DNA of 64,000 nucleotides from Aequorivita echinoideorum. GTDB taxonomy: Bacteria; Bacteroidota; Bacteroidia; Flavobacteriales; Flavobacteriaceae. Position 1 is the stretch's first letter. Every line of letters begins with the position of its first letter. The notes under the pieces were generated by a model that did not search any database, was not told where the DNA came from, and worked only from the letters and a program-made list of their open reading frames with translations. Of this stretch, positions 1-64,000 are shown one piece after another. The DNA lies in assembly GCF_018476645.1 (NCBI RefSeq), contig NZ_JAHCTB010000002.1, positions 372,001 to 436,000 of the forward strand, written 5' to 3'. A program made the translations under genes and the position numbers.

Positions 1-1
1 A

Positions 2-106
2 AATATCGATGGGCGTTCTATGACGCAGGATGAAATCCTTCAGAGCGAAGATATTATTTCAGAGCTCGCGTTTGGCAACAGTTCATTTTTAACCCAAAAA
101 TACTAA
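2..106 (+). CDS. C-terminal end of an unidentified phage gene (partial)
   Basis: An open frame enters from the left edge and stops at TAA 104-106, giving the last 34 residues of a protein that ends in Phe-Leu-Thr-Gln-Lys-Tyr. The stop lies 4 bases before the ATG of the tail-tube-like gene, so the two are probably co-transcribed. The fragment is too short to recognise. From position it could be a capsid or other structural protein, because the major capsid gene is not seen elsewhere in the window, but that is only inference. Confidence 0.55.
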   Translation, partial: NIDGRSMTQDEILQSEDIISELAFGNSSFLTQKY

Positions 107-110
107 GACC

Positions 111-683
111 ATGGCAGAATGTGTTGATCCCATTCCATTAGAAAACCTTGACTTTTGCCCTACTATTGAAGTAGCAGCTGGAGTAAGTGAAACAGGCGTG
201 TACGGTGCCGCTGTTTCAGATTTTGAAACTATTGTCGCCCCGCCAAATATTGCGGACGGTACAGACTTGGATAGCATCGGTACCATTGCAACGGCGCACA
301 CCTTCAAAGAAGGTCGCGGTTTTCACAAAATTTACATCAATCCAGATACAGGATTGATTGAAAGCACGCACGCTGGTGAAAAAGGAAATCTTTCAATTGG
401 TAATTCATTGACTGGAGCTCTTCCGGGAACTGGACCAAAAGTGGTAGGTTATGTGCGCAAGTACAAGAATATGCCTATGATTTTTATCGTGAAGGAAAAA
501 GATGGTGCAGTTCGCCAATTGGGAAGCGCTTTATCTCCAGCATATATGTCTGAGATTACAGCTACCAGCGGACAAAAAGCTGGTGATCCAAAAACAACCA
601 CAATCAAGATAACGGATACCCTTGCATATATGGCTCCGCACTACGCAGCAACCATTGAGGAGTTTCCAGTTCCAGCACCCTAA
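111..683 (+). CDS. Phage structural protein, possibly major tail tube
   Basis: 190 residues, no signal peptide and no membrane segment, rich in Gly, Ala and Thr. It contains a long beta-type stretch and ends in a Pro-rich tail (VPAP). Size, composition and the adjacent small gene 3 bases downstream resemble the major tail protein plus tail assembly chaperone layout of siphophages. No catalytic motif is visible. Function is inferred from size and context only; it could also be a head-decoration or other virion protein. Confidence 0.45.
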   Translation: MAECVDPIPLENLDFCPTIEVAAGVSETGVYGAAVSDFETIVAPPNIADGTDLDSIGTIATAHTFKEGRGFHKIYINPDTGLIESTHAGEKGNLSIGNSLTGALPGTGPKVVGYVRKYKNMPMIFIVKEKDGAVRQLGSALSPAYMSEITATSGQKAGDPKTTTIKITDTLAYMAPHYAATIEEFPVPAP

Positions 684-686
684 TCC

Positions 687-1013
687 GTGAGCAAACCGTT
701 CAACATAAAGCCTGGTAATTACGACATCCCAAATATTGGGAAGGTCAATGCCTTTCAGCCTGTAAGTGATGAGAAATTACTTGCCATTTACAGGCTAAAA
801 CGAGGCGTGTTCCCGTGGATATCTACCAATGAAAACACGCTTCCTTTTCTGAAAAAGCAAAAATTACTGGTAAAGGATGTTGCAAAATTGGTACAAAATG
901 CCCAGACAACTGATGAAGTTAAAATGCTTCTGCAGTTGACGGACAGCCCAAACGTTGAAAGAATTGCCGAGACAAAATTAAAAGGCTTTGAAGAAAACAA
1001 ACCTAACGCTTAA
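687..1013 (+). CDS. Small phage protein following the tail-tube-like gene
   Basis: 108 residues beginning at GTG 687, three bases after the previous stop; no ATG occurs near the beginning of the frame. The C-terminal half is Lys-rich and looks helical, with no membrane segment. In many siphophages the gene after the major tail protein encodes a tail assembly chaperone of about this size, so that is a reasonable guess, but I do not recognise the family. No slippery sequence for a longer chaperone form was noticed downstream. Confidence 0.4.
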   Translation: MSKPFNIKPGNYDIPNIGKVNAFQPVSDEKLLAIYRLKRGVFPWISTNENTLPFLKKQKLLVKDVAKLVQNAQTTDEVKMLLQLTDSPNVERIAETKLKGFEENKPNA

Positions 1014-1041
1014 TGATTAGCTAAACCAAAAAACCAAACAA

Positions 1042-1455
1042 ATGAAAAACTTTATGAAAGCGAAAGCTGGGATTTTTCTGATTGCGATTCTGATGATAGC
1101 ATTCACGGGATTCGGTGCTACTACAGCCGACCCGATCCAAAATTCGAAAGACCAGGTTGCCGTGGAACGCCACGCTGATATGGTAAGTGTAGTAGCTGCA
1201 AAAGCAGTGCAAATTCAAGTAATGGTTCTTTCAATTGGAAGTACCGACAGCGTTAACGATGTCGCTTTAAAAACATCTGGAACCAAAGCCCATTATTCAA
1301 GCCCTAACCCCCTGAAGATATTATACTATCAAGATGGTTATGATAGGCACGGTACAGGATTTATTCATAATATAAACAAACCCCCTTCTAATTCTAATTG
1401 TTCTAATAGTAATGATAGTATTAGACGGCATGCGGACCCCGGTTCTCTCTCTTAA
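1042..1455 (+). CDS. Small protein with N-terminal signal or membrane segment
   Basis: 137 residues. After a basic start (Met-Lys-Asn-Phe-Met-Lys-Ala-Lys) there is a hydrophobic run at about residues 9-26, so the protein is either exported or anchored in the inner membrane. The middle is Val/Ser-rich. The C-terminal 40 residues are Asn- and Ser-rich with no recognisable fold. It ends just before a strong terminator hairpin, so it closes the leftmost rightward operon. The family is not recognised; a moron-type envelope protein or a lysis accessory protein are both possible. Confidence 0.4.
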   Translation: MKNFMKAKAGIFLIAILMIAFTGFGATTADPIQNSKDQVAVERHADMVSVVAAKAVQIQVMVLSIGSTDSVNDVALKTSGTKAHYSSPNPLKILYYQDGYDRHGTGFIHNINKPPSNSNCSNSNDSIRRHADPGSLS

Positions 1456-1472
1456 ATTAGTTTGACTTAGCC

Positions 1473-1507
1473 AAAAACCACCCCTGCAATTCGGGGTGGT
1501 TTTTTTA
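1473..1507 (+). terminator. Intrinsic terminator after the 1042 gene
   Basis: Stem ACCACCCC / GGGGTGGT with an 8-base loop, followed by a run of T at 1500-1506. The T-run leads straight into the TGTCC box at 1508. Confidence 0.8.
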
Positions 1508-1517
1508 TGTCCTTTTG
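1508..1517 (+). promoter_or_regulatory. TGTCC + T-run box, short form
   Basis: TGTCC (1508-1512), then TTTTGCC. Other copies in this prophage have about 27 bases between TGTCC and TTGC; here the two boxes are almost fused, as if the spacer had been lost. It lies 39 bases upstream of the ATG at 1547, in the same orientation. This is the weakest member of the seven-copy set. Confidence 0.35.
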
Positions 1518-1546
1518 CCATTAATAAGAAAAAATGATATTCGCTT

Positions 1547-2302
1547 ATGGAAATAATAGATTGGTTTAAAAATCAAGACTACAGAATAGGTGTATCGCTC
1601 TACGCGGCGCATCCATCAGCCAAGAACAGAATATTACGAGTGCTGGAGCAAGGAAAAAGCGACCGGAATATGGCTACGCTTATCCGTGAGCTTCGCATGA
1701 TAAAAAACGAATGCCCAGCACCGGAAAAACCAAAAACGATTCCTCCACCGCCCAAACCCGCCCCAAGAGTGGAAAATATTGGGCAACAAGAATCAGAACG
1801 CGCACATTTAAAGGAATTGGCTGCCAAAAGTTACTTCCAAAAAATAAGATACGGCGAACTTCCACCAGAATTAAAGGAGCGTTTCCGAAAGGCCAAGGAT
1901 CTATTCTACGATATGTGTGATCTGAAATTTCAATTGAACGATCTTCCAGACGAAAAAGAAAACGAGGCATTGTCATTAATGCTTCAAATAGAGGAATTGG
2001 ATGAGCAGAAAGACACAATTTGGAAAGAACTGGAGCATTGGCAGCTTTACAAGACAAAACTGCCCGTAAAAGCCTCTGAGGACTTTTCAAAACTTGAACC
2101 CTTGGAGCTGGACCGCAAGCGCCGGAATTTGAAAAGCCAGATTTCAAAAAAGAAAAAAAGAATTTCGAAATGGCAAGCTGCCGCCGAAAAGGAAACCGAT
2201 AAAATTGAACACCGAAAAATATTACAACAGATAAACCGAACCGAAAAATCATTGCACCAGGACGAAATAAACCTGCGTAAAATTCAGGATCTGCTTAATT
2301 GA
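1547..2302 (+). CDS. Charged coiled-coil phage protein, function unknown
   Basis: 251 residues. The N-terminal 45 residues form a compact region (IIDWFKNQDYRIGVSLY). A Pro-rich linker at about 58-75 (PKTIPPPPKPAPR) follows. The rest, about 110-251, is strongly charged and helical, with long Glu/Lys-rich stretches typical of coiled coil. There is no signal peptide. It stands alone between a terminator and a convergent gene it overlaps by 8 bases. A scaffold, an internal head protein or a DNA-binding accessory factor would all fit; none is shown by a motif. Confidence 0.5.
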   Translation: MEIIDWFKNQDYRIGVSLYAAHPSAKNRILRVLEQGKSDRNMATLIRELRMIKNECPAPEKPKTIPPPPKPAPRVENIGQQESERAHLKELAAKSYFQKIRYGELPPELKERFRKAKDLFYDMCDLKFQLNDLPDEKENEALSLMLQIEELDEQKDTIWKELEHWQLYKTKLPVKASEDFSKLEPLELDRKRRNLKSQISKKKKRISKWQAAAEKETDKIEHRKILQQINRTEKSLHQDEINLRKIQDLLN

Positions 2303-2603
2303 TTGGCTGGAGGAAATAGGCAAATCCTTTCCATCCTTCAAATACCACGACTGTTTCTCCTTCTTCATTTTTTTTAGTCACAGGCTCACTTTCAAAGTAA
2401 AAACTTTTGAAACCTAATTCAGTTAACGCTTCGTAAACTTCGCTTTCGACTACCCAATCACGAGGTAATATAGACACCAACATTGAGTGAATTGATGATA
2501 AAGATTTTTTTAAAGTTTCTTCGTTTTCGTGCGCCTCTGAAAGCACTGGCTCAAAGTTGTTTTTAAGGAAATTCCGGATTTCTTCGCTATAATCTATTTT
2601 CAT
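2295..2603 (-). CDS. Small acidic phage protein, unknown
   Basis: 102 residues from the ATG at 2603; a TTG two codons further upstream gives the same frame but is less likely. It is acidic, with no membrane segment and no recognised motif. Its 3' end overlaps the convergent 1547 gene by 8 bases. It follows terL in the same direction, after the 41-codon extension frame described separately, so it may be the last gene of a terS-terL operon. Confidence 0.45.
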   Translation of the reverse strand: MKIDYSEEIRNFLKNNFEPVLSEAHENEETLKKSLSSIHSMLVSILPRDWVVESEVYEALTELGFKSFYFESEPVTKKNEEGETVVVFEGWKGFAYFLQPIN

Positions 2604-2642
2604 TCTCAAAAATATTTAGTTAATATTCTGTTATTCAATTTT

Positions 2643-2768
2643 TTAACATTTGGAATCGTAAAAGATTTTTTCAAATTCTCGCCCTGTTAAACCGCCGTGA
2701 CCTATAACGATATGACTTTTGCCACCCCATTTTTCAGCGAAATATGAAACGGGGTCTGGCCTTGGGCT
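2643..2768 (-). other. 41-codon protein-like frame directly after the terL stop, +1 frame
   Basis: Reading past the terL stop in the +1 frame gives 41 sense codons and then TAA (2643-2645), with a protein-like composition (SPRPDPVSYFAEKWGGK and onward). The frame has no ATG, GTG or TTG start between its upstream stop and the terL stop. The junction reads TTT TAG C, where a Phe tRNA could slip forward by one base at a slow stop codon. It could be a C-terminal extension of terminase made by +1 frameshifting, a frameshift mutation or sequencing error in terL, or the remnant of another gene. Confidence 0.35.
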
Positions 2769-4290
2769 AAAAAGTTGATATTGGTAGGTCTTCTTGCTTT
2801 ACGGAACTGCCATTGAATTGATCCCAGAACATTGCAAAGAATGGATAGTCAAAGGTGTCACTAAGGTGTGTGGCGTGCTCCTGCTCCACTCCCTTACGTT
2901 GCTCTGGCCGTTTATCTTTCTCTAGGCCACGTCCACGATCATAAGCCTCGGCATGCTCCATTGATATAATAAGGTTTGGGCAGTTCGCTTTATTGATACG
3001 AATCTTCGGCAAATTCTTTTTGCCGTCATATTTAAGTGCTGAGTTGATAAGTCTAAACTTCAAAACATAATCTGGATTTGCACCGGTGGTCATCAGATAC
3101 ACGTTCCATCCCAGCTTTTGCAGTAACTCCTTAGCTTGCTCGGCAAAGGTTAGCTTTGAGTTGGCTATTCTGTTGTTACCGGTACGGTCATAGTACATAT
3201 ATAGGTCCCTGCACGTGTGGGTGCGATAGTATGGCGCAAACTGCTCAATAAATAGATCATCAAGTATCTTCGGGCTCTTCACAAAGAATTCTTTTAACAC
3301 AAACCAAGTATCGTCCTGCAATTGATGTACAGTCATAGCATTTATGTTTGCACCCCAATCCACTGAAATAATCAAAGGATCACTCTTTATAACATCACTA
3401 TCCTGCTTGCTATTGAATACATTCCCACTCAAATCAGTAAGAGGAATCCCTTCCAGATAATCATTGTCAAAGTTGGTATAATAATGGTCCTCGGTAAGTT
3501 GTGGGTAAAAGCCGTCTGCTATTTCCTTGGGACGGATGTTCAGCATCTCGGCATTGTACACCAATTCGCTGCTGTAGCTATCTTTCATATATTCGAAGTA
3601 ATCCGCCCGCACATTATCAAGATTCCAATGAGCAGTAGCAGAATGAAAGAAAATATCCTCTGGCTTCCGCTTTGCTAATTCCTCACCCTTTAAAAACCAC
3701 GCCCCTTTCTTGGTAAGTGGTGTAGAACTCACATAAGTTTCTGAAAGCAAATAAGGATTATCACCGTGAATGGCGCTCTTGGCAATCGCCCGGTTCGTGT
3801 TCTTTACGTTAATCGCCAGCTTTTCATCATCCAACAAAGCAGCTTCATCTGCCAATATTCCAGAAGAATTAATACCACGACCCCCATTACTACTATTAGG
3901 GTTATCCAAGCCAACCAATTGAAATACCGTACCATTACTAAAATGAATAATATTATTCCAATTATTCGGCTTCTCATACGGCATTTTATACCCTAGCCTA
4001 CGGCCTTGGCTACTGCCCACCACATAATCAATATCCTCATAAATCCCGAAAAATTCCAGCGCCTTTTTGGTAGATTTAAGTGTGTTACTGAGTACCTGCG
4101 CATACGTACACCCCACCAAGATAAAAGTGGCGCGGGGCATATATTTTGCCATCATCAACATAAAATAGGCGAGAATGGTACTCTTACCAGTTCCACGTCC
4201 CCATTCCAGATATTTAATTTTCTGGGTAGCGGTAATAGCAACAATCTGGGCGAGATTGAGCGTTATTTTCCTATTCCTGCTCGTCCTCAT
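2767..4290 (-). CDS. terL: Terminase large subunit
   Basis: 507 residues. This is the packaging ATPase/nuclease that pumps phage DNA into the prohead and cuts it. Walker A is GRGTGKST at residues 31-38. A Walker-B-like segment (GILADEAALLD) lies near residue 145. The C-terminal half carries an RNase-H-like nuclease with an acidic start (IISVDWGANINAMTV) near residue 308 and a later Asp in YYDRTGN. Length is normal for the family. The ATG overlaps the 3' end of the small-subunit gene by 20 bases, so the pair is probably translationally coupled. It runs opposite to the portal gene. A possible +1 extension follows its stop codon. Confidence 0.9.
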   Translation of the reverse strand: MRTSRNRKITLNLAQIVAITATQKIKYLEWGRGTGKSTILAYFMLMMAKYMPRATFILVGCTYAQVLSNTLKSTKKALEFFGIYEDIDYVVGSSQGRRLGYKMPYEKPNNWNNIIHFSNGTVFQLVGLDNPNSSNGGRGINSSGILADEAALLDDEKLAINVKNTNRAIAKSAIHGDNPYLLSETYVSSTPLTKKGAWFLKGEELAKRKPEDIFFHSATAHWNLDNVRADYFEYMKDSYSSELVYNAEMLNIRPKEIADGFYPQLTEDHYYTNFDNDYLEGIPLTDLSGNVFNSKQDSDVIKSDPLIISVDWGANINAMTVHQLQDDTWFVLKEFFVKSPKILDDLFIEQFAPYYRTHTCRDLYMYYDRTGNNRIANSKLTFAEQAKELLQKLGWNVYLMTTGANPDYVLKFRLINSALKYDGKKNLPKIRINKANCPNLIISMEHAEAYDRGRGLEKDKRPEQRKGVEQEHATHLSDTFDYPFFAMFWDQFNGSSVKQEDLPISTF

Positions 4291-4873
4291 CTTTATTTTT
4301 CAATTCCTCAAAATCAATATCTATGGTATCGCGAACATTCATATTTACAACCCCACCCTGCGCGTGTATCATCTTAATAAGCCGCGCCTGCTTGTTGCTG
4401 ATTATAATATCATAATTTTGGCTTGCAATCTTATCCAGATCAATAGGGCTATCCTCCTTATCCAACCCAAGCAACTTATCAATTGCCTGGTCAAATTTGT
4501 ACACCATTTCCATATTCTTTTCCTTCAAAGCAATCTGCAAATACTTGTGTTTGCGCTCAATTTGTATGTACCGCCACGCTTCCTTATCAAACCGCTTAAA
4601 ACTGCCAAATAGCATTTCCGTACGCTTCACATCGCGGTATGCCGTGGCCTTGCTCACGCCAAAAACAGCTACAAGCTTCTTCACGGCATCCTCTTGGCTG
4701 CGAAATTCCAGCATCATCTGGAAAGCCGCTTCCCAGCGTTTTTTTAGTTCTATTTCAAAAGGGGAAAGAAGCGCCAGTTTCTGTTCTTCCGTGCGCTTAT
4801 CATCTAGGTAAAAGGCCAGCACATTCTCAAAATGCGTATCGCGCCCTTCAGTAGCCAAACTAACTTCACTCAA
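4271..4873 (-). CDS. terS: Terminase small subunit (DNA recognition)
   Basis: 200 residues, upstream of and overlapping terL. A helix-turn-helix is visible at about residues 61-85, centred on FGVSKATAYRDVKR, as expected for the subunit that recognises the packaging site. The middle is charged and helical, suited to ring assembly, and the C-terminal tail is very acidic (NKDEDEQE). The ATG lies 18 bases downstream of the leftward TTG element of the TGTCC-box promoter candidate. Assignment rests on the HTH, the size and the terL neighbour. Confidence 0.8.
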   Translation of the reverse strand: MSEVSLATEGRDTHFENVLAFYLDDKRTEEQKLALLSPFEIELKKRWEAAFQMMLEFRSQEDAVKKLVAVFGVSKATAYRDVKRTEMLFGSFKRFDKEAWRYIQIERKHKYLQIALKEKNMEMVYKFDQAIDKLLGLDKEDSPIDLDKIASQNYDIIISNKQARLIKMIHAQGGVVNMNVRDTIDIDFEELKNKDEDEQE

Positions 4874-4890
4874 AATCGTTCATTTTCCAT

Positions 4891-4926
4891 CAAAATTGCA
4901 CCATTCACAAACCCCAAAAAAGGACA
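4891..4926 (-). promoter_or_regulatory. TGTCC + T-run promoter candidate driving terS-terL
   Basis: On the minus strand TGTCC reads from 4926 to 4922, followed by six T, and TTG occurs at 4893-4891, 33 bases after the start of TGTCC. It is divergent from the matching box at 4971, so the two operons terS-terL and 5011-portal would be driven outward from one intergenic region. Confidence 0.5.
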
Positions 4927-4930
4927 CACA

Positions 4931-4962
4931 AACCAGCAACTAGCAACTAGCAACCAGCAACC
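4931..4962 (+). repeat. Heptanucleotide array CAAC(T/C)AG, about 4.5 copies
   Basis: Units CAACTAG, CAACTAG and CAACCAG stand head to tail, with partial copies at both ends, exactly between the two divergent TGTCC boxes. Similar seven-base arrays with CAAC cores occur at 6931 and 7973, which suggests a common origin by slippage or dispersal of the same low-complexity unit. Confidence 0.8.
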
Positions 4963-4970
4963 AAAATCCG

Positions 4971-5007
4971 TGTCCTTTTTTAGAAATCCAAACAGCCTCA
5001 AATTCGC
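4971..5007 (+). promoter_or_regulatory. TGTCC + T-run promoter candidate upstream of the portal operon
   Basis: TGTCC at 4971-4975 is followed by T at 4976-4981. A TTCGC element lies at 5003, exactly 32 bases after the first T, in the place where other copies have TTGC. The ATG at 5011 is only 8 bases further, so the transcript would be almost leaderless or the start may be further downstream. Confidence 0.5.
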
Positions 5008-5010
5008 TCT

Positions 5011-5361
5011 ATGCAGCAAACCGTATATCTAAATGATGTCCTAGAAGAAATGCGCACCCCAAATAAAGAAGGCCGTGCCATTAAGTTCAATATGTCCGTG
5101 CGTAGCCTTAATAAAAACAGCAAAACGGGCGGCAAGATGTACCATTATGAAAATGCCAAGCTGGTAATGGAGGAAACGCCTTTGGATCCACTTGGCATCA
5201 AAGCGTTGCAGATGCTTCCTTCAGAAAAAAGGGAAACCTTCAAAAAAAGCCCCAATCACTTTAAAAACAAGACCCGAAACATCCGCTTGGAAGATGGAAG
5301 CATCAAGAAAATCCACATCAAGCACATCATCCGTTTCAATGGAAAAACCGTAATCTACTAA
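5011..5361 (+). CDS. Small basic phage protein before the portal gene
   Basis: 116 residues, basic and rich in Lys and Asn, with no membrane segment. Its stop overlaps the portal ATG by one base (TAATG), indicating translational coupling. A second Met at residue 14 could be an alternative start, given the short leader behind the promoter candidate. The family is not recognised; the position between terminase and portal suggests a packaging or head-assembly role, which is inference. Confidence 0.55.
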   Translation: MQQTVYLNDVLEEMRTPNKEGRAIKFNMSVRSLNKNSKTGGKMYHYENAKLVMEETPLDPLGIKALQMLPSEKRETFKKSPNHFKNKTRNIRLEDGSIKKIHIKHIIRFNGKTVIY

Positions 5362-6692
5362 TGGCAACACAGCATTCACAGCACTTATATTTTGGCAAGG
5401 GCGGCACCACCGCAGTACATTTTTCTGATAGCAAGGAAAGCCACACAGTCATAAAGCCAGAGGAAAAAGGAAATAATAAAATAGCATTATGGGGCGATGA
5501 CAACCGTTATCCCCAAAACTTCTTGGAAACCCTACGCAAAAATGGGGCAGGTGGAACAAGTTACCGCCTCATGAAGGCCGCTCACTACGGCCAGGGTTTC
5601 CGACTGAATAGAACAGACCAGACCGATGACGGCAAGGAAGACAAAAGCGTGGTGCCGCTTTCCAGCCAACCAGACATCCTGCATTTTTTCAACCGGAGCA
5701 AGATGCCACGCGTTTGGACTGAAGTAATAAATAACTTGGAAACGTGGAATATCGCGTTTCCGGAATACATTCTCAGCAACGATTTCAGCAAGGTGGTTTC
5801 GCTTCGCAACCAGCCAACCGCCAAAATGCGCTATGAGCTGATTAACCCAAAAACGGGTCTGATCGAAAACGCCTATTTCTGCCATAATTGGCAATCCGGA
5901 ACAGACGTAAAAAGCGAATACGTACAGAAAATTCCCGTGGTAGATATATACGCTTCCGCGGAAGAAATTAAGGAATACTGCAAGAAAAATAAGTTCCACA
6001 AATTCGTGATGCCAATATTTTATCCAATGCTGGATGAAATCTACTATCCGGAAGCAGACCACCATTCCGTGTATAAAAATGGGTGGATGGAAGTGGTAAA
6101 CAACATTCCGGACTTCAAAAAATCGTATGCCAAAAACCAGTTGAACATCAAATTTATGGTGTACATCAGTGATGAATATTTTGTGAAGACCTATGGCGAC
6201 GACTGGCAAAAATATACCCTCGATAAGAAAAAGGAAATCCGCCAAGCCCTTTCCGATGCTATAGACAACCATCTTTCCGGCAATGCCAATGCGGGCAAAT
6301 CCATACAGACCACCGTATTTAAGGACCGCGAAGGAAAATGGGTAAAAGGAATTGAAGTAGTGCCGCTGGAAACCAAAACCAATAGCGATGGTACAATGCT
6401 TTTAGATGCCAGTGGTGGTAATGCCGAAATTATGGGTGCCATTGGTGCAGACCCGGTTTTGATGGGCGTAGGCATACCCGGCAACAAGCTAAACGGCAAC
6501 GGCGGCAGCAACAAGCGCGAAGCATTGAGCATTTTAAATGCCCTAATGAAAACCAAGCGCGAAACCACCTTGGAAATATGGCGCACCCTACGCGATTACA
6601 ATGGTTGGGATGCCACTTTGGAAGGCGATTTTGCCGTAACCGAATTAACAACCCTGGACAAAAACCCAACCGGAACTGAAAATAAATTTTAA
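5361..6692 (+). CDS. Portal protein
   Basis: 443 residues. It is called as the portal, the ring at the capsid vertex through which DNA enters and to which the tail attaches. The evidence is position after the divergent terminase genes, the size, and a typical N-terminal region (ALWGDDNRYPQNFLETL at about 42-58). A Gly/Asn-rich segment near 375-385 (GVGIPGNKLNGNGGSNKR) precedes the C-terminal helices, as in many Bacteroidota phage portals. No membrane segment is present. A stretch beginning at Lys264 (KFMVYISDEYFVKTYG) is closely matched by the separate 72-aa protein encoded just downstream. The assignment is from overall character and context, not a diagnostic motif. Confidence 0.75.
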   Translation: MATQHSQHLYFGKGGTTAVHFSDSKESHTVIKPEEKGNNKIALWGDDNRYPQNFLETLRKNGAGGTSYRLMKAAHYGQGFRLNRTDQTDDGKEDKSVVPLSSQPDILHFFNRSKMPRVWTEVINNLETWNIAFPEYILSNDFSKVVSLRNQPTAKMRYELINPKTGLIENAYFCHNWQSGTDVKSEYVQKIPVVDIYASAEEIKEYCKKNKFHKFVMPIFYPMLDEIYYPEADHHSVYKNGWMEVVNNIPDFKKSYAKNQLNIKFMVYISDEYFVKTYGDDWQKYTLDKKKEIRQALSDAIDNHLSGNANAGKSIQTTVFKDREGKWVKGIEVVPLETKTNSDGTMLLDASGGNAEIMGAIGADPVLMGVGIPGNKLNGNGGSNKREALSILNALMKTKRETTLEIWRTLRDYNGWDATLEGDFAVTELTTLDKNPTGTENKF

Positions 6693-6717
6693 TGTCAGGT
6701 CGAGCGCAGTCGAGACC
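6693..6717. repeat. Dispersed REP-like repeat after the portal stop
   Basis: TGTCAGGTCGAGCGCAGTCG and flanking GAGACC form an imperfect palindrome of the kind scattered in Flavobacteriaceae chromosomes. It begins one base after the portal stop codon. A related copy sits in the same position, directly after a stop, at 14224. Confidence 0.7.
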
Positions 6718-6739
6718 TAAATAAACCTATAAGTTGATT

Positions 6740-6958
6740 ATGAAGAAATACATTATATACATAGCAGACGCCTACTTCATAGAAAAATACGGCATCGAAT
6801 GGGCAGGATTTACTTCTGCCCAAAGAAAGGAAAAACGAAAAGAAGCTGCCGATGAAATAGACAAGGCGATCCAAGAAGGAAAGGAAATAAATGACACTAA
6901 AGGATATATTGAAATAGAAGAAGTAGCTATCAACCAACAACCATCAACCAACAACTAA
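6740..6958 (+). CDS. 72-aa protein copying an internal portal segment
   Basis: Start chosen at ATG 6740; a TTG two codons earlier is in frame. Residues 2-43 align by eye with portal residues 264-305: KYIIYIADAYFIEKYG here against KFMVYISDEYFVKTYG in the portal, followed by shared W, T, K-E, R and D-x-ID positions, about 40 % identical over 42 residues. The protein ends in a seven-base-repeat-encoded tail (INQQPSTNN). It may be a duplicated portal module working separately, a regulator of portal assembly, or a decaying duplicate; the intact frame argues mildly for function. Confidence 0.55.
   Translation: MKKYIIYIADAYFIEKYGIEWAGFTSAQRKEKRKEAADEIDKAIQEGKEINDTKGYIEIEEVAINQQPSTNN
6931..6956 (+). 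repeat. Heptanucleotide array CAACCA(A/T), about 3.7 copies, inside a coding end
   Basis: CAACCAA, CAACCAT, CAACCAA and a partial CAACT stand head to tail. The array encodes the last residues of the 72-aa protein. Directly after it, at 6964, is a second near-copy of the bases coding Gly-Tyr-Ile-Glu-Ile-Glu-Glu (first copy at 6902), but in another frame, as if the array had been inserted with a target duplication. Confidence 0.75.
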
Positions 6959-7024
6959 GCAATGGCTATATAGAAATTGAAGAATTGTCTAAAAATCCAA
7001 CAATCTAAAAATCAAACAATCCAA

Positions 7025-7966
7025 ATGTCCACATTATTAAACGATTTAGCCACCTTCAAAAAGCACGTAACAATCAACTTCGATTTTGATTTTGATCTCG
7101 TATTACCATACATCAAAAAAGCCGAGCGCAAGCACATCAAGCCCGTAACCGGCCGAGGAATGTATGAAGATTACACCGAAACCCCACCCGATGCGGGCAA
7201 GCCTTTGGAGGTATTGGAGTTGCTGCAGGAAGCATCTAGCAACCTCGCAATGCTCGCCTACACCTTTGTGGGCATCATTCAAGTATCAGATAATGGCTTT
7301 CACATCAGCCAAAACCAAAACAGCACCCCTGCAGATTGGTGGCAAATTAAGGATTTGCGCCGTTCATTGTTAAATACCGGCAATGAAGCAATTGATGAAG
7401 CTTTGGCAATAATGGAAGCCAACCCAAATGATTTCGCAGATTGGGTAGAAGAAGACGGCTACACCGTTTTCCGTGAATTTTATGTGCGCAAAACGCAAGA
7501 TTTCCAAAAATATTTCAATATTGAAAACAGTCGCCAAACCTTCTTAAAGTTAAAACCACACCTGCGCAAGGTAGAACAGCAATTCTTTAATGAAGTATTG
7601 GGCGAGGCTACTACAATACAAATAAAAGCCGAAGCAAACGAAGAAGCCAAAAAGGCATTGTATTTGGCACAAGCCGCACAGGTGGCGCTTACCATTGCCA
7701 GCATTACCAATGAAGGCATTTTTGAATTTACACCACAAGGGCTATTTGTGGCCACATCAGAAGTTCCGGGCGAAAAAAAGAACAGCCTTCCAGATGCGGC
7801 AATCGATCATTTAAGCCGGGTAAAGAATGAAGAAGGCAATGCCTATTTACGCAAACTGATCGCGCACCTTACCGCATTCCCGCAAACATTCATTGCCTAC
7901 CATTTACGCGAGGCCAAACCCACCCCAAGCCCAGCCTACAACACAAAAAGTACATTAAGCCTTTAA
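7025..7966 (+). CDS. Phage head-tail connector-like protein (DUF6712-like)
   Basis: 313 residues from ATG 7025; an in-frame TTG at 6977 would add 16 residues encoded by low-complexity repeats and is not preferred. The protein is soluble, helical in the middle (TIQIKAEANEEAKKALYLAQ near 200) and starts MSTLLNDLATFKKHV. The length, the N-terminal pattern and the place after the portal resemble DUF6712 proteins in Bacteroidota prophages, thought to be head-tail connectors. That name is from memory and should be checked by profile search. Confidence 0.5.
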   Translation: MSTLLNDLATFKKHVTINFDFDFDLVLPYIKKAERKHIKPVTGRGMYEDYTETPPDAGKPLEVLELLQEASSNLAMLAYTFVGIIQVSDNGFHISQNQNSTPADWWQIKDLRRSLLNTGNEAIDEALAIMEANPNDFADWVEEDGYTVFREFYVRKTQDFQKYFNIENSRQTFLKLKPHLRKVEQQFFNEVLGEATTIQIKAEANEEAKKALYLAQAAQVALTIASITNEGIFEFTPQGLFVATSEVPGEKKNSLPDAAIDHLSRVKNEEGNAYLRKLIAHLTAFPQTFIAYHLREAKPTPSPAYNTKSTLSL

Positions 7967-7972
7967 AACCAA

Positions 7973-8012
7973 CAACCATCAACTATCAACCATCAACCAT
8001 CAACCATCAACC
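7973..8012 (+). repeat. Heptanucleotide array CAAC(C/T)AT, 5.7 copies
   Basis: Five full units (CAACCAT, CAACTAT, then three CAACCAT) plus CAACC. The array starts 6 bases after the stop of the 7025 gene and ends 8 bases before the TGTCC box at 8020. Confidence 0.85.
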
Positions 8013-8019
8013 AAAAGAA

Positions 8020-8057
8020 TGTCCTTTTTTAAAAACCACAACTAACGGAAATTGCCA
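8020..8057 (+). promoter_or_regulatory. TGTCC + T-run promoter candidate upstream of the tail fibre
   Basis: TGTCC at 8020-8024, T to 8030, and TTGCCA at 8052-8057, exactly 32 bases from the first T. The tail-fibre ATG is 45 bases beyond TTGCCA. Confidence 0.5.
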
Positions 8058-8062
8058 ACAAG

Positions 8063-8097
8063 TATTCATTATTCATTAATAATTATTCATTAAAGAA
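8063..8097 (+). repeat. Second heptanucleotide array, TATTCAT units
   Basis: TATTCAT, TATTCAT, TAATAAT, TATTCAT and TAAAGAA: five seven-base units, three of them identical, filling the leader between the promoter candidate and the tail-fibre ATG. Its last base is the A of the start codon. Confidence 0.7.
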
Positions 8098-10712
8098 TGT
8101 CCGCACAACGCCCAAGCGATCTTTTTAAGAACAAAACAAACGTGAATCCGGTTATCAACCGTGCCACGCAAGCCACTGCGGAAGATTTCCAGGAGGCGGG
8201 CGTCATTTTGGAAGACCACGCCACAATATTGGATAATCTGGCAAGGCTCGACCACGCCGACTTTGAGGGCGTTTTTGCATCGCTGGGCGCAGTTACGGCC
8301 GCAGTGCCACAGCCTACGGCAGATAATGCCTTTGCCATCATCACAACGGGAAGCGGAAACGCTATTGAAATTGCACGGTTTATTGATGAACAATGGCAGA
8401 TACAGAACCCAACGGACCAAATACTATTGTACGCCAACCGCCTTGCATTTCCAGCCACGGGAGTGGACAAAGTATGGTATATAGATATTTCCGCAATGCG
8501 GCCGTATTTGTGGTTTAACAATGCCTACAATGGCTTTGGCTCAAAACCCGCGCCTGCGCCAGATATTCATTTTAAAAATTATTTTTTGCCGCTTACAGAT
8601 GTGCAGCTGGCACAACAGCCTTTGGGCGTAATAGCAGATGCTATTCTGGCGCACGCTCCCTGGTCCTGCGATGCGGGCCAGAAAATGCAGTTTTATACCA
8701 TAAAGCTAATTGGTGACGAAGAAAACTACACGCTGGAGCAACGGTTTTATTTATTGAACAGAAACGTTACCGAAATCCCCGAAGCCTCAAATCTGGAAAT
8801 TGGTGCGGGCGATATTATTCCCTTGGGCAAGGTTGAAATCTTTCTTGAAAATGAATTGAACCAACTGGTAGTACCATTGGGAAATATTGGCACAGAAGCT
8901 ATTGAAGATGTGTTTAACCAAGGCGATGGCGATGGCTTTCCTTGGATGCAAAAAACATTTTTATACGTTACCGCCACCCAGACCATTGAGGGCGAAAGCG
9001 TGAGCAAACGCTATATTTTTGATGCGCCCGCGGGCAACTACGGCGGCGATGATCTGGGCGAAGATCCAGAAGTGCTGGAAGCTTTTGATTATATGTTTAA
9101 GGATATTACCGACCAGCCAACCGCCGCCGCTTCAAGTCTCACCAATATATCTCTAGTAGCAGACCAAGCAAACGCGACGATTTCTGTACTGGACCAAAAC
9201 GGCAATGTACTGTCAGTTTTACCTGTTGGCTTCTTAAACAACGAGGGCACAACTTTTTTCTATAATGAAGCTACCGAAAAACTGGAGCTTCAGAATGATG
9301 CGGGCGAGGTGCTTTCTGAAATTCCAGTAAGTGCCTTTGTAAGCAATCTGGCGGCGAGTATTGCGCTTGTTGGGCAAGAAATACAACTAAAAGATACGGC
9401 AGGCAATGTACTAAGCAGTTTTACGCTTACAAAAGCCGCCGTGGGACTGGATAAAGTAGCCAACAAAACCGAAGCTGAAATGGTGGAAAGTGGAGATATT
9501 GCGGATGCTTTGGCGAATAGGTTGAAAAAAACTGGGGAAACTTCACAGGTGGTTAAAGGAAAAGTAATTGTAAGAGGAAATGCTGTTGGCGCTGATTCTG
9601 TTTTTGATACGTATAATGAAGCGGTGAGCTCCTATTTAGGTATGTCCAATTTCATTGCCCCTAACGCTCCAAATAACAGTCGTATATTTCAAAGTATCGG
9701 CAAATCAGCTTCTTTAAATAACCGTGCGGTTATGCAATTTGCATTTTTTTCATCTGGAAACGATCAAAATTATTACGGAATAGGTTTTTTTGGAAATGAC
9801 GATGTTTTAAAAATATTGGCTAATAACAATGCTATTCTAAAAGGAAAATACTTTTCGGGCGCAGGCAACTCCGACCAATGGCAGGAAGCGTTTGCTAAAA
9901 AAATAAATGCGATAAGTATTACCGGCGATACTAATAAAACCATTACCATCACGCGTGAGGATGGCACCACGCTCACCGCTTCTTTTTTAGATAATGGCGG
10001 CGAGGAATTCCCCGATGATGTTTTAAACACGTTATCCTTTAATTTAGGAAATGATGGCGTTCTTCGTGCGGTTACTTCGGAGGGTGCAATCATTACCGTT
10101 TCATTGGATGGGCGATATTCGTTGCTTGGGCATTTACATACTATTGCGCAAATCGCGGGACTGGAAGATGCTTTGGCGGAAAAAATTTCAGCTACCAATT
10201 TAACCGAAAGAATTATTTTCCAAAAAATAGTAACGGATGGTTCTACTGGACTTATAAATGCAACGGGAACATCGTACCAAGATATTTCCGAGGTGTTTTC
10301 TATTCAACCAGAAGATATGGTAGTAGGAAGTTCCTTAAAGTTTTTTGTCTATGGAAATTATACGAAGAATGGAAGTCCAATAGGAAATGTGGCACTTTTT
10401 GCAGATGGAGTAATGGTGTGCGAACTGCCATTGACTGGAATAGCTACAACGCAACAAGCCTTTGCGAGATTTGAATTTGACGTTGATTTTACCGAAAGTG
10501 ACGACGAGACGCGCACCTTTGCCGCCCACGGCTACGGAACATCAAAAAGCGGTCAGAACGCTCGTGTTTGGGACTTAATAGGCGGTGGTACGGTAGATGC
10601 TTCCACGCCAAAGGATTTCGTAATAAAATTTCAGTGCGGAAGCGCAACCAGCGAGAGTTTCAACTCAATCAAAAGAAAAGTAACCCGCGAAAATTTAAAG
10701 GGAATAATTTAA
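8097..10712 (+). CDS. Tail fibre / receptor-binding protein
   Basis: 871 residues and one of the largest prophage genes. The N-terminal third is mixed; from about residue 340 there are repeated beta-rich segments with Asp/Gly/Asn turns (for example LVGQEIQLKDTAGNVLSSF). Near residue 676 is GHLHTIAQIAGLEDALAEK, a His-x-His type motif common in phage fibres and other trimeric beta-structured adhesins. No signal peptide. It probably contacts the host surface. The internal beta repeats and the isolated transcription unit, with its own box and leader, suit a gene that varies between related phages. No enzymatic domain was noticed. Confidence 0.75.
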   Translation: MSAQRPSDLFKNKTNVNPVINRATQATAEDFQEAGVILEDHATILDNLARLDHADFEGVFASLGAVTAAVPQPTADNAFAIITTGSGNAIEIARFIDEQWQIQNPTDQILLYANRLAFPATGVDKVWYIDISAMRPYLWFNNAYNGFGSKPAPAPDIHFKNYFLPLTDVQLAQQPLGVIADAILAHAPWSCDAGQKMQFYTIKLIGDEENYTLEQRFYLLNRNVTEIPEASNLEIGAGDIIPLGKVEIFLENELNQLVVPLGNIGTEAIEDVFNQGDGDGFPWMQKTFLYVTATQTIEGESVSKRYIFDAPAGNYGGDDLGEDPEVLEAFDYMFKDITDQPTAAASSLTNISLVADQANATISVLDQNGNVLSVLPVGFLNNEGTTFFYNEATEKLELQNDAGEVLSEIPVSAFVSNLAASIALVGQEIQLKDTAGNVLSSFTLTKAAVGLDKVANKTEAEMVESGDIADALANRLKKTGETSQVVKGKVIVRGNAVGADSVFDTYNEAVSSYLGMSNFIAPNAPNNSRIFQSIGKSASLNNRAVMQFAFFSSGNDQNYYGIGFFGNDDVLKILANNNAILKGKYFSGAGNSDQWQEAFAKKINAISITGDTNKTITITREDGTTLTASFLDNGGEEFPDDVLNTLSFNLGNDGVLRAVTSEGAIITVSLDGRYSLLGHLHTIAQIAGLEDALAEKISATNLTERIIFQKIVTDGSTGLINATGTSYQDISEVFSIQPEDMVVGSSLKFFVYGNYTKNGSPIGNVALFADGVMVCELPLTGIATTQQAFARFEFDVDFTESDDETRTFAAHGYGTSKSGQNARVWDLIGGGTVDASTPKDFVIKFQCGSATSESFNSIKRKVTRENLKGII

Positions 10713-10737
10713 ATAAAAAAAAAGACCCCTCACGAGA

Positions 10738-11169
10738 ATGAGTTTTAAGATAGCTATATATATTTCAGCTTTTTGCTGGGGAACGCTGTACGCCAACCCG
10801 AGCGTGAGCGGTTTCGGTAGTTTTGAGCCTATTGCCGTCAAGTTCCTTATAATAGGCGCGGTGGCTCCGTTTATAGCTATATATATGCTTTACAGGGACG
10901 AGAATGCGCGGAATCCGAAGAAGTCTGATATTGTTGCCACCGTGCTGATCTCTATGTTCCTTGTCTGGTTTGGCTACGAGGTAAGCGCGGCGAACGTTGT
11001 GCCTGTTTATCTGGGATTGATAATCAGTTTTTTTTTGGGTCTTTTCAGCCTGAATCTGATTATGACGGTCAAAAAAAAACTTTTTGAGGAAAAAGGTCTG
11101 TTTGAACGAATTTTTAAGGAATTGGGCAACTGGATAGCCCGAAGTTTAGGAAGCGATGGAAAAGAGTGA
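10738..11169 (+). CDS. Small multi-pass membrane protein, holin candidate
   Basis: 143 residues with about three or four hydrophobic segments (near 3-19, 30-51, 64-81 and 86-110) and a basic, amphipathic C-terminal tail. It lies 25 bases after the tail fibre and overlaps the next membrane protein by 14 bases. With the amidase and spanin-like genes close behind, it is a plausible holin, the protein that opens the inner membrane to release endolysin. Holins have no common sequence signature, so this rests on topology and position. Confidence 0.55.
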   Translation: MSFKIAIYISAFCWGTLYANPSVSGFGSFEPIAVKFLIIGAVAPFIAIYMLYRDENARNPKKSDIVATVLISMFLVWFGYEVSAANVVPVYLGLIISFFLGLFSLNLIMTVKKKLFEEKGLFERIFKELGNWIARSLGSDGKE

Positions 11170-11560
11170 TTTTTTTTCAGAAATGAACGCCGCGCTAAGG
11201 GCGTTGCCGCCAGAGGTTCACGAGCTGACTTGGCTGGTAATGATCGTGCTGTACGGGCATTTGATATATGGGGCATTTCTTGAGCGCAAAAAACTGAAAC
11301 CGCACGTGCGCTGGTACTTGAAGATAAGAGCCTTTATAATGATGTTCTATTTGTGCGTAAAGGCGGTGGATGTGAAATATGGAATGTTTGACCTTTTTCT
11401 GCCAATATACATACTATTCTACGTTGACGGCCTTATAATAGTAAAAGGATATATGTTCCACCGTTGTGAGAATTTCTTTTTGGCTATGAAACGGTTGACG
11501 AGCTTCAACTCAAAAAAAATAAACGTAACGCCAGCACCGAATAATAACGAAAAAGAATAA
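11156..11560 (+). CDS. Second small membrane protein, holin/antiholin candidate
   Basis: 134 residues with hydrophobic segments at about 24-42, 56-70 and 79-97, an N-terminal acidic helix and a polar, Asn-rich C-terminus. It overlaps the previous gene by 14 bases and shares one base with the next (TAATG), so all three are tightly coupled. Two adjacent membrane proteins of unlike sequence before an endolysin are typical of holin plus antiholin, or of a holin and an accessory factor. The function is inferred from context. Confidence 0.5.
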   Translation: MEKSDFFSEMNAALRALPPEVHELTWLVMIVLYGHLIYGAFLERKKLKPHVRWYLKIRAFIMMFYLCVKAVDVKYGMFDLFLPIYILFYVDGLIIVKGYMFHRCENFFLAMKRLTSFNSKKINVTPAPNNNEKE

Positions 11561-12306
11561 TGGACATCCTCTACATACTCGGTGCCGGAAGCCTTCATAA
11601 CAATGAAGAACTTCGTTATTCCTTGCGCGCACTGGAAAAAAACGTATGTCATGCTAAGCTTGTCGAAGCAACACGGTCCCTGAGCGGAGCCGAAGGGAGA
11701 GTAGTGGTCGTGGGGGAAAACCCCGGTTTCCTTTCAGAAAAAGTAGAATTCCATTACCTGCCCGAAGCCAAAGGCAACAAGGAATACTGCATCGCCAAAA
11801 AAGTGGAGTGGGCGTGCCAAAATGTAATGCAAGGCGATTTCCTTTTTATGAACGATGATTTCTTTCTGCATAAAAAAATAGTGCCGCAGCATTACCCAAA
11901 CTATCAAAAAGGCTGCCTATCGCATACCGCACCAGATAGCAATTACAACAAATCCCTGCAGCACACCTTCCAATATTTAAAAAGATTGGGCCACACCACC
12001 TTTCATTTTGATGTGCACACGCCCATCATTTACAATTCAGATAAATTTCTGGCACTGTCCCAGCATTGGAAACACAGCAAGACACTGGATTTTGGTATGG
12101 TGGTAAAGTCCGTGTACGGCAATATATACCAAATTCCCCATTTGCCGTACAAAGATGTAAAATTGAGCCGCTTAAAAACGCTGGAAGATTACCAGCGCAT
12201 TGATGCCACCAGTTGCATTTCCTGTTCAGATGCCGGGTGGCGCAACGGCGTGGCAGATTACCTAAAACATAAATTCCCAAACCCTTCAATATATGAGAAA
12301 AGTTAG
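11560..12306 (+). CDS. Stealth-type sugar-phosphate transferase-like protein
   Basis: 248 residues. The N-terminal NEELRYSLRALEKN and the later FLFMNDDFFLHKK resemble conserved region 2 of Stealth proteins, which transfer hexose-1-phosphate units in capsule synthesis (ELRYSLRS... and fNDDmFl in the family). The product is therefore probably a nucleotide-sugar or sugar-phosphate transferase acting on surface glycans. It is much shorter than full Stealth proteins and lacks the other conserved regions. Residues about 30-47 are encoded by a dispersed repeat inserted in frame. It lies inside the lysis module, which is odd for a lysogenic conversion enzyme. Related phage genes are often just called glycosyltransferase. 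Confidence 0.55.
   Translation: MDILYILGAGSLHNNEELRYSLRALEKNVCHAKLVEATRSLSGAEGRVVVVGENPGFLSEKVEFHYLPEAKGNKEYCIAKKVEWACQNVMQGDFLFMNDDFFLHKKIVPQHYPNYQKGCLSHTAPDSNYNKSLQHTFQYLKRLGHTTFHFDVHTPIIYNSDKFLALSQHWKHSKTLDFGMVVKSVYGNIYQIPHLPYKDVKLSRLKTLEDYQRIDATSCISCSDAGWRNGVADYLKHKFPNPSIYEKS
11647..11699. repeat. Dispersed REP-like repeat inside a coding region
   Basis: Contains TGTCATGCTAAGCTTGTCG and, after AAGCAACACGG, a second arm TCCCTGAGCGGAGCCGAAGG. Both arms match the repeat family seen between genes at 6693 and 14224, but here the element is within the Stealth-like gene, in frame and without a stop, adding about 18 residues (KLVEATRSLSGAEGR). Confidence 0.8.
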
Positions 12307-12820
12307 AAACATCGTAATCCACTGCACGGCCGGACACAGCAACGCAGAGGCTGTACAGAGTTATTTCACGCGCCCCAAAAGCAAGGGTGGCCGTGGCTGG
12401 AAAAAAGGAGGCTACCACCGTATCATTGAAAAAGATGGGACCATTAAAAAAATGTACGATTTTTCAGAAATAACCAATGGCGTAGCCGGGCATAATTCAG
12501 ACACTATCCACATCAGCTATGTAGGCGGTGTTGAAATTTTGGACGTAAACACGGCAAAAGATACGCGCACGCCTTATCAAAAAAACGCCTTGCACACCTG
12601 CATTCACGAGGCCATTAAATGGTGCAAGGAAAACGGGCAAGACATCACCAAGGATTTGGGCGTTGTGGGCCACCGTGATTTTTCAAAAGACGGCAACGCC
12701 AATGGTGTGATTGAAAGCTGGGAAAGGATTAAATCCTGCCCAAGTTTTGACGTCCTTCCGGAATATTCAATGCTGTATGCCAGCCCAGACAGATACAACA
12801 AACTTCCATACAATAAATAA
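12293..12820 (+). CDS. N-acetylmuramoyl-L-alanine amidase, phage endolysin
   Basis: 175 residues, an Amidase_2 (peptidoglycan-recognition-like) domain over nearly the whole length. The zinc-binding His of NIVIHCTAG lies near residue 10, further family residues at HISYVGG, and the second zinc site in GVVGHRDF near 123, followed by CPSFDV. It cleaves the bond between MurNAc and the stem peptide at the end of the lytic cycle. There is no signal peptide, so release depends on a holin, consistent with the two membrane proteins upstream. It overlaps the previous gene by 14 bases. Confidence 0.88.
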   Translation: MRKVRNIVIHCTAGHSNAEAVQSYFTRPKSKGGRGWKKGGYHRIIEKDGTIKKMYDFSEITNGVAGHNSDTIHISYVGGVEILDVNTAKDTRTPYQKNALHTCIHEAIKWCKENGQDITKDLGVVGHRDFSKDGNANGVIESWERIKSCPSFDVLPEYSMLYASPDRYNKLPYNK

Positions 12821-12822
12821 TT

Positions 12823-13416
12823 ATGAAAGAACGCACCCACACAGATAATGTCCGCATCATTTTAATAATGCTGGCCTGCGCATTGCTTGGTTTTTCCATT
12901 TTCTTTTTCGGCGGTTGCGCCAGTAAGAAGAAAAATAAGCGAAGTGATGTCTATATTGAGCAGGTTGCGCGCAAGGAAATGAGCAATCTCATTCTGAAAA
13001 ACCAGACCGAAAGCGTTGAGACGGTGAACGCCATTACGGACACACACCGCCAGAACGTTCTGCAAAATTTCACCGGGAAAGTGGCAAACTACAACGTTCC
13101 CGCACAACGTACTATTGAAGAAAAAAACGGAATGATAACCGAAACCTTTTATGGCTTTTCGGAAGTAAAATCTTCTTCAGAAAAAAAAATAGAGACGGTC
13201 CGCGATTCCTTTAACAATGTTCTTTCAAAAAAGGATTCCATTATTTTGGAACAACAACGCCTGCTTGACGAAGACAAAAACCTGCAATTAAAATCGAAGG
13301 AAACCGATATTGATATCAAAAGAATGAGTACTTGGATTGCCCTTGGAATTGGCTTAGGTATAATAGCATTGCTAATCTTCCTGTACATCCGCAGAAAAAA
13401 ACGCCAAGTTTTATGA
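12823..13416 (+). CDS. Unimolecular spanin candidate
   Basis: 197 residues with the layout of a u-spanin, the protein that fuses inner and outer membranes in the last step of lysis. It has an N-terminal hydrophobic segment at about 10-31 ending in a lipobox-like FFGGC (Cys32), about 135 polar residues with coiled-coil character, and a C-terminal membrane segment at about 170-189 followed by RRKKRQVL. It starts 2 bases after the endolysin stop. A protein anchored at both ends beside an endolysin is the pattern seen in phage T1 gp11. If the lipobox is not used it would instead be a two-anchor inner-membrane protein. Confidence 0.6.
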   Translation: MKERTHTDNVRIILIMLACALLGFSIFFFGGCASKKKNKRSDVYIEQVARKEMSNLILKNQTESVETVNAITDTHRQNVLQNFTGKVANYNVPAQRTIEEKNGMITETFYGFSEVKSSSEKKIETVRDSFNNVLSKKDSIILEQQRLLDEDKNLQLKSKETDIDIKRMSTWIALGIGLGIIALLIFLYIRRKKRQVL

Positions 13417-14222
13417 GAGTGAACATTAAAATACCAACATCATGGAACCAACTTTCACCGCGCCAGTTAATGGAATCAGCGCACAACCTAGAGTATTTCC
13501 ACAACAAACCGGAAATAGTAAAAGAATTGCCTGGATTCCGGCAGAAGCTGTATTTTCAGCTGGTTAAAGTATTGCTAAAAAGCAATAATTTCATAAAAAC
13601 GTGGATTGCCATAAAACAGATACCGCCACAGGCGTACCAGGCGCACGCCAAGTTTTTATTCTCAGACGTTACCCGTACCCTTTTTTTGCCCCCAATAAAA
13701 AGAAATCGCATCACTTTTTATCCGCCTGCCGATAGGCTGAAGAATATTTCAATAGAGGAATTTTCACTGGCAGATTCGCTGTATGTAAATTATAGAAAAA
13801 CTACAGATGTGCGTTATCTTGATAATCTGTGCGCCACGCTCTACCGCAGAAAATCAAAAAGTGATAATGACACTACCGACACAAGACAGCCTTTCAGCAA
13901 AATATTGATTGAGCGTGACGTGAAATTTTTCCAAAAGCTGAACCACAAAAAAAAGCTGGCAATACTATATGCCTACGCCGGTTGCCGTAACGCCATAGCG
14001 GCCGCGCATCCGCATGTATTTCCTGCGCCCCAAACGTTGGTGGATCCAGACGGCAACCCTATAAAACAGCAATCCGGGGAATATGTACCCTTTGGCAAGT
14101 TGATACAGCATAAAATAAATTACGATCCCAGCAAGCTGGAACCCACGCTGAAATTGAATGCCTGGGCATTTCTGGGAAATTATGAAAATGAACTCGTTGA
14201 AATTAAAAACCTAAAGAAATAA
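13413..14222 (+). CDS. Phage protein of unknown function
   Basis: 269 residues from the ATG at 13413, which overlaps the previous stop (ATGA). The frame is open further upstream, but that part lies in the spanin gene and has no good start. The sequence is soluble and mainly helical, with a conserved-looking core SLADSLYVNYRKTTDVRYLD near 123-142. I have a faint impression of similar uncharacterised proteins in Bacteroidota prophages. It lies between lysis genes and a tail-completion-like gene, so a minor virion or assembly role is possible. Confidence 0.5.
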   Translation: MRVNIKIPTSWNQLSPRQLMESAHNLEYFHNKPEIVKELPGFRQKLYFQLVKVLLKSNNFIKTWIAIKQIPPQAYQAHAKFLFSDVTRTLFLPPIKRNRITFYPPADRLKNISIEEFSLADSLYVNYRKTTDVRYLDNLCATLYRRKSKSDNDTTDTRQPFSKILIERDVKFFQKLNHKKKLAILYAYAGCRNAIAAAHPHVFPAPQTLVDPDGNPIKQQSGEYVPFGKLIQHKINYDPSKLEPTLKLNAWAFLGNYENELVEIKNLKK

Positions 14223-14223
14223 A

Positions 14224-14247
14224 TGTCAGGCTGAGCTTGTCGAAGCC
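14224..14247. repeat. Dispersed REP-like repeat after the 13413 gene
   Basis: TGTCAGGCTGAGCTTGTCG followed by AAGCC, 2 bases after a stop codon. It is the same family as the copies at 6693 and 11647 and as host dispersed repeats. Confidence 0.8.
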
Positions 14248-14264
14248 CTAAATAACACGCTATT

Positions 14265-14765
14265 ATGACGCACGCACCCATCATTGCCTATTTAGAAAAC
14301 TTGAATGCAAAACTGGTAGATTTTGCCGAAAATTCCTTTTTCCGGATGGACCTTGCCGAAATTACGGGCGCATTCCGCAAAGGCATTACCTTCCCGGCCA
14401 TGTGCGTGGAAAGTCCGGAGGGCGATGCCGAAAACAGCACAAAGAACAACAGCGTGCTAAACCGCACCTGCGCCTTCACCATTTACAAAAAACCGCAGCA
14501 AGGCAATTTTATAGATCAGGATGAAAAAATAGACGACTGCGAAAAAATAGGCTTAAAGATCATTGCCCGTATGCGGTTGGACAATGCCGCCCCCGACAGC
14601 CCATTGTACAATAAATTTGAGGTTGCCAGCGTGCGCTGGGTAAAGGTAGGCCCTATTTTTAACGAAGGCCTGTACGGTTATCGCTTCATTTTCACCATTG
14701 CCGGTGATGAAAAGTTGATTGTTAATCCGGATGATTGGAGTGATATTGAAAATGTCTGTAGTTAG
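14265..14765 (+). CDS. Phage protein, possible tail terminator
   Basis: 166 residues, soluble, mixed alpha/beta, beginning MTHAPIIAYLENLNAKLVDF. The size, the initial helix and the later RWVKVGPIFNEGLYGYRF strand pattern resemble tail-terminator or neck proteins of siphophages, but no diagnostic motif is visible. It is the last gene before the accessory cassette; the next structural gene in the same direction is at 17725. Confidence 0.4.
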   Translation: MTHAPIIAYLENLNAKLVDFAENSFFRMDLAEITGAFRKGITFPAMCVESPEGDAENSTKNNSVLNRTCAFTIYKKPQQGNFIDQDEKIDDCEKIGLKIIARMRLDNAAPDSPLYNKFEVASVRWVKVGPIFNEGLYGYRFIFTIAGDEKLIVNPDDWSDIENVCS

Positions 14766-14857
14766 GGTTCTATAAATTTTCCAAAAAATTTCCATCGATT
14801 TTCCACGTTTTCCAAAAAAAACACGAAAACAAGAAATTTAAGAAGTAAAGTTTAATT

Positions 14858-14880
14858 CCCTCGAATTCGAGGGATTTTTT
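14858..14880 (+). terminator. Intrinsic terminator, perfect palindrome
   Basis: CCCTCGAATTCGAGGG (14858-14873) is a perfect 16-base palindrome followed by six T at 14875-14880. It closes the structural operon and opens directly into the TGTCC box at 14882. Confidence 0.85.
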
Positions 14881-14881
14881 A

Positions 14882-14938
14882 TGTCCTGCCCCCACACAAA
14901 CCTATGCCCCCACCATTGCCATAAATTTGCTACCTTAG
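14882..14938 (+). promoter_or_regulatory. TGTCC box plus TAnnTTTG-type elements before the secreted protein
   Basis: TGTCC at 14882 lacks the usual T-run. TTGCCA follows at 14916, 34 bases later. Two standard Bacteroidota -7 elements are also present: TAAATTTG at 14922-14929 and TACCTTAG at 14931-14938, 33 bases before the ATG at 14971. The gene may therefore respond to both host and phage transcription. Confidence 0.45.
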
Positions 14939-14970
14939 CAAAATTCCTCGGTAACTTAAAATTTTATGGT

Positions 14971-15531
14971 ATGAAAAAAGTTATTACATTTTTTGCGGTT
15001 TTATTTGTTATGCTAATAACACATTCCCAAAATCAAGTTGAAAAATTTGAAGTTACGCCAAGTGGAATTAATGGTTATGTTGTTTCGGAATTTGAAAAAA
15101 TGTCCGCCGATAGTCTTTATAATCAAGTAAAAAAATGGGCTGAATATAATATAAGAAATGCGGAATTTTCAAAACAATCAGAAATAGAAAATGAATATTT
15201 AAAATATGAAATAATTGTCCCAAACGCAATCTCAATTCTAAATGGTGGAACTAACAGAATTAATTGGGACGCTAGGTTACAAATGATTTTTAGATTTAAA
15301 AATGAGAAAATAAGAACAGATATTCAAATAATAGAATTACCCCCAAATGACCAAATATATGGTTATCCTTTCCAAATAGTTGGTGGCGGCCTTACTTGGT
15401 CATTTTTTAAGAAGAAAGGTGAATTGAAAAAATATACTTCAGAAGCAAAATTAGAATTTGACAATTTATTAAATTCTTTTCCTGCTCAAATCGAGGATTT
15501 TATAAAAAATCCTAAAAAAAGTGATTGGTAA
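14971..15531 (+). CDS. Secreted moron protein, DUF4468-like
   Basis: 186 residues from ATG 14971. An ATG at 14881 is in frame, but it lies on the terminator/promoter and would bury the signal peptide. A signal peptide (MKKVITFFAVLFVMLITHSQ) is followed by a mature part containing KMSADSLYNQVKKWAEYN and YEIIV...RLQMIFRFKNEKIRTDI. These resemble DUF4468 proteins, a periplasmic or surface family with a TBP-like fold, assigned from memory. The gene has its own terminator in front, its own promoter and AT-rich codons unlike its neighbours. These are signs of a moron, a gene carried for the lysogen rather than for virion assembly. Confidence 0.55.
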   Translation: MKKVITFFAVLFVMLITHSQNQVEKFEVTPSGINGYVVSEFEKMSADSLYNQVKKWAEYNIRNAEFSKQSEIENEYLKYEIIVPNAISILNGGTNRINWDARLQMIFRFKNEKIRTDIQIIELPPNDQIYGYPFQIVGGGLTWSFFKKKGELKKYTSEAKLEFDNLLNSFPAQIEDFIKNPKKSDW

Positions 15532-15553
15532 TTATAATTATTTATTACTTTAG
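15525..15553 (+). promoter_or_regulatory. Bacteroidota-type promoter for the structured RNA
   Basis: TTG at 15525-15527, an 18-base spacer, then TACTTTAG at 15546-15553, one mismatch from TAnnTTTG. A start site about 5-7 bases downstream would fall at the 5' strand of the GTCTAAAC helix at 15558. The TTG lies at the very end of the upstream coding sequence. Confidence 0.5.
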
Positions 15554-15557
15554 CAAA

Positions 15558-15694
15558 GTCTAAACGGTACAAGGAGAAATCCCGAACCACATTTTTTAAC
15601 GATAGAAACCCTGTACGGTGGCCAAAACGAAAGTTAGGCAATCCAGTCCTTGACTGTTTAGACACGCCTACGCAGGGTTTCGTTTTATTTTTTT
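15558..15694 (+). ncRNA. Candidate structured RNA with crossing helices and terminator
   Basis: Helix 1: GTCTAAAC (15558-15565) with GTTTAGAC (15656-15663), extended by CAAGG (15570-15574) with CCTTG (15648-15652). Helix 2: GAAACCCTG (15605-15613) with CAGGGTTTC (15673-15681), followed by a T-rich run to 15694. The helices cross, so they form either a pseudoknot or mutually exclusive states, in which helix 2 is a terminator and helix 1 an antiterminator. Smaller pairings are GGA-GAAA-TCC (15573-15582) and a GCC/GGC hairpin at 15621-15639. A promoter sits directly upstream, and the ATG of the next gene follows 4 bases after the T-run. No known RNA family was recognised. Confidence 0.55.
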
Positions 15695-15698
15695 CGAT

Positions 15699-15974
15699 AT
15701 GTCTAAAGAAGAAAACCAAAACACCACCGTTCCATTAAAGGACCGCGTGTACCAAGCCAATTTTAAATTGATTGATTCCGCCAGCGCAAAAAGTATGCTG
15801 GATGACCTTACCACCATGTTCTTTGCCTATTTGGGCAGCGATTTTGCAGACCCCAAGCCCGCCCGCCAAAGCTGCAGCTACACCTTTGAGCTGCTGGGCG
15901 CGTTCCTTACCGATCTTAACAAGATTGAGAAACAGCAAAAACAAGCGGGATGGCCCCGGGAAAACGCAAAATAG
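15699..15974 (+). CDS. Small phage protein downstream of the structured RNA
   Basis: 91 residues, soluble, ending in a Lys/Gln-rich tail. The middle reads SAKSMLDDLTTMFFAYLG, probably helical. No motif is recognised. The ATG overlaps the end of the T-rich stretch of the candidate RNA, so expression could depend on transcription reading through that terminator. It is followed 7 bases later by the integrase-arm-domain gene. Confidence 0.5.
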   Translation: MSKEENQNTTVPLKDRVYQANFKLIDSASAKSMLDDLTTMFFAYLGSDFADPKPARQSCSYTFELLGAFLTDLNKIEKQQKQAGWPRENAK

Positions 15975-15981
15975 AAGAACT

Positions 15982-16236
15982 ATGGCACTGCACAACCCCT
16001 ATTCAGAACCAAAACTATTTATCCCGCGGGAGGATGGCAAGCCCTCCGTGGGCAAGGGCAAGTACTGGTACGTTTATTTTTACCTGCGCCCCGTCCCCGG
16101 CAAGCCGTATGAAAGAAAGGTAACGCTTCGGGAAAACATAAACTCCCTTAAAACCCCTGCAGAGCGCAGGGCAATGGGGAAGCAACTATGTAAGGCCTGT
16201 TCCATTGCCTTGGAACGTGGCTGGCGCCCAGAATAA
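15982..16236 (+). CDS. Stand-alone copy of the integrase N-terminal arm-binding region
   Basis: 84 residues from ATG 15982; the frame is open further upstream but overlaps the previous gene. Aligned by eye with the first ~85 residues of this prophage's integrase, about 48 positions are identical, including PKLFIPR, WYV, ERRA, GKQLCKA and LERGW. The integrase catalytic region is absent; translation stops cleanly after Trp-Arg-Pro-Glu and the following DNA is unrelated AT-rich spacer. The family's N-terminal region binds arm-type att sites, so this protein could compete with integrase, assist excision or act as a repressor of att/int. It sits 9 kb from the integrase gene. Confidence 0.7.
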   Translation: MALHNPYSEPKLFIPREDGKPSVGKGKYWYVYFYLRPVPGKPYERKVTLRENINSLKTPAERRAMGKQLCKACSIALERGWRPE

Positions 16237-16263
16237 AAAAATTAAAAAATAAAATCAAAAATT

Positions 16264-16593
16264 ATGAAAGCAACAGAAGAAGCATACGATAGAGCAAAGG
16301 AAATTGAAGGAGAAATGGAAGCATTATCTATTTCCCTAAAAAACATCAATACTGAAATTGATAACTTTAAAAAGTACAAAGCCAATATGGAAGCCCAATT
16401 AAAGCTTTGGCAGGAAAACGAAAAAGAACAAACCCCAAAGGCAATGAAAGCTTTGGAAAAAAATGCCAAAATAGTAATTGCTACGTGGGATAGATTTATT
16501 GCGGAATCACACAGCGCTGGGCAGGAAATGGCTGAGCGCTACGCAGAACTTATTAATGCATTGGACGACATTTACGATCATCACGGGCTATAG
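16264..16593 (+). CDS. Small coiled-coil phage protein
   Basis: 109 residues, almost entirely charged helix. Heptad-like spacing in the first 60 residues (MEALSISLKNINTEIDNF) suggests coiled coil. There is no membrane segment or signal. It follows the arm-domain protein after a 27-base AT-rich gap and ends before a terminator, so the two may be co-expressed. Function unknown. Confidence 0.5.
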   Translation: MKATEEAYDRAKEIEGEMEALSISLKNINTEIDNFKKYKANMEAQLKLWQENEKEQTPKAMKALEKNAKIVIATWDRFIAESHSAGQEMAERYAELINALDDIYDHHGL

Positions 16594-16618
16594 CCTTACT
16601 ACTAACGCTACCTATTTA

Positions 16619-16649
16619 CCGTCTTCCAGTTGTGGAAGGCGGTTTTTTT
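16619..16649 (+). terminator. Intrinsic terminator in the accessory cassette
   Basis: CCGTCTTCCA pairs with TGGAAGGCGG (one G-T pair), followed by seven T. It is immediately followed by the TGTCC box at 16651. Confidence 0.8.
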
Positions 16650-16650
16650 A

Positions 16651-16686
16651 TGTCCTTTTTTTAGGGCATCACCTTTGCCAACTTGC
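16651..16686 (+). promoter_or_regulatory. TGTCC + T-run promoter candidate before the paralogue pair
   Basis: TGTCC at 16651-16655, seven T to 16662, and TTGC at 16683-16686, exactly 32 bases after the first T. The likely start ATG at 16704 is 21 bases further. Confidence 0.5.
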
Positions 16687-16703
16687 ACCAAATAAGAAAA
16701 GTT

Positions 16704-17003
16704 ATGAAAGCAGAAACTACAGAAAACCCGTACAGTCTTTTTTTTAAAAAAATAGGGTTAAAAGGCGGCGATCAATATGATAATGGTTTCACGGCATACC
16801 ATAAATTTGAATGTGGCACGAGCATCCATATTTCTTGCTTCAATAACATACTTAGCGTATATTTAGAAAACCAAGGGTTACGGCGCGAGCCTGTGGATGG
16901 TGTACGTTGCGCTACTTTAGAAGAAGTGCGCTCTATTATATCCAGAATTTTAATTGTAGAACATTTATTGCCAGGCTTACACAAGAAAATCTTGGACGCC
17001 TAA
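16704..17003 (+). CDS. Small protein, first of two tandem paralogues
   Basis: 99 residues from ATG 16704, chosen because the paralogue begins in the same way (MK-x-ETT); the frame is open for 7 more codons upstream. It shares with the 17023 protein the pattern EN-x-Y-x-x-FFK-x-x-G-x-K, Y-D-x-GFTA, GTS, N-x-GL, TLE-V, and LPGLHKKIL near the end. Soluble; no known family recognised. Lying in a moron-like cassette it may be a host-modulating or anti-defence protein, which is speculation. Confidence 0.5.
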   Translation: MKAETTENPYSLFFKKIGLKGGDQYDNGFTAYHKFECGTSIHISCFNNILSVYLENQGLRREPVDGVRCATLEEVRSIISRILIVEHLLPGLHKKILDA

Positions 17004-17022
17004 ACATTTTAAAACAAGCTTT

Positions 17023-17346
17023 ATGAAATCAGAAACTACCAATAGCACGCTTCAAGAAAATACCTACAACCGTTTTTTTAAAAGCCTCGGTTTTAAGACC
17101 ATTGGTGAATATGATCACGGTTTTACGGCACATCTAGAAATTAAAAACGGCACATCCCTATTTATAAGAGGTGTGGATAATGTACTGCACGCAAAAGCAG
17201 AAAACAACGGGCTTGAAAGGTACATTGCAGACTCCCATAGGTACAGAACACTGGAAGACGTACTTTTTTTCCTTTCCAGATCGGTAGTCTTGGAAGGTAA
17301 TTTTCCAGAACTACATCAAAAAATTCTGCAACGCCTGGCCGGTTAA
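17023..17346 (+). CDS. Small protein, second of two tandem paralogues
   Basis: 107 residues, 19 bases after its paralogue and similar to it along its whole length (EYDHGFTAHLEIKNGTS, ENNGLER, FPELHQKIL). Overall identity by eye is around a third, so the duplication is old. The 3' end overlaps the convergent gene at 17311-17610 by 36 bases, so the two transcripts would collide or form an antisense pair. No catalytic motif is visible. Confidence 0.5.
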   Translation: MKSETTNSTLQENTYNRFFKSLGFKTIGEYDHGFTAHLEIKNGTSLFIRGVDNVLHAKAENNGLERYIADSHRYRTLEDVLFFLSRSVVLEGNFPELHQKILQRLAG

Positions 17347-17610
17347 CCGTATTGCTTTTAGCTGGTAACTCAATTCCGTTTCTTCATCCAGATTCCTAAG
17401 TGGTGTGTATTCGGCTTCTACCGCTATCACTTCATTTAGTAATGCTATTTCATTTTTTGTATTCTCAAACTTTTTTAGTATTGCTTTTGCTTCACGTGCA
17501 ATATTGGTTACCTGCGTAACCGTATTTAGATCAAAATCTTTAAAAAGACTTAATTTGAAATGCAAATGCTTCACAGCTTCTTCAGCTTGAACTCTATCCA
17601 TTTTCCCCAT
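17311..17610 (-). CDS. Small helical protein, convergent with the paralogue pair
   Basis: 99 residues, acidic and helical (MDRVQAEEAVKHLHFKLSLF), with no membrane segment. A promoter-like TTG-N17-TATATTTG lies 22 bases upstream on the minus strand, which supports it as a real gene rather than an antisense shadow. It overlaps the convergent 17023 gene by 36 bases at the 3' end. In a short region with a paralogue pair it could be an antagonist or antidote, but nothing in the sequence proves this. Confidence 0.5.
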   Translation of the reverse strand: MGKMDRVQAEEAVKHLHFKLSLFKDFDLNTVTQVTNIAREAKAILKKFENTKNEIALLNEVIAVEAEYTPLRNLDEETELSYQLKAIRLTGQALQNFLM

Positions 17611-17631
17611 AGTTTTATTTGATTAGCCTTT

Positions 17632-17659
17632 CAAATATAAGCATTTACCAGTAGCGCAA
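17632..17659 (-). promoter_or_regulatory. Bacteroidota-type promoter of the 17311 gene
   Basis: On the minus strand TTG (17659-17657), a 17-base spacer, then TATATTTG (17639-17632), an exact TAnnTTTG. It differs from the TGTCC boxes in the same cassette, so this gene is probably expressed in the lysogen by host RNA polymerase. Confidence 0.5.
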
Positions 17660-17673
17660 GAGCGTTACCGCGC

Positions 17674-17711
17674 TGTCCTTTTTTTAAAACTCCAGAACCC
17701 CCAACTTGCCA
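17674..17711 (+). promoter_or_regulatory. TGTCC + T-run promoter candidate of the tape-measure operon
   Basis: TGTCC at 17674-17678, seven T, and TTGCCA at 17706, exactly 32 bases after the first T; the ATG at 17725 follows 19 bases later. GCGCT just before TGTCC can pair with AGCGC at 17653, giving a weak hairpin before the T-run. Confidence 0.5.
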
Positions 17712-17724
17712 TAAATTTCAAAAA

Positions 17725-18204
17725 ATGGCAGAACCTACCGAAAAAAGCATTAGAGAGCAAGAAAGGCGCATTGGATTAAAGGCGTCGCGTAAAGTTGAGG
17801 CATATTTACGTACGGTTATAGACCAAAAATTAAAGAGAGGAAAAACCACGGAAGAAAAATCACTTCACGATACCGCTAAGGTCAAGCATAAAATGGGGGA
17901 GTACAGGCTTTTGGGTCTTAATCTTTCATCCCCAGTCCATGGGTATATTCAAAATTATGGTTTTGTGGGTGTGCGCGAAGCTACCTCAGTTTATTACAAA
18001 GCCTCCCGGTATAATATTTCTAGGTCTCAAAGAAAAGCGCATCCCTTCAATCTTCCAGAGCGTAAAATTTTTGAGGAAATTTATGATAAAAGCGGGGTAA
18101 TCCCCTTTTTAGTGGAACAATTGGCAAATACCCGTACACAAGCGGTTGAGATTGTTATTAATGATATGATACTGCAATTCAATAGAGAACAAAATGGCAA
18201 ATAA
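17725..18204 (+). CDS. Phage protein preceding the tape measure gene
   Basis: 159 residues, basic N-terminus, soluble. The middle reads GYIQNYGFVGVREATSVYY, and the end is helical. It overlaps the tape-measure start by 11 bases, so the two are coupled. In other siphophages genes just before the tape measure encode tail assembly chaperones or head-tail joining proteins; no signature confirms this. First gene after the accessory cassette. Confidence 0.5.
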   Translation: MAEPTEKSIREQERRIGLKASRKVEAYLRTVIDQKLKRGKTTEEKSLHDTAKVKHKMGEYRLLGLNLSSPVHGYIQNYGFVGVREATSVYYKASRYNISRSQRKAHPFNLPERKIFEEIYDKSGVIPFLVEQLANTRTQAVEIVINDMILQFNREQNGK

Positions 18205-21187
18205 TAAATCTTTAAACCTTACGCTAAAGATGAATGGCTATGAAGTGGAAAACACTTTAGCCAAAATCAAACAAGAATTGTATAGGGTAAGAGCCTCGGT
18301 AAATAAAGTAGAAGAAGGTACGGATGATTGGATAAAGGCAAACCGAAAACTGGCGTTTGTTGAGCAAGAATATAAAAGGCAGATTGCCGCGCAAAGGGCA
18401 TTCCGGAATGAGATCACCAAAACTATTGATGTTTCAGAAAAGCAGTCAAAATCCATATTTTCACAAGCTGCCACTTTTGCAGGTGTAACAGTAGGTGCCA
18501 CAGCGCTTTTTGATGTGTTCAAACAAGGCTTTGGTTATGTAAAGCAATTTATTGCTGATTCCCAGCAAATGGCTTTAGAAGCAAAAGGTGTTGAGTTTGC
18601 ATTTGAACAATTGGGCGAACGCGGCGAAGAAGCTTTTAAAAAAGTTAGAATTTCCACCCGTGGCGCATTGTCTGATATTGATATTAAAAAATCACTTGTT
18701 GAATTTGACAATTTTAATATATCCTTAGAAGAAGCTGGAACCTTATTTGAATTTCTTAATGTAAGAGCTGCACAAACTGGTAAAAGTGTAGATAAATTAA
18801 GGGATAGTTTGGTTGAGGGTTTGTCAAAAGAATCTGCACTGCGAATTGATAATCTAGGAATTTCAACCGCAAAATTGAATGAAGAGCTCGCTAAAACGCC
18901 AAATTTTGTACAGGCAGTTGCCAATATTGCAAAAACTGAAATTGCTCGTGCGGGAGATATACTGGATGATGCGGGTAATTCACAGGAAAAATGGAACGCA
19001 TCACTAAAAAATTTCCAATTATTCATAGGAAAATCTTTTTCCAGCACTTCAAGCTTTTTCTATGAGTTGGGAGCAAATATTGCCGAAGCAATAACGCCCA
19101 CAGAAACATTAACAGATAAGTTGGAAGAACAGCAATTAGAATTGTTTTCATTGGAATCTAGAATAATGAATGTCAACACTTCCAATAAAGACCGCATTCG
19201 CTTGATTAATGAACTGAAACAGCAATATCCAAAGCTTTTAGAAAATATTGATGCCGAAAAAGTTTCAAACAACGAACTCCAAACGGCTATCAGAAAAGTA
19301 AATGAAGAATTAATTAATAAAATTATTATTGCTAGAAAGCAGGATGAGATTGAAGGCAAAAATGAAAAAGTAGCGGATAAGCAAATAGCAAATTTAGATC
19401 GTGAAAGAAAACTACGTGAAGTTATGGCTCGCGTTTTAAAAAATAATACAGACATTAGGGTTAATGCTGGATTAACAGAACTTGAAAACGCACGCGCAGT
19501 ACTAAATATTCTTCAAAACAAATACAAAGGAGAAAGAAATATTTTCAACCAATCCGTAAGGGATAGAAATGCTTTAGCTCTTGCAATAAGAAATGTGGAG
19601 TTTACGGAATCAAAATTAGCAACCGAACAATCTCGGGTCAATAGTTTGCTGAGTGAACGAGATCAATTATTACAGGAATTAGGTATTGATCTTCAAGAAG
19701 TCACTGGAAATTCCCAAAAAGAAGGCGATGCTTCATCAAAAGCCGCTGAAAAAACCGTGGCTTGGCTTCGTGAACAAATTGCTAAGAAGAAAGAACTTTT
19801 GGAGCTTTCAAAATCAAATGAAGAAGCAGCTCCAATCATAAAGGAAATAGATGAGTTGGAAGCAAGGCTTAATGCAATTCTTGGAGTCGAGGAAAAACTA
19901 ACCCAAGCCCAAAAAGATTTAGCCACGGCCGCCGCAAAGTATGCTTCCGAAGAAAAAAATATTGATGAATTTTTAAAGAAAATTCGAGAAGACAGACTTA
20001 TAGACCAAAAATCTGGTCTTGATAAGGAAATTGCTCAAATTGACGCCAAATTTGCTGCAGAGATTGAAAAATACAAGAATCACACAAACAGGCTTCTAGA
20101 GATTGAAACCGAGTGGGAAAATGAAATATCCAATCTAAAGGAGAAAAAAGCAAAAGAGAATATTGACAAAATAAACAAGCTAGAAGAAGAAAACAGGCAA
20201 ATGCTTGCCGACCAAGAATTACAAAGAGAAGTAGAAAATGCGGATACAAAACTAGAAAAAGAAGAACTGCGTATAGCAAGAGCGCAGGAACTGGCTTTAC
20301 GTGAGTTGGAAATTTTGAGGCAAGCAGAATTGGATAAAGTGGATGATGTAAGAAATGCCGAAGAACTCAAAACCGCTATCATAAAAAATTATGGACTTCA
20401 GGAAGCCAAAATAAAAAATGAATTTGCAAAACAGATTGCTGAAGCTAAAAAAGACGAAGTTGAAATCACACGAGCAGCTGAAAACGCGAAACTTGGATTA
20501 ATTATATCCTCATTAAGCACTGCCGCCGACGCATTCAACCAAGGCTCTGCCGCTTGGAAGGCAATTAAAATAGCAGAAACAACAATTGCAACCTATCAGA
20601 ACGCAACTCTAGCATATCAAGCAGGTTTAGAAGGATTTCCGGCTCCAGCAAATTTGGTTATTGCTCCTATTATGGCAGGAGTTGCGGTTGGCGCAGGATT
20701 GGCACAAGTCAGCAAAATTGCAAATACTCCAATAGCTAAGGCTAACAAACCTGGCCGCGGTTTCGCCCGTGGTGGTTTCACGGATAATTATGGAACCGGA
20801 TATATTGATGAATCCGGACACGAAGTTGCAGGGGTTGCACACGTAGGGGAATATTACATCCCTAAGTTTATGCGGAAAGAACCGGAAATACCAGAAATAA
20901 TTAATTATCTGGAAACAAAAAGAAGACGAAAATTAGGGTTATATGCTTCTGGCGGAGACGTTACCAACTCCTCAAATAATTCGAGTAGTTCCGCAACTTT
21001 TTCAAGTTCAAGTCCAGATATGTACTTGAACAATCAATTGCTTCAGCGATTACTGGAAAGGCTGGATAATCCAGTACCTGTAGAAGCAGTTACCTACTAC
21101 GGCGCAGAAGCCGAGGTAAAAAGGCAGGAGGTGCAGAAAAAGCTGGATAAGATAAAACAGGATTCAAAAATCAAAAAGAAAAAATAA
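18194..21187 (+). CDS. Tape measure protein
   Basis: 997 residues, the longest prophage product. It sets tail length and is probably released with the DNA. A hydrophobic segment near 95-120 (AATFAGVTVGATALFDVF) and a longer one near 820-850 are separated by several hundred residues of charged coiled coil (Glu/Lys/Ala-rich, about 360-760). The C-terminal part contains FARGGFTD and HVGEYYIPKFM near 858-895, a pattern often seen at the ends of Bacteroidota tape measure proteins. A Ser/Asn-rich linker lies near 925-950. The overlap with the next gene is one base. Confidence 0.85.
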   Translation: MANNKSLNLTLKMNGYEVENTLAKIKQELYRVRASVNKVEEGTDDWIKANRKLAFVEQEYKRQIAAQRAFRNEITKTIDVSEKQSKSIFSQAATFAGVTVGATALFDVFKQGFGYVKQFIADSQQMALEAKGVEFAFEQLGERGEEAFKKVRISTRGALSDIDIKKSLVEFDNFNISLEEAGTLFEFLNVRAAQTGKSVDKLRDSLVEGLSKESALRIDNLGISTAKLNEELAKTPNFVQAVANIAKTEIARAGDILDDAGNSQEKWNASLKNFQLFIGKSFSSTSSFFYELGANIAEAITPTETLTDKLEEQQLELFSLESRIMNVNTSNKDRIRLINELKQQYPKLLENIDAEKVSNNELQTAIRKVNEELINKIIIARKQDEIEGKNEKVADKQIANLDRERKLREVMARVLKNNTDIRVNAGLTELENARAVLNILQNKYKGERNIFNQSVRDRNALALAIRNVEFTESKLATEQSRVNSLLSERDQLLQELGIDLQEVTGNSQKEGDASSKAAEKTVAWLREQIAKKKELLELSKSNEEAAPIIKEIDELEARLNAILGVEEKLTQAQKDLATAAAKYASEEKNIDEFLKKIREDRLIDQKSGLDKEIAQIDAKFAAEIEKYKNHTNRLLEIETEWENEISNLKEKKAKENIDKINKLEEENRQMLADQELQREVENADTKLEKEELRIARAQELALRELEILRQAELDKVDDVRNAEELKTAIIKNYGLQEAKIKNEFAKQIAEAKKDEVEITRAAENAKLGLIISSLSTAADAFNQGSAAWKAIKIAETTIATYQNATLAYQAGLEGFPAPANLVIAPIMAGVAVGAGLAQVSKIANTPIAKANKPGRGFARGGFTDNYGTGYIDESGHEVAGVAHVGEYYIPKFMRKEPEIPEIINYLETKRRRKLGLYASGGDVTNSSNNSSSSATFSSSSPDMYLNNQLLQRLLERLDNPVPVEAVTYYGAEAEVKRQEVQKKLDKIKQDSKIKKKK

Positions 21188-23160
21188 TGGCAGGCTTTCA
21201 ACCCCCATCGCTCAGTCTCAACTACCTTCCTTTTTCTGGAAACATCCCCAATGAGGAAGTTTTGCTCTTGCCAGAATTTGTTCCTTGGTCGCAAGTACAG
21301 ATAATTGGGAAGCCAGACTGGCTCGATGTTATTTTTATTGATTATGCGTATGATGAGGAAGATGAAGACCAAATAATTGGTTTGCGCTATACTATTGCTA
21401 TTAAACCGCAGGCAGCAAATCAATTGCCTGTTGGGTACCATACTGGAAATATTACTTTGCGAGTCAAGCGACCATTCGTTTTCCAAGACAGAAACTATAT
21501 ACTGCCTGTTACATTGCGCATTCTTCAATATGTGCAATTGGCAATATCTCCGGTAATTTGGCAAGTAAACTACACACAGGGGAACACACCGCCTTCCGGA
21601 AATTTCTTTCAAGTTTCCGCATCACGGCCGTGGAGCATTACGTCAAACCAAACCTACCTAACCTTTAGCCAGACCAACGGTGTGGGCACAGCCCAGGTTG
21701 CGGCCTATGTAGATGTTAACGCCGTTCCTTTAGGTACGCATATTGCCCAATTTTTGGTGGATGATGGCGCAAACACGGTAACTGGCACCGTGGTTATAAA
21801 AATTTTTGGCGATGGCCCAAACGATTATGTGGTGGTAAATCCTGCCGGGCTTGAATTTTCGGAAACGTACCACTTAAACCCTACAGATGTGCGCACGTTT
21901 ACGGTAGACAGTTCCGTGGACAATGTGGTGTCCACAAATGTTGGCTGGTTGGAGTTTTCCGAAACCGATTTGGATGCAGGCTTCAGCACAGTGAGCGTGC
22001 GTACCATTAACACGCAAACCTTGGATTTGGGCGCTTATCCCGCCACTATTTCAATTTCAAACCCAGAAACCGGCACGCGCACAATTGATGTTATTTTGCT
22101 CATTGTTGCCAAGCAGCTTCCCGGTTTGGTAAACGGCGGGTTCTATTATTCGGAAGATAGGAACAAATTATCAATGAATAATTCAGCTGCAAACCAGCAG
22201 GCCACGCTGGCTATAAAAGCTACAGGCAAATTCGGAATTAAAAATTACGTGAAACGCGTACCGTATTACCAAAATTTGATGCAGTCCGTTATTGGTTTGG
22301 AAACAAAAATTCTATTGACTCAAGAATTGATTCCGGTATTGAACAGCTCAATATTTTATGTTCCCATAAAGCCCGTGCGTTATGATATCAGACTAAATAA
22401 TGTTGCCATCCTTGGTTTAAACAACTTGGCACAAACTATTTCTTCAGGAAACCAATTCCAGAATTTGAGATTCATCAACGGCAGAAATCCAGTCAATGGC
22501 AAGGCTGAAAAAGCATTTTTTACGCGACTTACATATCTTCCAGAAAAAATAGAAGTTGCGGCAGACGGTTGGCTTGCCATATCGATGCGCTATATAGGTG
22601 CGGTAAGTAATTTCAAAGCTAACTTAATTGTTGGAAATAATGTAGCCGAACCAATACCCACTATCTGGCCTGTCAATCTTTCAAATACTGAAATTTATAC
22701 CGCACTCATCAAGGTTTCTGAATTGAATGCCGTACCGGGAAATAGATACTTGTTGGAATTTGAGAAAATGAAGACCGAAATCCAGATAAAACATTCCCAG
22801 ATGCCAACCACCCAGATTATTTGGGAAAACGAATGGGATTGCCCAGAAATTTTTAATTGTACTGGACCTTTGGAAATTACCAATGATGATGGCAGCACAA
22901 CCACAACCTTAACTCGCGAAGGACAGGATTACGAAAAAACAATTGAAATCAAGAGGCCGAAGAGTTTTTCAATTAATACTGGAAATATATACCAAGCCGA
23001 GCGTGACTTCTTGGGCACCATCATGCACGCAAAAAGAATCTGGATCCAAATTGGCAAAGATCGATTTGAAGTTATCCGGAATTTTAGAAATGTAGATATT
23101 TTCAAGACCCGCGAATTTGTAACCGATTTCACCTTAAAATTTAAAGCTGCAGTACAATGA
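21187..23160 (+). CDS. Tail protein with BACON-like repeats
   Basis: 657 residues. Three consecutive beta-sandwich-like repeats occupy about residues 1-310. Each has a Trp or aromatic at the start of a strand (WLDVIF, WSITSNQTYLTFS, WLEFSETDLD) and a Gly/Tyr-rich close (LPVGYHTGNI, VPLGTHIAQF, LDLGAYPATI). This is the pattern of BACON modules, common in Bacteroidota surface proteins and in gut phage tails. The C-terminal half is unlike them and may be the distal-tail part. It lies directly after the tape measure, so a distal tail or baseplate hub role that also touches surface glycans is likely. Confidence 0.6.
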   Translation: MAGFQPPSLSLNYLPFSGNIPNEEVLLLPEFVPWSQVQIIGKPDWLDVIFIDYAYDEEDEDQIIGLRYTIAIKPQAANQLPVGYHTGNITLRVKRPFVFQDRNYILPVTLRILQYVQLAISPVIWQVNYTQGNTPPSGNFFQVSASRPWSITSNQTYLTFSQTNGVGTAQVAAYVDVNAVPLGTHIAQFLVDDGANTVTGTVVIKIFGDGPNDYVVVNPAGLEFSETYHLNPTDVRTFTVDSSVDNVVSTNVGWLEFSETDLDAGFSTVSVRTINTQTLDLGAYPATISISNPETGTRTIDVILLIVAKQLPGLVNGGFYYSEDRNKLSMNNSAANQQATLAIKATGKFGIKNYVKRVPYYQNLMQSVIGLETKILLTQELIPVLNSSIFYVPIKPVRYDIRLNNVAILGLNNLAQTISSGNQFQNLRFINGRNPVNGKAEKAFFTRLTYLPEKIEVAADGWLAISMRYIGAVSNFKANLIVGNNVAEPIPTIWPVNLSNTEIYTALIKVSELNAVPGNRYLLEFEKMKTEIQIKHSQMPTTQIIWENEWDCPEIFNCTGPLEITNDDGSTTTTLTREGQDYEKTIEIKRPKSFSINTGNIYQAERDFLGTIMHAKRIWIQIGKDRFEVIRNFRNVDIFKTREFVTDFTLKFKAAVQ

Positions 23161-24935
23161 TCTATTTTCAATCAGAACAATTTGAATTGAATTTACTGGC
23201 TTTTGGTGTGTCGCTAAATGAAGAAAACGACATTTTTACGGACAGCATAAACAAGAGTTATTCCCTACCATTTACAATAAAGGCCGATAATGCAATTCTG
23301 GAAAAATTGGGACTGCCTACGCTGGATGATATTACCGATGTCAATTCAAAGATTCCCGGTAGGTTAAAATTGCCATCCTCTCATTATAGTGCAAATCTAT
23401 TCTTGGGTGAAGTTTTTGGCGATAATTTAGAATGCAAGATAACATTTGGCGAGGCCACGCTTCCGGTTTATGAAACCAAATTAAAGGATTTGCCTTGGCC
23501 CATAATCTTAGCGGGTGACCTTCGCCAGCATGCAAAAAATCGTATAGATCAGCAATGGCCACTTTTAGGGTACAATTTTCCAATGGTCTACAATCCAAAA
23601 ATTAAGGAAGAAAGCAATTATGATCTTTTTGAGGGATTTGTAAATAACTACGCCAATGGCGAATTTCTTCAAAATGAAATCGATACCTCTGGCGAAGAAA
23701 ATGTATATATAAACCGGAATGTAATGGTGCCTTTTCCCTATTTACTGGAAATATTGAAGTTTGGCTATAAAACAGCTGGACTGAAAGCTGTGGGCGAAAT
23801 CTTTCAAGATGAAACTTTAAAGAAAGCCGTGTATATGCCGGAAAAATTTCTTGAAAAATTGGACGGTAGCCAATATCTGCAGTTTGCCTTCACGTCGAGA
23901 ACAAGGATGGAAACTGCATCAAACATTATGTACAATGTTTATGAACGCAGTTTTGTACCAGAAAATGATGGCACGTACAATTTAGCTTTCACAATCAATT
24001 TAGACCCAACGCTTGCAAAATATTTTAGGTTGGAAATTTTAAGGGAAAATGCACTTTCCGGCACATTGACAACACTTGAAAGATATTACAGCACCGAAAA
24101 CCGTGTGCAGTTGGATGAAAAATTGGACATTGAAGTAACTCCGGCAAATGAGCAAGATCCTATTTTGGTACGATTAACGCTTTTGTACACCAACCGATCG
24201 ATATCAGATTTCAATAATTTTGAATTCTCATTCAGCGATGGGCAATTGAATGTGTTCCCAACATCATTTTCATTGCGGGATTTTATGCCAGATATGACTT
24301 TTGGCGAATATGTGAACAAACTAAAAAACTGGCTCAATCTTGAAATCGTTCCGCAGGAAACGGCCGTAATGATTAATTTCCTTCAAAAGAATATTTTGAA
24401 TAGGGCAAAAAGATCGCACCGCCACTTAGAGGTAATTCCAAAGAAGCAAACAAATTCAAATAGATTCTACAAATTGAACTACGCAAATGATGAGCGCGTG
24501 TTTTACACAAAGGACGGGCAAATTTATAGCGATTTGGATGATGAAGGAAGTGATATCGTCATCATTGATATGGGAGTACAGCCCGCAATTGTGGAAAGTA
24601 ATAAAGGCGTGACCACTGCCGTTATGCCTGAAAATACAAGTGATCTGGATTTTTGTATTTATGGTGGCGTTTCTGGTGGCCGCCCCGTTTGCAAATTTGA
24701 GGATTCCAAAAAACTAAACCTTCAGAATGTATTCAAAAAATGGTGGGAAGATTGGTTGCGCGTGCGCGTTCGCGGGTATAGCTACAAAGAAAATTTTGAA
24801 TGCTCCCCTCACGAAATATTTATGATTGATGAAATAAGCGTGAAATACAATCAGTTCCACATTATGAAAAAGCTGAACCGGAAATATATCAGTGAAGATA
24901 TTATGAAAGTGGACGTGGAAAGTGAGACGTTTTAA
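23157..24935 (+). CDS. Tail tip / baseplate protein
   Basis: 592 residues, overlapping the previous gene by 4 bases (ATGA). It is the third gene of the tape-measure operon and the last structural gene. The sequence is beta-rich, with no signal peptide and no obvious enzyme motif. A segment near 395-420 (YVNKLKNWLNLEIVPQETAV) resembles the hub region of tail-associated proteins. In siphophages the second gene after the tape measure encodes the tail tip or tail-associated lysin, so this role is inferred from order. A convergent hairpin separates it from the integrase. Confidence 0.55.
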   Translation: MIYFQSEQFELNLLAFGVSLNEENDIFTDSINKSYSLPFTIKADNAILEKLGLPTLDDITDVNSKIPGRLKLPSSHYSANLFLGEVFGDNLECKITFGEATLPVYETKLKDLPWPIILAGDLRQHAKNRIDQQWPLLGYNFPMVYNPKIKEESNYDLFEGFVNNYANGEFLQNEIDTSGEENVYINRNVMVPFPYLLEILKFGYKTAGLKAVGEIFQDETLKKAVYMPEKFLEKLDGSQYLQFAFTSRTRMETASNIMYNVYERSFVPENDGTYNLAFTINLDPTLAKYFRLEILRENALSGTLTTLERYYSTENRVQLDEKLDIEVTPANEQDPILVRLTLLYTNRSISDFNNFEFSFSDGQLNVFPTSFSLRDFMPDMTFGEYVNKLKNWLNLEIVPQETAVMINFLQKNILNRAKRSHRHLEVIPKKQTNSNRFYKLNYANDERVFYTKDGQIYSDLDDEGSDIVIIDMGVQPAIVESNKGVTTAVMPENTSDLDFCIYGGVSGGRPVCKFEDSKKLNLQNVFKKWWEDWLRVRVRGYSYKENFECSPHEIFMIDEISVKYNQFHIMKKLNRKYISEDIMKVDVESETF

Positions 24936-24941
24936 AGTTTC

Positions 24942-24966
24942 AGTTGTAAAGTATTTCTTTACAACT
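24942..24966. terminator. Hairpin between convergent tail and integrase genes
   Basis: AGTTGTAAAG (24942-24951) pairs with CTTTACAACT (24957-24966) over a 5-base loop. It lies in the 30-base gap between two converging genes and touches the integrase stop. T-runs beside it are short, so it is a weak or bidirectional terminator. Confidence 0.5.
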
Positions 24967-26198
24967 CAAAAATCAATTGTATAAATTTCGCTGTGGTCTG
25001 GCGGGATGGATTTTTTATGCTGGCGTAAATAATTTTTTATTCCCGCCACGCTTTTATGCTGCGTAATGGGCATCAACTTGAACAAAATTTCCTGTTCCCC
25101 CATCCCCCGTTTTTGCAAGGAATGGAATAAATCCATAATAGCTGTATGCCGAAATGAATAAATCGAATATTCGCTACCAAAACCCATTTCATTTTTTATC
25201 TTCCGGAACCGCTCCCCAAAATGATCAACCCTGCTTTTTAATTTTGCATCGCTCCAGTCGCGCGGCCTATTCATATTGCTAAAAATATGAAAGCTTGGCG
25301 GTTCATTTTCCAAATGTAACGCTTCAATGGTTGGTTTCATTTTATCAATGATACGCCGCACGCTCAAAGCATCAGTCTTCGTTTCTACAGATAAAAAGTT
25401 TTGATCCAATTGAATATCCTTAACCTGCAACCTGCATATTTCCCGCGGGCGAAGCAGTGCATACAAAATAAAACTGATGAAATGGATTAGGTATGGATCC
25501 TCGTCTTGCAGCTTTAATTTAATCGCCTTCAGTTCTTCCAGCGTAAATGCCTTGTTGTTTACAGGCGATTGGTCCACATCTGGAATGTCCTTAATAAAAT
25601 TCACAGGAAGTATCCGTTCGTTTTTTAAGGTAGTGAATAAAGCGGACAAACTTCTTTTGTGGTTGTTAATGGAAGTCCCGGCTAAATTTTTACCGGTCTT
25701 TTCATTGGTATAATCGTTGCGAAGCCAATCAAAAAAATCATAAAAATTATCCAGACTAAATCTTGAAATTTCCATCCCAAAATAACCCTCAATTTTCGCC
25801 CAATCCAAAAATCGGTTTAGATGTTGTTCGTAACCGCTGGAGGTCGTGCCTTTTCTATTTTTGGTTTTAATTTTAAGAGCAAAAGTCAACGCCTCGTTTA
25901 CTGTTAAATTTCTCGTTTTCGACTTTTTGACACTTTTTGTTTCTTTTGTAACTGGATTCCAGCCACGCTCCAGCATTTTTTCATAAGCCTTACACAATTG
26001 CTTTCCCGCAGCTCTACGTTCTTTCGCGGTGGGAAGTCTATTAATCCCTTTCAAAAATGTGATTTTTTTATCTAAAGGCCCGTTGGGATCAGATCTCCAA
26101 TAAAATGATACATACCAATTCTTGCCAGTGGCAACGGATGGCCTTCCCTTTACACGTGGAATAAAGAGTTTTGGTGTAGAATAACGTTTTTTTGCCAT
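24966..26198 (-). CDS. int: Tyrosine integrase (site-specific recombinase)
   Basis: 410 residues from the ATG at 26198. The frame is open 30 codons further up, but the chosen start aligns with that of the 84-aa stand-alone domain. The N-terminal ~90 residues are the arm-binding region; a SAM-like core-binding domain follows (NEALTFALKIKT, about 105-200). The catalytic domain shows Arg250 in ALLRPREICRL, the SFRHTA box near 360, and the nucleophile Tyr390 in IKNYLRQ. The His of the usual HxxRH motif is Ser here. It faces the tRNA-Leu 3' end about 120 bases away, which fits integration there. Confidence 0.9.
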   Translation of the reverse strand: MAKKRYSTPKLFIPRVKGRPSVATGKNWYVSFYWRSDPNGPLDKKITFLKGINRLPTAKERRAAGKQLCKAYEKMLERGWNPVTKETKSVKKSKTRNLTVNEALTFALKIKTKNRKGTTSSGYEQHLNRFLDWAKIEGYFGMEISRFSLDNFYDFFDWLRNDYTNEKTGKNLAGTSINNHKRSLSALFTTLKNERILPVNFIKDIPDVDQSPVNNKAFTLEELKAIKLKLQDEDPYLIHFISFILYALLRPREICRLQVKDIQLDQNFLSVETKTDALSVRRIIDKMKPTIEALHLENEPPSFHIFSNMNRPRDWSDAKLKSRVDHFGERFRKIKNEMGFGSEYSIYSFRHTAIMDLFHSLQKRGMGEQEILFKLMPITQHKSVAGIKNYLRQHKKSIPPDHSEIYTIDF

Positions 26199-26200
26199 AC

Positions 26201-26214
26201 AAATCTTCAGATTT
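26201..26214. promoter_or_regulatory. Palindrome just upstream of the integrase start
   Basis: AAATCTTCAGATTT: six-base arms around TC, 3 bases from the integrase ATG. A protein bound here would cover the ribosome site. Two GGGTGG repeats (26217 and 26231 region) lie further upstream and could be arm-type sites. This is interpretation of short sequence only. Confidence 0.3.
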
Positions 26215-26284
26215 ATAGGGTGGATTACAGGGTGGTTTGTTAAAAAATCCTCATTTTCCATAATTGAAAAAGGAGTTCTAAAAA

Positions 26285-26312
26285 CCAAAAAACCCCTGAA
26301 TTTACAGGGGTT
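26285..26312 (-). terminator. Terminator of tRNA-Leu
   Basis: AACCCCTG (26291-26298) pairs with CAGGGGTT (26305-26312). On the minus strand the hairpin is followed by a T-run (26292-26285), 9 bases after the tRNA 3' end. Confidence 0.75.
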
Positions 26313-26320
26313 TTATTCAG

Positions 26321-26404
26321 TACTCGAGGCGGGACTTGAACCCGCACGACCAGATGGTCACAGGATTTTAAGTCCGGCGTGTCTACCAATTCCACCACTC
26401 GAGC
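26321..26404 (-). tRNA. tRNA-Leu (UAA)
   Basis: 84 bases on the minus strand. It folds as a cloverleaf with a 7-pair acceptor (first pair G-U), a D-arm, the anticodon loop C-T-TAA-A-A, the long variable arm usual for Leu (TGACCATCTGGTCG), and T-loop GTTCAAGTC. No CCA is encoded. The prophage integrase and the whole prophage lie on its 3' side, so this 3' end is the likely attachment site; the other copy of the core would be beyond the left edge of the window. Confidence 0.95.
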
Positions 26405-26433
26405 AGTTGTCTATATTACAACTCGGACTTAAC

Positions 26434-26460
26434 AAAAAATGCCGAATTGCATCCGGCATT
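26434..26460 (-). terminator. Hairpin downstream of tRNA-Gly
   Basis: AATGCCG (26438-26444) pairs with CGGCATT (26454-26460). On the minus strand T follows at 26439-26434. A second GC-rich hairpin (CCCCGA/TCGGGG-like) lies at about 26481-26497. Confidence 0.55.
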
Positions 26461-26526
26461 ATGATTAGCGAAAAACGGCCCCGACGCTTCGGGGTAACCG
26501 CAACCACGAAGGTTTGTCGCATTTAG

Positions 26527-26599
26527 AGCGAAAAACGGGATTCGAACCCGCGACCTCCACCTTGGCAAGGTGGCGCTCTACCAACTGAGCTATTTTCGC
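26527..26599 (-). tRNA. tRNA-Gly (GCC)
   Basis: 73 bases on the minus strand: acceptor GCGAAAA/TTTTCGC, D-arm AGCTCAGTTGGTAGAGC, anticodon loop TT-GCC-AA, T-arm GCGGG-TTCGAAT-CCCGT. CCA is not encoded. It lies 122 bases upstream of tRNA-Leu in the same direction, so the two may be one transcript. Confidence 0.95.
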
Positions 26600-26614
26600 A
26601 TTTTTCAAATTTCT

Positions 26615-26657
26615 GCGCTCTACCATCCCGATAACTATCGGAAGAGCTATTTTCGCA
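26615..26657 (-). pseudogene. Broken 5' fragment of tRNA-Gly with a palindromic insert
   Basis: The bases GCGCTCTACCA and GAGCTATTTTCGCA of the tRNA-Gly 5' half recur here exactly, but separated by TCCCGATAACTATCGGAA, a short palindromic repeat of Bacteroidota type. The 3' half of the tRNA is missing. It is probably a remnant of a duplicated tRNA gene or an old integration scar. Confidence 0.7.
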
Positions 26658-26754
26658 GAATACTAAATGAACGTTGCTTCGTTACCAAAGCGGGAGCAAA
26701 TTTAAAACTTTTACTTCAAAAGCAAAGTTTTTTTTGAGAAATTAAATGAAAAAA

Positions 26755-29370
26755 TTACTTTTTAAATTTTACTGATGCATTACGCTGCAACATTCGCCGT
26801 ATCTCGTTCAACTTCATTAATGCCTCCACCGGCGTAAGTGTATTAATATCAATCTCTAAAATTTCCTCACGAAGTTCTTCCAAAAGTGGGTCATCCAATT
26901 TGAAAAAACTCAATTGCATTTCTTCTTTTGAAACTGCCTTCATTTCCTCGGTCAATTCTTCCGAAGCATGGCTCTTTTCAAGCCTTTTCAATATTTTATT
27001 GGCCCGCTGAAGCACCGCTTGCGGCATTCCTGCCATTTTTGCCACGTGAATTCCAAAACTGTGGTGGCTTCCGCCCGGAACCAATTTCCGAAGAAAAAGA
27101 ACAGTATCCTTCAATTCCTTTACAGAAACATTATAGTTTTTTATCCGCGGAAACGTTTCCGTCATTTCATTCAATTCGTGGTAATGGGTTGCAAAAAGCG
27201 TTTTTCCTTTTGAAGGGTGCTCGTGCAAATATTCACTGATGGCCCACGCAATTGATATACCATCATAGGTGCTGGTGCCACGACCAATTTCATCCAAAAG
27301 AATCAAACTTCGCTCTGAAAGATTGTTGAGAATGCTTGCTGTCTCGTTCATCTCCACCATAAAAGTGGATTCGCCCATGGAGATATTATCGCTCGCACCC
27401 ACACGCGTAAAGATTTTATCCACACAGCCCATTCGCACTGCTGAGGCAGGCACAAAACTTCCCATTTGCGCGAGCAGAACAATTAATGCCGTTTGCCGCA
27501 GAATTGCCGACTTACCGCTCATGTTGGGGCCAGTGATCATAATAATTTGTTGGTTTTCACGATCGAGAAAAACATCGTTCGCAATGTACGGAGTATCGTG
27601 CGGGAGCTGTTTTTCAATCACAGGGTGGCGGCCTTCCTTTATGTCCAAATCAAACGTTTCATCCAAAAGTGGACGCGTATAATTGGCATCTTTCGCTTGT
27701 GTTGCAAAAGAACACAGGCAATCCAACTGTGCAATTAGTGCAGCGTTTTGTTGTACCGATGCAATAAACTGAAGCAACCAATCAATCAGTTTGGCAAAAA
27801 TTTCCTGTTCCAATGCGAGTATTTTTTCCTCGGCACCAAGAATTTTAGTTTCGTATTCCTTTAATTCTTCCGTAATATATCTCTCGGCGTTCACCAGAGT
27901 TTGCTTACGAATCCATTCCTGTGGAACCTTGTCCTTATGCGTATTTCGAACTTCTATGTAATAACCGAAAACATTGTTTGAAGCAATTTTCAATGAAGAA
28001 ATTCCTGTTCGTTTTGTTTCGCGCTCCAGCATTGCATCCAAATATTCCTTTCCATTTGCTGAAATATTCCGAAGTTCATCAAGTGTTTCCGAAAATCCTT
28101 CCGCGATTGTATTTCCTTTTAAAATATTTACCGGCGCTTCCTCGAAGAGTGTTTCTTTTATTTTGTTCCGAAGCAATTCGCAATCGTGTAATTGCTCTCC
28201 AATGATTTTCAGCGATTCATTTTTGGAATTTAGCGCCAAAACTTTGATAGGAACAATAGCCTCCAAGGAATTTTTAAGCTGAATAACCTCCCGGGGATTG
28301 ATTTTTCCCGTGGCCACTTTTGAAATCAATCGCTCCAAATCGCCAATACGTTTTGTATGCTGTTGAATTTTCTCTAAAGTAAGTGGGTTATCCAACAGAA
28401 AACTCACCACTTCGTGCCGGCGGGTAATCTTGTCCACATTTTTCAGCGGAAGTGCCATCCAGCGTTTCAAGAGCCTTCCGCCCATAGGCGAAATGGTTTT
28501 ATCAATCACATCCAAAAGCGTAACCGCATTTTGTTGGGTGGAATGGTACAATTCCAAATTGCGGATGGTAAAACGGTCCATCCAAACGTATTCCTCCTCG
28601 GCAATGCGCGCCAATTTTGAGATGTGCTGCAACTTTGTGTGACGCGTTTCACTTAAATAATGGAGCGCTGCGCCCGCTGCGATAATGCCGTCTTCCAGAT
28701 GGTCGACTCCAAAACCTTTTAGATTTTTTACATCAAAATGCTTCGTGAGCGTTTCAAAGGCGTAATCGCTTTGGAAAATCCAATCCTCCAAATAGAAAGT
28801 ATGGTATTCATTTCCAAATGTTTCAGAAAATACTTTCCGTTTCTGTTTGGAGAAAAGCACTTCCGAAGGATTGAAATTCTGAAGCAGTTTATCAACGTAT
28901 TCGGAAGAACCTTCAGAAACCAAGAATTCACCTGTGGAAACGTCCAAAAATGAAACCCCAAGATTTTTATTTCCGAAATAAACCGCCGCCAAAAAGTTAT
29001 TTGATTTCGATTTTAAAATATCATCGTTGAAAGCAACTCCGGGCGTGACCAATTCGGTGACGCCACGCTTTACGATGGTTTTGGTCATTTTTGGGTCTTC
29101 CAGTTGGTCGCAAATTGCAACCCGGCAACCCGCCATCACCAATTTTGGCAAATAGGTATTCAATGAATGGTGCGGGAAACCAGCAAGTTCGGTACGCTCG
29201 CTCCCGTTGTTTCTATTGGTGAGCGTAATGTTCAAAATGCCAGCGGCACGGATGGCGTCTTCCCCAAAAGTTTCGTAGAAATCGCCCACACGAAACAGTA
29301 ACAAAGCATCGGGATACTTCGCTTTTATCGTGTTGTATTGCTTCATCAACGGGGTTTCCTTCTTCGCCAT
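26755..29370 (-). CDS. mutS: DNA mismatch repair protein MutS
   Basis: 871 residues, full length for the family. It recognises mismatches and small loops and starts repair with MutL. The mismatch-contacting Phe-x-Glu is F31-Y-E33 in [11 protein letters not shown]. Connector, lever and clamp regions follow, and the ABC-type ATPase has Walker A GPNMSGKS near 612, signature STFMVEM, and Walker [13 protein letters not shown] with the H-loop ATHYHEL. It ends in a normal C-terminal helical part ([17 protein letters not shown]). It runs back towards the tRNA pair and is divergent from the RNA methyltransferase. Confidence 0.98.
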
Positions 29371-29378
29371 ACTAAATG

Positions 29379-29392
29379 CCCGCGCAGGCGGG
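29379..29392. repeat. Small GC-rich palindromic repeat in the mutS leader
   Basis: CCCGC-GCAG-GCGGG, flanked by A and T, 9 bases upstream of the mutS ATG. Such short GC hairpins are scattered in Bacteroidota genomes. Its place could influence translation of mutS, but it may be neutral. Confidence 0.55.
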
Positions 29393-29545
29393 TTTCTTTA
29401 CATTAAAAATTCAATCGATAAATGTAACCAAATTGCCCTTTTCCTAAAAATGAAGTGATTGTGAATTATTCAGTTTTATCAACAATTCCGCAGAAATTAT
29501 CATTCAAAATTGCTTTGAGAAACAATCCAATTTCACAATAACTTT

Positions 29546-29553
29546 TAACTTTG
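29546..29553 (+). promoter_or_regulatory. TAnnTTTG promoter element of the RNA methyltransferase
   Basis: TAACTTTG, followed by CGC, 8 bases before the ATG at 29561. It is an exact match to the Bacteroidota -7 consensus; no clear TTTG is found at the usual -33 distance. The leader would be very short. Confidence 0.4.
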
Positions 29554-29560
29554 CGCATCC

Positions 29561-30097
29561 ATGAAAAACCGAAAATTAAAAAACAGCGAACTGAACCGAA
29601 TAAACACTGAAGAATATAAAGCTTCAGAAAAGACGCCGCTTATTATCATTCTCGATAATATTCGGAGTTTGAATAACATCGGTTCCGTTTTTCGCACCGC
29701 GGACGCATTTTTGGTGAAGAAAATCTATCTGTGCGGCATTACCGCAAAGCCACCGCACAAGGACATAAACAAGACTGCCCTTGGCGCACAGGATAGTGTG
29801 GAATGGGAATACGCCGAAAATACGGTTGATGTAGTTTCAAAATTACAAAGCGAAGGTGTATTTGTTACTTCTATTGAGCAAGCGGAACTTGCGATAAATC
29901 TGAACGATTTTTCTGTTAATAAGCATATTACGTATGCCGTGATTTTTGGAAATGAAGTGAAAGGCGTGCAGCAAAAAGTGGTTTCCGCCAGCGATGCGGT
30001 GATTGAAATTCCGCAGTTTGGCACCAAGCATTCCCTTAATATTTCGGTGAGCGTGGGGGTTGTGGTTTGGGACTTATTCTGTAAACTTCAGAAATAA
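29561..30097 (+). CDS. TrmH/SpoU family RNA 2'-O-methyltransferase
   Basis: 178 residues, a single SPOUT catalytic domain that methylates ribose 2'-OH in tRNA or rRNA using S-adenosylmethionine. Motif 1 is IRSLNNIGSVFRTAD (Asn and Arg near 37-45), motif 2 VIFGNEVKGV near 128, and motif 3 IPQFGTKHSLNISVSVGVV near 149, forming the knotted SAM site. There is no N-terminal substrate-binding extension, so the target (tRNA Gm18, tRNA wobble or 23S) cannot be told. It converges with the folK-dNK gene, one base apart. Confidence 0.88.
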   Translation: MKNRKLKNSELNRINTEEYKASEKTPLIIILDNIRSLNNIGSVFRTADAFLVKKIYLCGITAKPPHKDINKTALGAQDSVEWEYAENTVDVVSKLQSEGVFVTSIEQAELAINLNDFSVNKHITYAVIFGNEVKGVQQKVVSASDAVIEIPQFGTKHSLNISVSVGVVVWDLFCKLQK

Positions 30098-30098
30098 A

Positions 30099-31244
30099 TT
30101 AATCCGCAATTTCTTTCAAAACCTTTAAATAATCTTCACGGTTTTTGATAAAATCAATTTCAGAAATATCAATAATTTTCACATTTTCAGATTGTTGGTT
30201 TTTTATGAATTCCAAATACCCGGCATTCAATTTTTGAAGATAATCCGCCTCGATACTTTGCTCGTATTTTCTTCCACGCTTTTTAATATTTTGCAACAAT
30301 CTTTCCGTATTTTGATACAGGTACACGTACAAATCTGGCTTGGGCAGTTCCTTTTGCATTACCGAAAACAACCTTTTATATAGCAGGAATTCTACTTCGG
30401 GCAGAGTAATCTGGGCAAAAATCAGTGATTTATTGATGTCATAATCACCAATTACACATTCCTTGAAAAGATCGAACTGCGCAATATCGTCCACCAATTG
30501 CTGATAGCGATCTGCTAAAAAAGACATTTCCAAAGGAAAGGCATAGCGTGCGGGATCCTCATAAAATTTGGGAAGAAAAGGATTGTCCCTAAAACGTTCC
30601 AAAATCAATTTTGCATTAAAATCATTTGCAATTTTTGTGGCGAGACTGGTTTTCCCAGCACCAATATTTCCTTCAATGGCTATGTAATTATATTTAGAAA
30701 TGTTGAAATCCTTCACCGGGTTGCTCAACCACTTGTTTTGTTTTAAAAGTGTACTGTTGTCCGTAGATTCGGCTAAAATTTTTATGATGTTTTTTTTGGA
30801 AATTGGGTGGATTATATGCGAATTGATTTCTGCCAAAGGTTGCAACACAAACTTCCGCTTCTCCATTTGGGGATGTGGAATTGTAAGCTCTTGAGATTCT
30901 AAAATGAGTTCGTCCACAAAAATGATGTCAATATCAATAGGTCGCGATGTATATGATTTTGTGGCGCCGCGCACCCTGCCCATTGTTTTTTCAATGGCAA
31001 GAATTGTTTTCAGAATTTTTTTCGGCTTTAAATCTGTATGCAGCAAAACGGCACAGTTCAAGAAAGGATCCCCTTCAAAACCCATTGCTGGTGTTTCATA
31101 AACCGAAGAGATTTTTACAATTTGTCCCACTTTTTCAAACAGAAAATTTATGGCACTTTGCAGATTCTCAAAGCGGTTTCCCATATTGCTTCCTAACGAA
31201 AAATATACGTGGTGGTTGGGTTTTAGCGTTTCCAATTTTAACAT
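30099..31244 (-). CDS. FolK-deoxynucleoside kinase fusion
   Basis: 381 residues carrying two enzymes. Residues about 10-155 are HPPK (FolK), which pyrophosphorylates 6-hydroxymethyl-dihydropterin in folate synthesis: FSLGSNMGNRFENL, RPIDIDIIF and IPHPQMEKRKFVLQPL are present. Residues about 185-381 are a deoxynucleoside kinase of the dAK/dGK type: P-loop EGNIGAGKTS near 195, ERFRDNPFLPKFYED, and the lid-region NIKKRGRKYEQ. The fusion is a known arrangement in Bacteroidota and joins folate and deoxynucleotide salvage steps in one polypeptide. Both active sites look complete. Confidence 0.92.
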   Translation of the reverse strand: MLKLETLKPNHHVYFSLGSNMGNRFENLQSAINFLFEKVGQIVKISSVYETPAMGFEGDPFLNCAVLLHTDLKPKKILKTILAIEKTMGRVRGATKSYTSRPIDIDIIFVDELILESQELTIPHPQMEKRKFVLQPLAEINSHIIHPISKKNIIKILAESTDNSTLLKQNKWLSNPVKDFNISKYNYIAIEGNIGAGKTSLATKIANDFNAKLILERFRDNPFLPKFYEDPARYAFPLEMSFLADRYQQLVDDIAQFDLFKECVIGDYDINKSLIFAQITLPEVEFLLYKRLFSVMQKELPKPDLYVYLYQNTERLLQNIKKRGRKYEQSIEADYLQKLNAGYLEFIKNQQSENVKIIDISEIDFIKNREDYLKVLKEIAD

Positions 31245-31316
31245 TTAAGACGAAATTAAGGAAAAGAAAATGACTACCAAGTAAATTTGCGAACAGTTTA
31301 AAAGTTTCGAATACAG

Positions 31317-33977
31317 ATGAAAAAATTTCTCAAAATATTCGGTATCGTTCTGGGGATTCTACTTATTCTCCTACTTGCCGCCCCGTTTTTATTCAAGGGA
31401 AGCCTTGAAAAAATGCTGAAGAAAACCATCAATGAAAACCTGAACGCCACTGTGGCTTGGGAAGAACTGGATCTCAGCCTGTTCCGAAGTTTTCCCGATG
31501 CCTCACTTCAGCTGAATAATTTCAATGTTTTGAACAAGGCTCCATTTGCCGGCGATACGTTGGCTAGCGGTAAAAGCCTGAAACTGGATATGGGCGTCAT
31601 GCAACTTTTCAAATCTAAAAATTTGAAGATTGATGCCATTCATCTTGATGGGGCGTTCATCAATATAAAGATAGATTCACTAGGAAATGCCAATTACGAT
31701 ATTGCTATAAAAGACGATGCACCGGCTGTCAATCCTGAGGAAAACGCAAACGAGGAAGGATTCAGTTTTGACCTTCAAGAGTATGAAATTACAAATTCGC
31801 GCATCAACTATCTGGATGAGGCTAGCAAAACTTTCTTAATCCTTACGGACGTTCAGCACGAGGGAAGTGGGGATTTTTCGCAGGAAATTAGCAATCTGGA
31901 TACGAAAACGCGAGCTTTGGCATCATTCAGAATTGACAGTCTTAAATATTTGACCAAAAACCAGATTGCGCTGGATGCAATTTTTAAACTCGACCTTAAA
32001 AATCAGAAATACACATTTCTTGAAAACGAAGCCAAAATCAATGAGCTGCCTTTAACATTTGAAGGATTTGTAAAAGTAAACGAAACCAACAACGAGGTGG
32101 ATTTATCTTTCAAAACGCCATCTTCAGATTTTAAAAATTTTCTGGCCGTAATTCCCGAAGCCTACGTAAAACAAATAAATGACGTGAAAACCACCGGAAA
32201 TTTCACGGTAAATGGAATGATAAAAGGAATTGTGGACAGCACCCACATACCAACCATGGATATTAAAGTAGCCAGTAACAATGCTTCGTTTAAATATCCA
32301 GATTTGCCAAAATCCGTCGAAAATATCACCATTGATGCAGAACTGATAAATGAAACAGGGCTGCTGGCAGACACCTATCTAAATATCCCTAAACTTACAT
32401 TTACCATAGACAATGAACCTTTTGAGATGCAGGCCAATATTAAAAATATGACCGAAAATGCGCTTGTGGATATGGAAATGAAGGGAGTTTTAAATCTTGC
32501 AAATATTAAACAAGTACTACCCGTGGAAATGGAACAAAATCTGAGCGGGATTTTCAGGGCAGATCTTGCCGCCGAGTTTGATATGGAATCTGTGGAAAAG
32601 GAACGTTATGATAAAATAGATGCCCGCGGCACCGCAAGTTTGACGAATTTCAATTACAAGGATGCCGGTTTTAAAAATGAAATTAAAGTATCCAATGCAA
32701 ATCTTGCGCTGCAACCTGGCGTTTTCACTTTAAGGGAATTAAATGCCACCACGGGATCTACGGATATTAAAGCTTCTGGAAATATTCAAAATTTGATTCC
32801 TTTTTTAATGAGCAAGCAAGATTTGAAAGGAAGATTTGCCGTACAGTCCAATAATTTCAATGTAAACGATTTTATGTCTTCAGAAGAAAAAACCACCTCG
32901 ACAAATACTTCTGAAGAAGGCAAATCAGCGCAAAAAACCACAACTTCCGAAGGGATAAAAATTCCAGATTTTCTCGATGCAACTTTGGATTTTTCGGCAA
33001 AAAAATTGGTTTACGATAATATTCAATTGAGCGATGCCAAAGGCACGGCGACCATTCAAAATGAGGCTGTTTCAATAAGCAATTTTACTTCAGATATTTT
33101 TGGCGGTAACATAGCATTTTCAGGAAATATTTCCACAAAAAACGAAATTCCAACCTTTTCCGTAGATCTGGATTTGAGCAAAATTGACATTGACCAATCG
33201 TTTGAAAATCTTGAAATGTTCCAGTTTCTGGTTCCTATCGCAAAGTCATTACAAGGAAGCCTGAACACTAAATTTCAGTTGAACGGGCAGTTGACAAATG
33301 ATTTTTCGCCAAAACTTTCAACACTTGCCGGAAATGCTTTGGCACAAATTATTACGGCAGAAGTTGATCCTCAACAAACGCCATTGTTATCAACTCTGGG
33401 CAATAAAATTTCATTTTTGGACCTGGATAGATTGAGTCTGCGGGATGTAAGCACCAACCTAACCTTCAACAATGGAAAAATTGAAGTAAAGCCGTTCCGT
33501 TTTGATGTGAAAGGAATTGATGTGGCGGTAGCAGGTACACATGGGCTCGATAAATCCATCGATTATAATTTAACATTTGACGTGCCCGCAAAATATTTGG
33601 GCAGTGATATTACAAAATTGATGCAAAACCTTAGCCCGAAAGAGGCTAATGAAATGAGCGTGAACCTTCCGATTGGCTTGAGAGGAACGTTTACAAATCC
33701 GCAGGTTTCCGTAGACACACAAACTGCTATAAATACATTGACACAGCAACTTTTGGCCAAACAAAAAGATAAGTTGATCAACCAAGGAGGCGATCTTTTG
33801 GGCGGACTATTGGGCGGTGGCACCAAAAAAGATTCGACAAAAACTTCAACAAATACAGGGAATAACCAACAGAATACACAACAGCAACAAACTACGCAAA
33901 CCATTAAAAATGTTCTGGGTGGACTTTTGGGCGGCAAAAAGAAGACTGATACCACCAATACAAAATCTGGGAACTGA
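31317..33977 (+). CDS. AsmA family membrane-anchored protein
   Basis: 886 residues. A single N-terminal membrane segment (about 7-27) anchors a long periplasmic beta-rich protein with repeated short motifs (LKIDAIHLDGAFINIKID and similar), typical of AsmA. Family members form groove-like bridges for lipid transport between membranes or affect outer-membrane assembly. The C-terminus is low complexity: Gly-Gly-Leu-Leu-Gly-Gly segments and a Gln/Thr-rich stretch between about 835 and 886. Transcribed alone, next to a convergent DUF2797 gene that ends at the following base. Confidence 0.85.
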   Translation: MKKFLKIFGIVLGILLILLLAAPFLFKGSLEKMLKKTINENLNATVAWEELDLSLFRSFPDASLQLNNFNVLNKAPFAGDTLASGKSLKLDMGVMQLFKSKNLKIDAIHLDGAFINIKIDSLGNANYDIAIKDDAPAVNPEENANEEGFSFDLQEYEITNSRINYLDEASKTFLILTDVQHEGSGDFSQEISNLDTKTRALASFRIDSLKYLTKNQIALDAIFKLDLKNQKYTFLENEAKINELPLTFEGFVKVNETNNEVDLSFKTPSSDFKNFLAVIPEAYVKQINDVKTTGNFTVNGMIKGIVDSTHIPTMDIKVASNNASFKYPDLPKSVENITIDAELINETGLLADTYLNIPKLTFTIDNEPFEMQANIKNMTENALVDMEMKGVLNLANIKQVLPVEMEQNLSGIFRADLAAEFDMESVEKERYDKIDARGTASLTNFNYKDAGFKNEIKVSNANLALQPGVFTLRELNATTGSTDIKASGNIQNLIPFLMSKQDLKGRFAVQSNNFNVNDFMSSEEKTTSTNTSEEGKSAQKTTTSEGIKIPDFLDATLDFSAKKLVYDNIQLSDAKGTATIQNEAVSISNFTSDIFGGNIAFSGNISTKNEIPTFSVDLDLSKIDIDQSFENLEMFQFLVPIAKSLQGSLNTKFQLNGQLTNDFSPKLSTLAGNALAQIITAEVDPQQTPLLSTLGNKISFLDLDRLSLRDVSTNLTFNNGKIEVKPFRFDVKGIDVAVAGTHGLDKSIDYNLTFDVPAKYLGSDITKLMQNLSPKEANEMSVNLPIGLRGTFTNPQVSVDTQTAINTLTQQLLAKQKDKLINQGGDLLGGLLGGGTKKDSTKTSTNTGNNQQNTQQQQTTQTIKNVLGGLLGGKKKTDTTNTKSGN

Positions 33978-34772
33978 TCAATTTACGGTGATGGAAACCA
34001 CATAACCTTCGTTGCCACGCACATTGAAAACGGTATCGTCCGCAAAAAGTAAATATTGACCCTTAATCCCTTTTAAAACGCCTTCATAAAAAGGTGATTT
34101 TTCAAGATTGAGGGTTTTTGGTTTCAATGGATATTGCAAAACCGGAAATTGAAGATTGGTTTCAACATTATTTTCAATGAAATATTCAGCAGCTTCGGCA
34201 GGAATATATTGCCTTAAATTATTTCGCCATAATGCCAAATCCTCATCTTTAATATCGTTTTTCAGCATACTTCGCCAGTTTGTCTTGTCGCTTAAATGGT
34301 CTTTCAGTGCGACTTCGGTTATGCCCGCGAGATAGCGATTGGGCACTTCCACAATTTCAATGGCTTCGTGCGCTCCTTGATCTATCCATCGCGTGGGGAT
34401 TTGTGTTTTTCGCGTAACACCTACTTTAATACTGCTACTATTTGCTAGATAAACCACATGGGGCTGCAATTGTACGCGCTTTTCGTAATCCAGATCACGT
34501 TCCTCAATTCCTAAATGCGCCTTACTTTTTTCGGGATTTATAACCCAATCTGCCGCCTGCGGAATGGAATAAAAACAATCATAACAATACCCTTGTCTAT
34601 AAATTTTCTTTTGAAGTCCACAATTAAGGCACTGATAACGAAGAAAATTGATGGAAATTTTTTTATCCAATAATTGGTTAACGTTTAAAAAATCATTTTC
34701 AAAAACCAAATAATACTGAATGGGCGAACCGTTTTCGGTCTGCATTTTAGTGAGCACTCCTTCGTAATTCAT
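33978..34772 (-). CDS. DUF2797 family protein
   Basis: 264 residues. Four Cys in CLNCGLQKKIYRQGYCYDCF near 48-67 form a zinc-ribbon-like site, followed by VVYLANSSSIKVGVTRKTQIPTRW near 105-128, a core resembling the GIY-YIG/T5orf172 nuclease fold (family impression). No function is established for DUF2797. It is complete, cytosolic, and convergent with the AsmA gene without a gap. Confidence 0.8.
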   Translation of the reverse strand: MNYEGVLTKMQTENGSPIQYYLVFENDFLNVNQLLDKKISINFLRYQCLNCGLQKKIYRQGYCYDCFYSIPQAADWVINPEKSKAHLGIEERDLDYEKRVQLQPHVVYLANSSSIKVGVTRKTQIPTRWIDQGAHEAIEIVEVPNRYLAGITEVALKDHLSDKTNWRSMLKNDIKDEDLALWRNNLRQYIPAEAAEYFIENNVETNLQFPVLQYPLKPKTLNLEKSPFYEGVLKGIKGQYLLFADDTVFNVRGNEGYVVSITVN

Positions 34773-34892
34773 GGATCCAAATTTTTTATTCCGAATTTAT
34801 TTTTGAAGCAATTGGGCGCAACATCGCCCGAAAAAAGAAATATTCGTAATTATAAAATTGTTATTTTTATAGCATAAAGATAGCGGAAAAAC

Positions 34893-36434
34893 ATGCCAAT
34901 CCCCATCGTAAATTCCATTGCTTCGTGGTTTCTGAAAAAAAGATTTCATCAAATTGATCTTTTTTTGAAGTACCCCATTGAGGTTCAGGAAGAATTACTT
35001 TTCAACTTGCTCTACAAAGCAAAAAATACGGAGATAGGTCGTGAATATGATTTTTCCAGCATAAAAAGCTATCGCGAATTTGCAGATAGAATTCCCGTTA
35101 CCACCTATGAGGAAAATGAAGCGCGCATTGAGCGCGCACGTAGGGGCGAAACAAATATTTTCTGGCCCACCCACATAAAATGGTTCGCAAAATCCAGCGG
35201 AACCACAAATGCGAAAAGCAAATTTATTCCCGTTACTTTCGATTCTTTGGAAGGCTGCCATTACGCTGCCAGTAAGGACTTGCTGTGTATGTACCTAAAC
35301 AATAATCCAAATGCGAATCTATTTTTAGGAAAAAGTTTACGGCTGGGCGGAAGCAAGCAATTATATCAGGAAAATGGGACTGTGTTTGGCGATCTTTCGG
35401 CCATTTTAATTGATAATATGCCGTTTTGGGCGGAGTTTAGCAGTACGCCCAGCAGCGAAGTTTCATTGATGGCAGATTGGGAAACCAAAATGCAAGCGAT
35501 AGTAAACGAGACCATAAAGGAAAACGTTACAAGCCTCGCCGGGGTGCCCTCGTGGATGCTTGTTTTGTTGAACAATGTAATGGAGACCACTGGCAAAGGA
35601 AATTTGTTTGAAGTGTGGCCAAATTTAGAAGTGTATTTTCACGGAGGCGTAAATTTTGATCCCTACATAGACCAGTATAATAAATTGTTGCCGAAGAGTG
35701 AATTCAGGTATTATGAAATCTATAATGCTTCGGAAGGTTTTTTTGCCATACAGGATAGAAATGATAATAAGGAATTGATGCTCATGTTGGATTACGGAAT
35801 TTTCTACGAATTCATCCCAATGAACAGTTACGGCACTCCAGAAGAAAAAGTAATTCCGCTGAGTGAAGTTGAGGAAGGACAAAATTATGCAGTAGTTATT
35901 ACTACCAATTCGGGTCTTTGGCGATATAAAATTGGGGATACTGTTCGTTTTACCTCGACCAATCCGTACCGTATAAAAGTTACTGGGAGAACCAAGCACC
36001 ACATCAACGTTTTTGGCGAAGAACTTATAATAGAAAATGCGGAGAGTGCCCTTCGGAAAGTTTCACAGATTACAAATGCTGAAATTGTGGATTACACCGT
36101 AGCTCCTATATACATGGATGGAAAGAAAAAGGGCGCCCACGAATGGATGATTGAATTCAAGCTTCCTCCGCAGGATATGCAGACATTTTCTCAGTTACTT
36201 GATTCAGCCCTTCAGGAAGTAAATAGCGATTACGAAGCAAAACGGTACAATAATACGACGCTTAATGCGCCAAAAATTCATTCGGCGCGGGAAAGACTTT
36301 TTTACGATTGGCTAAAACTTAAAGATAAACTAGGTGGCCAGCACAAAGTTCCCAGACTTTCCAATTCCCGGGACTATTTAGAGGAACTTTTGGCACTCAA
36401 TAAGACTTCTCAACAAGACGTAGAAGTGTATTAA
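34893..36434 (+). CDS. GH3 family acyl-adenylate/amido synthetase-like protein
   Basis: 513 residues over the full GH3 (auxin-responsive promoter) fold of the ANL superfamily. Plant relatives adenylate carboxylic acids such as jasmonate or auxin and join them to amino acids; the bacterial role is unknown. Visible are the ATP-binding KSSGTTNAKSKFIPVT near 109-124, SLAGVPSWMLVLLNN near 214, YNASEGFFAIQD near 279, and YRIKVTGRTKHHINVFGEEL near 355. It is a monocistronic gene. Confidence 0.85.
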   Translation: MPIPIVNSIASWFLKKRFHQIDLFLKYPIEVQEELLFNLLYKAKNTEIGREYDFSSIKSYREFADRIPVTTYEENEARIERARRGETNIFWPTHIKWFAKSSGTTNAKSKFIPVTFDSLEGCHYAASKDLLCMYLNNNPNANLFLGKSLRLGGSKQLYQENGTVFGDLSAILIDNMPFWAEFSSTPSSEVSLMADWETKMQAIVNETIKENVTSLAGVPSWMLVLLNNVMETTGKGNLFEVWPNLEVYFHGGVNFDPYIDQYNKLLPKSEFRYYEIYNASEGFFAIQDRNDNKELMLMLDYGIFYEFIPMNSYGTPEEKVIPLSEVEEGQNYAVVITTNSGLWRYKIGDTVRFTSTNPYRIKVTGRTKHHINVFGEELIIENAESALRKVSQITNAEIVDYTVAPIYMDGKKKGAHEWMIEFKLPPQDMQTFSQLLDSALQEVNSDYEAKRYNNTTLNAPKIHSARERLFYDWLKLKDKLGGQHKVPRLSNSRDYLEELLALNKTSQQDVEVY

Positions 36435-36576
36435 ATCGATGATTTTTTCACTTAAACGACACTGTTATTCACGGGTTTGCATTTCAACGAATATGTAATA
36501 CGTTCAACTAAAAGTTTTGTGGCATCCTGCATTCCGCTGTAAGTTTGCTTCATCAAAAAACAATAGTTGCCCCCAA

Positions 36577-36762
36577 ATGAAAAAATTTATTTACATAATT
36601 TCTTTTTTAGTTTTTACAGCTTCTTTTTGCTCTTGCTCTGCAACACAGCAAGTGAAAAATTCTGACAATCAAGTAGCCGGATATAATCTTAAAAGTAAAA
36701 GAGAGAAAATGGAGCAAAAAATATTGAATAACAAAAACAAAATACTTTTGGCTACGCCATAA
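36577..36762 (+). CDS. Small lipoprotein
   Basis: 61 residues from ATG 36577; upstream in-frame codons lie in non-coding DNA. A signal peptide ends in a lipobox-like FCSCSATQQ (Cys near 17 or 19). The mature peptide is about 43 residues, Lys/Asn-rich and probably exported to a membrane. A strong terminator follows 27 bases after the stop. Function unknown. Confidence 0.6.
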   Translation: MKKFIYIISFLVFTASFCSCSATQQVKNSDNQVAGYNLKSKREKMEQKILNNKNKILLATP

Positions 36763-36789
36763 CTACAAAAACATATAAATTATAAAAAA

Positions 36790-36816
36790 CCTCGGAACGT
36801 TCCGAGGTTTTTTTTT
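36790..36816 (+). terminator. Intrinsic terminator, perfect palindrome
   Basis: CCTCGGAACGTTCCGAGG (36790-36807) is a perfect palindrome with a T-run on the plus side and an A-run before it. It can end both the lipoprotein gene and the leftward clpX transcript. Confidence 0.88.
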
Positions 36817-36844
36817 GGGTTAAAGTATTTGTGATATAAAGCGA

Positions 36845-38077
36845 TTACGAAACTGCCTTCAATTTCTTGAGTGTTGATTTATTCAATTTCTCTTCAGCAT
36901 ATTCTTTTGTAACGTGCAGTTTTTTGTGATCTGTACCAGGCAATTCGTACATAGCATCTGTTAAAACAGCTTCACATAATGAACGTAAGCCGCGGGCCCC
37001 AAGTTTATATTCAATGGCCTGTTCAACAATGAAATCAAGTGCTTCTTCCGTAATAACAAATTCTATATCATCCATTTCAAACAATTTTTTATACTGTTTT
37101 ATAATGGCGTTTTTTGGTTCGGTAAGAATGGCGCGAAGCGTCTCCTTGTCCAACGGATTCATATAGGTTAATACTGGAAGACGGCCAATGATTTCAGGTA
37201 TCAGGCCAAAATCCTTTAAATCTTTCGGAATAATGTACCGAAGCATATTGTCTTTTTCCATTTGGTTTTCCTTGACTGACGCGGTAAAACCAACGGCCTG
37301 CATATTCAAGCGTTTTGAGATATGCCTTTCAATACCATCAAAAGCACCTCCAGCGATAAATAAAATATTTTCAGTATTTACCTCAATGAATTTTTGATCG
37401 GGGTGTTTTCTTCCTCCCTTTGGCGGAACATTTACAGTGGTTCCTTCCAAAAGCTTCAACAGAGCTTGCTGCACCCCTTCTCCACTCACATCTCGGGTTA
37501 TCGATGGATTGTCGCTTTTGCGGGCTATTTTGTCAATTTCATCAATAAAAACTATTCCATTTTCTGCCTTTTCAAGATTGTAATCTGCCGCCTGAAGCAA
37601 GCGCGTCAAGATACTTTCCACATCTTCGCCTACGTAGCCAGCTTCGGTTAAAACAGTTGCATCAACAATGGCAAGTGGTACATTCAACATACGTGCAATT
37701 GTTTTTGCGATCAGCGTTTTTCCAGTTCCAGTTTGGCCAACAATGATAATGTTACTTTTCTGGATTTCAATATCATCTTCACTTTTTGGCTGCAGCAACC
37801 TTTTATAATGGTTGTAAACTGCAACTGACATAACCTTTTTAGTATGTTCTTGACCAATAACGTATTCGTCAAGAAAAGCCTTTATCAATTTTGGTTTTTT
37901 CAGCATTAGGTCTTTGGTCAATTCGCCATTGCCGGAGTGCAATGCTTCCTCGACCACAATTCCGTGTGCCTGTTCGATACAGCGGTCACAAATATGGGCA
38001 TCCAAACCTGCTATCAGCAAATTTGTTTCAGCCTTTTTCCTTCCGCAGAATGAACACTCTAAATCTTCTTTTGGCAT
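36845..38077 (-). CDS. clpX: ClpX, ATP-dependent unfoldase of ClpXP
   Basis: 410 residues from ATG 38077; an in-frame TTG five codons upstream is less likely. It unfolds tagged proteins and feeds them to ClpP. The N-terminal zinc-binding domain has Cys8, Cys11, Cys30 and Cys33. The AAA+ module follows with Walker A GQTGTGKT near 115, Walker B IVFIDEID, sensor 2 GARGLR near 365, and an IGF-like ClpP loop within [10 protein letters not shown] or its neighbourhood. It lies 27 bases downstream of clpP in the same direction, forming the common tig-clpP-clpX group. Confidence 0.97.
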
Positions 38078-38104
38078 ATTATTCTTTTTCAAAAAAAATC
38101 CTTT

Positions 38105-38779
38105 TTAGCTTCGGGTCAAAATTTCATCTATCATTCCATATTCCAAAGCCCTATCCGCTTTCATCCAGTAATCCCTATCACTATCCTCGTAAACTTTTTC
38201 ATACGTTTGTCCAGTGTGTTTAGCAATTATTCTATATAATTCCTCCTTTAGCGAAATAATTTCCCGCGCGGTAATTTCAATATCGCTTGCCTGTCCTTGC
38301 GCTCCGCCCAATGGCTGGTGTATCATAACTCGGGAATGCGTTAAACCGCTTCTTTTTCCTTTTTCGCCCGCGCACAAAAGCACTGCGGCCATGGAGGCCG
38401 CCATTCCAGTACAGATGGTAGCTACGTCTGGCTTAATGAATTGCATGGTATCGTAAATTCCCAATCCGGCATATACACTACCGCCCGGAGAATTTATATA
38501 AATTTGAATATCGCGCGTGGCATCCGTACTTGCCAAAAACAGGAGTTGTGCTTGTACAATATTTGCTACTTGATCATTGATTCCCGTTCCTAAAAATATG
38601 ATCCGGTCCATCATCAAGCGTGAAAAAACGTCCATAGCAACAGCGTTCATCTGGCGTTCCTCTATAATATTGGGCGTTAAATTCACTGGGTACATACTGC
38701 TAATTATTTGATCGTAGTACATAGCATTAATACCCTGATCTTTAGTGGCAAAATTTTTAAATTCTTTACTATAGTCCAT
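38105..38779 (-). CDS. clpP: ClpP protease subunit
   Basis: 224 residues. Serine protease chamber of ClpXP. The catalytic triad is Ser129 (TGMAASMA), His154 (MIHQPLGG) and Asp203 (DSDRDYW), with the family spacing. The N-terminal ~30 residues precede the mature enzyme and are probably removed by self-processing. Complete and ordinary. Confidence 0.97.
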   Translation of the reverse strand: MDYSKEFKNFATKDQGINAMYYDQIISSMYPVNLTPNIIEERQMNAVAMDVFSRLMMDRIIFLGTGINDQVANIVQAQLLFLASTDATRDIQIYINSPGGSVYAGLGIYDTMQFIKPDVATICTGMAASMAAVLLCAGEKGKRSGLTHSRVMIHQPLGGAQGQASDIEITAREIISLKEELYRIIAKHTGQTYEKVYEDSDRDYWMKADRALEYGMIDEILTRS

Positions 38780-38893
38780 AAATGTTCAATTCCTTATTTT
38801 AAAACTGTTGTTATATCCTGCCATTTGCAGGAATGAAAAAGGCGTTAAATTATAAATAATCCAACGCCTAAAGATAACTATTTATTCGCTGAA

Positions 38894-40213
38894 TTACGCG
38901 TAGGCTTCTTTTACGAATTTGTCGTAGGTGACCTCTTTGGTCTTCAGCTTTGCATTTTCCTTAAAGTAGTTTAATAATTTATTGGTGTTCAGTTGTTCGC
39001 TCAAACGCTGCACTTCTTCTTTGTTTGAAAGAATTCTTGCCGCAATGGATTCCAATTCCTCATCCGTAGGGTTGTTTTGACCAAATTGCGCCATTTGGGC
39101 TTTTATCATATTTTTAGAATACTCTTTCAATTCATCAAAGGTAACCTGAAGATTATTTTCTGCGCGAAGTTTTCCTTCAATAAGTTGGTAGCGAAGACCT
39201 TTTTCGCTTCTTTCGTATTCGGCTTTTGCATCTTCCTCAGAAAGTTTCTTTTCTCCGCTCACGGCAATCCAGCGCTGTAAAAATGCATCTGGGAGATCAA
39301 ATTTTGTGTTTTCTATCAATGAATCTACCACGTCGTTCAATAATTTTTGATCGCTCTGCTGCGCAAACTGCCCTTCAGCATCTTCCTTGATTTTTTTCTT
39401 TAATTCTTCTTCTGAAGTTACCACACCTTCGCCAAACAATTTGTCAAATAATTCTTGGTTAAGTTCCGCCATTTCGCGTTTGTTGACCTCTTCAATTTTG
39501 AAGGAAACCGCTATATCGAGACCGTGCGCATCATCGTGGGCAACGCCAAAGTATTTTTGATTGTCGTGATCATCTGCAAACATACCCTTGGTATTCAAGG
39601 AAACCATATCGCCAACTTTTGCGCCCATTAGGCTTTCAAGCTGTGATTTTCCAGCAATATCTTCTGTGGAAAGCGTTGTTTTCTTTTCAATTTCTTTTTC
39701 TGAAGAAGTAAAAGTACCGGTAATCTCATCACCCTTTTCAACTTCATTCTTAGAAATCAATTTTCCGTATTGCTTGCGGATTGTTTTTACTTGGTTATTT
39801 AACATTTCCTCGTCTGCCACGATTTTGTACTGCAACACTTCATTGCCCTTCACATCCACATTGAAATCTGGCGCAAGGCCCAATTCAAATTCAAATGAGT
39901 AATCATCAGCATCCCAGTTGATGTCTGCTTCATTCTTCGGAAGTGGATTTCCCAGAACATCCAGTTTTTCTTCGGTAAGAAATTTATGAAGCGCATCCTG
40001 CAAAAGCTTATTCACTTCTTCTACCAAAACAGCCTTGCCGTACTGCTTTTTCACCATTCCCATTGGCACATGTCCTTTTCTAAAACCGGGAATATTGGCA
40101 TTTTTACGATAATCGCTCAGCACTTTTTCAACTTTTCCAGCGTAATCGTCCTTTGAAATTTCCACTGTAATTACAGCGTTCAATTTATCAATGTCTTTTT
40201 TTGTAATGTTCAT
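38894..40213 (-). CDS. tig: Trigger factor chaperone
   Basis: 439 residues from ATG 40213 (MNITKKDIDK); the frame is open 20 codons further upstream, but that part is not like trigger factor. It binds at the ribosome exit tunnel. The ribosome-binding signature is NIPGFRKGHVPMGMVKKQYG near 35-54. A PPIase-like middle domain, possibly degenerate, and a long helical C-terminal substrate-binding part (to LKTKEVTYDKFVKEAYA) follow. It is the first gene of the leftward tig-clpP-clpX group. Confidence 0.95.
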   Translation of the reverse strand: MNITKKDIDKLNAVITVEISKDDYAGKVEKVLSDYRKNANIPGFRKGHVPMGMVKKQYGKAVLVEEVNKLLQDALHKFLTEEKLDVLGNPLPKNEADINWDADDYSFEFELGLAPDFNVDVKGNEVLQYKIVADEEMLNNQVKTIRKQYGKLISKNEVEKGDEITGTFTSSEKEIEKKTTLSTEDIAGKSQLESLMGAKVGDMVSLNTKGMFADDHDNQKYFGVAHDDAHGLDIAVSFKIEEVNKREMAELNQELFDKLFGEGVVTSEEELKKKIKEDAEGQFAQQSDQKLLNDVVDSLIENTKFDLPDAFLQRWIAVSGEKKLSEEDAKAEYERSEKGLRYQLIEGKLRAENNLQVTFDELKEYSKNMIKAQMAQFGQNNPTDEELESIAARILSNKEEVQRLSEQLNTNKLLNYFKENAKLKTKEVTYDKFVKEAYA

Positions 40214-40353
40214 TTTTTCTCTTCTGAATTTCGGGACGCAAAAATACGGCTTTTTAAAGAACCCAACAAACATTTACAACCCGTTGTTTCTGAAAGAGAT
40301 TAGGCTATTCCGAAGCAAGGTTAAATATCGACTTCAAATTAACCGGAGCGCAT

Positions 40354-40698
40354 TCATCTTTCTTCCTTCAAAAGCGAAAAAAGAATGGATTGAAAAAGGG
40401 AAAGCAATAAGCTAAAGAGTAGTGCCCACCAGATGGAAGCAACATTAAAACCTCCCACAAAAAAATCTGCCATCAAAATAATTATGGCATTTACAATTAA
40501 TAGAAAAAGACCGAAAGTGATTATGGTTATGGGTAGCGTAAACAAAATCAAAATGGGTTTTACAATGAGCCGAAGCAACGCGATAACAATGGCCACAACA
40601 ATGGCCGTGCCATAGCCATCTACCATAACACCCGGAAGAATTTGTGATAGCACCACGACGGCGAGTGCCGTAAGCAGTAATTTTAGAAGGAATTTCAT
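40354..40698 (-). CDS. YvlD/phage-holin-4 family membrane protein
   Basis: 114 residues with four membrane segments (about 3-22, 28-47, 54-77 and 88-110) and the family pattern RLIVKPILILFTLPITIITFG. Despite the Pfam name Phage_holin_4_2, this is a chromosomal gene common in Bacteroidota, not linked to a phage here. Its role is uncertain (envelope stress in Bacillus relatives). It stands alone, with a terminator behind the gene to its right. Confidence 0.85.
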   Translation of the reverse strand: MKFLLKLLLTALAVVVLSQILPGVMVDGYGTAIVVAIVIALLRLIVKPILILFTLPITIITFGLFLLIVNAIIILMADFFVGGFNVASIWWALLFSLLLSLFQSILFSLLKEER

Positions 40699-40730
40699 AT
40701 TATAAAATTTTGGTTGTTGAATAAAGATAA

Positions 40731-40763
40731 AAAAACCGCCTTCATTTTGAAGGCGGTTTTTTT
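40731..40763. terminator. Bidirectional terminator
   Basis: CCGCCTTC (40736-40743) pairs with GAAGGCGG (40749-40756), flanked by A5 on the left and T7 on the right. It ends the leftward SGNH-lipoprotein transcript (A-run read as T on minus). Confidence 0.85.
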
Positions 40764-40785
40764 AATATTTAAACTCGTTTAAAAT

Positions 40786-42318
40786 TTAGTTGTTGGTCAA
40801 CGTAATTGTTGGATAATCTCCAATATTTACGGTTGGGATGGTTGCATCGTATGTTTCGTTAATTGCCTGTATGGCAAGATTGGCAACATAAGCATACCCG
40901 CGTGCCGTAGGATGTACCCCGTCTAAGGAGAACGCTCCGCCTGTTACAAATTGGTTGGTAAGCAAACCTGCGTCATAACTTATACCGCCGTTAGCAACTC
41001 GATTTAGAGCAGCCCGTGCGTCAACGAAAGCAAGACCGTTTGCGTTTGCCAACGCTTGGATTGTTGCATTGTATGCCATGCTTGCCGCTGTTACGCGAGC
41101 CTGTTCTGTAACGGCCAATACCAAATCGTCACTTAATGGAATGGTTACACCGACCACACCCTGAGGATTGCTTGGGTCTGGCACCGAGCCTAAAACTGAC
41201 GATGCTGGCAAAACTATAAGATCATCTGGTTTCACTTGGCGCAACTGGCCTAGTAATCCTGCGGTCTGTGCCGGCAAACTAAAGGGTGGCCCCTGTAGGA
41301 TTTGGGTTAAATCAGTTAAATCATCGTCAACCATTATAGGGAAATTTTGGCCAGCAGAAAAATTAATCATTCTAAGTGCTGCTTCTTCTTGAGAAATAAC
41401 TCCCGCGCCCACAAGACCAGGCAAAACCGCATTATTATAAGCGGCAAATTGTGCATTCAACGCACCTGCCGTAGCCGCATCCAATGGAATGGCATTTCGA
41501 GGGACAGTAGTAAAATAGGGAATTGAAGTTACCTCTGGAATATTCACCAAAACACCTTTAGCCCCGTTGGCGGCCAATGCAGCTACCTGCTGGCTATAAA
41601 CCGAAGCGAAAACATTCGGATCTGTGATATCATTATTTCCATAGGTGTTTGGGTCTGAATTTCCTGTTTGATCTACCCCAGAACCACCCGCGGTTGCGTA
41701 AGCCAGAATATCATTATTACCAATCCAAAGACTGAAGAATGTAGGGTTTTGAGCAGTTGCATCGGCGATTATTGTTGCATTATCACTGCTTGCGAAGCGT
41801 GCGAAATAAGGGTTGGCGGCACCTTGAGCAACCCCGCCAGCATTACCGTAACCGGGCGCGACTAAATGAAAACTTTTTGCTCCCGGAACGCCCATATTGT
41901 TGAATGGACCTACAAGTTTATTTGTAACCTCAGTTGTTGGGTTTCCTTCTAAACGTACTGGCCCAGGGTTTCCATTGGCCCCAACGGCGAGCACAAATCT
42001 GTTTTCAGTGATTTGGTTTCCTCCAAGAAGCAAACCACCTAAATTATCATTCATTAGTGGTTGAGTAAATTCACCGCCACCGGCTAGTGAAAATTGTTCA
42101 GCCATTATATTTGGATAACTGTTATTTTGGCCCGTGATGTATAAAGCTCCATCAGCGAAACCTGCTGTCAAGGAATTTCCCACGGCAACGTATCTTGAAA
42201 AATCTGCCGTTCCGCTAGTGTAAAATCCTTCTTCATTTACAGGATTATCAAATTCAGGCTCACAGCTTGCAAAACCCACAGCTACGACCGCAAATGTATA
42301 TTTTAGAATATTTTTCAT
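40786..42318 (-). CDS. SGNH/GDSL-type hydrolase lipoprotein
   Basis: 510 residues. The signal peptide ends in VGFASC (lipid Cys19), so it is anchored to a membrane, probably the outer. Catalytic Ser49 lies in YVAVGNSLTAGFADG (block I). Block III is SLWIGNNDIL near 198, and the Asp/His pair is DGVHPTARGYAY near 475. It is an esterase/lipase of unspecified substrate. It lies 12 bases downstream of the FadL-type porin gene, so the two probably form an operon that releases and imports fatty acyl compounds. Confidence 0.88.
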   Translation of the reverse strand: MKNILKYTFAVVAVGFASCEPEFDNPVNEEGFYTSGTADFSRYVAVGNSLTAGFADGALYITGQNNSYPNIMAEQFSLAGGGEFTQPLMNDNLGGLLLGGNQITENRFVLAVGANGNPGPVRLEGNPTTEVTNKLVGPFNNMGVPGAKSFHLVAPGYGNAGGVAQGAANPYFARFASSDNATIIADATAQNPTFFSLWIGNNDILAYATAGGSGVDQTGNSDPNTYGNNDITDPNVFASVYSQQVAALAANGAKGVLVNIPEVTSIPYFTTVPRNAIPLDAATAGALNAQFAAYNNAVLPGLVGAGVISQEEAALRMINFSAGQNFPIMVDDDLTDLTQILQGPPFSLPAQTAGLLGQLRQVKPDDLIVLPASSVLGSVPDPSNPQGVVGVTIPLSDDLVLAVTEQARVTAASMAYNATIQALANANGLAFVDARAALNRVANGGISYDAGLLTNQFVTGGAFSLDGVHPTARGYAYVANLAIQAINETYDATIPTVNIGDYPTITLTNN

Positions 42319-42330
42319 TTTTTAAAAAAA

Positions 42331-43578
42331 TTAAAGTTTGTAAGTAAGCCCTAATCCTGGAGCAAACGCGTTTGATTTATAAGTTCCGCTAAAAGGAACG
42401 TTTACGCCATTTTCAGTATAGAAATCATAAGAGGCATCAACTTCCTTGAATCTAGAATATAGGAAAGAAGCATCAATCTGTAAATGGTCACTTACGTTCA
42501 CCGTAAGTCCGGCAGTGAAATTATTACTGTCGTTACGTGGCGTTTCTGGGGCAAAATAACCAGCTTGTATAGGAGATTCATCAAAATAATAACCCGCTCT
42601 CAAAGTGAACATTGTTGAAGCATCATACTGAAGTCCAAAACGGTAAATTGAAGCATTTTTATAATTCCGTGGATTTCTTGAATCTGGTGTTTCGTTCGCA
42701 AAGTCTATGTCCAAAGAATCATAAACGTCCCAAAATGCTCTGTTGTAATCAAATGCAAAAAGCCATTTTTCACAGAACTGGTAAGACATACCCACCGTCA
42801 TTTCTGCCGGCAACGGCAAAGAAGCATTAAATGTTGTGTTTGAAAAAGGGGTCAAAGGTGAATTTGGAATATTTTCAAAAGTGGCATCGCCATCTTCTGC
42901 TTCCAAAATAATTTCGGAACGATAAGTGGCACCCAAATGAAGATTTTCAGTAAAATTGAACATAGCACTCGCCGTCCATCCCCAATTGCTAACTCCCGAA
43001 GCATCAATTGTCACTTCAGAACGGTTTCCTTCAAGATCGGTCAAAGTACGGTTCAGATTTCTATTGAAATTCACAGAACCATTCACATAAATAGCTCCAC
43101 CACCAAAACTGAACTTATCGTTCACTTTAATTGAAACGGTAGGCTGAACGTAAAACGCCTTAAGGTCGATGTTGTTCACCAAATGGGATCCTTCCCAATC
43201 ATCTTCATATTCCACAGTACTTCCATAAGGTGTGTAAACTCCCAGACCTACGGCCAACCAATCCGTAGCTTTATAAGAAGCGTACAAATATAACGGTGTT
43301 CCCACTGGACTGTCTGTTTCGGCATAGGCGCCATTTGCAGAATTTTGATAAGCAACGCCAGAAAAAACGCCACTTACCCCGGCGGAAATGTTCAATCTAT
43401 CCTCCAGATAAACCAAACCTGCTGGGTTAAAAAACACAAGTTCACTACTATTGATTACGGCAACACCGGTGTGCCCCATCGCCAGGGCTTTTTGGCCCTG
43501 TAAGCTCACACGGTAACCGCCCGCATAAGTAACCGCGCTTGCAAGTATGAAGGCGGCAAAAAGGAATAGTTTATTCAT
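42331..43578 (-). CDS. OmpP1/FadL/TodX family outer-membrane transporter
   Basis: 415 residues with a signal peptide (MNKLFLFAAFILASAVTYA). After it comes GGYRVSLQGQKALAMGHTGV, the typical N-terminal hatch region (NPA-like) seen as FFNPAGLVYLEDR near 50. It has about 14 beta strands and ends in Leu-Thr-Tyr-Lys-Leu, as expected for a barrel. It transports long-chain fatty acids or other hydrophobic compounds across the outer membrane. First gene of a two-gene unit with the SGNH lipoprotein. Two inverted repeats precede it. Confidence 0.92.
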   Translation of the reverse strand: MNKLFLFAAFILASAVTYAGGYRVSLQGQKALAMGHTGVAVINSSELVFFNPAGLVYLEDRLNISAGVSGVFSGVAYQNSANGAYAETDSPVGTPLYLYASYKATDWLAVGLGVYTPYGSTVEYEDDWEGSHLVNNIDLKAFYVQPTVSIKVNDKFSFGGGAIYVNGSVNFNRNLNRTLTDLEGNRSEVTIDASGVSNWGWTASAMFNFTENLHLGATYRSEIILEAEDGDATFENIPNSPLTPFSNTTFNASLPLPAEMTVGMSYQFCEKWLFAFDYNRAFWDVYDSLDIDFANETPDSRNPRNYKNASIYRFGLQYDASTMFTLRAGYYFDESPIQAGYFAPETPRNDSNNFTAGLTVNVSDHLQIDASFLYSRFKEVDASYDFYTENGVNVPFSGTYKSNAFAPGLGLTYKL

Positions 43579-43643
43579 AGTTTTTTGTTTAATTAAATTT
43601 TTACTATCAGTTTAGAGGAATTAATTGAATAAAATTCGAAAAT

Positions 43644-43697
43644 TTATTATGCGTACATAATAAAGTCTCATGCAATGTTATAAAAAAATCATAACAT
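43644..43697. promoter_or_regulatory. Two inverted repeats upstream of the FadL-type gene
   Basis: TTATTATG-CGTA-CATAATAA (43644-43663) has 8-base arms, and ATGTTAT...ATAACAT (43675-43697) has 7-base arms. They lie 66-119 bases before the ATG, where an operator would be expected. The second could form an RNA hairpin if transcribed; the first looks like a DNA-binding site for a dimeric regulator. Confidence 0.4.
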
Positions 43698-43761
43698 TCG
43701 GGATTCTTTTCAGCATTTTTTGAATGTATGCAAGTATTTCTATGCTTACTACTTTGAAGAA

Positions 43762-44526
43762 TTATAGAAATTTGATACAGGCCGCATAAAAATCATCTGG
43801 ATTTTCTGCGTGGAGCCAATGACCCGCATTTGGTATGGTTTCAATTTGCGCTTTCGGGAAATGTTTCTTTATTAAAATCTCGTCCATGGGCTCTATATAA
43901 CCGCTCTTTTCGCCGCCAAGAAAAAGGGTATCGCCACTAAAAACCGAATTTTCAGGAAGCGCTTCCCCTACAGCTCCTATTTTTGAAGAAAGCACTGGCA
44001 AATTCAATCGCAGTGCGAATTCGTTTTTATTTTTTCGGTATAAATTTTTGAGGACAAAGAGTTTGGTTCCTTCGTTTTTAATGTATTCTGAAAGAATATC
44101 TTCCGCATCGCCACGGGATTCAATTTTATTGAAATCCAGCATGGATAGCGCCTTCAAAATATCTTGATGGTGGGGCGGATATGCTTTGGGACCAATATCT
44201 GCAATAATTAATTTTGAAACCATCTGTGGATATGAAACCGCAAATTGCATTGCCGTTTTTCCACCCATGGAATGACCGAGCAGGATAATATTTTGAAGGT
44301 TGTGCTCCTCGCAATATATCCTCAAATCTTCTGCCATTACTTCGTATGAAAATTCATCGCTATGGAAACTGCGGCCGTGGTTTCTTTGATCCAAAAGATG
44401 CACCTGAAAATCATTTTCTTCTGAAAATCGATTTCCCAATGTTTTCCAGTTATCACTCATGCCCAAAAAACCGTGCAGGATTACAAAGGGTTTTCCTTCG
44501 CCTAAAATTTGTGAGTTTAGTGCCAT
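43762..44526 (-). CDS. Alpha/beta hydrolase, YbfF-like esterase
   Basis: 254 residues. Oxyanion region LHGFLGMSDNW near 18-28, nucleophile Ser86 in LLGHSMGGKTAM, catalytic His in AGHWLHAENPDDF near 238, and RNHGRS near 49 as in acyl-CoA thioesterase/esterase YbfF. Soluble, no signal peptide. It is 15 bases downstream of a small membrane protein gene in the same direction. Substrate unknown. Confidence 0.9.
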   Translation of the reverse strand: MALNSQILGEGKPFVILHGFLGMSDNWKTLGNRFSEENDFQVHLLDQRNHGRSFHSDEFSYEVMAEDLRIYCEEHNLQNIILLGHSMGGKTAMQFAVSYPQMVSKLIIADIGPKAYPPHHQDILKALSMLDFNKIESRGDAEDILSEYIKNEGTKLFVLKNLYRKNKNEFALRLNLPVLSSKIGAVGEALPENSVFSGDTLFLGGEKSGYIEPMDEILIKKHFPKAQIETIPNAGHWLHAENPDDFYAACIKFL

Positions 44527-44541
44527 TTTAAAATTTGTTCT

Positions 44542-44865
44542 TTAAATAAAGTCAATATTTTCCCTCGAATTATTTATAATTTTATTATCGACAATCCATA
44601 TATAGAAAATTTGATAAAAAACATTAATAATTAGTATTATATATACTGTTTTTTTACTTTTTTCAATTTTAAATTTTGATATCCGAATTATCAAAACAAT
44701 AGTTTGTAACCAACTTAAAATAAATAAAATCCAAAATATATTTAAGTATTCATCGTATGATGAATTTATTCGAAAAACAAAAAATATTAAAAAAAATATT
44801 ACAGCTAAAAATGGAATTATTGTGAATAGTATTTTTTGAATCGTATTTAATTTATATTTCCCCAT
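44542..44865 (-). CDS. Small AT-rich three-TM membrane protein
   Basis: 107 residues with hydrophobic segments at about 13-31, 42-60 and 72-91, and a polar Asn-rich end. Codons are extremely AT-rich compared with pdxJ and the hydrolase on each side, suggesting recent arrival. It begins 2 bases after pdxJ ends, in the same direction. Family not recognised. Confidence 0.55.
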   Translation of the reverse strand: MGKYKLNTIQKILFTIIPFLAVIFFLIFFVFRINSSYDEYLNIFWILFILSWLQTIVLIIRISKFKIEKSKKTVYIILIINVFYQIFYIWIVDNKIINNSRENIDFI

Positions 44866-44867
44866 AA

Positions 44868-45581
44868 TTACCCCAACTTCTCTAAATACCCAGAAATCAC
44901 AACCTCCAACCCATCATAAAGCGCCTCGCAAATAAGCGCGTGCCCAATGCTCACTTCTAAAAGATTCGGGATGTTTTCCTTGAAAAACTTGATGTTTTCC
45001 AGGGAAAGATCGTGTCCCGCGTTGATGCCCAAATTCAATTCATTCGCTAAAATCGCACAATCTGTATAGGGTTTTATGGCTTCTTTATTGCTGAGCGCGT
45101 ATTGTTTTGCAAATTCTTCAGTATATAATTCTATTCTGTCAGTTCCCGTTTTTGCTGCGCCCTCAATCATTTTTTTTACCGGGTCCACAAAAATGGACGT
45201 TCGGATTTCGTTTCGTTTTAATTCAGAAATAATTTCAATTAAAAAATCCTTGTTTTTGAGCGTGTCCCAACCGGCGTTTGACGTTATGGCATCCACCGCA
45301 TCTGGAACCAGCGTAACCTGTTCCGGTTTAATTTCAAGAACCATTTTCATAAAAGAATCAATTGGGTTTCCCTCGATATTGTATTCCGTTTTTACGATTG
45401 GTTTAAGATCGTAAGCGTCCTTATAGCGAATGTGTCGCTCGTCCGGCCTTGGGTGGATTGTAATGCCCTGTGCGCCGAATTTTTGTACATCTTCAGCAAC
45501 CTTTAAAAGATTGGGCATATTGCCGCCACGCGCATTCCGAAGCGTCGCAATTTTATTGATGTTTACACTTAGTTTTGTCAT
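44868..45581 (-). CDS. pdxJ: Pyridoxine 5'-phosphate synthase
   Basis: 237 residues. It condenses 3-amino-2-oxopropyl phosphate with deoxyxylulose 5-phosphate to pyridoxine 5'-phosphate (DXP-dependent vitamin B6 route). The N-terminus KLSVNINKIATLRNARGG, then ITIHPRPDERHIRYKD, LVPD near 93, and the C-terminal LGINAGHDLSLENI and EVSIGHALICEAL are all family motifs. Complete. Confidence 0.96.
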   Translation of the reverse strand: MTKLSVNINKIATLRNARGGNMPNLLKVAEDVQKFGAQGITIHPRPDERHIRYKDAYDLKPIVKTEYNIEGNPIDSFMKMVLEIKPEQVTLVPDAVDAITSNAGWDTLKNKDFLIEIISELKRNEIRTSIFVDPVKKMIEGAAKTGTDRIELYTEEFAKQYALSNKEAIKPYTDCAILANELNLGINAGHDLSLENIKFFKENIPNLLEVSIGHALICEALYDGLEVVISGYLEKLG

Positions 45582-45789
45582 TTTCTTTTAAATATTTCAG
45601 ATTTCTGATTCAAAATTTCAGGTTGGTTTCTTAAATAATTTTTGAAATGATTTTAAAATATTCTTTATTAAAATTTCACTTCGGACTACTATCTTCCCGC
45701 CTTTGTTTCAGCCAATATTTAACAAAAATACAAACCTTTGCAGGCTTTATAAATCTTTATTTTAAGTAATTTGCACTAAAAATATTGCA

Positions 45790-46446
45790 ATGGAAATCCA
45801 AAATTATATTATTAATGATGTGGAAGCTTTTGACGTTTCTTCAAAATTGAAGGATGTTCAGGCGGTTTTCAATCAGCTTACTTACTCGCATATTCCCGTA
45901 AAAAAAGATGGTCATTATATAGGAAGCATTTCTGAAACAGATGCTTACTGTTTTGAAAGCAACAAATTATTGAGTGATTATCAATATGCCATTGAGCCTT
46001 TCCATGTTTTGGAAGACACCAATTGGCTTGATATTCTTGAAGCGTTCGCGCTTTATGGAAGCAATATTATGCCAGTTTTGGGAACAGAGAATAAATACTT
46101 GGGCTATTACGAGCTTGGCGACATTATGAGCCTTTTCAACAATACCCCATTTCTCAACGAAACCGGTGGAATTATTGTGGTGGAAAAAGGGGTGCAGGAT
46201 TATTCCTTCAGCGAAATTTGCCAAATTGTAGAATCTAACGGTACGCGCATTTTTGGCGCTTTCATTTCAAAAATTGTGAATGATACCGTCCAAGTAACCA
46301 TAAAAGTTGGGCACTCCGGCATCAATACCATTGTACAGACTTTCAGAAGATATAATTATGTGATTGTAAGCCAGCACGAAGAAGATAAGTTTCTGGAAGA
46401 CTTAAAGGAAAGATCCAATTATCTGGATAAATACCTAAATATTTAG
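45790..46446 (+). CDS. CBS-domain protein
   Basis: 218 residues with two CBS motifs in about residues 1-125 (FNQLTYSHIPVKKDGHYIG near 30-48, SNIMPVLGTENKYLGYYEL near 92-110). These usually sense adenine nucleotides. The C-terminal part resembles an ACT-like region. It begins the rightward group with nadK, found in the same order in other Flavobacteriaceae. It probably has a regulatory role, with an unknown partner. Confidence 0.85.
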   Translation: MEIQNYIINDVEAFDVSSKLKDVQAVFNQLTYSHIPVKKDGHYIGSISETDAYCFESNKLLSDYQYAIEPFHVLEDTNWLDILEAFALYGSNIMPVLGTENKYLGYYELGDIMSLFNNTPFLNETGGIIVVEKGVQDYSFSEICQIVESNGTRIFGAFISKIVNDTVQVTIKVGHSGINTIVQTFRRYNYVIVSQHEEDKFLEDLKERSNYLDKYLNI

Positions 46447-46480
46447 TGAAGCAAACCACAAACAGATTTAATTCAGATAA

Positions 46481-47365
46481 ATGAAAATAGGTATTTACGG
46501 ACAGTTTTATCACGAAAATTCTGAAACCTATATTCAGACGTTGATTGATGCGCTTCAGAAAAAGGACGTTGAAGTTTTTATTGAAGAAAATTTCCTGGAA
46601 ATAATAAACCGCAATCAAGACATTACCAAAAACTTTTCAAAGCTGGCAACTTTCACAAAATTGGATGCGAGTTTTGATCTTTTTTTCAGCATTGGCGGTG
46701 ATGGCACTATTTTAAAGGCGGTGACTTTTGTGAGGGATTTAAATATTCCGATAGTTGGAATCAATACTGGGAGGCTTGGTTTTTTGGCGACGATTCAAAA
46801 AGAAGAAATTTCAGAAAGCATCAATCTTATTTTGAATAAAAAATATACCATTTCAGAAAGAAGTTTGCTTACGTTGAACACCGCTCCAAATAACAATGAA
46901 TTGGGTTCACTCAATTTCGCACTGAACGAAATTGCCGTAAACCGAAAAAATACCACTTCCATGATTAAGGTGGAAACTTTTGTGAACGACAGCTACCTTA
47001 CATCATACTGGTCAGACGGGCTAATAGTTTCTACACCCACTGGTTCCACGGGCTATTCGCTTAGTTGCGGCGGCCCTATTATTGAGCCCAGTGCCAATAG
47101 TTTTGTTATTACCCCAATTGCCCCGCACAACCTTAACGCGCGTCCATTAGTTATACCAGATAACAGCACCATAAATTTAAAGGTATCGGGGCGCGAGACT
47201 AGTTTTTTGGCTTCCATGGATTCCCGCATCGCAACTTTGGAAAATGAAACCACCCTCATCATCAAAAAAGCCGATTTTACTATTAAATTGCTTCAGCTAA
47301 ACGATGATAGCTTCATAAAAACTCTTCGTAAAAAACTTTTATGGGGCGAAGACAAGCGCAACTAG
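46481..47365 (+). CDS. nadK: NAD kinase
   Basis: 294 residues. It phosphorylates NAD to NADP. GGDGT at 72-76 and GINTGRLGFLA near 92-102 are the nucleotide-binding motifs; the second conserved region is TPTGSTGYSLSCGGP near 187. Complete, 34 bases after the CBS gene. Confidence 0.96.
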   Translation: MKIGIYGQFYHENSETYIQTLIDALQKKDVEVFIEENFLEIINRNQDITKNFSKLATFTKLDASFDLFFSIGGDGTILKAVTFVRDLNIPIVGINTGRLGFLATIQKEEISESINLILNKKYTISERSLLTLNTAPNNNELGSLNFALNEIAVNRKNTTSMIKVETFVNDSYLTSYWSDGLIVSTPTGSTGYSLSCGGPIIEPSANSFVITPIAPHNLNARPLVIPDNSTINLKVSGRETSFLASMDSRIATLENETTLIIKKADFTIKLLQLNDDSFIKTLRKKLLWGEDKRN

Positions 47366-47440
47366 ACAATAAAATCTTTTAAAATTTGTTAATCAACTGA
47401 GACAAATTGGCCTAGAATATAGTTAAGCCAAGTTAATTGT

Positions 47441-47448
47441 TATATTTG
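47441..47448 (+). promoter_or_regulatory. TAnnTTTG element before the DUF6089 gene
   Basis: TATATTTG followed by CAAAC, 17 bases upstream of the ATG at 47465. An exact -7 match, with no clear -33 TTTG. It probably starts the envelope operon DUF6089-uppS-bamA. Confidence 0.4.
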
Positions 47449-47464
47449 CAAACTTTTAGGGTAT

Positions 47465-48157
47465 ATGAAGTATTACGCGGCCGCAATTTTTATAGTGTTT
47501 ACAAGCTTTTGGGCAAACTCACAGACCTACGAGATAGGTGCTATGATTGGTGGTTCCAATTACATTGGGGACATTGGCAAGACAAATTACATTAACCCTA
47601 ACAACCTTGCCATAGGCGGTATTGCCAAGTGGAACCGAAGCCCGCGCCATTCCTTTCGCGCTTCGTTTCTTGTCGCAAAAATTGATGGCGATGATGCCGA
47701 TAGCGGCAATAGCCGAAGAGAGCAGCGCGGCTATTCCTTTGAAAATACAATAAGTGAACTTTCCGTGGGACTAGAATATACCTTTTGGGAATATGACGTG
47801 CACGCCGCCAAGCAAATTTCAGCACCCTATCTTTATACAGGTCTTACTTATTTTGGCTATAATGCGCTTTTTAAACAAAATGACAACGAAATAGTTGAAT
47901 ACGATAAGGCAGGCACCATGGCTATACCCATGGTTGTAGGCTATAAGGCTACTTTGGGAACATTTGCAATGGTAGGTTTTGAAGTTGGCGTACGCTACAC
48001 GTTTACCGATAATCTTGATGGTAGCAACCCTGTAAAGGATTTAGAGGATAATCAAGCTTTAAAATTTGGAAACGTAAATAGTGATGACTGGTATGTTTTC
48101 ACTGGAATAACAGTAACCTTTGCTTTTGGAAGAAAGCCATGTTATTGTAATTTTTAG
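47465..48157 (+). CDS. DUF6089 outer-membrane beta-barrel protein
   Basis: 230 residues, signal peptide to about residue 20 (FWANSQ), then YEIGAMIGGSNYIGDIG, the characteristic start of DUF6089 proteins. Alternating strands with aromatic ends point to a small barrel, ending PCYCNF. In Bacteroidota it commonly precedes uppS and bamA and may take part in outer-membrane biogenesis; this is from gene order. The stop is 3 bases before uppS. Confidence 0.85.
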   Translation: MKYYAAAIFIVFTSFWANSQTYEIGAMIGGSNYIGDIGKTNYINPNNLAIGGIAKWNRSPRHSFRASFLVAKIDGDDADSGNSRREQRGYSFENTISELSVGLEYTFWEYDVHAAKQISAPYLYTGLTYFGYNALFKQNDNEIVEYDKAGTMAIPMVVGYKATLGTFAMVGFEVGVRYTFTDNLDGSNPVKDLEDNQALKFGNVNSDDWYVFTGITVTFAFGRKPCYCNF

Positions 48158-48160
48158 ATA

Positions 48161-48904
48161 ATGGGTCTGAAAGAGCAAATAGACAAAAATAAATTACCGC
48201 AGCATCTCGCCATTATTATGGATGGCAATGGACGTTGGGCCAAACAAAAAGGGCTATTTAGATCCATGGGTCACGAAAATGGATCAAAGGCCGTTCGCGA
48301 AATTGTTGAAGGCTGCGCTGAAATAGGCGTACCTTATTTAACACTGTATGCATTTTCAACTGAAAATTGGAACCGTCCAAAACTTGAAGTGGAACTTTTG
48401 ATGAAATTGCTCGTCTCTTCCCTCAAAAAGGAAATAAAAACCCTTACTGAAAATAATATAAAATTAAATGCCATCGGCAATCTAGATGCGCTGCCCAAAA
48501 AGGCGCATAGTGAGCTAATGGATGTTATTGAAAAAACTAAACAAAATAGTAGAATGACCCTCACCCTTGCGCTTAGCTATGGTTCGCGGGAAGAAATAAC
48601 AAAAACAATTAAAGAGATTAGTCTTAAAGTTAAAAATAACCTAATTTCGCCGCTTGATATTGATGAAAAAGTAATTAATAATCACCTTTACACGCAAAAT
48701 TTGCCAGACGTTGATCTGTTGATTCGTACCAGTGGCGAGCAACGCATCAGCAATTTTTTACTTTGGCAGATAGCATACGCTGAATTGTATTTCACTGAAA
48801 CTCTTTGGCCAGATTACACAAAGGATCATCTTTTTGAAGCTATATTAAATTATCAAAACAGAGAAAGAAGATTTGGAAAAACAAGTGAACAACTTAATGA
48901 ATAG
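48161..48904 (+). CDS. uppS: Isoprenyl transferase (undecaprenyl diphosphate synthase)
   Basis: 247 residues. It makes the C55 lipid carrier for peptidoglycan and other cell-wall glycans. HLAIIMDGNGRWAKQKG carries catalytic Asp21, then LYAFSTENWNRP near 66, LNAIGN near 106, and DLLIRTSGEQRISNFLLWQ near 186-204. Overlaps the bamA start by 8 bases. Confidence 0.97.
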   Translation: MGLKEQIDKNKLPQHLAIIMDGNGRWAKQKGLFRSMGHENGSKAVREIVEGCAEIGVPYLTLYAFSTENWNRPKLEVELLMKLLVSSLKKEIKTLTENNIKLNAIGNLDALPKKAHSELMDVIEKTKQNSRMTLTLALSYGSREEITKTIKEISLKVKNNLISPLDIDEKVINNHLYTQNLPDVDLLIRTSGEQRISNFLLWQIAYAELYFTETLWPDYTKDHLFEAILNYQNRERRFGKTSEQLNE

Positions 48905-51491
48905 TTTCCTATTGCCCGCATCCCGAAAAATTTATTGTCTATTAATAGTTACAATACTTTCACTGTTTTCGCTTCAAGCACAGCAGAAAGAACTTGACAG
49001 TGGTCGAAAATATACAATTAACGAAATAAAAGTTACTGGCGCACAAAGTTTTAATGAGCAGACCGTCATTGCTTTTACAGGACTGAAAACAGGTGACAGG
49101 ATCTACATTCCGGGCGAAAAACTGAGCCAGGTGACCAAAAAATTGTGGGAACAAAATCTTTTCAGTGATATTGCTTTTTACGTTACCAATCTTTCGGGAG
49201 ATCAAGTAGATCTTGAACTCTACATCGTTGAGCTTCCAAAACTTCACGAGCTTACTATTGAGGGCGTTAAAAAGGGAAAGAAAAAAGAAATTTTAAAAGA
49301 CAACGATTTAAAGCCAGGGGTTAAAATCACCAAAAACCTTCTAAATACGACTAAAAATTATATCACCAATAAATTTAAAAAGGATGGGTACTTTAACACA
49401 AATGTTGTTATTAGCACCACTCCATATGTTGATTCTACCGGTGTTGAAGTTTCACGCGATATGAAAATTGTGGTAGATAAAGGTAATAGGGTTAAGGTGA
49501 AGTCGATAGATTTTGAAGGTAACGAGCAATTTTCAGATGCAAAATTGCGCCGCGCTATGAAAGAAACTAAGCAGAAAAATTTTCTTCGCGTTTTCAAGCG
49601 TTCAAAATACACAGCAGATGGTTATGCAGAAGATAAGGAATCCATTCTGAAAAAATACAAATCGAACGGGTATCGAGATGCACGTTTTGTTAGCGATTCA
49701 CTCAAGATTATTGATGATAAAAACGTAGCCTTAAACATAAAAGTAGAAGAAGGCGATAAATATTATTTTGGTGATATTACTTTTCTAGGAAATAGCGTCT
49801 TTACCGATGGGCAACTACGCCAAGTACTTGGAATTAAAAAAGGTGAAGTTTATAACGGTACACTGTTGCAAGAAAGAATTGCAGATGAATCATCACCCGA
49901 TGCGGAAGATATTACCAATCTCTACCAAAATAATGGATATTTGGCAGCACGTATAAATCCCGTGGAAGTTGCGGTGCGTAATGATACCATCGATTTTGAA
50001 ATTCGAATCATTGAAAGAAATCTTTTCTATTTTGACCACGTAACTGTGGTCGGTAACGACCGCACCAATGATCACGTAATCTACCGGGAATTACGCACTA
50101 GACCTGGACAGAAATACAGTAAACGTGATGTGGTAAGGACTATCCGCGAACTTGGCCAGTTGGGATATTTTGATCCCGAGCAAATGAGTCCGAATTTCAA
50201 GAAAGTAGATGAAGCAAATGGATTGGTAGATTTGGAATACTCATTGGTTGAAAAAGGTTCCAGCCAGATAGAGCTTCAAGGAGGTTATGGCGGTGGCGGA
50301 TTTGTTGGAACCTTGGGATTATCATTCAACAACTTTTCGCTTCGGAATATTTTCAATTTAGAATCGTATCGGCCATTACCTATGGGTGATGGGCAAAAAC
50401 TCTCATTGCGGGCACAGGCCAGTAGATTTTATCAAACCTATAGTTTATCCCTAACAGAACCTTGGTTGGGCGGTAAAAAACCTGTTCAATTATCAACCTC
50501 TTTTTCACATACGATTCAGTATTTATTTGACCCCCGAACAAATGATACGGATAGGGATAGAAGTTTTACCATTACCGGTGGATCTGTGGGGTTGGCAAAG
50601 AAGATTAAGTGGCCAGATGATTTCTTTGTATGGTCTAATGCTATAAGTTTTCAGCATTACAACCTCCGTAATTATAATACAGGACTCTTCACTTTTGGAG
50701 ATGGATATTCAAACAACCTTGCGTACACGATCGGGATAAGCAGAAACAACACAGCTACAAACCCAATTTACCCTACATCCGGTTCGGATTTCAGCTTGAC
50801 TGCAAAATTGACACCGCCATTTTCAGCATTCAACAATGTAGATTATGGTGCGCTAAGTGAAGATAGGGCTGTACAGCAAGCCATCATTGCAGATCCAAAT
50901 TCGAACAGTGCCCAATTGGTTGATGCACGAGCCAGAATTTCAGAAATAGATCAGCAGCGTTTTAACTGGCTGGAATATTATAAAATAAAATTTAAGGCTA
51001 CCTGGTATACCCGAGTTATTGAAAAACTTGTTTTAAGAACCAATACAGAATTTGGATTTTTGGGCGCATACAATAAAGATCGCGGCATCCCGCCATTTGA
51101 ACGATTCTTTGTAGGTGGTGACGGTCTGGGTGCTTTCAGTCTTGATGGCCGCGAGGTTATACAGTTAAGAGGTTATCCAAATCAGTCATTATCTGGCATC
51201 GATGGAAATACGATTTACAATAAATTTTCGTTAGAGTTAAGATACCCTGTTACCTTGGCCCAACTGGCATCCATTTATGTGCTTGCTTTTGCCGAGGGCG
51301 GAGCATCTTATGATGGCTTCCGGGATTATAATCCTTTCGAACTTAAGCGTTCAGCTGGCGCAGGATTGCGTATATTTATGCCGGCTTTTGGATTATTGGG
51401 TATTGATTTTGGTTACGGTTTTGATCCCATTTTGGGCGGAACCGAGAAAAATGGATGGGAAACACATTTCATCATTGGACAACAATTTTAA
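48897..51491 (+). CDS. bamA: BamA, outer-membrane protein assembly factor
   Basis: 864 residues from ATG 48897; a TTG eight codons earlier is in frame. Signal peptide to about residue 28 (SLFSLQAQ). Repeated POTRA domains follow (for example TINEIKVTGAQSFNEQTV, VKVKSIDFEGNEQFSDAK, YYFGDITFLGNSVFTDGQ and LFYFDHVTVVGNDRTNDH). From about 460 the 16-stranded barrel runs to the C-terminal Phe of IIGQQF. It inserts beta-barrel proteins into the outer membrane and is followed by two OmpH/Skp chaperone genes. Confidence 0.96.
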   Translation: MNSFLLPASRKIYCLLIVTILSLFSLQAQQKELDSGRKYTINEIKVTGAQSFNEQTVIAFTGLKTGDRIYIPGEKLSQVTKKLWEQNLFSDIAFYVTNLSGDQVDLELYIVELPKLHELTIEGVKKGKKKEILKDNDLKPGVKITKNLLNTTKNYITNKFKKDGYFNTNVVISTTPYVDSTGVEVSRDMKIVVDKGNRVKVKSIDFEGNEQFSDAKLRRAMKETKQKNFLRVFKRSKYTADGYAEDKESILKKYKSNGYRDARFVSDSLKIIDDKNVALNIKVEEGDKYYFGDITFLGNSVFTDGQLRQVLGIKKGEVYNGTLLQERIADESSPDAEDITNLYQNNGYLAARINPVEVAVRNDTIDFEIRIIERNLFYFDHVTVVGNDRTNDHVIYRELRTRPGQKYSKRDVVRTIRELGQLGYFDPEQMSPNFKKVDEANGLVDLEYSLVEKGSSQIELQGGYGGGGFVGTLGLSFNNFSLRNIFNLESYRPLPMGDGQKLSLRAQASRFYQTYSLSLTEPWLGGKKPVQLSTSFSHTIQYLFDPRTNDTDRDRSFTITGGSVGLAKKIKWPDDFFVWSNAISFQHYNLRNYNTGLFTFGDGYSNNLAYTIGISRNNTATNPIYPTSGSDFSLTAKLTPPFSAFNNVDYGALSEDRAVQQAIIADPNSNSAQLVDARARISEIDQQRFNWLEYYKIKFKATWYTRVIEKLVLRTNTEFGFLGAYNKDRGIPPFERFFVGGDGLGAFSLDGREVIQLRGYPNQSLSGIDGNTIYNKFSLELRYPVTLAQLASIYVLAFAEGGASYDGFRDYNPFELKRSAGAGLRIFMPAFGLLGIDFGYGFDPILGGTEKNGWETHFIIGQQF

Positions 51492-51529
51492 AATTGGCAC
51501 GATATTTTCTTAAACAACAACCACAAAAT

Positions 51530-52363
51530 ATGAAGACAAAAAAAATACTTCTTTTTACATTGGCGGTAATGTGCTTCAGCTTGATGGCAACGGCACAGCG
51601 TGGCGTCCGCATAGGCTATATAGATATGGAATATATTCTTGAAAATGTTCCAGAATATAGAGAAGCTTCCACACAACTTGAAGGAAAAGTCCAGCGGTGG
51701 AAACAGGACATTGAAAAGAAACAAAAAGAAGTTGACCAAATGAAACTGAACCTCGCCAACGAACGCGTCTTGCTTACTGTTGAGTTGATCGAGGAGCGTG
51801 AGGAAGAAATAAAAATCAAGGAAGATGAAATTCTTCAATACCAGCAAGACCGATTTGGACCGAATGGGGATTTAATGATTCAAAGAAGGCAATTGGTACA
51901 ACCTATTCAGGATCAAGTATTCAATATTATCCAAGAAGTTGCGGAAAATAAGAAATATGATTTCATTTTTGACAAATCGGCAGATGTGGTTATGCTTTTC
52001 GCAGCTAAAAGAAATGATATAAGCGATGTGGTTTTACGAAGCATTGAGCGCGCAGGCAGAAGAGTACAAGCCGAAACCAAACGGGAACAGCAGCAAATTG
52101 AAGAAAGCCCAGACCCGCTTGACGGCCCCATCACTGCAGAGGAAAAGGAACGTGCCGAAGAAAAAGAAGAGCGCGCTGAGGCAATAGAGGAAAAAAAGAA
52201 CGAGCGCGAGCAAATGATGCTTGAGCGCCAACGTCAAAGAGATTCCATTCGGGATGCGAAAAAAGCCGAGTTTGAAGCCCGCCGCCAAAGATTGCTTGAA
52301 GAGCGTGAACGCAGGAGGGATTCCATTATTCAAGCGCGTGAGGATAAACGTAACGGCAATTAA
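51530..52363 (+). CDS. OmpH/Skp-like periplasmic chaperone with charged extension
   Basis: 277 residues from ATG 51530 (MKTKKILLFTLAVM); the longer frame starts inside the bamA end and is not used. After the signal peptide comes VRIGYIDMEYILENVPEY, then a long coiled coil and a C-terminal Skp part to about 190. The last ~85 residues are an unusual Glu/Arg/Asp-rich helix (REQMMLERQRQRDSIRD and similar) not present in the second copy. It escorts outer-membrane proteins to BamA. Confidence 0.88.
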   Translation: MKTKKILLFTLAVMCFSLMATAQRGVRIGYIDMEYILENVPEYREASTQLEGKVQRWKQDIEKKQKEVDQMKLNLANERVLLTVELIEEREEEIKIKEDEILQYQQDRFGPNGDLMIQRRQLVQPIQDQVFNIIQEVAENKKYDFIFDKSADVVMLFAAKRNDISDVVLRSIERAGRRVQAETKREQQQIEESPDPLDGPITAEEKERAEEKEERAEAIEEKKNEREQMMLERQRQRDSIRDAKKAEFEARRQRLLEERERRRDSIIQAREDKRNGN

Positions 52364-52422
52364 TTTTACAATTTATAATCTAAACTTTAAATAAAATAAC
52401 ACTTAAATTAAATACACTTACA

Positions 52423-52932
52423 ATGAAAAAAATGAAATCGTTATTTGTAGCAATCGTACTTTTTGTTGGCGCTACCAGTTTTGTAAATGCCCAGTCTAAA
52501 GTTGCACACATAGATACTGCAACGCTTGTTGAGTCGATGCCAGATTATAAAGCTGCACAAGGCCAACTCGAAAAAGTACAGAAAACCTATGATACTGAAA
52601 TCAAGGCAATGGCGAAAGAGCTTGATACAAAAATTCAGCAATACGATAGAGAAGCTGAAACTAAAACTCAAGAGGAAAATCAAAAAAGAGTTGAAGAAGT
52701 TCAGACTATGCAAAATAACATTGGACAGTACAGACAACAAGCCTTGCAGGATCTTGACAAGAAGAGAGAAGATATCTTCAAACCAATCCTTGATAAGGCG
52801 CGTACCGCAATTCAAAAAGTTGCGCGTGCACAAGGTTTCCAGTACGTTTTGGATTCTACTACCGGTAGTGGTGTAATTCTTGCCGATGGTAAAGATCTTA
52901 TGGCTGATGTAAAAAAAGAATTGGGAATGTAA
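52423..52932 (+). CDS. OmpH/Skp family periplasmic chaperone
   Basis: 169 residues, the normal Skp length. Signal peptide to about residue 24 (SFVNAQ), then SKVAHIDTATLVESMPDYK and a coiled-coil arm rich in Gln, Lys and Glu, then the C-terminal FQYVLDSTTGSGVILADGKD. It is a tandem partner of the preceding gene and ends at a strong terminator, closing the envelope operon. Confidence 0.92.
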   Translation: MKKMKSLFVAIVLFVGATSFVNAQSKVAHIDTATLVESMPDYKAAQGQLEKVQKTYDTEIKAMAKELDTKIQQYDREAETKTQEENQKRVEEVQTMQNNIGQYRQQALQDLDKKREDIFKPILDKARTAIQKVARAQGFQYVLDSTTGSGVILADGKDLMADVKKELGM

Positions 52933-52953
52933 TTTTCAATAAAATTTAGTAAA

Positions 52954-52985
52954 AATGCCCACTCACTCAGTGGGCATTTTTTATT
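52954..52985 (+). terminator. Intrinsic terminator after the OmpH pair
   Basis: AATGCCCACT (52954-52963) pairs with AGTGGGCATT (52969-52978) over a CACTC loop, followed by a T-rich run. Confidence 0.9.
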
Positions 52986-53014
52986 TTTGATATCGAAAAA
53001 AATACATCAAACTT

Positions 53015-53803
53015 TTGGGCAATTCTAAACCTATTGGCGTTTTTGACTCTGGCGTGGGCGGTTCTTCTATATGGAAAGAGATTCATAAATTACTTCCATT
53101 TGAAAATACAATCTATCTGGCAGACAGTAAAAATGCGCCCTACGGAAATAAATCCGCAGAGGAAATAATCGGTCTCAGTATCAAAAACACCGAAGCTTTG
53201 CTTGCCCTGGATTGCAAAATGATTGTGGTTGCCTGCAATACCGCAACCACCAATGCAATTTCGGTATTACGTGAAAAATTTGACATACCATTTATAGGAA
53301 TAGAACCTGCCATAAAACCTGCTGCACTTCAAACGGTTTCAAAAAGCATTGGCATTTTGGCAACAAAAGGAACCTTGAGTAGCGCACTTTTCAGCAAATC
53401 AAAAGAATTTACAAGGGATATTAGTGTCATTGAAATTATTGGCGAAGGCTTAGTCCCTTTGATTGAAGCCGGTAAATTGGAAAGTGATGAAATGATACTT
53501 CTTCTTAAAAAACACACAGAGGCAATGATTGCCGCAAAAGTAGATTATGTGGTTTTGGGCTGTAGCCATTATCCGTACATTATTCCACAATTGAAAAAAA
53601 TCTTGCCAGAAAACGTGAAGATTATTGACTCTGGCGAGGCTGTTGCCAAACAGACGCTTTCTATTCTTCTAAAGAATAATTTATTGAATACCGAAGAAAA
53701 AACTCCCACGCTTCAGTTTTACACCAATGCGGAAACCGATACGCTTCAATTTCTATTGAAAGAGTATTCCAAAAAAATTTCAGTAGAAAAAAAAGATTTT
53801 TAA
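53015..53803 (+). CDS. murI: Glutamate racemase
   Basis: 262 residues. It provides D-glutamate for peptidoglycan. KPIGVFDSGVGGSS near 5-18, with the catalytic pair Cys74 (VVACNTATTN) and Cys183 (VLGCSHYPYI). Initiation is probably at TTG 53015, because no ATG occurs before the conserved N-terminus. It is separated from the OmpH genes by a terminator and convergent with the carbonic-anhydrase-like gene. Confidence 0.96.
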   Translation: MGNSKPIGVFDSGVGGSSIWKEIHKLLPFENTIYLADSKNAPYGNKSAEEIIGLSIKNTEALLALDCKMIVVACNTATTNAISVLREKFDIPFIGIEPAIKPAALQTVSKSIGILATKGTLSSALFSKSKEFTRDISVIEIIGEGLVPLIEAGKLESDEMILLLKKHTEAMIAAKVDYVVLGCSHYPYIIPQLKKILPENVKIIDSGEAVAKQTLSILLKNNLLNTEEKTPTLQFYTNAETDTLQFLLKEYSKKISVEKKDF

Positions 53804-53806
53804 GAA

Positions 53807-54319
53807 CTATCCCTTGAACCAACTGGAATACATTACATAATTATTTGCAATTCGTTCCACTTCACCTTTAGTCAATTCTGGACTTATATCCTTTATTTTT
53901 TTAGCTGGAATTCCTGCATAAATACTTCCGCTCTCAACAATGGTATTTTTGGAAACCACAGCGCCCGCAGCAATTATGGTGTTGCTTTCAATGATGCAGT
54001 CGTCCATAACAATGCTTCCCATACCAATTAAAACATTATCGTGCACCGTACACCCGTGAACAATGGCATTGTGGCCGATGGAAACGTTATTGCCAATAGT
54101 TGTGCCGGAGGTCTGGTAGGTGCAGTGGATAACGGCACCATCCTGCACATTTACGCGGTTTCCCATTTTTATGAAATTTACATCGCCCCGAACTACTGCA
54201 TTGAACCAAATGCTGCATTCATTGCCCATATTTACGTCGCCAACGATGGTTGCATTTTCAGCAATGAAACAATCGTCAGGAATTTGGGGATGCTTTCCAT
54301 TTACAGGTTTTATAATCAT
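53807..54319 (-). CDS. Gamma carbonic anhydrase-like / hexapeptide transferase protein
   Basis: 170 residues of left-handed beta-helix (repeats such as CFIAENATIVGDVNMGNECS) with the metal-binding His of the gamma-carbonic anhydrase family in VIHCTYQ, SIGHNAIVHGC and the neighbouring repeat. It is of the YrdA/PaaY group; many members bind zinc but their substrate is unsettled. Cytosolic, convergent with murI 3 bases apart. Confidence 0.9.
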   Translation of the reverse strand: MIIKPVNGKHPQIPDDCFIAENATIVGDVNMGNECSIWFNAVVRGDVNFIKMGNRVNVQDGAVIHCTYQTSGTTIGNNVSIGHNAIVHGCTVHDNVLIGMGSIVMDDCIIESNTIIAAGAVVSKNTIVESGSIYAGIPAKKIKDISPELTKGEVERIANNYVMYSSWFKG

Positions 54320-54341
54320 AGGATAATTTAGTTTAAAATTT

Positions 54342-55073
54342 TCAACCGAAATATGCCAACAAATCCTTTTTACGTGAAGGACTTACCATAATTTCCTTTC
54401 CGCTGGAGAGAACCAAGCTTCCGCCCTTCCCCTTTTTATATTCCACAATTTCGTTGACATTCACCAAAAAGGATTTATGTACCCGGACAAATCCATTTTC
54501 AGATAAGGAATCCTCAAAAAACTTTAGCGTCTTGCTTACCAATCTTTTCCCTTTTTTCAAGAAAATCTGCGTGTAATTGTCATCGGCTTGACAGTACAAA
54601 ATATCCTCCATTTGCAGGACTTCAAAGCCATTTTGAAGCGGAATGGTAATTTTCCCTGAAACTTGGGCATTCACTGGTTTTAAAACGGATTGCTGAAGCT
54701 TATTTTCCTTTTCCTTAATTTCCATTACATAATCCACGGCATCAATCAATTTATCAATGGAAATAGGTTTCAACAAATAATAAGAAGCGTGCGCATTCAG
54801 TGCATCCATAGCATATTGATTGTATGCCGTGACGAAAACAGTCTCAAATTGGCGGTCGCCTACTTTGTCCAGCAAATCAAATGCATTTCCGTAGGGCATT
54901 TCAACATCGAGAAATACCAAGTCCAAATCATTATTTCGTATTAAAACCAAAGCTTCATCCACATTTGCCGCTTCACCTTTTACCACAACTTTCGGGCAAT
55001 ATTTCGTCAAATAATTACGCAGAATTTCCCTGCTAGTTTCTTCATCTTCAACAATTATGGCATTTAATTTCAT
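54342..55073 (-). CDS. LytTR-family response regulator
   Basis: 243 residues. Receiver domain about 4-120 with phosphoacceptor Asp56 in LVFLDVEMPYGNAFDLL; DNA-binding LytTR domain about 145-240 (LKFFEDSLSENGFVRVHKSFLVN). It lies 23 bases downstream of the TPR histidine kinase, its likely partner. Such pairs control adhesion, envelope or stress functions; the target here is unknown. Confidence 0.94.
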   Translation of the reverse strand: MKLNAIIVEDEETSREILRNYLTKYCPKVVVKGEAANVDEALVLIRNNDLDLVFLDVEMPYGNAFDLLDKVGDRQFETVFVTAYNQYAMDALNAHASYYLLKPISIDKLIDAVDYVMEIKEKENKLQQSVLKPVNAQVSGKITIPLQNGFEVLQMEDILYCQADDNYTQIFLKKGKRLVSKTLKFFEDSLSENGFVRVHKSFLVNVNEIVEYKKGKGGSLVLSSGKEIMVSPSRKKDLLAYFG

Positions 55074-55096
55074 ATTATTTTATTTTGACAAGTAAT

Positions 55097-57289
55097 TCAA
55101 TCTTTTTTTAAAATTAACGAAACTTGGGTGCCGGTACCATTGGGACCATCGGCAATATGGACATCAATTTTGTCCTTGTACATATCATTCAAAATTGCGA
55201 TTCGCTTTTGAATATTTCCCATCCCCTTGGATTTCTGCTTTTTCTGATTTTCGGTTTTCAGTTCTTTAGATTTTTCACGGCCAATTCCATCATCCGTAAT
55301 GGTAATTTTTATGGTTTCAGAATCCATTTCTTTGAAAACTATTTTCAGAAATCCCTTTTCCTCTTTATAACGAAGGCCGTGCCACACGGCATTTTCAACA
55401 TAGGGCTGAAGCAGCATCGGCGGAATTACAAATTTTTGCTGATTTATTTTTTCATCAATTTCAATTGAATATTCAAATTTATCCTTAAACCTGAAATGCT
55501 CCAATTTTACATAGAGCTGCAGCAATTCAATTTCCTTCTCCAATGGAATAAAATCTTCTTCACTATTTTCCAAGACAGAGCGCATAAGCAGCGAAAATTC
55601 GCTTAAATATCTATTTGCCGCGCGCTCATCATTTCCCGCAATAAAACTATTCACGGAATTGAGCGCATTAAAGATAAAATGTGGATTCATCTGTGACCGA
55701 AGCGATTTAAGTGCCAATAAATTGTTCGCATATTTCTGCTGCCTCACGTTTTTGAATTGGGTAAAAGCCGCAAAAAGCAGCAACAACGCTACGGCGATGA
55801 GCGAGCCAATAATCCACTTTTGTGTTTTGTTATTGGTTTCAATGAGTTCTTGGTTTTGAAAAGCCAATTTATAACGGCTCTCGTTCAATTTTCGCTCATT
55901 TTCCAAACTGGCAATGCGCATTTGTTTCAATGCAATTTCCTTGCTGAAACGTGCGGCCTGGCTTATTTCCTGTTCCTTTTTAATATAAAGTTCATCCACT
56001 ACTTCCACATAACGTTGGTAGCTTTCGGTAGCTTTGTCGAATTCACCTATGTCCCGGTAAATTTCCGAAAGTTTTCTTGTGGCATCCTTTTTCACGACCA
56101 AATCTTCCTTTGCATCAGCTTCGGCAATACTCTTTTGCAGATACGGAATGGCATCCTGATATTTTTCCTGCGCCACAAATGCATTGGCAATTTTATAGTT
56201 CTGCCGTTGAGGCGTTAAAGCTTCATCCTCCGGTTTGGCCGTGTTTCCAAGAGATTCCATTTCAATCAACGTTTCCTCACGAAGCTCAATTTCTTTATCA
56301 AATTCCCGGTTTTGGTTATAAAAATCCGCAACTTTATTTTTTTCTGAAACTGCCCTTCCTTTATTTTCCCTTTTGGCCAGTTTGAGGGAATTTTCAAAAT
56401 AACCTTCAGCTACGGTAGCTGCGCCACTTTTGGCATAGGCCTTTCCAATTTTCGAATTTAAATCGGTAATTTTTGGAGCGAATTTATTTTCCTTTGCAAA
56501 ATCTAGTGCTTTTTGGTAATTGAAAATACTTTTTGCGTCTTCATTGATTAGCGCGTAGGTATCACCTAGACCTTCAAATACTTGTACTTTTTGGTAAGAC
56601 GAAAGTTTATTTCGTAATAATTTTTCATATAAAGAAATGCTCTCCTGGTAATTCTTATTTTTTGAATAGGCACTGGCCAATTTGATATTTACCTTAATGC
56701 TATTGCGGTTACCCAGACTTTGCTTGTAATTATCAATAGCCAAATCTGTTTGGCCCCACTCTATATTAATATCGCCCAAAGTTTCAAAAGCCTGACTTTT
56801 CTGAGTATTTGAAGGGGAAAAATCTTTTTTAGGCTCTAATGATTTTGTGACAAATGCTATACTTTTTTCAGCATCGCTTTTTAAATAAAATCGTGCAGAA
56901 TCCAAATAAACATTGAAAATGTTCTGAGCTTGATTTTGACTTTGTTCTGATAAATCTAAAAGATCTTCATTCTTCGCTCTTAAAACACGGACTGTCACAA
57001 AATCATTATCTAATACTGTGTGGTAAACGGTTATGAATTTATCACTTTTGAAAACCAATTCATCACCAATTTTGGCATTAATTGAGAATCTTCCGCCGCT
57101 ATCCGTCGTTGTGTATTGGCCTCCCAAAATTTCCACATTTACTTTGGGAATAGGCAAACTAGTTTCATCATCAACAACCTCTCCTTTCAGTAAAAACACA
57201 TCATTGTTAAGCAATCTTTTTGTTTGGGAAAAAGCCTGCATTAGGAATAAAGAAAAAATGATACAAAAGTAAATGCGCAATCCGTTCAT
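55097..57289 (-). CDS. TPR-containing LytS-type sensor histidine kinase
   Basis: 730 residues. The signal peptide is followed by a carboxypeptidase-regulatory-like module at about 30-110 (LKGEVVDDETSLPIPKVNV), then TPR repeats (about 150-440), a membrane segment near 490-510 (WIIGSLIAVALLLLFAAF), and a His_kinase domain with phospho-acceptor His537 in RSQMNPHFIFNALNS. The HATPase has IGREKSKEL and GMGNIQKRI near its end. The extracytoplasmic part thus combines a beta-sandwich module with TPRs. It is the partner of the LytTR regulator just downstream. Confidence 0.9.
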   Translation of the reverse strand: MNGLRIYFCIIFSLFLMQAFSQTKRLLNNDVFLLKGEVVDDETSLPIPKVNVEILGGQYTTTDSGGRFSINAKIGDELVFKSDKFITVYHTVLDNDFVTVRVLRAKNEDLLDLSEQSQNQAQNIFNVYLDSARFYLKSDAEKSIAFVTKSLEPKKDFSPSNTQKSQAFETLGDINIEWGQTDLAIDNYKQSLGNRNSIKVNIKLASAYSKNKNYQESISLYEKLLRNKLSSYQKVQVFEGLGDTYALINEDAKSIFNYQKALDFAKENKFAPKITDLNSKIGKAYAKSGAATVAEGYFENSLKLAKRENKGRAVSEKNKVADFYNQNREFDKEIELREETLIEMESLGNTAKPEDEALTPQRQNYKIANAFVAQEKYQDAIPYLQKSIAEADAKEDLVVKKDATRKLSEIYRDIGEFDKATESYQRYVEVVDELYIKKEQEISQAARFSKEIALKQMRIASLENERKLNESRYKLAFQNQELIETNNKTQKWIIGSLIAVALLLLFAAFTQFKNVRQQKYANNLLALKSLRSQMNPHFIFNALNSVNSFIAGNDERAANRYLSEFSLLMRSVLENSEEDFIPLEKEIELLQLYVKLEHFRFKDKFEYSIEIDEKINQQKFVIPPMLLQPYVENAVWHGLRYKEEKGFLKIVFKEMDSETIKITITDDGIGREKSKELKTENQKKQKSKGMGNIQKRIAILNDMYKDKIDVHIADGPNGTGTQVSLILKKD

Positions 57290-57511
57290 ATGTTATTTTG
57301 AACTGTAAACATACGGACTTAGCAGCATTTAGGAAAATGGAAATTTTCAAGGTAACAATGAAAATTTGATGGAAAAGTAGACTTTACTCACCCGGAAATG
57401 CAGTTTAATAGGTGGGAAGTTGCTTTATCTAAAAGCTATTAGCACATTAATTCTTTTAAATCGGAAAGGTTATTTCGGATTATGTTTAAGGCTTAAGGTC
57501 ATCATTATAAT

Positions 57512-57519
57512 TATATTTG
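57512..57519 (+). promoter_or_regulatory. TAnnTTTG element before the Nfu gene
   Basis: TATATTTG, 17 bases before the ATG at 57537, followed by TAAA. It is an exact -7 match in the 247-base gap between the divergent kinase gene and the Nfu gene; I see no other structure in that gap. Confidence 0.4.
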
Positions 57520-57536
57520 TAAAAAAAATATAACAA

Positions 57537-58454
57537 ATGTCTCGATTTAACATAGATATAGAACCTACAAGTAATAAAAATATTGTAAAATTCTGTACAA
57601 ATTCTTTTCTAACACGCGCCAATAGTTATGAATTCAAGAATATTGACGAGGCAAAACCGAGCCCTATTGCACAACAGCTTTTTTATTTACCTTTTGTAAA
57701 AACGGTTTATATATCGCAAAATTTTATAGCTATTGAAAAATATAATATTGTTGAATGGGATGCTGTGCAAAACGAAGTTGCGGAATCCATAGGTGAATAT
57801 TTGGCCTCGGGAAAACCAGTAATTACGGAAAAGGAAACCCAAAAAAAAGTACCCGTTTCGGTATATGCGGAAAGCACCCCGAATCCCTCCGTGATGAAAT
57901 TTGTGGCAAACAAGCCTCTGGCCAACGATACTTTTGAATTCAAAAATATTGACGATGCTGCGCATTCGCCCCTAGCAAAATCGCTCTTCAATTTTCCTTT
58001 TGTGAAAGAAGTTTTTATTAGTGCCAACTATGTTTCGGTAATGAAATATAATGTTGCAGAATGGCAAGAGATTTCAATGGAAATACGTGAGTTCATCCGC
58101 AAATTTATTGAAAGCGGACAACCTATATTTAGTGATGCTATTTTAAATAAAAAGGAAAAAATTTCTTCAGAAAGTTCAACTGAAACTACACATACTAGGG
58201 AATCTGACTTTTCTGACATAGAACAAGAAATTATCGCCATACTCGACGAATATGTAAAGCCAGCCGTAGCGAGTGATGGTGGTAATATTCAGTTTGATTC
58301 ATTTAATGAAGATACCAAAACAGTCCGTGTTTTGTTGCAAGGCGCGTGCAGCGGTTGTCCATCTTCAACCATTACCTTGAAAAACGGTATTGAAACGATG
58401 TTGAAGGATATGCTAAATGGAAGAGTCCACTCCGTTGAAGCGGTAAATGCGTAA
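57537..58454 (+). CDS. NifU-like protein with two Nfu_N domains
   Basis: 305 residues. An Nfu_N module at about 10-90 (SYEFKNIDEAKPSPIAQQLF) is duplicated at about 107-190 (TFEFKNIDDAAHSPLAKSLF). The C-terminal NifU domain carries the Cys271-x-x-Cys274 site (GACSGCPSSTITLKNG) that holds an Fe-S cluster for delivery to target proteins. The doubled N-terminal module is normal for Bacteroidota. Confidence 0.93.
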   Translation: MSRFNIDIEPTSNKNIVKFCTNSFLTRANSYEFKNIDEAKPSPIAQQLFYLPFVKTVYISQNFIAIEKYNIVEWDAVQNEVAESIGEYLASGKPVITEKETQKKVPVSVYAESTPNPSVMKFVANKPLANDTFEFKNIDDAAHSPLAKSLFNFPFVKEVFISANYVSVMKYNVAEWQEISMEIREFIRKFIESGQPIFSDAILNKKEKISSESSTETTHTRESDFSDIEQEIIAILDEYVKPAVASDGGNIQFDSFNEDTKTVRVLLQGACSGCPSSTITLKNGIETMLKDMLNGRVHSVEAVNA

Positions 58455-58615
58455 TTCTTTTAACGTAAAATTCATATTCTTCGCTTACACAATTTGTATT
58501 TTGGATTCATGAAAGTGTGAAACACAGCTTTCGCAACAATTCAGTTTGTGAAAATTGGTATTTCATAAACAACTATAGCGGCATCCTAATTTAAATCCCA
58601 TATTCAGAATAAATT

Positions 58616-60658
58616 TTGGAGAATCCCAAATTCACAAATCAACTAATAAATGAAAGCAGTCCTTACCTGCTGCAGCACGCCCACAATCCAGTAAACTGGA
58701 AACCTTGGAATCAATCTTCATTGTACGAAGCAAAGGAAAAAAACTCCCTTATTATCGTAAGCATCGGTTATGCAGCCTGTCATTGGTGCCACGTTATGGA
58801 ACATGAAAGTTTTGAGAACACAGAAGTAGCAAAGGTTATGAATGCCGATTATATTTCAATTAAAGTTGACCGGGAAGAGCGACCGGATGTGGACCAAACC
58901 TATATAAATGCCGTACAATTAATGACTGGGAGTGCTGGCTGGCCGCTCAATGTAGTAACACTGCCGGATGGCAGACCTATTTGGGGAGGTACGTATTTCA
59001 AGAAAAACGATTGGGTAAGTGCCTTGCAACAAATTAATTCGCTTTTTAAAAGTGATCCGCAACGATTATATGATTATGCTGAAAGTCTTGCGGACGGAAT
59101 CAAAAAAATGGATTTCATAAACGTAAATACTGAAAATGAATTAATTGAAAAGTTTCATTTATATGAAATTGTAGAAAACTGGAAACAACAATTGGATAAA
59201 AAATTTGGCGGACAAAGGGGCTCCCCAAAATTTATGATGCCAAATAATTTAGAATTTCTTCTCCGATTTTCTAAGGACGAAAAAGATAAAAAACTTTCAA
59301 ATTACGTGGAATTAACGCTGCAGAAAATGGCCTTCGGGGGAATTTATGATCAAGTGGGTGGCGGATTTTCAAGATATAGTGTCGACGAAAAATGGCACGT
59401 TCCCCATTTTGAAAAAATGCTGTACGACAATGCCCAACTAGTAAGCCTTTATAGCCACGCTTTTTCAGCCAGTAAGAATATGCTGTATCAACAAATTGTT
59501 GAAGAAACGCTTCAATTCATTACCAATGAAATGATGAATAAGGAAGGTTGTTTTTATTCCTCTCTTGATGCTGATAGCGTTGACGCGCAGCAAAAGCTTG
59601 AAGAAGGAGCCTATTATACTTTTAAAAAAAATGAACTGGAACAGATTTTAAATGAAGATTTTGAAATTTTCAGTGAATATTATAACGTTAATGAATTTGG
59701 GAAATGGGAAACGGATAAATATGTTTTAATAAGAAAAATGGAAGATTCGGAAATTGCCGAAAAATTTCAGCTTACGGAAGAAACTCTTCGGCAAAAGAAA
59801 GAATTTTGGAAGAAACTTCTTTTGAATTTCAGAAACAAAAGAGAAAAACCGAGGCTGGACGATAAATCACTTACCTCTTGGAATGCGTTGATAATGAAAG
59901 GATTTGTTGATGCCTATAAAGTTTTTGGAAATGAAGATTACAAAGAAATTGCTTTAACAAACGCAGCCTTCATTTCAGAAAAGCAAATTTCTGAAGATGG
60001 AAAACTTTGGCATACTTACAAAAACGGAAAATCGACCATTACTGGATTTTTGGAAGATTATGCAGCAACCATGGAAGCTTTCATTTCATTATATCAAATT
60101 ACAATCGATGAAAAATGGCTGAAAACTTCAAAAAAACTTGCCGATTATTGTCTGGCGCATTTTTTTGATAGGGAAAAACAATTCTTTTATTTCACTTCAA
60201 GCACCGAACCGGCCATCATCGCGAGAAATTTTGAATATCGCGATAACGTTGTGCCTTCCTCAAATTCAATAATGGCGAAAAACCTGTTTATTCTTTCAAA
60301 GTATTTTGAAGATAGTACCTTTGCAAAAATTGCGGAGCAAATGCTGAAAAACGTTCTTCCTGAAATAGAACGTTACCCTTCCGGATTTTCAAATTGGCTG
60401 GATTTGCTTCAAAATTTTAGAAATGATTTTTTTGAAATTGTAGTCGTCGGAAAAAATGCTTTGGAAAAAATCGAGGAACTTAATCGTCATTTTCTGCCAA
60501 ATGCTGTAATTGCTGGTAGTGTTGGGCAAAACGACAGCCCACTTTTCAAAAATAGATTTCAGAAAGATAAAACCTTAATTTACGTTTGCAAAGGGAACGC
60601 TTGCAAGCTGCCTGTTGAAGAAATAGAAAAAGCAATACAAATAATTAAAGAAAATTAA
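58616..60658 (+). CDS. DUF255 thioredoxin-like protein (SSP411/YyaL family)
   Basis: 680 residues. The N-terminal thioredoxin-like DUF255 part has Cys55-His-Trp-Cys58 in GYAACHWCHVMEHESF and MTGSAGWPLNVV near 102. The rest is an (alpha/alpha) toroid as in six-hairpin glycosidases and cellobiose epimerases. Initiation is at TTG 58616, since no ATG precedes the conserved MENPKF-like start. Function is unproven across the family; redox or sugar-related roles are proposed. It overlaps nothing and abuts the MscS gene. Confidence 0.88.
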   Translation: MENPKFTNQLINESSPYLLQHAHNPVNWKPWNQSSLYEAKEKNSLIIVSIGYAACHWCHVMEHESFENTEVAKVMNADYISIKVDREERPDVDQTYINAVQLMTGSAGWPLNVVTLPDGRPIWGGTYFKKNDWVSALQQINSLFKSDPQRLYDYAESLADGIKKMDFINVNTENELIEKFHLYEIVENWKQQLDKKFGGQRGSPKFMMPNNLEFLLRFSKDEKDKKLSNYVELTLQKMAFGGIYDQVGGGFSRYSVDEKWHVPHFEKMLYDNAQLVSLYSHAFSASKNMLYQQIVEETLQFITNEMMNKEGCFYSSLDADSVDAQQKLEEGAYYTFKKNELEQILNEDFEIFSEYYNVNEFGKWETDKYVLIRKMEDSEIAEKFQLTEETLRQKKEFWKKLLLNFRNKREKPRLDDKSLTSWNALIMKGFVDAYKVFGNEDYKEIALTNAAFISEKQISEDGKLWHTYKNGKSTITGFLEDYAATMEAFISLYQITIDEKWLKTSKKLADYCLAHFFDREKQFFYFTSSTEPAIIARNFEYRDNVVPSSNSIMAKNLFILSKYFEDSTFAKIAEQMLKNVLPEIERYPSGFSNWLDLLQNFRNDFFEIVVVGKNALEKIEELNRHFLPNAVIAGSVGQNDSPLFKNRFQKDKTLIYVCKGNACKLPVEEIEKAIQIIKEN

Positions 60659-61519
60659 ATGGAAAAATTTAAGGATATTGATATCTACATTGAAGAATAT
60701 GGAAATAAACTCATAGATTTTTTGCCGAATTTACTGGGTGCGATGCTTATGTTATTTATTGGTCTTTGGATAATAAAGATCATAAATAAATTTATTCGCA
60801 GATTTTTTGACAAAAAAGAATACGACCCCACACTTGAAAATTTTATTGCAAGCCTTATAAACTGGGGGTTGAAGATTTTACTTTTCGTATTGGTAGTTAC
60901 GCAATTGGGCGTAGAATCTGCTTCCTTAGTCGCAATAATTGGTGCCGCTGGACTGGCCATAGGCTTAGCGTTACAGGGCTCTTTAGCCAATTTTGCGGGA
61001 GGAGTTTTAATTTTATTGATAAAACCATTTCGAGTGGGGCATTTCATAAAAGCGCAAGGAATTGAAGGAACTGTGAAAGAAATAAGTATTTTCAACACCA
61101 AGCTTACAACCTTTGGAAATCAATTAGCAATTTTACCGAACGGAAAATTGAGCAACGACAACATCATCAATTACACTGAAGAAGGCATTCGGCGTGAGAA
61201 TCTGATATTTGGCATAGGTTATGATGATGATATAAAGTTGGCCAAGGAAATATTGCTCAATTTAATTAACGAGCAAGAAACCGTAATTCAGGAAGAAGGA
61301 AAATTTCCGATGATCGTTGTTGCAGAATTGGGAGATAGTTCAGTAAATCTTTCCTTGCGGTATTGGGCAACCAATGACAATTTTTGGGCACTTCGCTGGT
61401 TGATGCTTGAAGAGGGAAAAGGGCGGCTTGAGGCTGCCGGAATTACCATTCCGTTTCCGCAGCGCGATGTGCATCATTTTAATTTGGAGAAAATTTCTGC
61501 TCCTGTTAAAAATAATTAG
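60659..61519 (+). CDS. MscS-family mechanosensitive channel
   Basis: 286 residues. Three N-terminal membrane segments (about 20-40, 60-85, 90-115), the third with the pore-lining GAAGLAIGLALQGSLANFAGG near 95-115; a cytoplasmic beta/alpha cage follows, starting VGHFIKAQGIEGTVKEI. It opens on hypo-osmotic shock to release solutes. It starts immediately after the DUF255 stop. Confidence 0.93.
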   Translation: MEKFKDIDIYIEEYGNKLIDFLPNLLGAMLMLFIGLWIIKIINKFIRRFFDKKEYDPTLENFIASLINWGLKILLFVLVVTQLGVESASLVAIIGAAGLAIGLALQGSLANFAGGVLILLIKPFRVGHFIKAQGIEGTVKEISIFNTKLTTFGNQLAILPNGKLSNDNIINYTEEGIRRENLIFGIGYDDDIKLAKEILLNLINEQETVIQEEGKFPMIVVAELGDSSVNLSLRYWATNDNFWALRWLMLEEGKGRLEAAGITIPFPQRDVHHFNLEKISAPVKNN

Positions 61520-61552
61520 GTATATTTATTTCAAATAAAAAAATATATTAAA

Positions 61553-62269
61553 ATGAAAAATAAATTAGCTAAACTCGTATTTCTTTTTATTACGTTTTTA
61601 TCATATTCACAGACAGATCCATTAGCTACACAAGAACGTTCATTAGGTGGTGTTTTTGAAAGAATGATTGATATTAATCAACGCGCTTTGGCTTTTGGCC
61701 TTACGGAAGCTCAGTTTGAAAGCATCAAGAATGAAGCCTATGTAAATAAAAATTTTCTCAGGGGAAATATATATCAAGATGAACAGTTGATAAAAAATGA
61801 CATTCTTATGCGTTATAATGCTTATGCTGATCAAATAGAAATAAAAAAAGACGATTCTGAAATTTATGGGGGTTTAATGAAAGATCCAAGCATCTATGTC
61901 AAAATATTAAATGATATTTATGTCTTCATTCCTTTTGAAGGTTCCAATGATAATGGGGGTTATTTTAATATTCTTTCAGAAGGGAAAAAATACAGTTTAT
62001 ATAAAAAAGTAACTGCTAAATACATAGAACCCAAGGTTGCTAAAACTTCTTATGATAGAAACTTACCGCCTTCATTTACAAAATCCACAACTTATTATTT
62101 AGTTGAAAATGGTCGATTCTATGAACTTCCAAGTAAAGAATCAAAAATTCTAAAAGTGATGGATGGTAAGAAAAAAGAAATAAAAGAATACATGAAAAGG
62201 AATGATTTAGATCTTGATGAGGAAAAAGATTTAATTAATGTAGTATCTTATTTCGATAGTCTTCAATAA
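61553..62269 (+). CDS. Exported protein of unknown function
   Basis: 238 residues with a signal peptide (MKNKLAKLVFLFITFLSYSQ). The mature part is charged and AT-rich in codon use, with no domain that I recognise. It lies in the same direction as mscS, 33 bases apart, and is convergent with tsaB with a 2-base gap. Confidence 0.6.
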   Translation: MKNKLAKLVFLFITFLSYSQTDPLATQERSLGGVFERMIDINQRALAFGLTEAQFESIKNEAYVNKNFLRGNIYQDEQLIKNDILMRYNAYADQIEIKKDDSEIYGGLMKDPSIYVKILNDIYVFIPFEGSNDNGGYFNILSEGKKYSLYKKVTAKYIEPKVAKTSYDRNLPPSFTKSTTYYLVENGRFYELPSKESKILKVMDGKKKEIKEYMKRNDLDLDEEKDLINVVSYFDSLQ

Positions 62270-62271
62270 AA

Positions 62272-62934
62272 TTATTTTCCCAATACAAAGTCTTTCAGAT
62301 AGTAAGGTTCAAAATATGCGACATCTACGGTGTCACTATTCTTATACATTGTTTCAGAAATAGAATCCATATCTTTTGCGGAAGGATATTTATTTTCCAA
62401 AAAAACAGCGTTTTTGTGCGCGCAAATTTGTTTAAATTTTTTGGCGCCGTCCCCTAAAAAAATCACTTTCCCGGTATTCAAATATTCCAAATAAGAAGTT
62501 TCTGAAAGAATTTCTGCTTTGGTTTCACGGATTAATTTCATTTCAGATGAAAATACACTAGTGTACACTTCCATTCTTCGGGCATCGAGCATAGGTATTA
62601 CAATCCCACTCTCTGCTTTAGCTTGTATTGCCAAAATCTCTAATGTGGAAATTGCAAGTAACGGAATATCTAATGAAAAACAGAGACCCTTTGCCGCAGA
62701 AACTCCTATTCGAAGTCCCGTATAAGAACCTGGGCCCTTTCCCACAGCAATTGCATCTAAATTACCAAAATCAACAGAAGCATCTTTTAAAACTTCTTCA
62801 ATGAAAACGTGCAATTTTTCAGCGTGAGAATATTTTAAATCGTTGTTTTCCTTCCACGCAACGTTTTTCCCATCAATGGCTAACGCAACAGAGCAATTGG
62901 TTGTTGAAGTTTCAAGTGAAAGAATGGTTGCCAT
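62272..62934 (-). CDS. tsaB: tRNA threonylcarbamoyladenosine biosynthesis protein TsaB
   Basis: 220 residues. Partner of TsaD and TsaE in making t6A37 on ANN-decoding tRNAs; has the ASKHA fold. LSLETSTTNCSVAL near 5, and AVGKGPGSYTGLRIGVSAAK near 62-81, are the family motifs. Its ATG overlaps the stop of the upstream efflux gene by one base. Confidence 0.94.
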   Translation of the reverse strand: MATILSLETSTTNCSVALAIDGKNVAWKENNDLKYSHAEKLHVFIEEVLKDASVDFGNLDAIAVGKGPGSYTGLRIGVSAAKGLCFSLDIPLLAISTLEILAIQAKAESGIVIPMLDARRMEVYTSVFSSEMKLIRETKAEILSETSYLEYLNTGKVIFLGDGAKKFKQICAHKNAVFLENKYPSAKDMDSISETMYKNSDTVDVAYFEPYYLKDFVLGK

Positions 62935-64000
62935 TACTCTTTTATATCATTTTGAGTATTGGTCGCTTGAACCTTGTCTCCCTGTTTTAAAGATTTTGTA
63001 ACAGTATTGTATGGACCGGTAATAACGGTTTCACCCTCTTTTAAGCCAGAAATTATTTCAATGTTTGAGTCGTCCTGAATTCCTGTTTTTACTACCCTAA
63101 GTTGTGCCATTTCACCATCTTTTACGTAGACCGCCTCAAACTTTTCAGCTGTTGTGGCAGAAGTCTGCGCCCCATAGGTTTTTTTAGAATCTGTAGTGTC
63201 GGTTTTAATTACAATTGAACTGATGGGAACTCCAATAACATCCTTTCGCTTATTGGTTATGATATCCACGGTCGCCGTCATTCCTGGGCGAAAGGGCGAA
63301 AAACTTTCAGGTTTACCTTCGGTTAAATCTTTATAGGATTCTGGCAGAATACGCACTTTTACTTTGAAGTTGGTAACTTGGTCTGCGGTCAATGCACTTT
63401 CGGCACTATTCGCAATTTCCGTGACAACTCCTTTGAATTCACGTTTCAAATAAGCATCAACCTCAACGATGGTGCTGTCTCCCAAGGAAACTTTCACAAT
63501 ATCATTTTCATTCACATCAACTTCGACTTCCATATTTTGGAGGTTCGCAACGCGTATGATTTCCGTCCCTGCCATTTGTGCGGTCCCCACAACCCGCTCC
63601 CCTTTTTCTACGGAAAGTTTTGAAATTGTGCCAGACATAGGTGCGTAAATTGTGGTCCGGGAGAGATTATCAACAGATTGTTTTACGTTTGCCGAAGCAC
63701 TTTGCACATTGTAGTATGCAGCCTGGACGTTGGCCTGCGCCATTTCGTAATCGGCGACAGAATTATCCCATTCCGATTTTGAAATTACGCCTTTTTCAAA
63801 AAGTGCCTTGTTTCTGTCATAATTCAGTTTTGCGTTTTTTTCACTTGCCTGCGCTTGCGATAACTGTGCTTTCACATTTTGAAGACCCGCTTGGGATTGA
63901 CTCACTGCCGCTTGGATTAAATCTGGATTTATGCGTACTAACAAATCGCCTTTTTCAACGGTTTGTCCTTCGGCAACGGCAAGTTCAATAATTTCTCCAG
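62934..64000 (-). CDS. RND efflux periplasmic adaptor (partial, N-terminus missing)
   Basis: The frame is open to the right edge; the window holds the C-terminal ~355 residues. A lipoyl half-motif (ELAVAEGQTVEKGDLLVRIN), an alpha hairpin with SQAQASEKNAKLNYDRNKAL, and a beta-barrel and membrane-proximal part ending in GLKEGETVITGPYN are visible. It is the adaptor of a tripartite efflux pump of the AcrA/HlyD (MacA-like) type; the inner-membrane partner should lie outside the window. The TTG at 63944 is not the true start. Confidence 0.9.
   Translation of the reverse strand, partial: GEIIELAVAEGQTVEKGDLLVRINPDLIQAAVSQSQAGLQNVKAQLSQAQASEKNAKLNYDRNKALFEKGVISKSEWDNSVADYEMAQANVQAAYYNVQSASANVKQSVDNLSRTTIYAPMSGTISKLSVEKGERVVGTAQMAGTEIIRVANLQNMEVEVDVNENDIVKVSLGDSTIVEVDAYLKREFKGVVTEIANSAESALTADQVTNFKVKVRILPESYKDLTEGKPESFSPFRPGMTATVDIITNKRKDVIGVPISSIVIKTDTTDSKKTYGAQTSATTAEKFEAVYVKDGEMAQLRVVKTGIQDDSNIEIISGLKEGETVITGPYNTVTKSLKQGDKVQATNTQNDIKE

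Follow-up and report, generated by a model that had tools for sequence, protein, structure and literature searches.

The prophage of Aequorivita echinoideorum considered here carries, in the gaps between its genes, a recurrent TGTCCT box followed at a fixed distance by an element resembling the host -7 box. The same unit is found in related phages of Bacteroidota, mostly before late operons and together with a gene encoding a 161-aa protein (g161). It is probable (about 0.72) that the host RNA polymerase reads the unit as a late promoter dependent on an activator, with the box as its upstream half. In the proposed mechanism, TGTCCT[T/A]TTT(T) would be occupied between -40 and -30, replacing the host -33 element, by an early phage DNA-binding protein that would recruit or hold the polymerase. 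The housekeeping sigma factor of the polymerase would read a degenerate -7 element (A..TTTG and its variants, the first T often being lost). In this way the operons for the head protease, the 251-aa protein/terminase, the portal, the spike and the neck/tape measure would be started, often just past the terminator of the preceding operon. Transcription from many of the portal-operon and 251-aa promoters would begin at the A of the ATG and yield a leaderless mRNA. The candidate activator is g161, which is encoded shortly before the first late box.

The window, that is, the whole stretch of 64,000 nucleotides that was analysed (C20:372001-436000), belongs to a genome of 2.93 Mb. The prophage begins to the left of the window, where positions are given as negative numbers, and ends at an integrase gene (24966-26288) adjoined by a tRNA-Leu gene (26320-26404). 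For the counts, the prophage was taken as window positions -22999 to 26700 (49.7 kb), the left boundary being set by convention. ORFs were obtained with a simple purpose-written caller, and Rfam at the gathering threshold revealed two tRNAs only in the whole window. The nearest named relative found was Polaribacter phage Leef_1 (Helgolandviridae; NC_062750), with a terminase identity of 68%. Like the prophage, Leef_1 has a late gene order of the same kind and boxes before late genes, six in number, all of them in the late part and none in the early part at 18-29.5 kb. Its g161 homologue, gp39 (46% identity), is located ahead of the late boxes. The main text of the paper describing the isolation of Leef_1 (PMC8776804) contains neither the word 'promoter' nor anything on the box.

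The first-pass annotation had listed seven copies of the box in the window. TGTCC is present at all seven coordinates, and six of these sites belong to the set. The scores given come from a profile whose training set was 101 boxes from relatives, this prophage excluded:

1508 to 1543, plus strand: box and -7-like element before the 251-aa gene (1547-2302); score 10.3, short T-run
4891 to 4926, minus strand: box and -7-like element CAATTTTG before the terS/terL genes; score 31.8
4971 to 5006, plus strand: box and -7-like element CAAATTCG before the 116-aa gene and the portal operon; score 26.3
8020 to 8055, plus strand: box and -7-like element GAAATTGC before the 871-aa gene (8097-10712); score 23.7
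16651 to 16686, plus strand: box and -7-like element CAACTTGC before a small gene whose ATG is at 16704; score 25.5
17674 to 17709, plus strand: box and -7-like element CAACTTGC before the neck/tape-measure operon; score 25.1

The seventh site, 14882 (TGTCCTGCCCCC), scored -25.3, bears no element at offset 29 and was rejected as a chance copy. The sequence TGTCCTTTTTT occurs in copies 4926 (minus strand), 4971, 8020, 16651 and 17674. Copy 1508 had been described as a shortened form of the box. Its T-run is indeed short, which is why it scores only 10.3; its element, however, is normal (A, then TTCG, window 1537-1543) and stands at the usual offset of 29, and its ATG, at offset 39, falls close to the predicted +1 (position 1548). 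The matching promoter of L033 has the ATG at offset 40. In copy 4926 the predicted +1 is 4886, and the terS ORF (4271-4873) has TTG as its start codon. The predicted +1 of copy 4971 coincides with the ATG at 5011 (predicted leaderless), and copy 17674, with its ATG at 17725, has a predicted leader of 11 nt. The 871-aa protein encoded behind copy 8020 is a homologue of the Leef_1 tail spike, and a terminator-like hairpin precedes copy 16651. An additional copy lies outside the window, before the head-protease gene (C20:369258, window -2742; score 23.6), and the early region of the prophage contains two weaker matches, one of 17.2 at -14702 and one of 15.1 at -15013.

The anatomy of the unit was derived from 109 non-redundant boxes, 101 from relatives and 8 from this prophage, thinned from 153 distinct ones. 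Since only matches to TGTCCT[AT][AT]T that fell between the ORFs of the simple caller were admitted, offsets 0-8 are invariant by construction. Beyond this pattern, conservation was found at A29 (100 boxes), T32 (87), T33 (104), T34 (71) and G35 (72). The downstream element, counted in the forms A..TTTG, A..TTGC, A..TTAG, A..TTCG, A..TTTA and A..ATTG, stands at offset 29 in 92 of the 109 boxes, at 30 in three and at 33 in one, the background being a mean of 1.2 per offset across offsets 50-99. The fixed spacing suggested earlier is therefore retained, in the form of a single element at a single offset; the separate distances of 32 bases to TTGC and 33 to TTG are not, these variants all consisting of A at 29 and TT at 32-33, with readings such as TTGC, TTTG and TTCG. 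The ATG is at offset exactly 40 in 35 of the 109 boxes, every other distance being represented by at most four, and 20 boxes have no usable ATG within 130 bases. A29 and T33 are kept in 33/35 and 35/35 boxes with the ATG at 40, and in 44/47 and 46/47 boxes with the ATG at 41-130; they are alike at near and far ATGs, as a promoter would show. A handful of boxes in the set (L010:5298, L103:11112 and L042:6528) resemble chance occurrences. The first impression that G506 and G508 lack the box was overturned by variant forms, TGTCCTTTC[CT] or AGTCCTTTCC, read by eye before some of the same genes.

On the scale of the F. psychrophilum transcript map (PMC9723704), offsets 28-35 would correspond to -12 to -5, the box to -40 to -30 and offset 40 to +1; the predicted +1 used throughout is transferred from that other flavobacterium. 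The map places the sigma-A box TAnnTTTG at -12 to -5 (PMC9723704), and Bacteroidota sigma-A promoters are described as having TAnnTTTG at -7 and TTTG near -33 (PMC9723704, PMC7366714). As in these promoters, the downstream element of the phage unit would lie at -12 to -5 and has an A..TTTG core. In contrast to them, the first T is usually lost, a TGTCCT box is located upstream and the ATG is often at +1. The T at -12 is present in 28 of the 109 boxes and the A at -11 in 100, the two T of TT at -8/-7 in 87 and 104, and the G at -5 in 72. No TTTG was found near -33 in the boxes, this position being taken by the T-run. In a small sample of 29 host promoters, the -33 element was weak too. TTGC had previously been regarded as distinct from the host TAnnTTTG type, a view that the boxes do not support: it would occupy the host -7 position and has the same A..TT core, and TTTG is the commonest form (36/109). 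The element resembles a -7 box of the host type that has mostly lost its first T, so that TTGC appears host-like.

The unit is rare in the host. The strict pattern TGTCCTWTTT-N19-ANNTT, which misses copies -2742 and 1508, has eight matches in the 2.93 Mb genome, two elsewhere and six in the prophage, five of the latter before late genes and one in the early region (window -14702); the reversed control has two matches in the same genome. Profile scores of at least 23 were reached at six sites in the 49.7 kb prophage versus none in 344,122 sampled host bases, where seven sites score at least 12, the best of them 21.1 and none reaching 21.2. TGTCCT[TC]TTT occurs six times in the sampled host sequence, always within ORFs, and the host part of the window has one match (23.7, at 40071 on the plus strand), inside an ORF on the minus strand (38894-40273). 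In 49 loci fetched through g161 (786 kb, about 89% in ORFs, some loci being near-copies of one another), TGTCC followed by T[AT]TT was found 108 times between genes and 14 times inside them, with at least one such intergenic box in 47 of the 49. Five letter permutations gave 1-9 occurrences between genes and 19-39 inside in the same loci; the further controls GGACA and ACAGG gave 4/7 and 5/10, respectively, and GTCCT (66/13), which overlaps the box, was left out of the quoted range. The comparison of prophage, relatives and host that the first-pass annotation had proposed came out in its favour, with enrichment in the prophage and its relatives, intergenic placement and host copies near chance level. 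Its idea of a phage-specific promoter-like unit lying in gaps and pointing at the gene behind is likewise supported by the sequence.

A scan of viral contigs with TGTCCTTTTTT-N18-ANNTT-N6-ATG revealed at least 120 stretches. Among the 78 examined, 67 encode at least one relative of the proteins of these phages (tblastn E of 1e-6 or less), some relatives perhaps being generic proteins. The g161 profile was matched in 12 of 31 records behind box matches, many of which are fragments; among these 12 are 4 of the 11 records with no related protein in the fetched stretch (E 1e-26, 2.7e-12, 2.9e-7 and 2.5e-5). In 397 genomes of the host family, the ATG-form box pattern was present in nine, g161 in ten and both in seven (Fisher 1.5e-11), and all 11 box places in the seven shared genomes lie within 20 kb of g161. 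Three of the ten g161 genomes do not contain the exact ATG-form pattern; two weak g161 matches (2.5e-7 and 8.4e-4) were both without the box pattern. The two of nine box genomes without g161 are within chance, because the reversed pattern reaches six of the 397 genomes, none of which carries g161. Shared descent would likewise make box and g161 coincide. Named genomes yielded 15 g161 loci when scanned; they belong to Zunongwangia, Mesonia, Thermobacterium, Galbibacter, Aquimarina, Flavobacterium and an uncultured Flavobacteriaceae member. Each of these loci has an intergenic box with a score of at least 18, some of them (e.g., L283) being also in the training set of the profile. Among 50,697 phage records, a tblastn search with two queries found g161 in the two Leef_1 records only. 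Flavobacterium phages 6H and laban6-1, whose terminases are about 24% identical over most of their length, showed no match of 18 or more, the one match in laban6-1 scoring 14.8. At the level of sequence, the motif is real and common to related Bacteroidota phages.

The genes served were surveyed in 20 phages; for this purpose the pattern was relaxed to [TA]GTCCT[AT]T together with A29 or TT32-33. The boxes precede the head protease (18), the leader gene of the portal operon (14), the 251-aa gene (13), the neck gene (12), terS (6), the late gene c6 (6), the spike gene (4), the portal gene (2) and g161 itself (2), three other families once each and 23 genes beyond the 24 commonest families; three boxes have no ORF behind. 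The boxes mostly sit before late operons. For the 251-aa gene, 9 of 13 promoters place the ATG precisely at +1, and for the leader gene of the portal operon 11 of 14 do so; at the neck gene, 10 of 12 promoters leave a leader of 10-13 nt. As the ATG is at the predicted +1 in 35 of the 109 boxes, the corresponding mRNAs are predicted to be leaderless, and, if the promoters are active, the geometry makes leaderless initiation quite probable. In F. psychrophilum, leaderless mRNAs make up 5.5% (PMC9723704), and about 3.7% of the 5' UTRs of B. thetaiotaomicron are shorter than 10 nt (PMC7366714).

The closest known arrangement is that of the T4 middle promoters, which combine a MotA box with a sigma-70 -10 element and depend on sigma appropriation (PMC2988021). 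As described for T4 (PMC2988021), a phage box would replace the upstream host element and a host-type downstream element would be kept; the spacing is fixed, the box is asymmetric, and middle or late phage genes are served. A MotA-type arrangement is what the boxes show, with a box in the place of the upstream element and a fixed offset of 29 to a host-type element. The differences are also clear. The MotA box is centred at -30, whereas the phage box would span -40 to -30 with another sequence and spacing, and T4 needs a good -10 TATAAT, whereas a weakened Bacteroidota -7 box is found here. Unlike MotA, g161 has no match to known families, and the geometry here predicts leaderless mRNAs.

The g161 gene (C20:368196-368681) is located upstream of g178 and of the first late box. 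Clustering of the proteins of 20 phages placed terminase, portal, tape measure, protease and a 346-aa protein in 20/20, an integrase-type and six late-region families in 19/20, and g161 and two late-region families in 18/20; a profile search recovered g161 in the remaining two, which makes 20/20. No other family this common lies outside both the integrases and the late region. This argument from ubiquity is weak, because g161 itself served to fetch 15 of the 20 phages and the box three more. Two other proteins were rejected as the activator, a LuxR-type regulator, present in only 12 of the 20 phages, and g178, located between g161 and the protease, in only 15. No convincing match of g161 was found in the Pfam, PHROG, NCBIfam and PDB sequence families, and no relation to MotA by sequence in these families or by fold in Foldseek against PDB; the latter search gave no match below E 1 and, of RHH type, a single chain at E 7.9. 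An N-terminal strand-helix-helix is seen in two AlphaFold models (mean pLDDT 86 and 87.7), and the fold matches beside the Leef_1 homologue were weak viral ribbon-helix-helix proteins only (BFVD, best E 0.05). With fold matches this weak and no convincing family, DNA binding by the modelled g161 is a lead only. Box offset 6 follows a residue of g161: with Y (22 rows) there are 39 T and no A, with K (11 rows) 3 T and 26 A, and two K rows, L086 and L093, carry T. Co-evolution and plain descent both predict this match between offset 6 and g161 subfamily. Judging by co-occurrence, g161 is the leading candidate for the activator, with roughly even chances of being the right one.

The box might instead be the operator of a phage repressor that silences the late genes in the lysogen, the host polymerase using the -7 element after repressor loss. 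The box overlaps the -33 region, the number and spread of the sites suit multi-operator silencing, and position alone does not separate an activator from a repressor. However, activation fits better with a -7 element that is weakened (first T in 28/109) and a box that replaces the -33 element, and the exact 29-base spacing suits contact with polymerase, whereas a repressor site would tolerate shifts; this reading appears unlikely. An equally unlikely one is that a sigma factor, of the phage or an alternative one of the host such as the factor behind the SM5 motif, reads the box and the -7-like element jointly. The rigid spacing would agree with it, as would the TTGC/TTGY forms, which are like SM5 (TAnnTTGY), a -7 variant of F. 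psychrophilum (PMC9723704). However, a search for recognisable copies of sigma-70 region 2 (PF04542), the one sigma type covered, gave no match in 18 phage records or within the prophage; its 16 matches lie elsewhere in the host genome. TTTG is the commonest form, the distance between box and element exceeds that of the usual two-element promoter, and a host sigma factor would be expected to have host promoters of the same form, yet host copies are near chance level. The first-pass annotation had implied a dedicated sigma-like or activator protein; a dedicated phage factor fits, and of the two kinds the sigma-like one is less likely than an activator, because no sigma-70 region 2 was found in these records or the prophage.

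Some boxes were thought to follow terminators, and a terminator-like T-run often does precede them: at least five consecutive T occur within the 12 bases upstream of 36 of the 109 boxes, and 29 of these 36 also fold. The box itself could be considered a terminator or RNA element, with TGTCC pairing with an upstream GGACA and the T-run serving as a U-tract, and the divergent terS/portal-operon pairs of relatives, AAAAAAGGACA-N-TGTCCTTTTTT, could fold. Nevertheless, the stem directly before the T-run that an intrinsic terminator would have is missing from most boxes, GGACA being present within 25 bases upstream in 18 of the 109 only, and a U-tract accounts for neither offset 29 nor the ATG at 40. 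Because offset 29 holds for an ATG at 40 or beyond and most boxes have no GGACA, such a role is very improbable. Chance or T-rich composition, for which speak the T-rich gaps of the prophage and the chance copy at 14882, is refuted by the permuted-letter and reversed-pattern controls and has a negligible probability.

The activator-dependent promoter read by the host polymerase therefore remains the preferred reading. Among the matches listed for the open-access literature, none bears on the box, and none describes a late promoter or a late activator from Bacteroidota phages. It is possible, if somewhat short of an even chance, that the phages have a new late-control system in which g161 would represent a new activator family acting on the asymmetric TGTCCT box, sigma-A would be redirected, and the portal and 251-aa/terminase operons would be leaderless. 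In Bacteroidota, the start of translation is not based on Shine-Dalgarno signals. If the proposed reading is true, the box would provide a signature by which late operons could be recognised in Bacteroidota genomes and metagenomes that lack annotation, a testable candidate activator, an expression signal under phage control for bacteria where the usual promoters do not work, and an orthologous set of predicted leaderless genes in Bacteroidota.

The gene of g161, an orphan 161-aa early phage protein and the leading candidate activator of the proposed late promoter (the box being its upstream half), is itself preceded in the window prophage by a -7 box of full host type, TATATTTG. This element lies upstream of L010:16196 in the locus of the prophage (window about -3850 to -3805, negative coordinates being left of the window start) and is flanked by GGATTTTT/AAAAATCC; the region upstream of g161 in this prophage contains no box. 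Close relatives (loci L056-L069) share the sequence CATTGGATTTTAACATATATTTG upstream of g161, and in L056, L057, L061, L063 and L066 it is additionally preceded by TGTCCTTTTTTT. Because relatives carry this shared upstream sequence, some of them with TGTCCTTTTTTT before it, positive autoregulation of g161 is suggested.

Directly 3′ of the g161 stop codon, at about L010:16668-16701, there is a GGGACA...TGTCCC inverted repeat, which is also found at the same position in the relatives L058, L068, L070, L075 and L076. It may be a terminator, or it may represent two box-like half sites for autoregulation. The prophage contains two tyrosine-recombinase genes, one shortly preceding g161 (window -4690 to -3881) and the other at the right prophage end (24966-26288); likewise, the Polaribacter phage Leef_1 has two annotated integrases.

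Profile scoring revealed two weaker box-like sites in the early region:

Window -14702 (L010:5298), minus strand: score 17.2, just within a doubtful ORF of the same strand
Window -15013 (L010:4987), plus strand: score 15.1

These sites could reflect chance or early-region use. At 14882-14930, TGTCC without a T-run follows a terminator-like hairpin and is followed by host-type TAAATTTG; this is probably a host-type promoter, predicted to serve an accessory gene.

Short direct repeats, AACCAGCAACTAGC... and CAACCATCAACCAT..., lie immediately upstream of the boxes 4971 and 8020 (window 4926-4970 and 7980-8019). In the related loci L043-L054, a second conserved motif, TGTCCCT(A/T)AAAATTTTTTCACTTTCCATTT..GAAAATCTAGGAAATATG, is located on the minus strand directly behind terL, and the promoters of the 251-aa gene contain a ACACTTTCCAT element. 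The head-protease promoter of several phages (L077, L084, L047 and others) has a dyad, TTGTATCGTT ... AACGATAC, formed by the -7 region and the first predicted transcribed bases. This dyad is a putative operator or 5′ hairpin at what would be the first late promoter.
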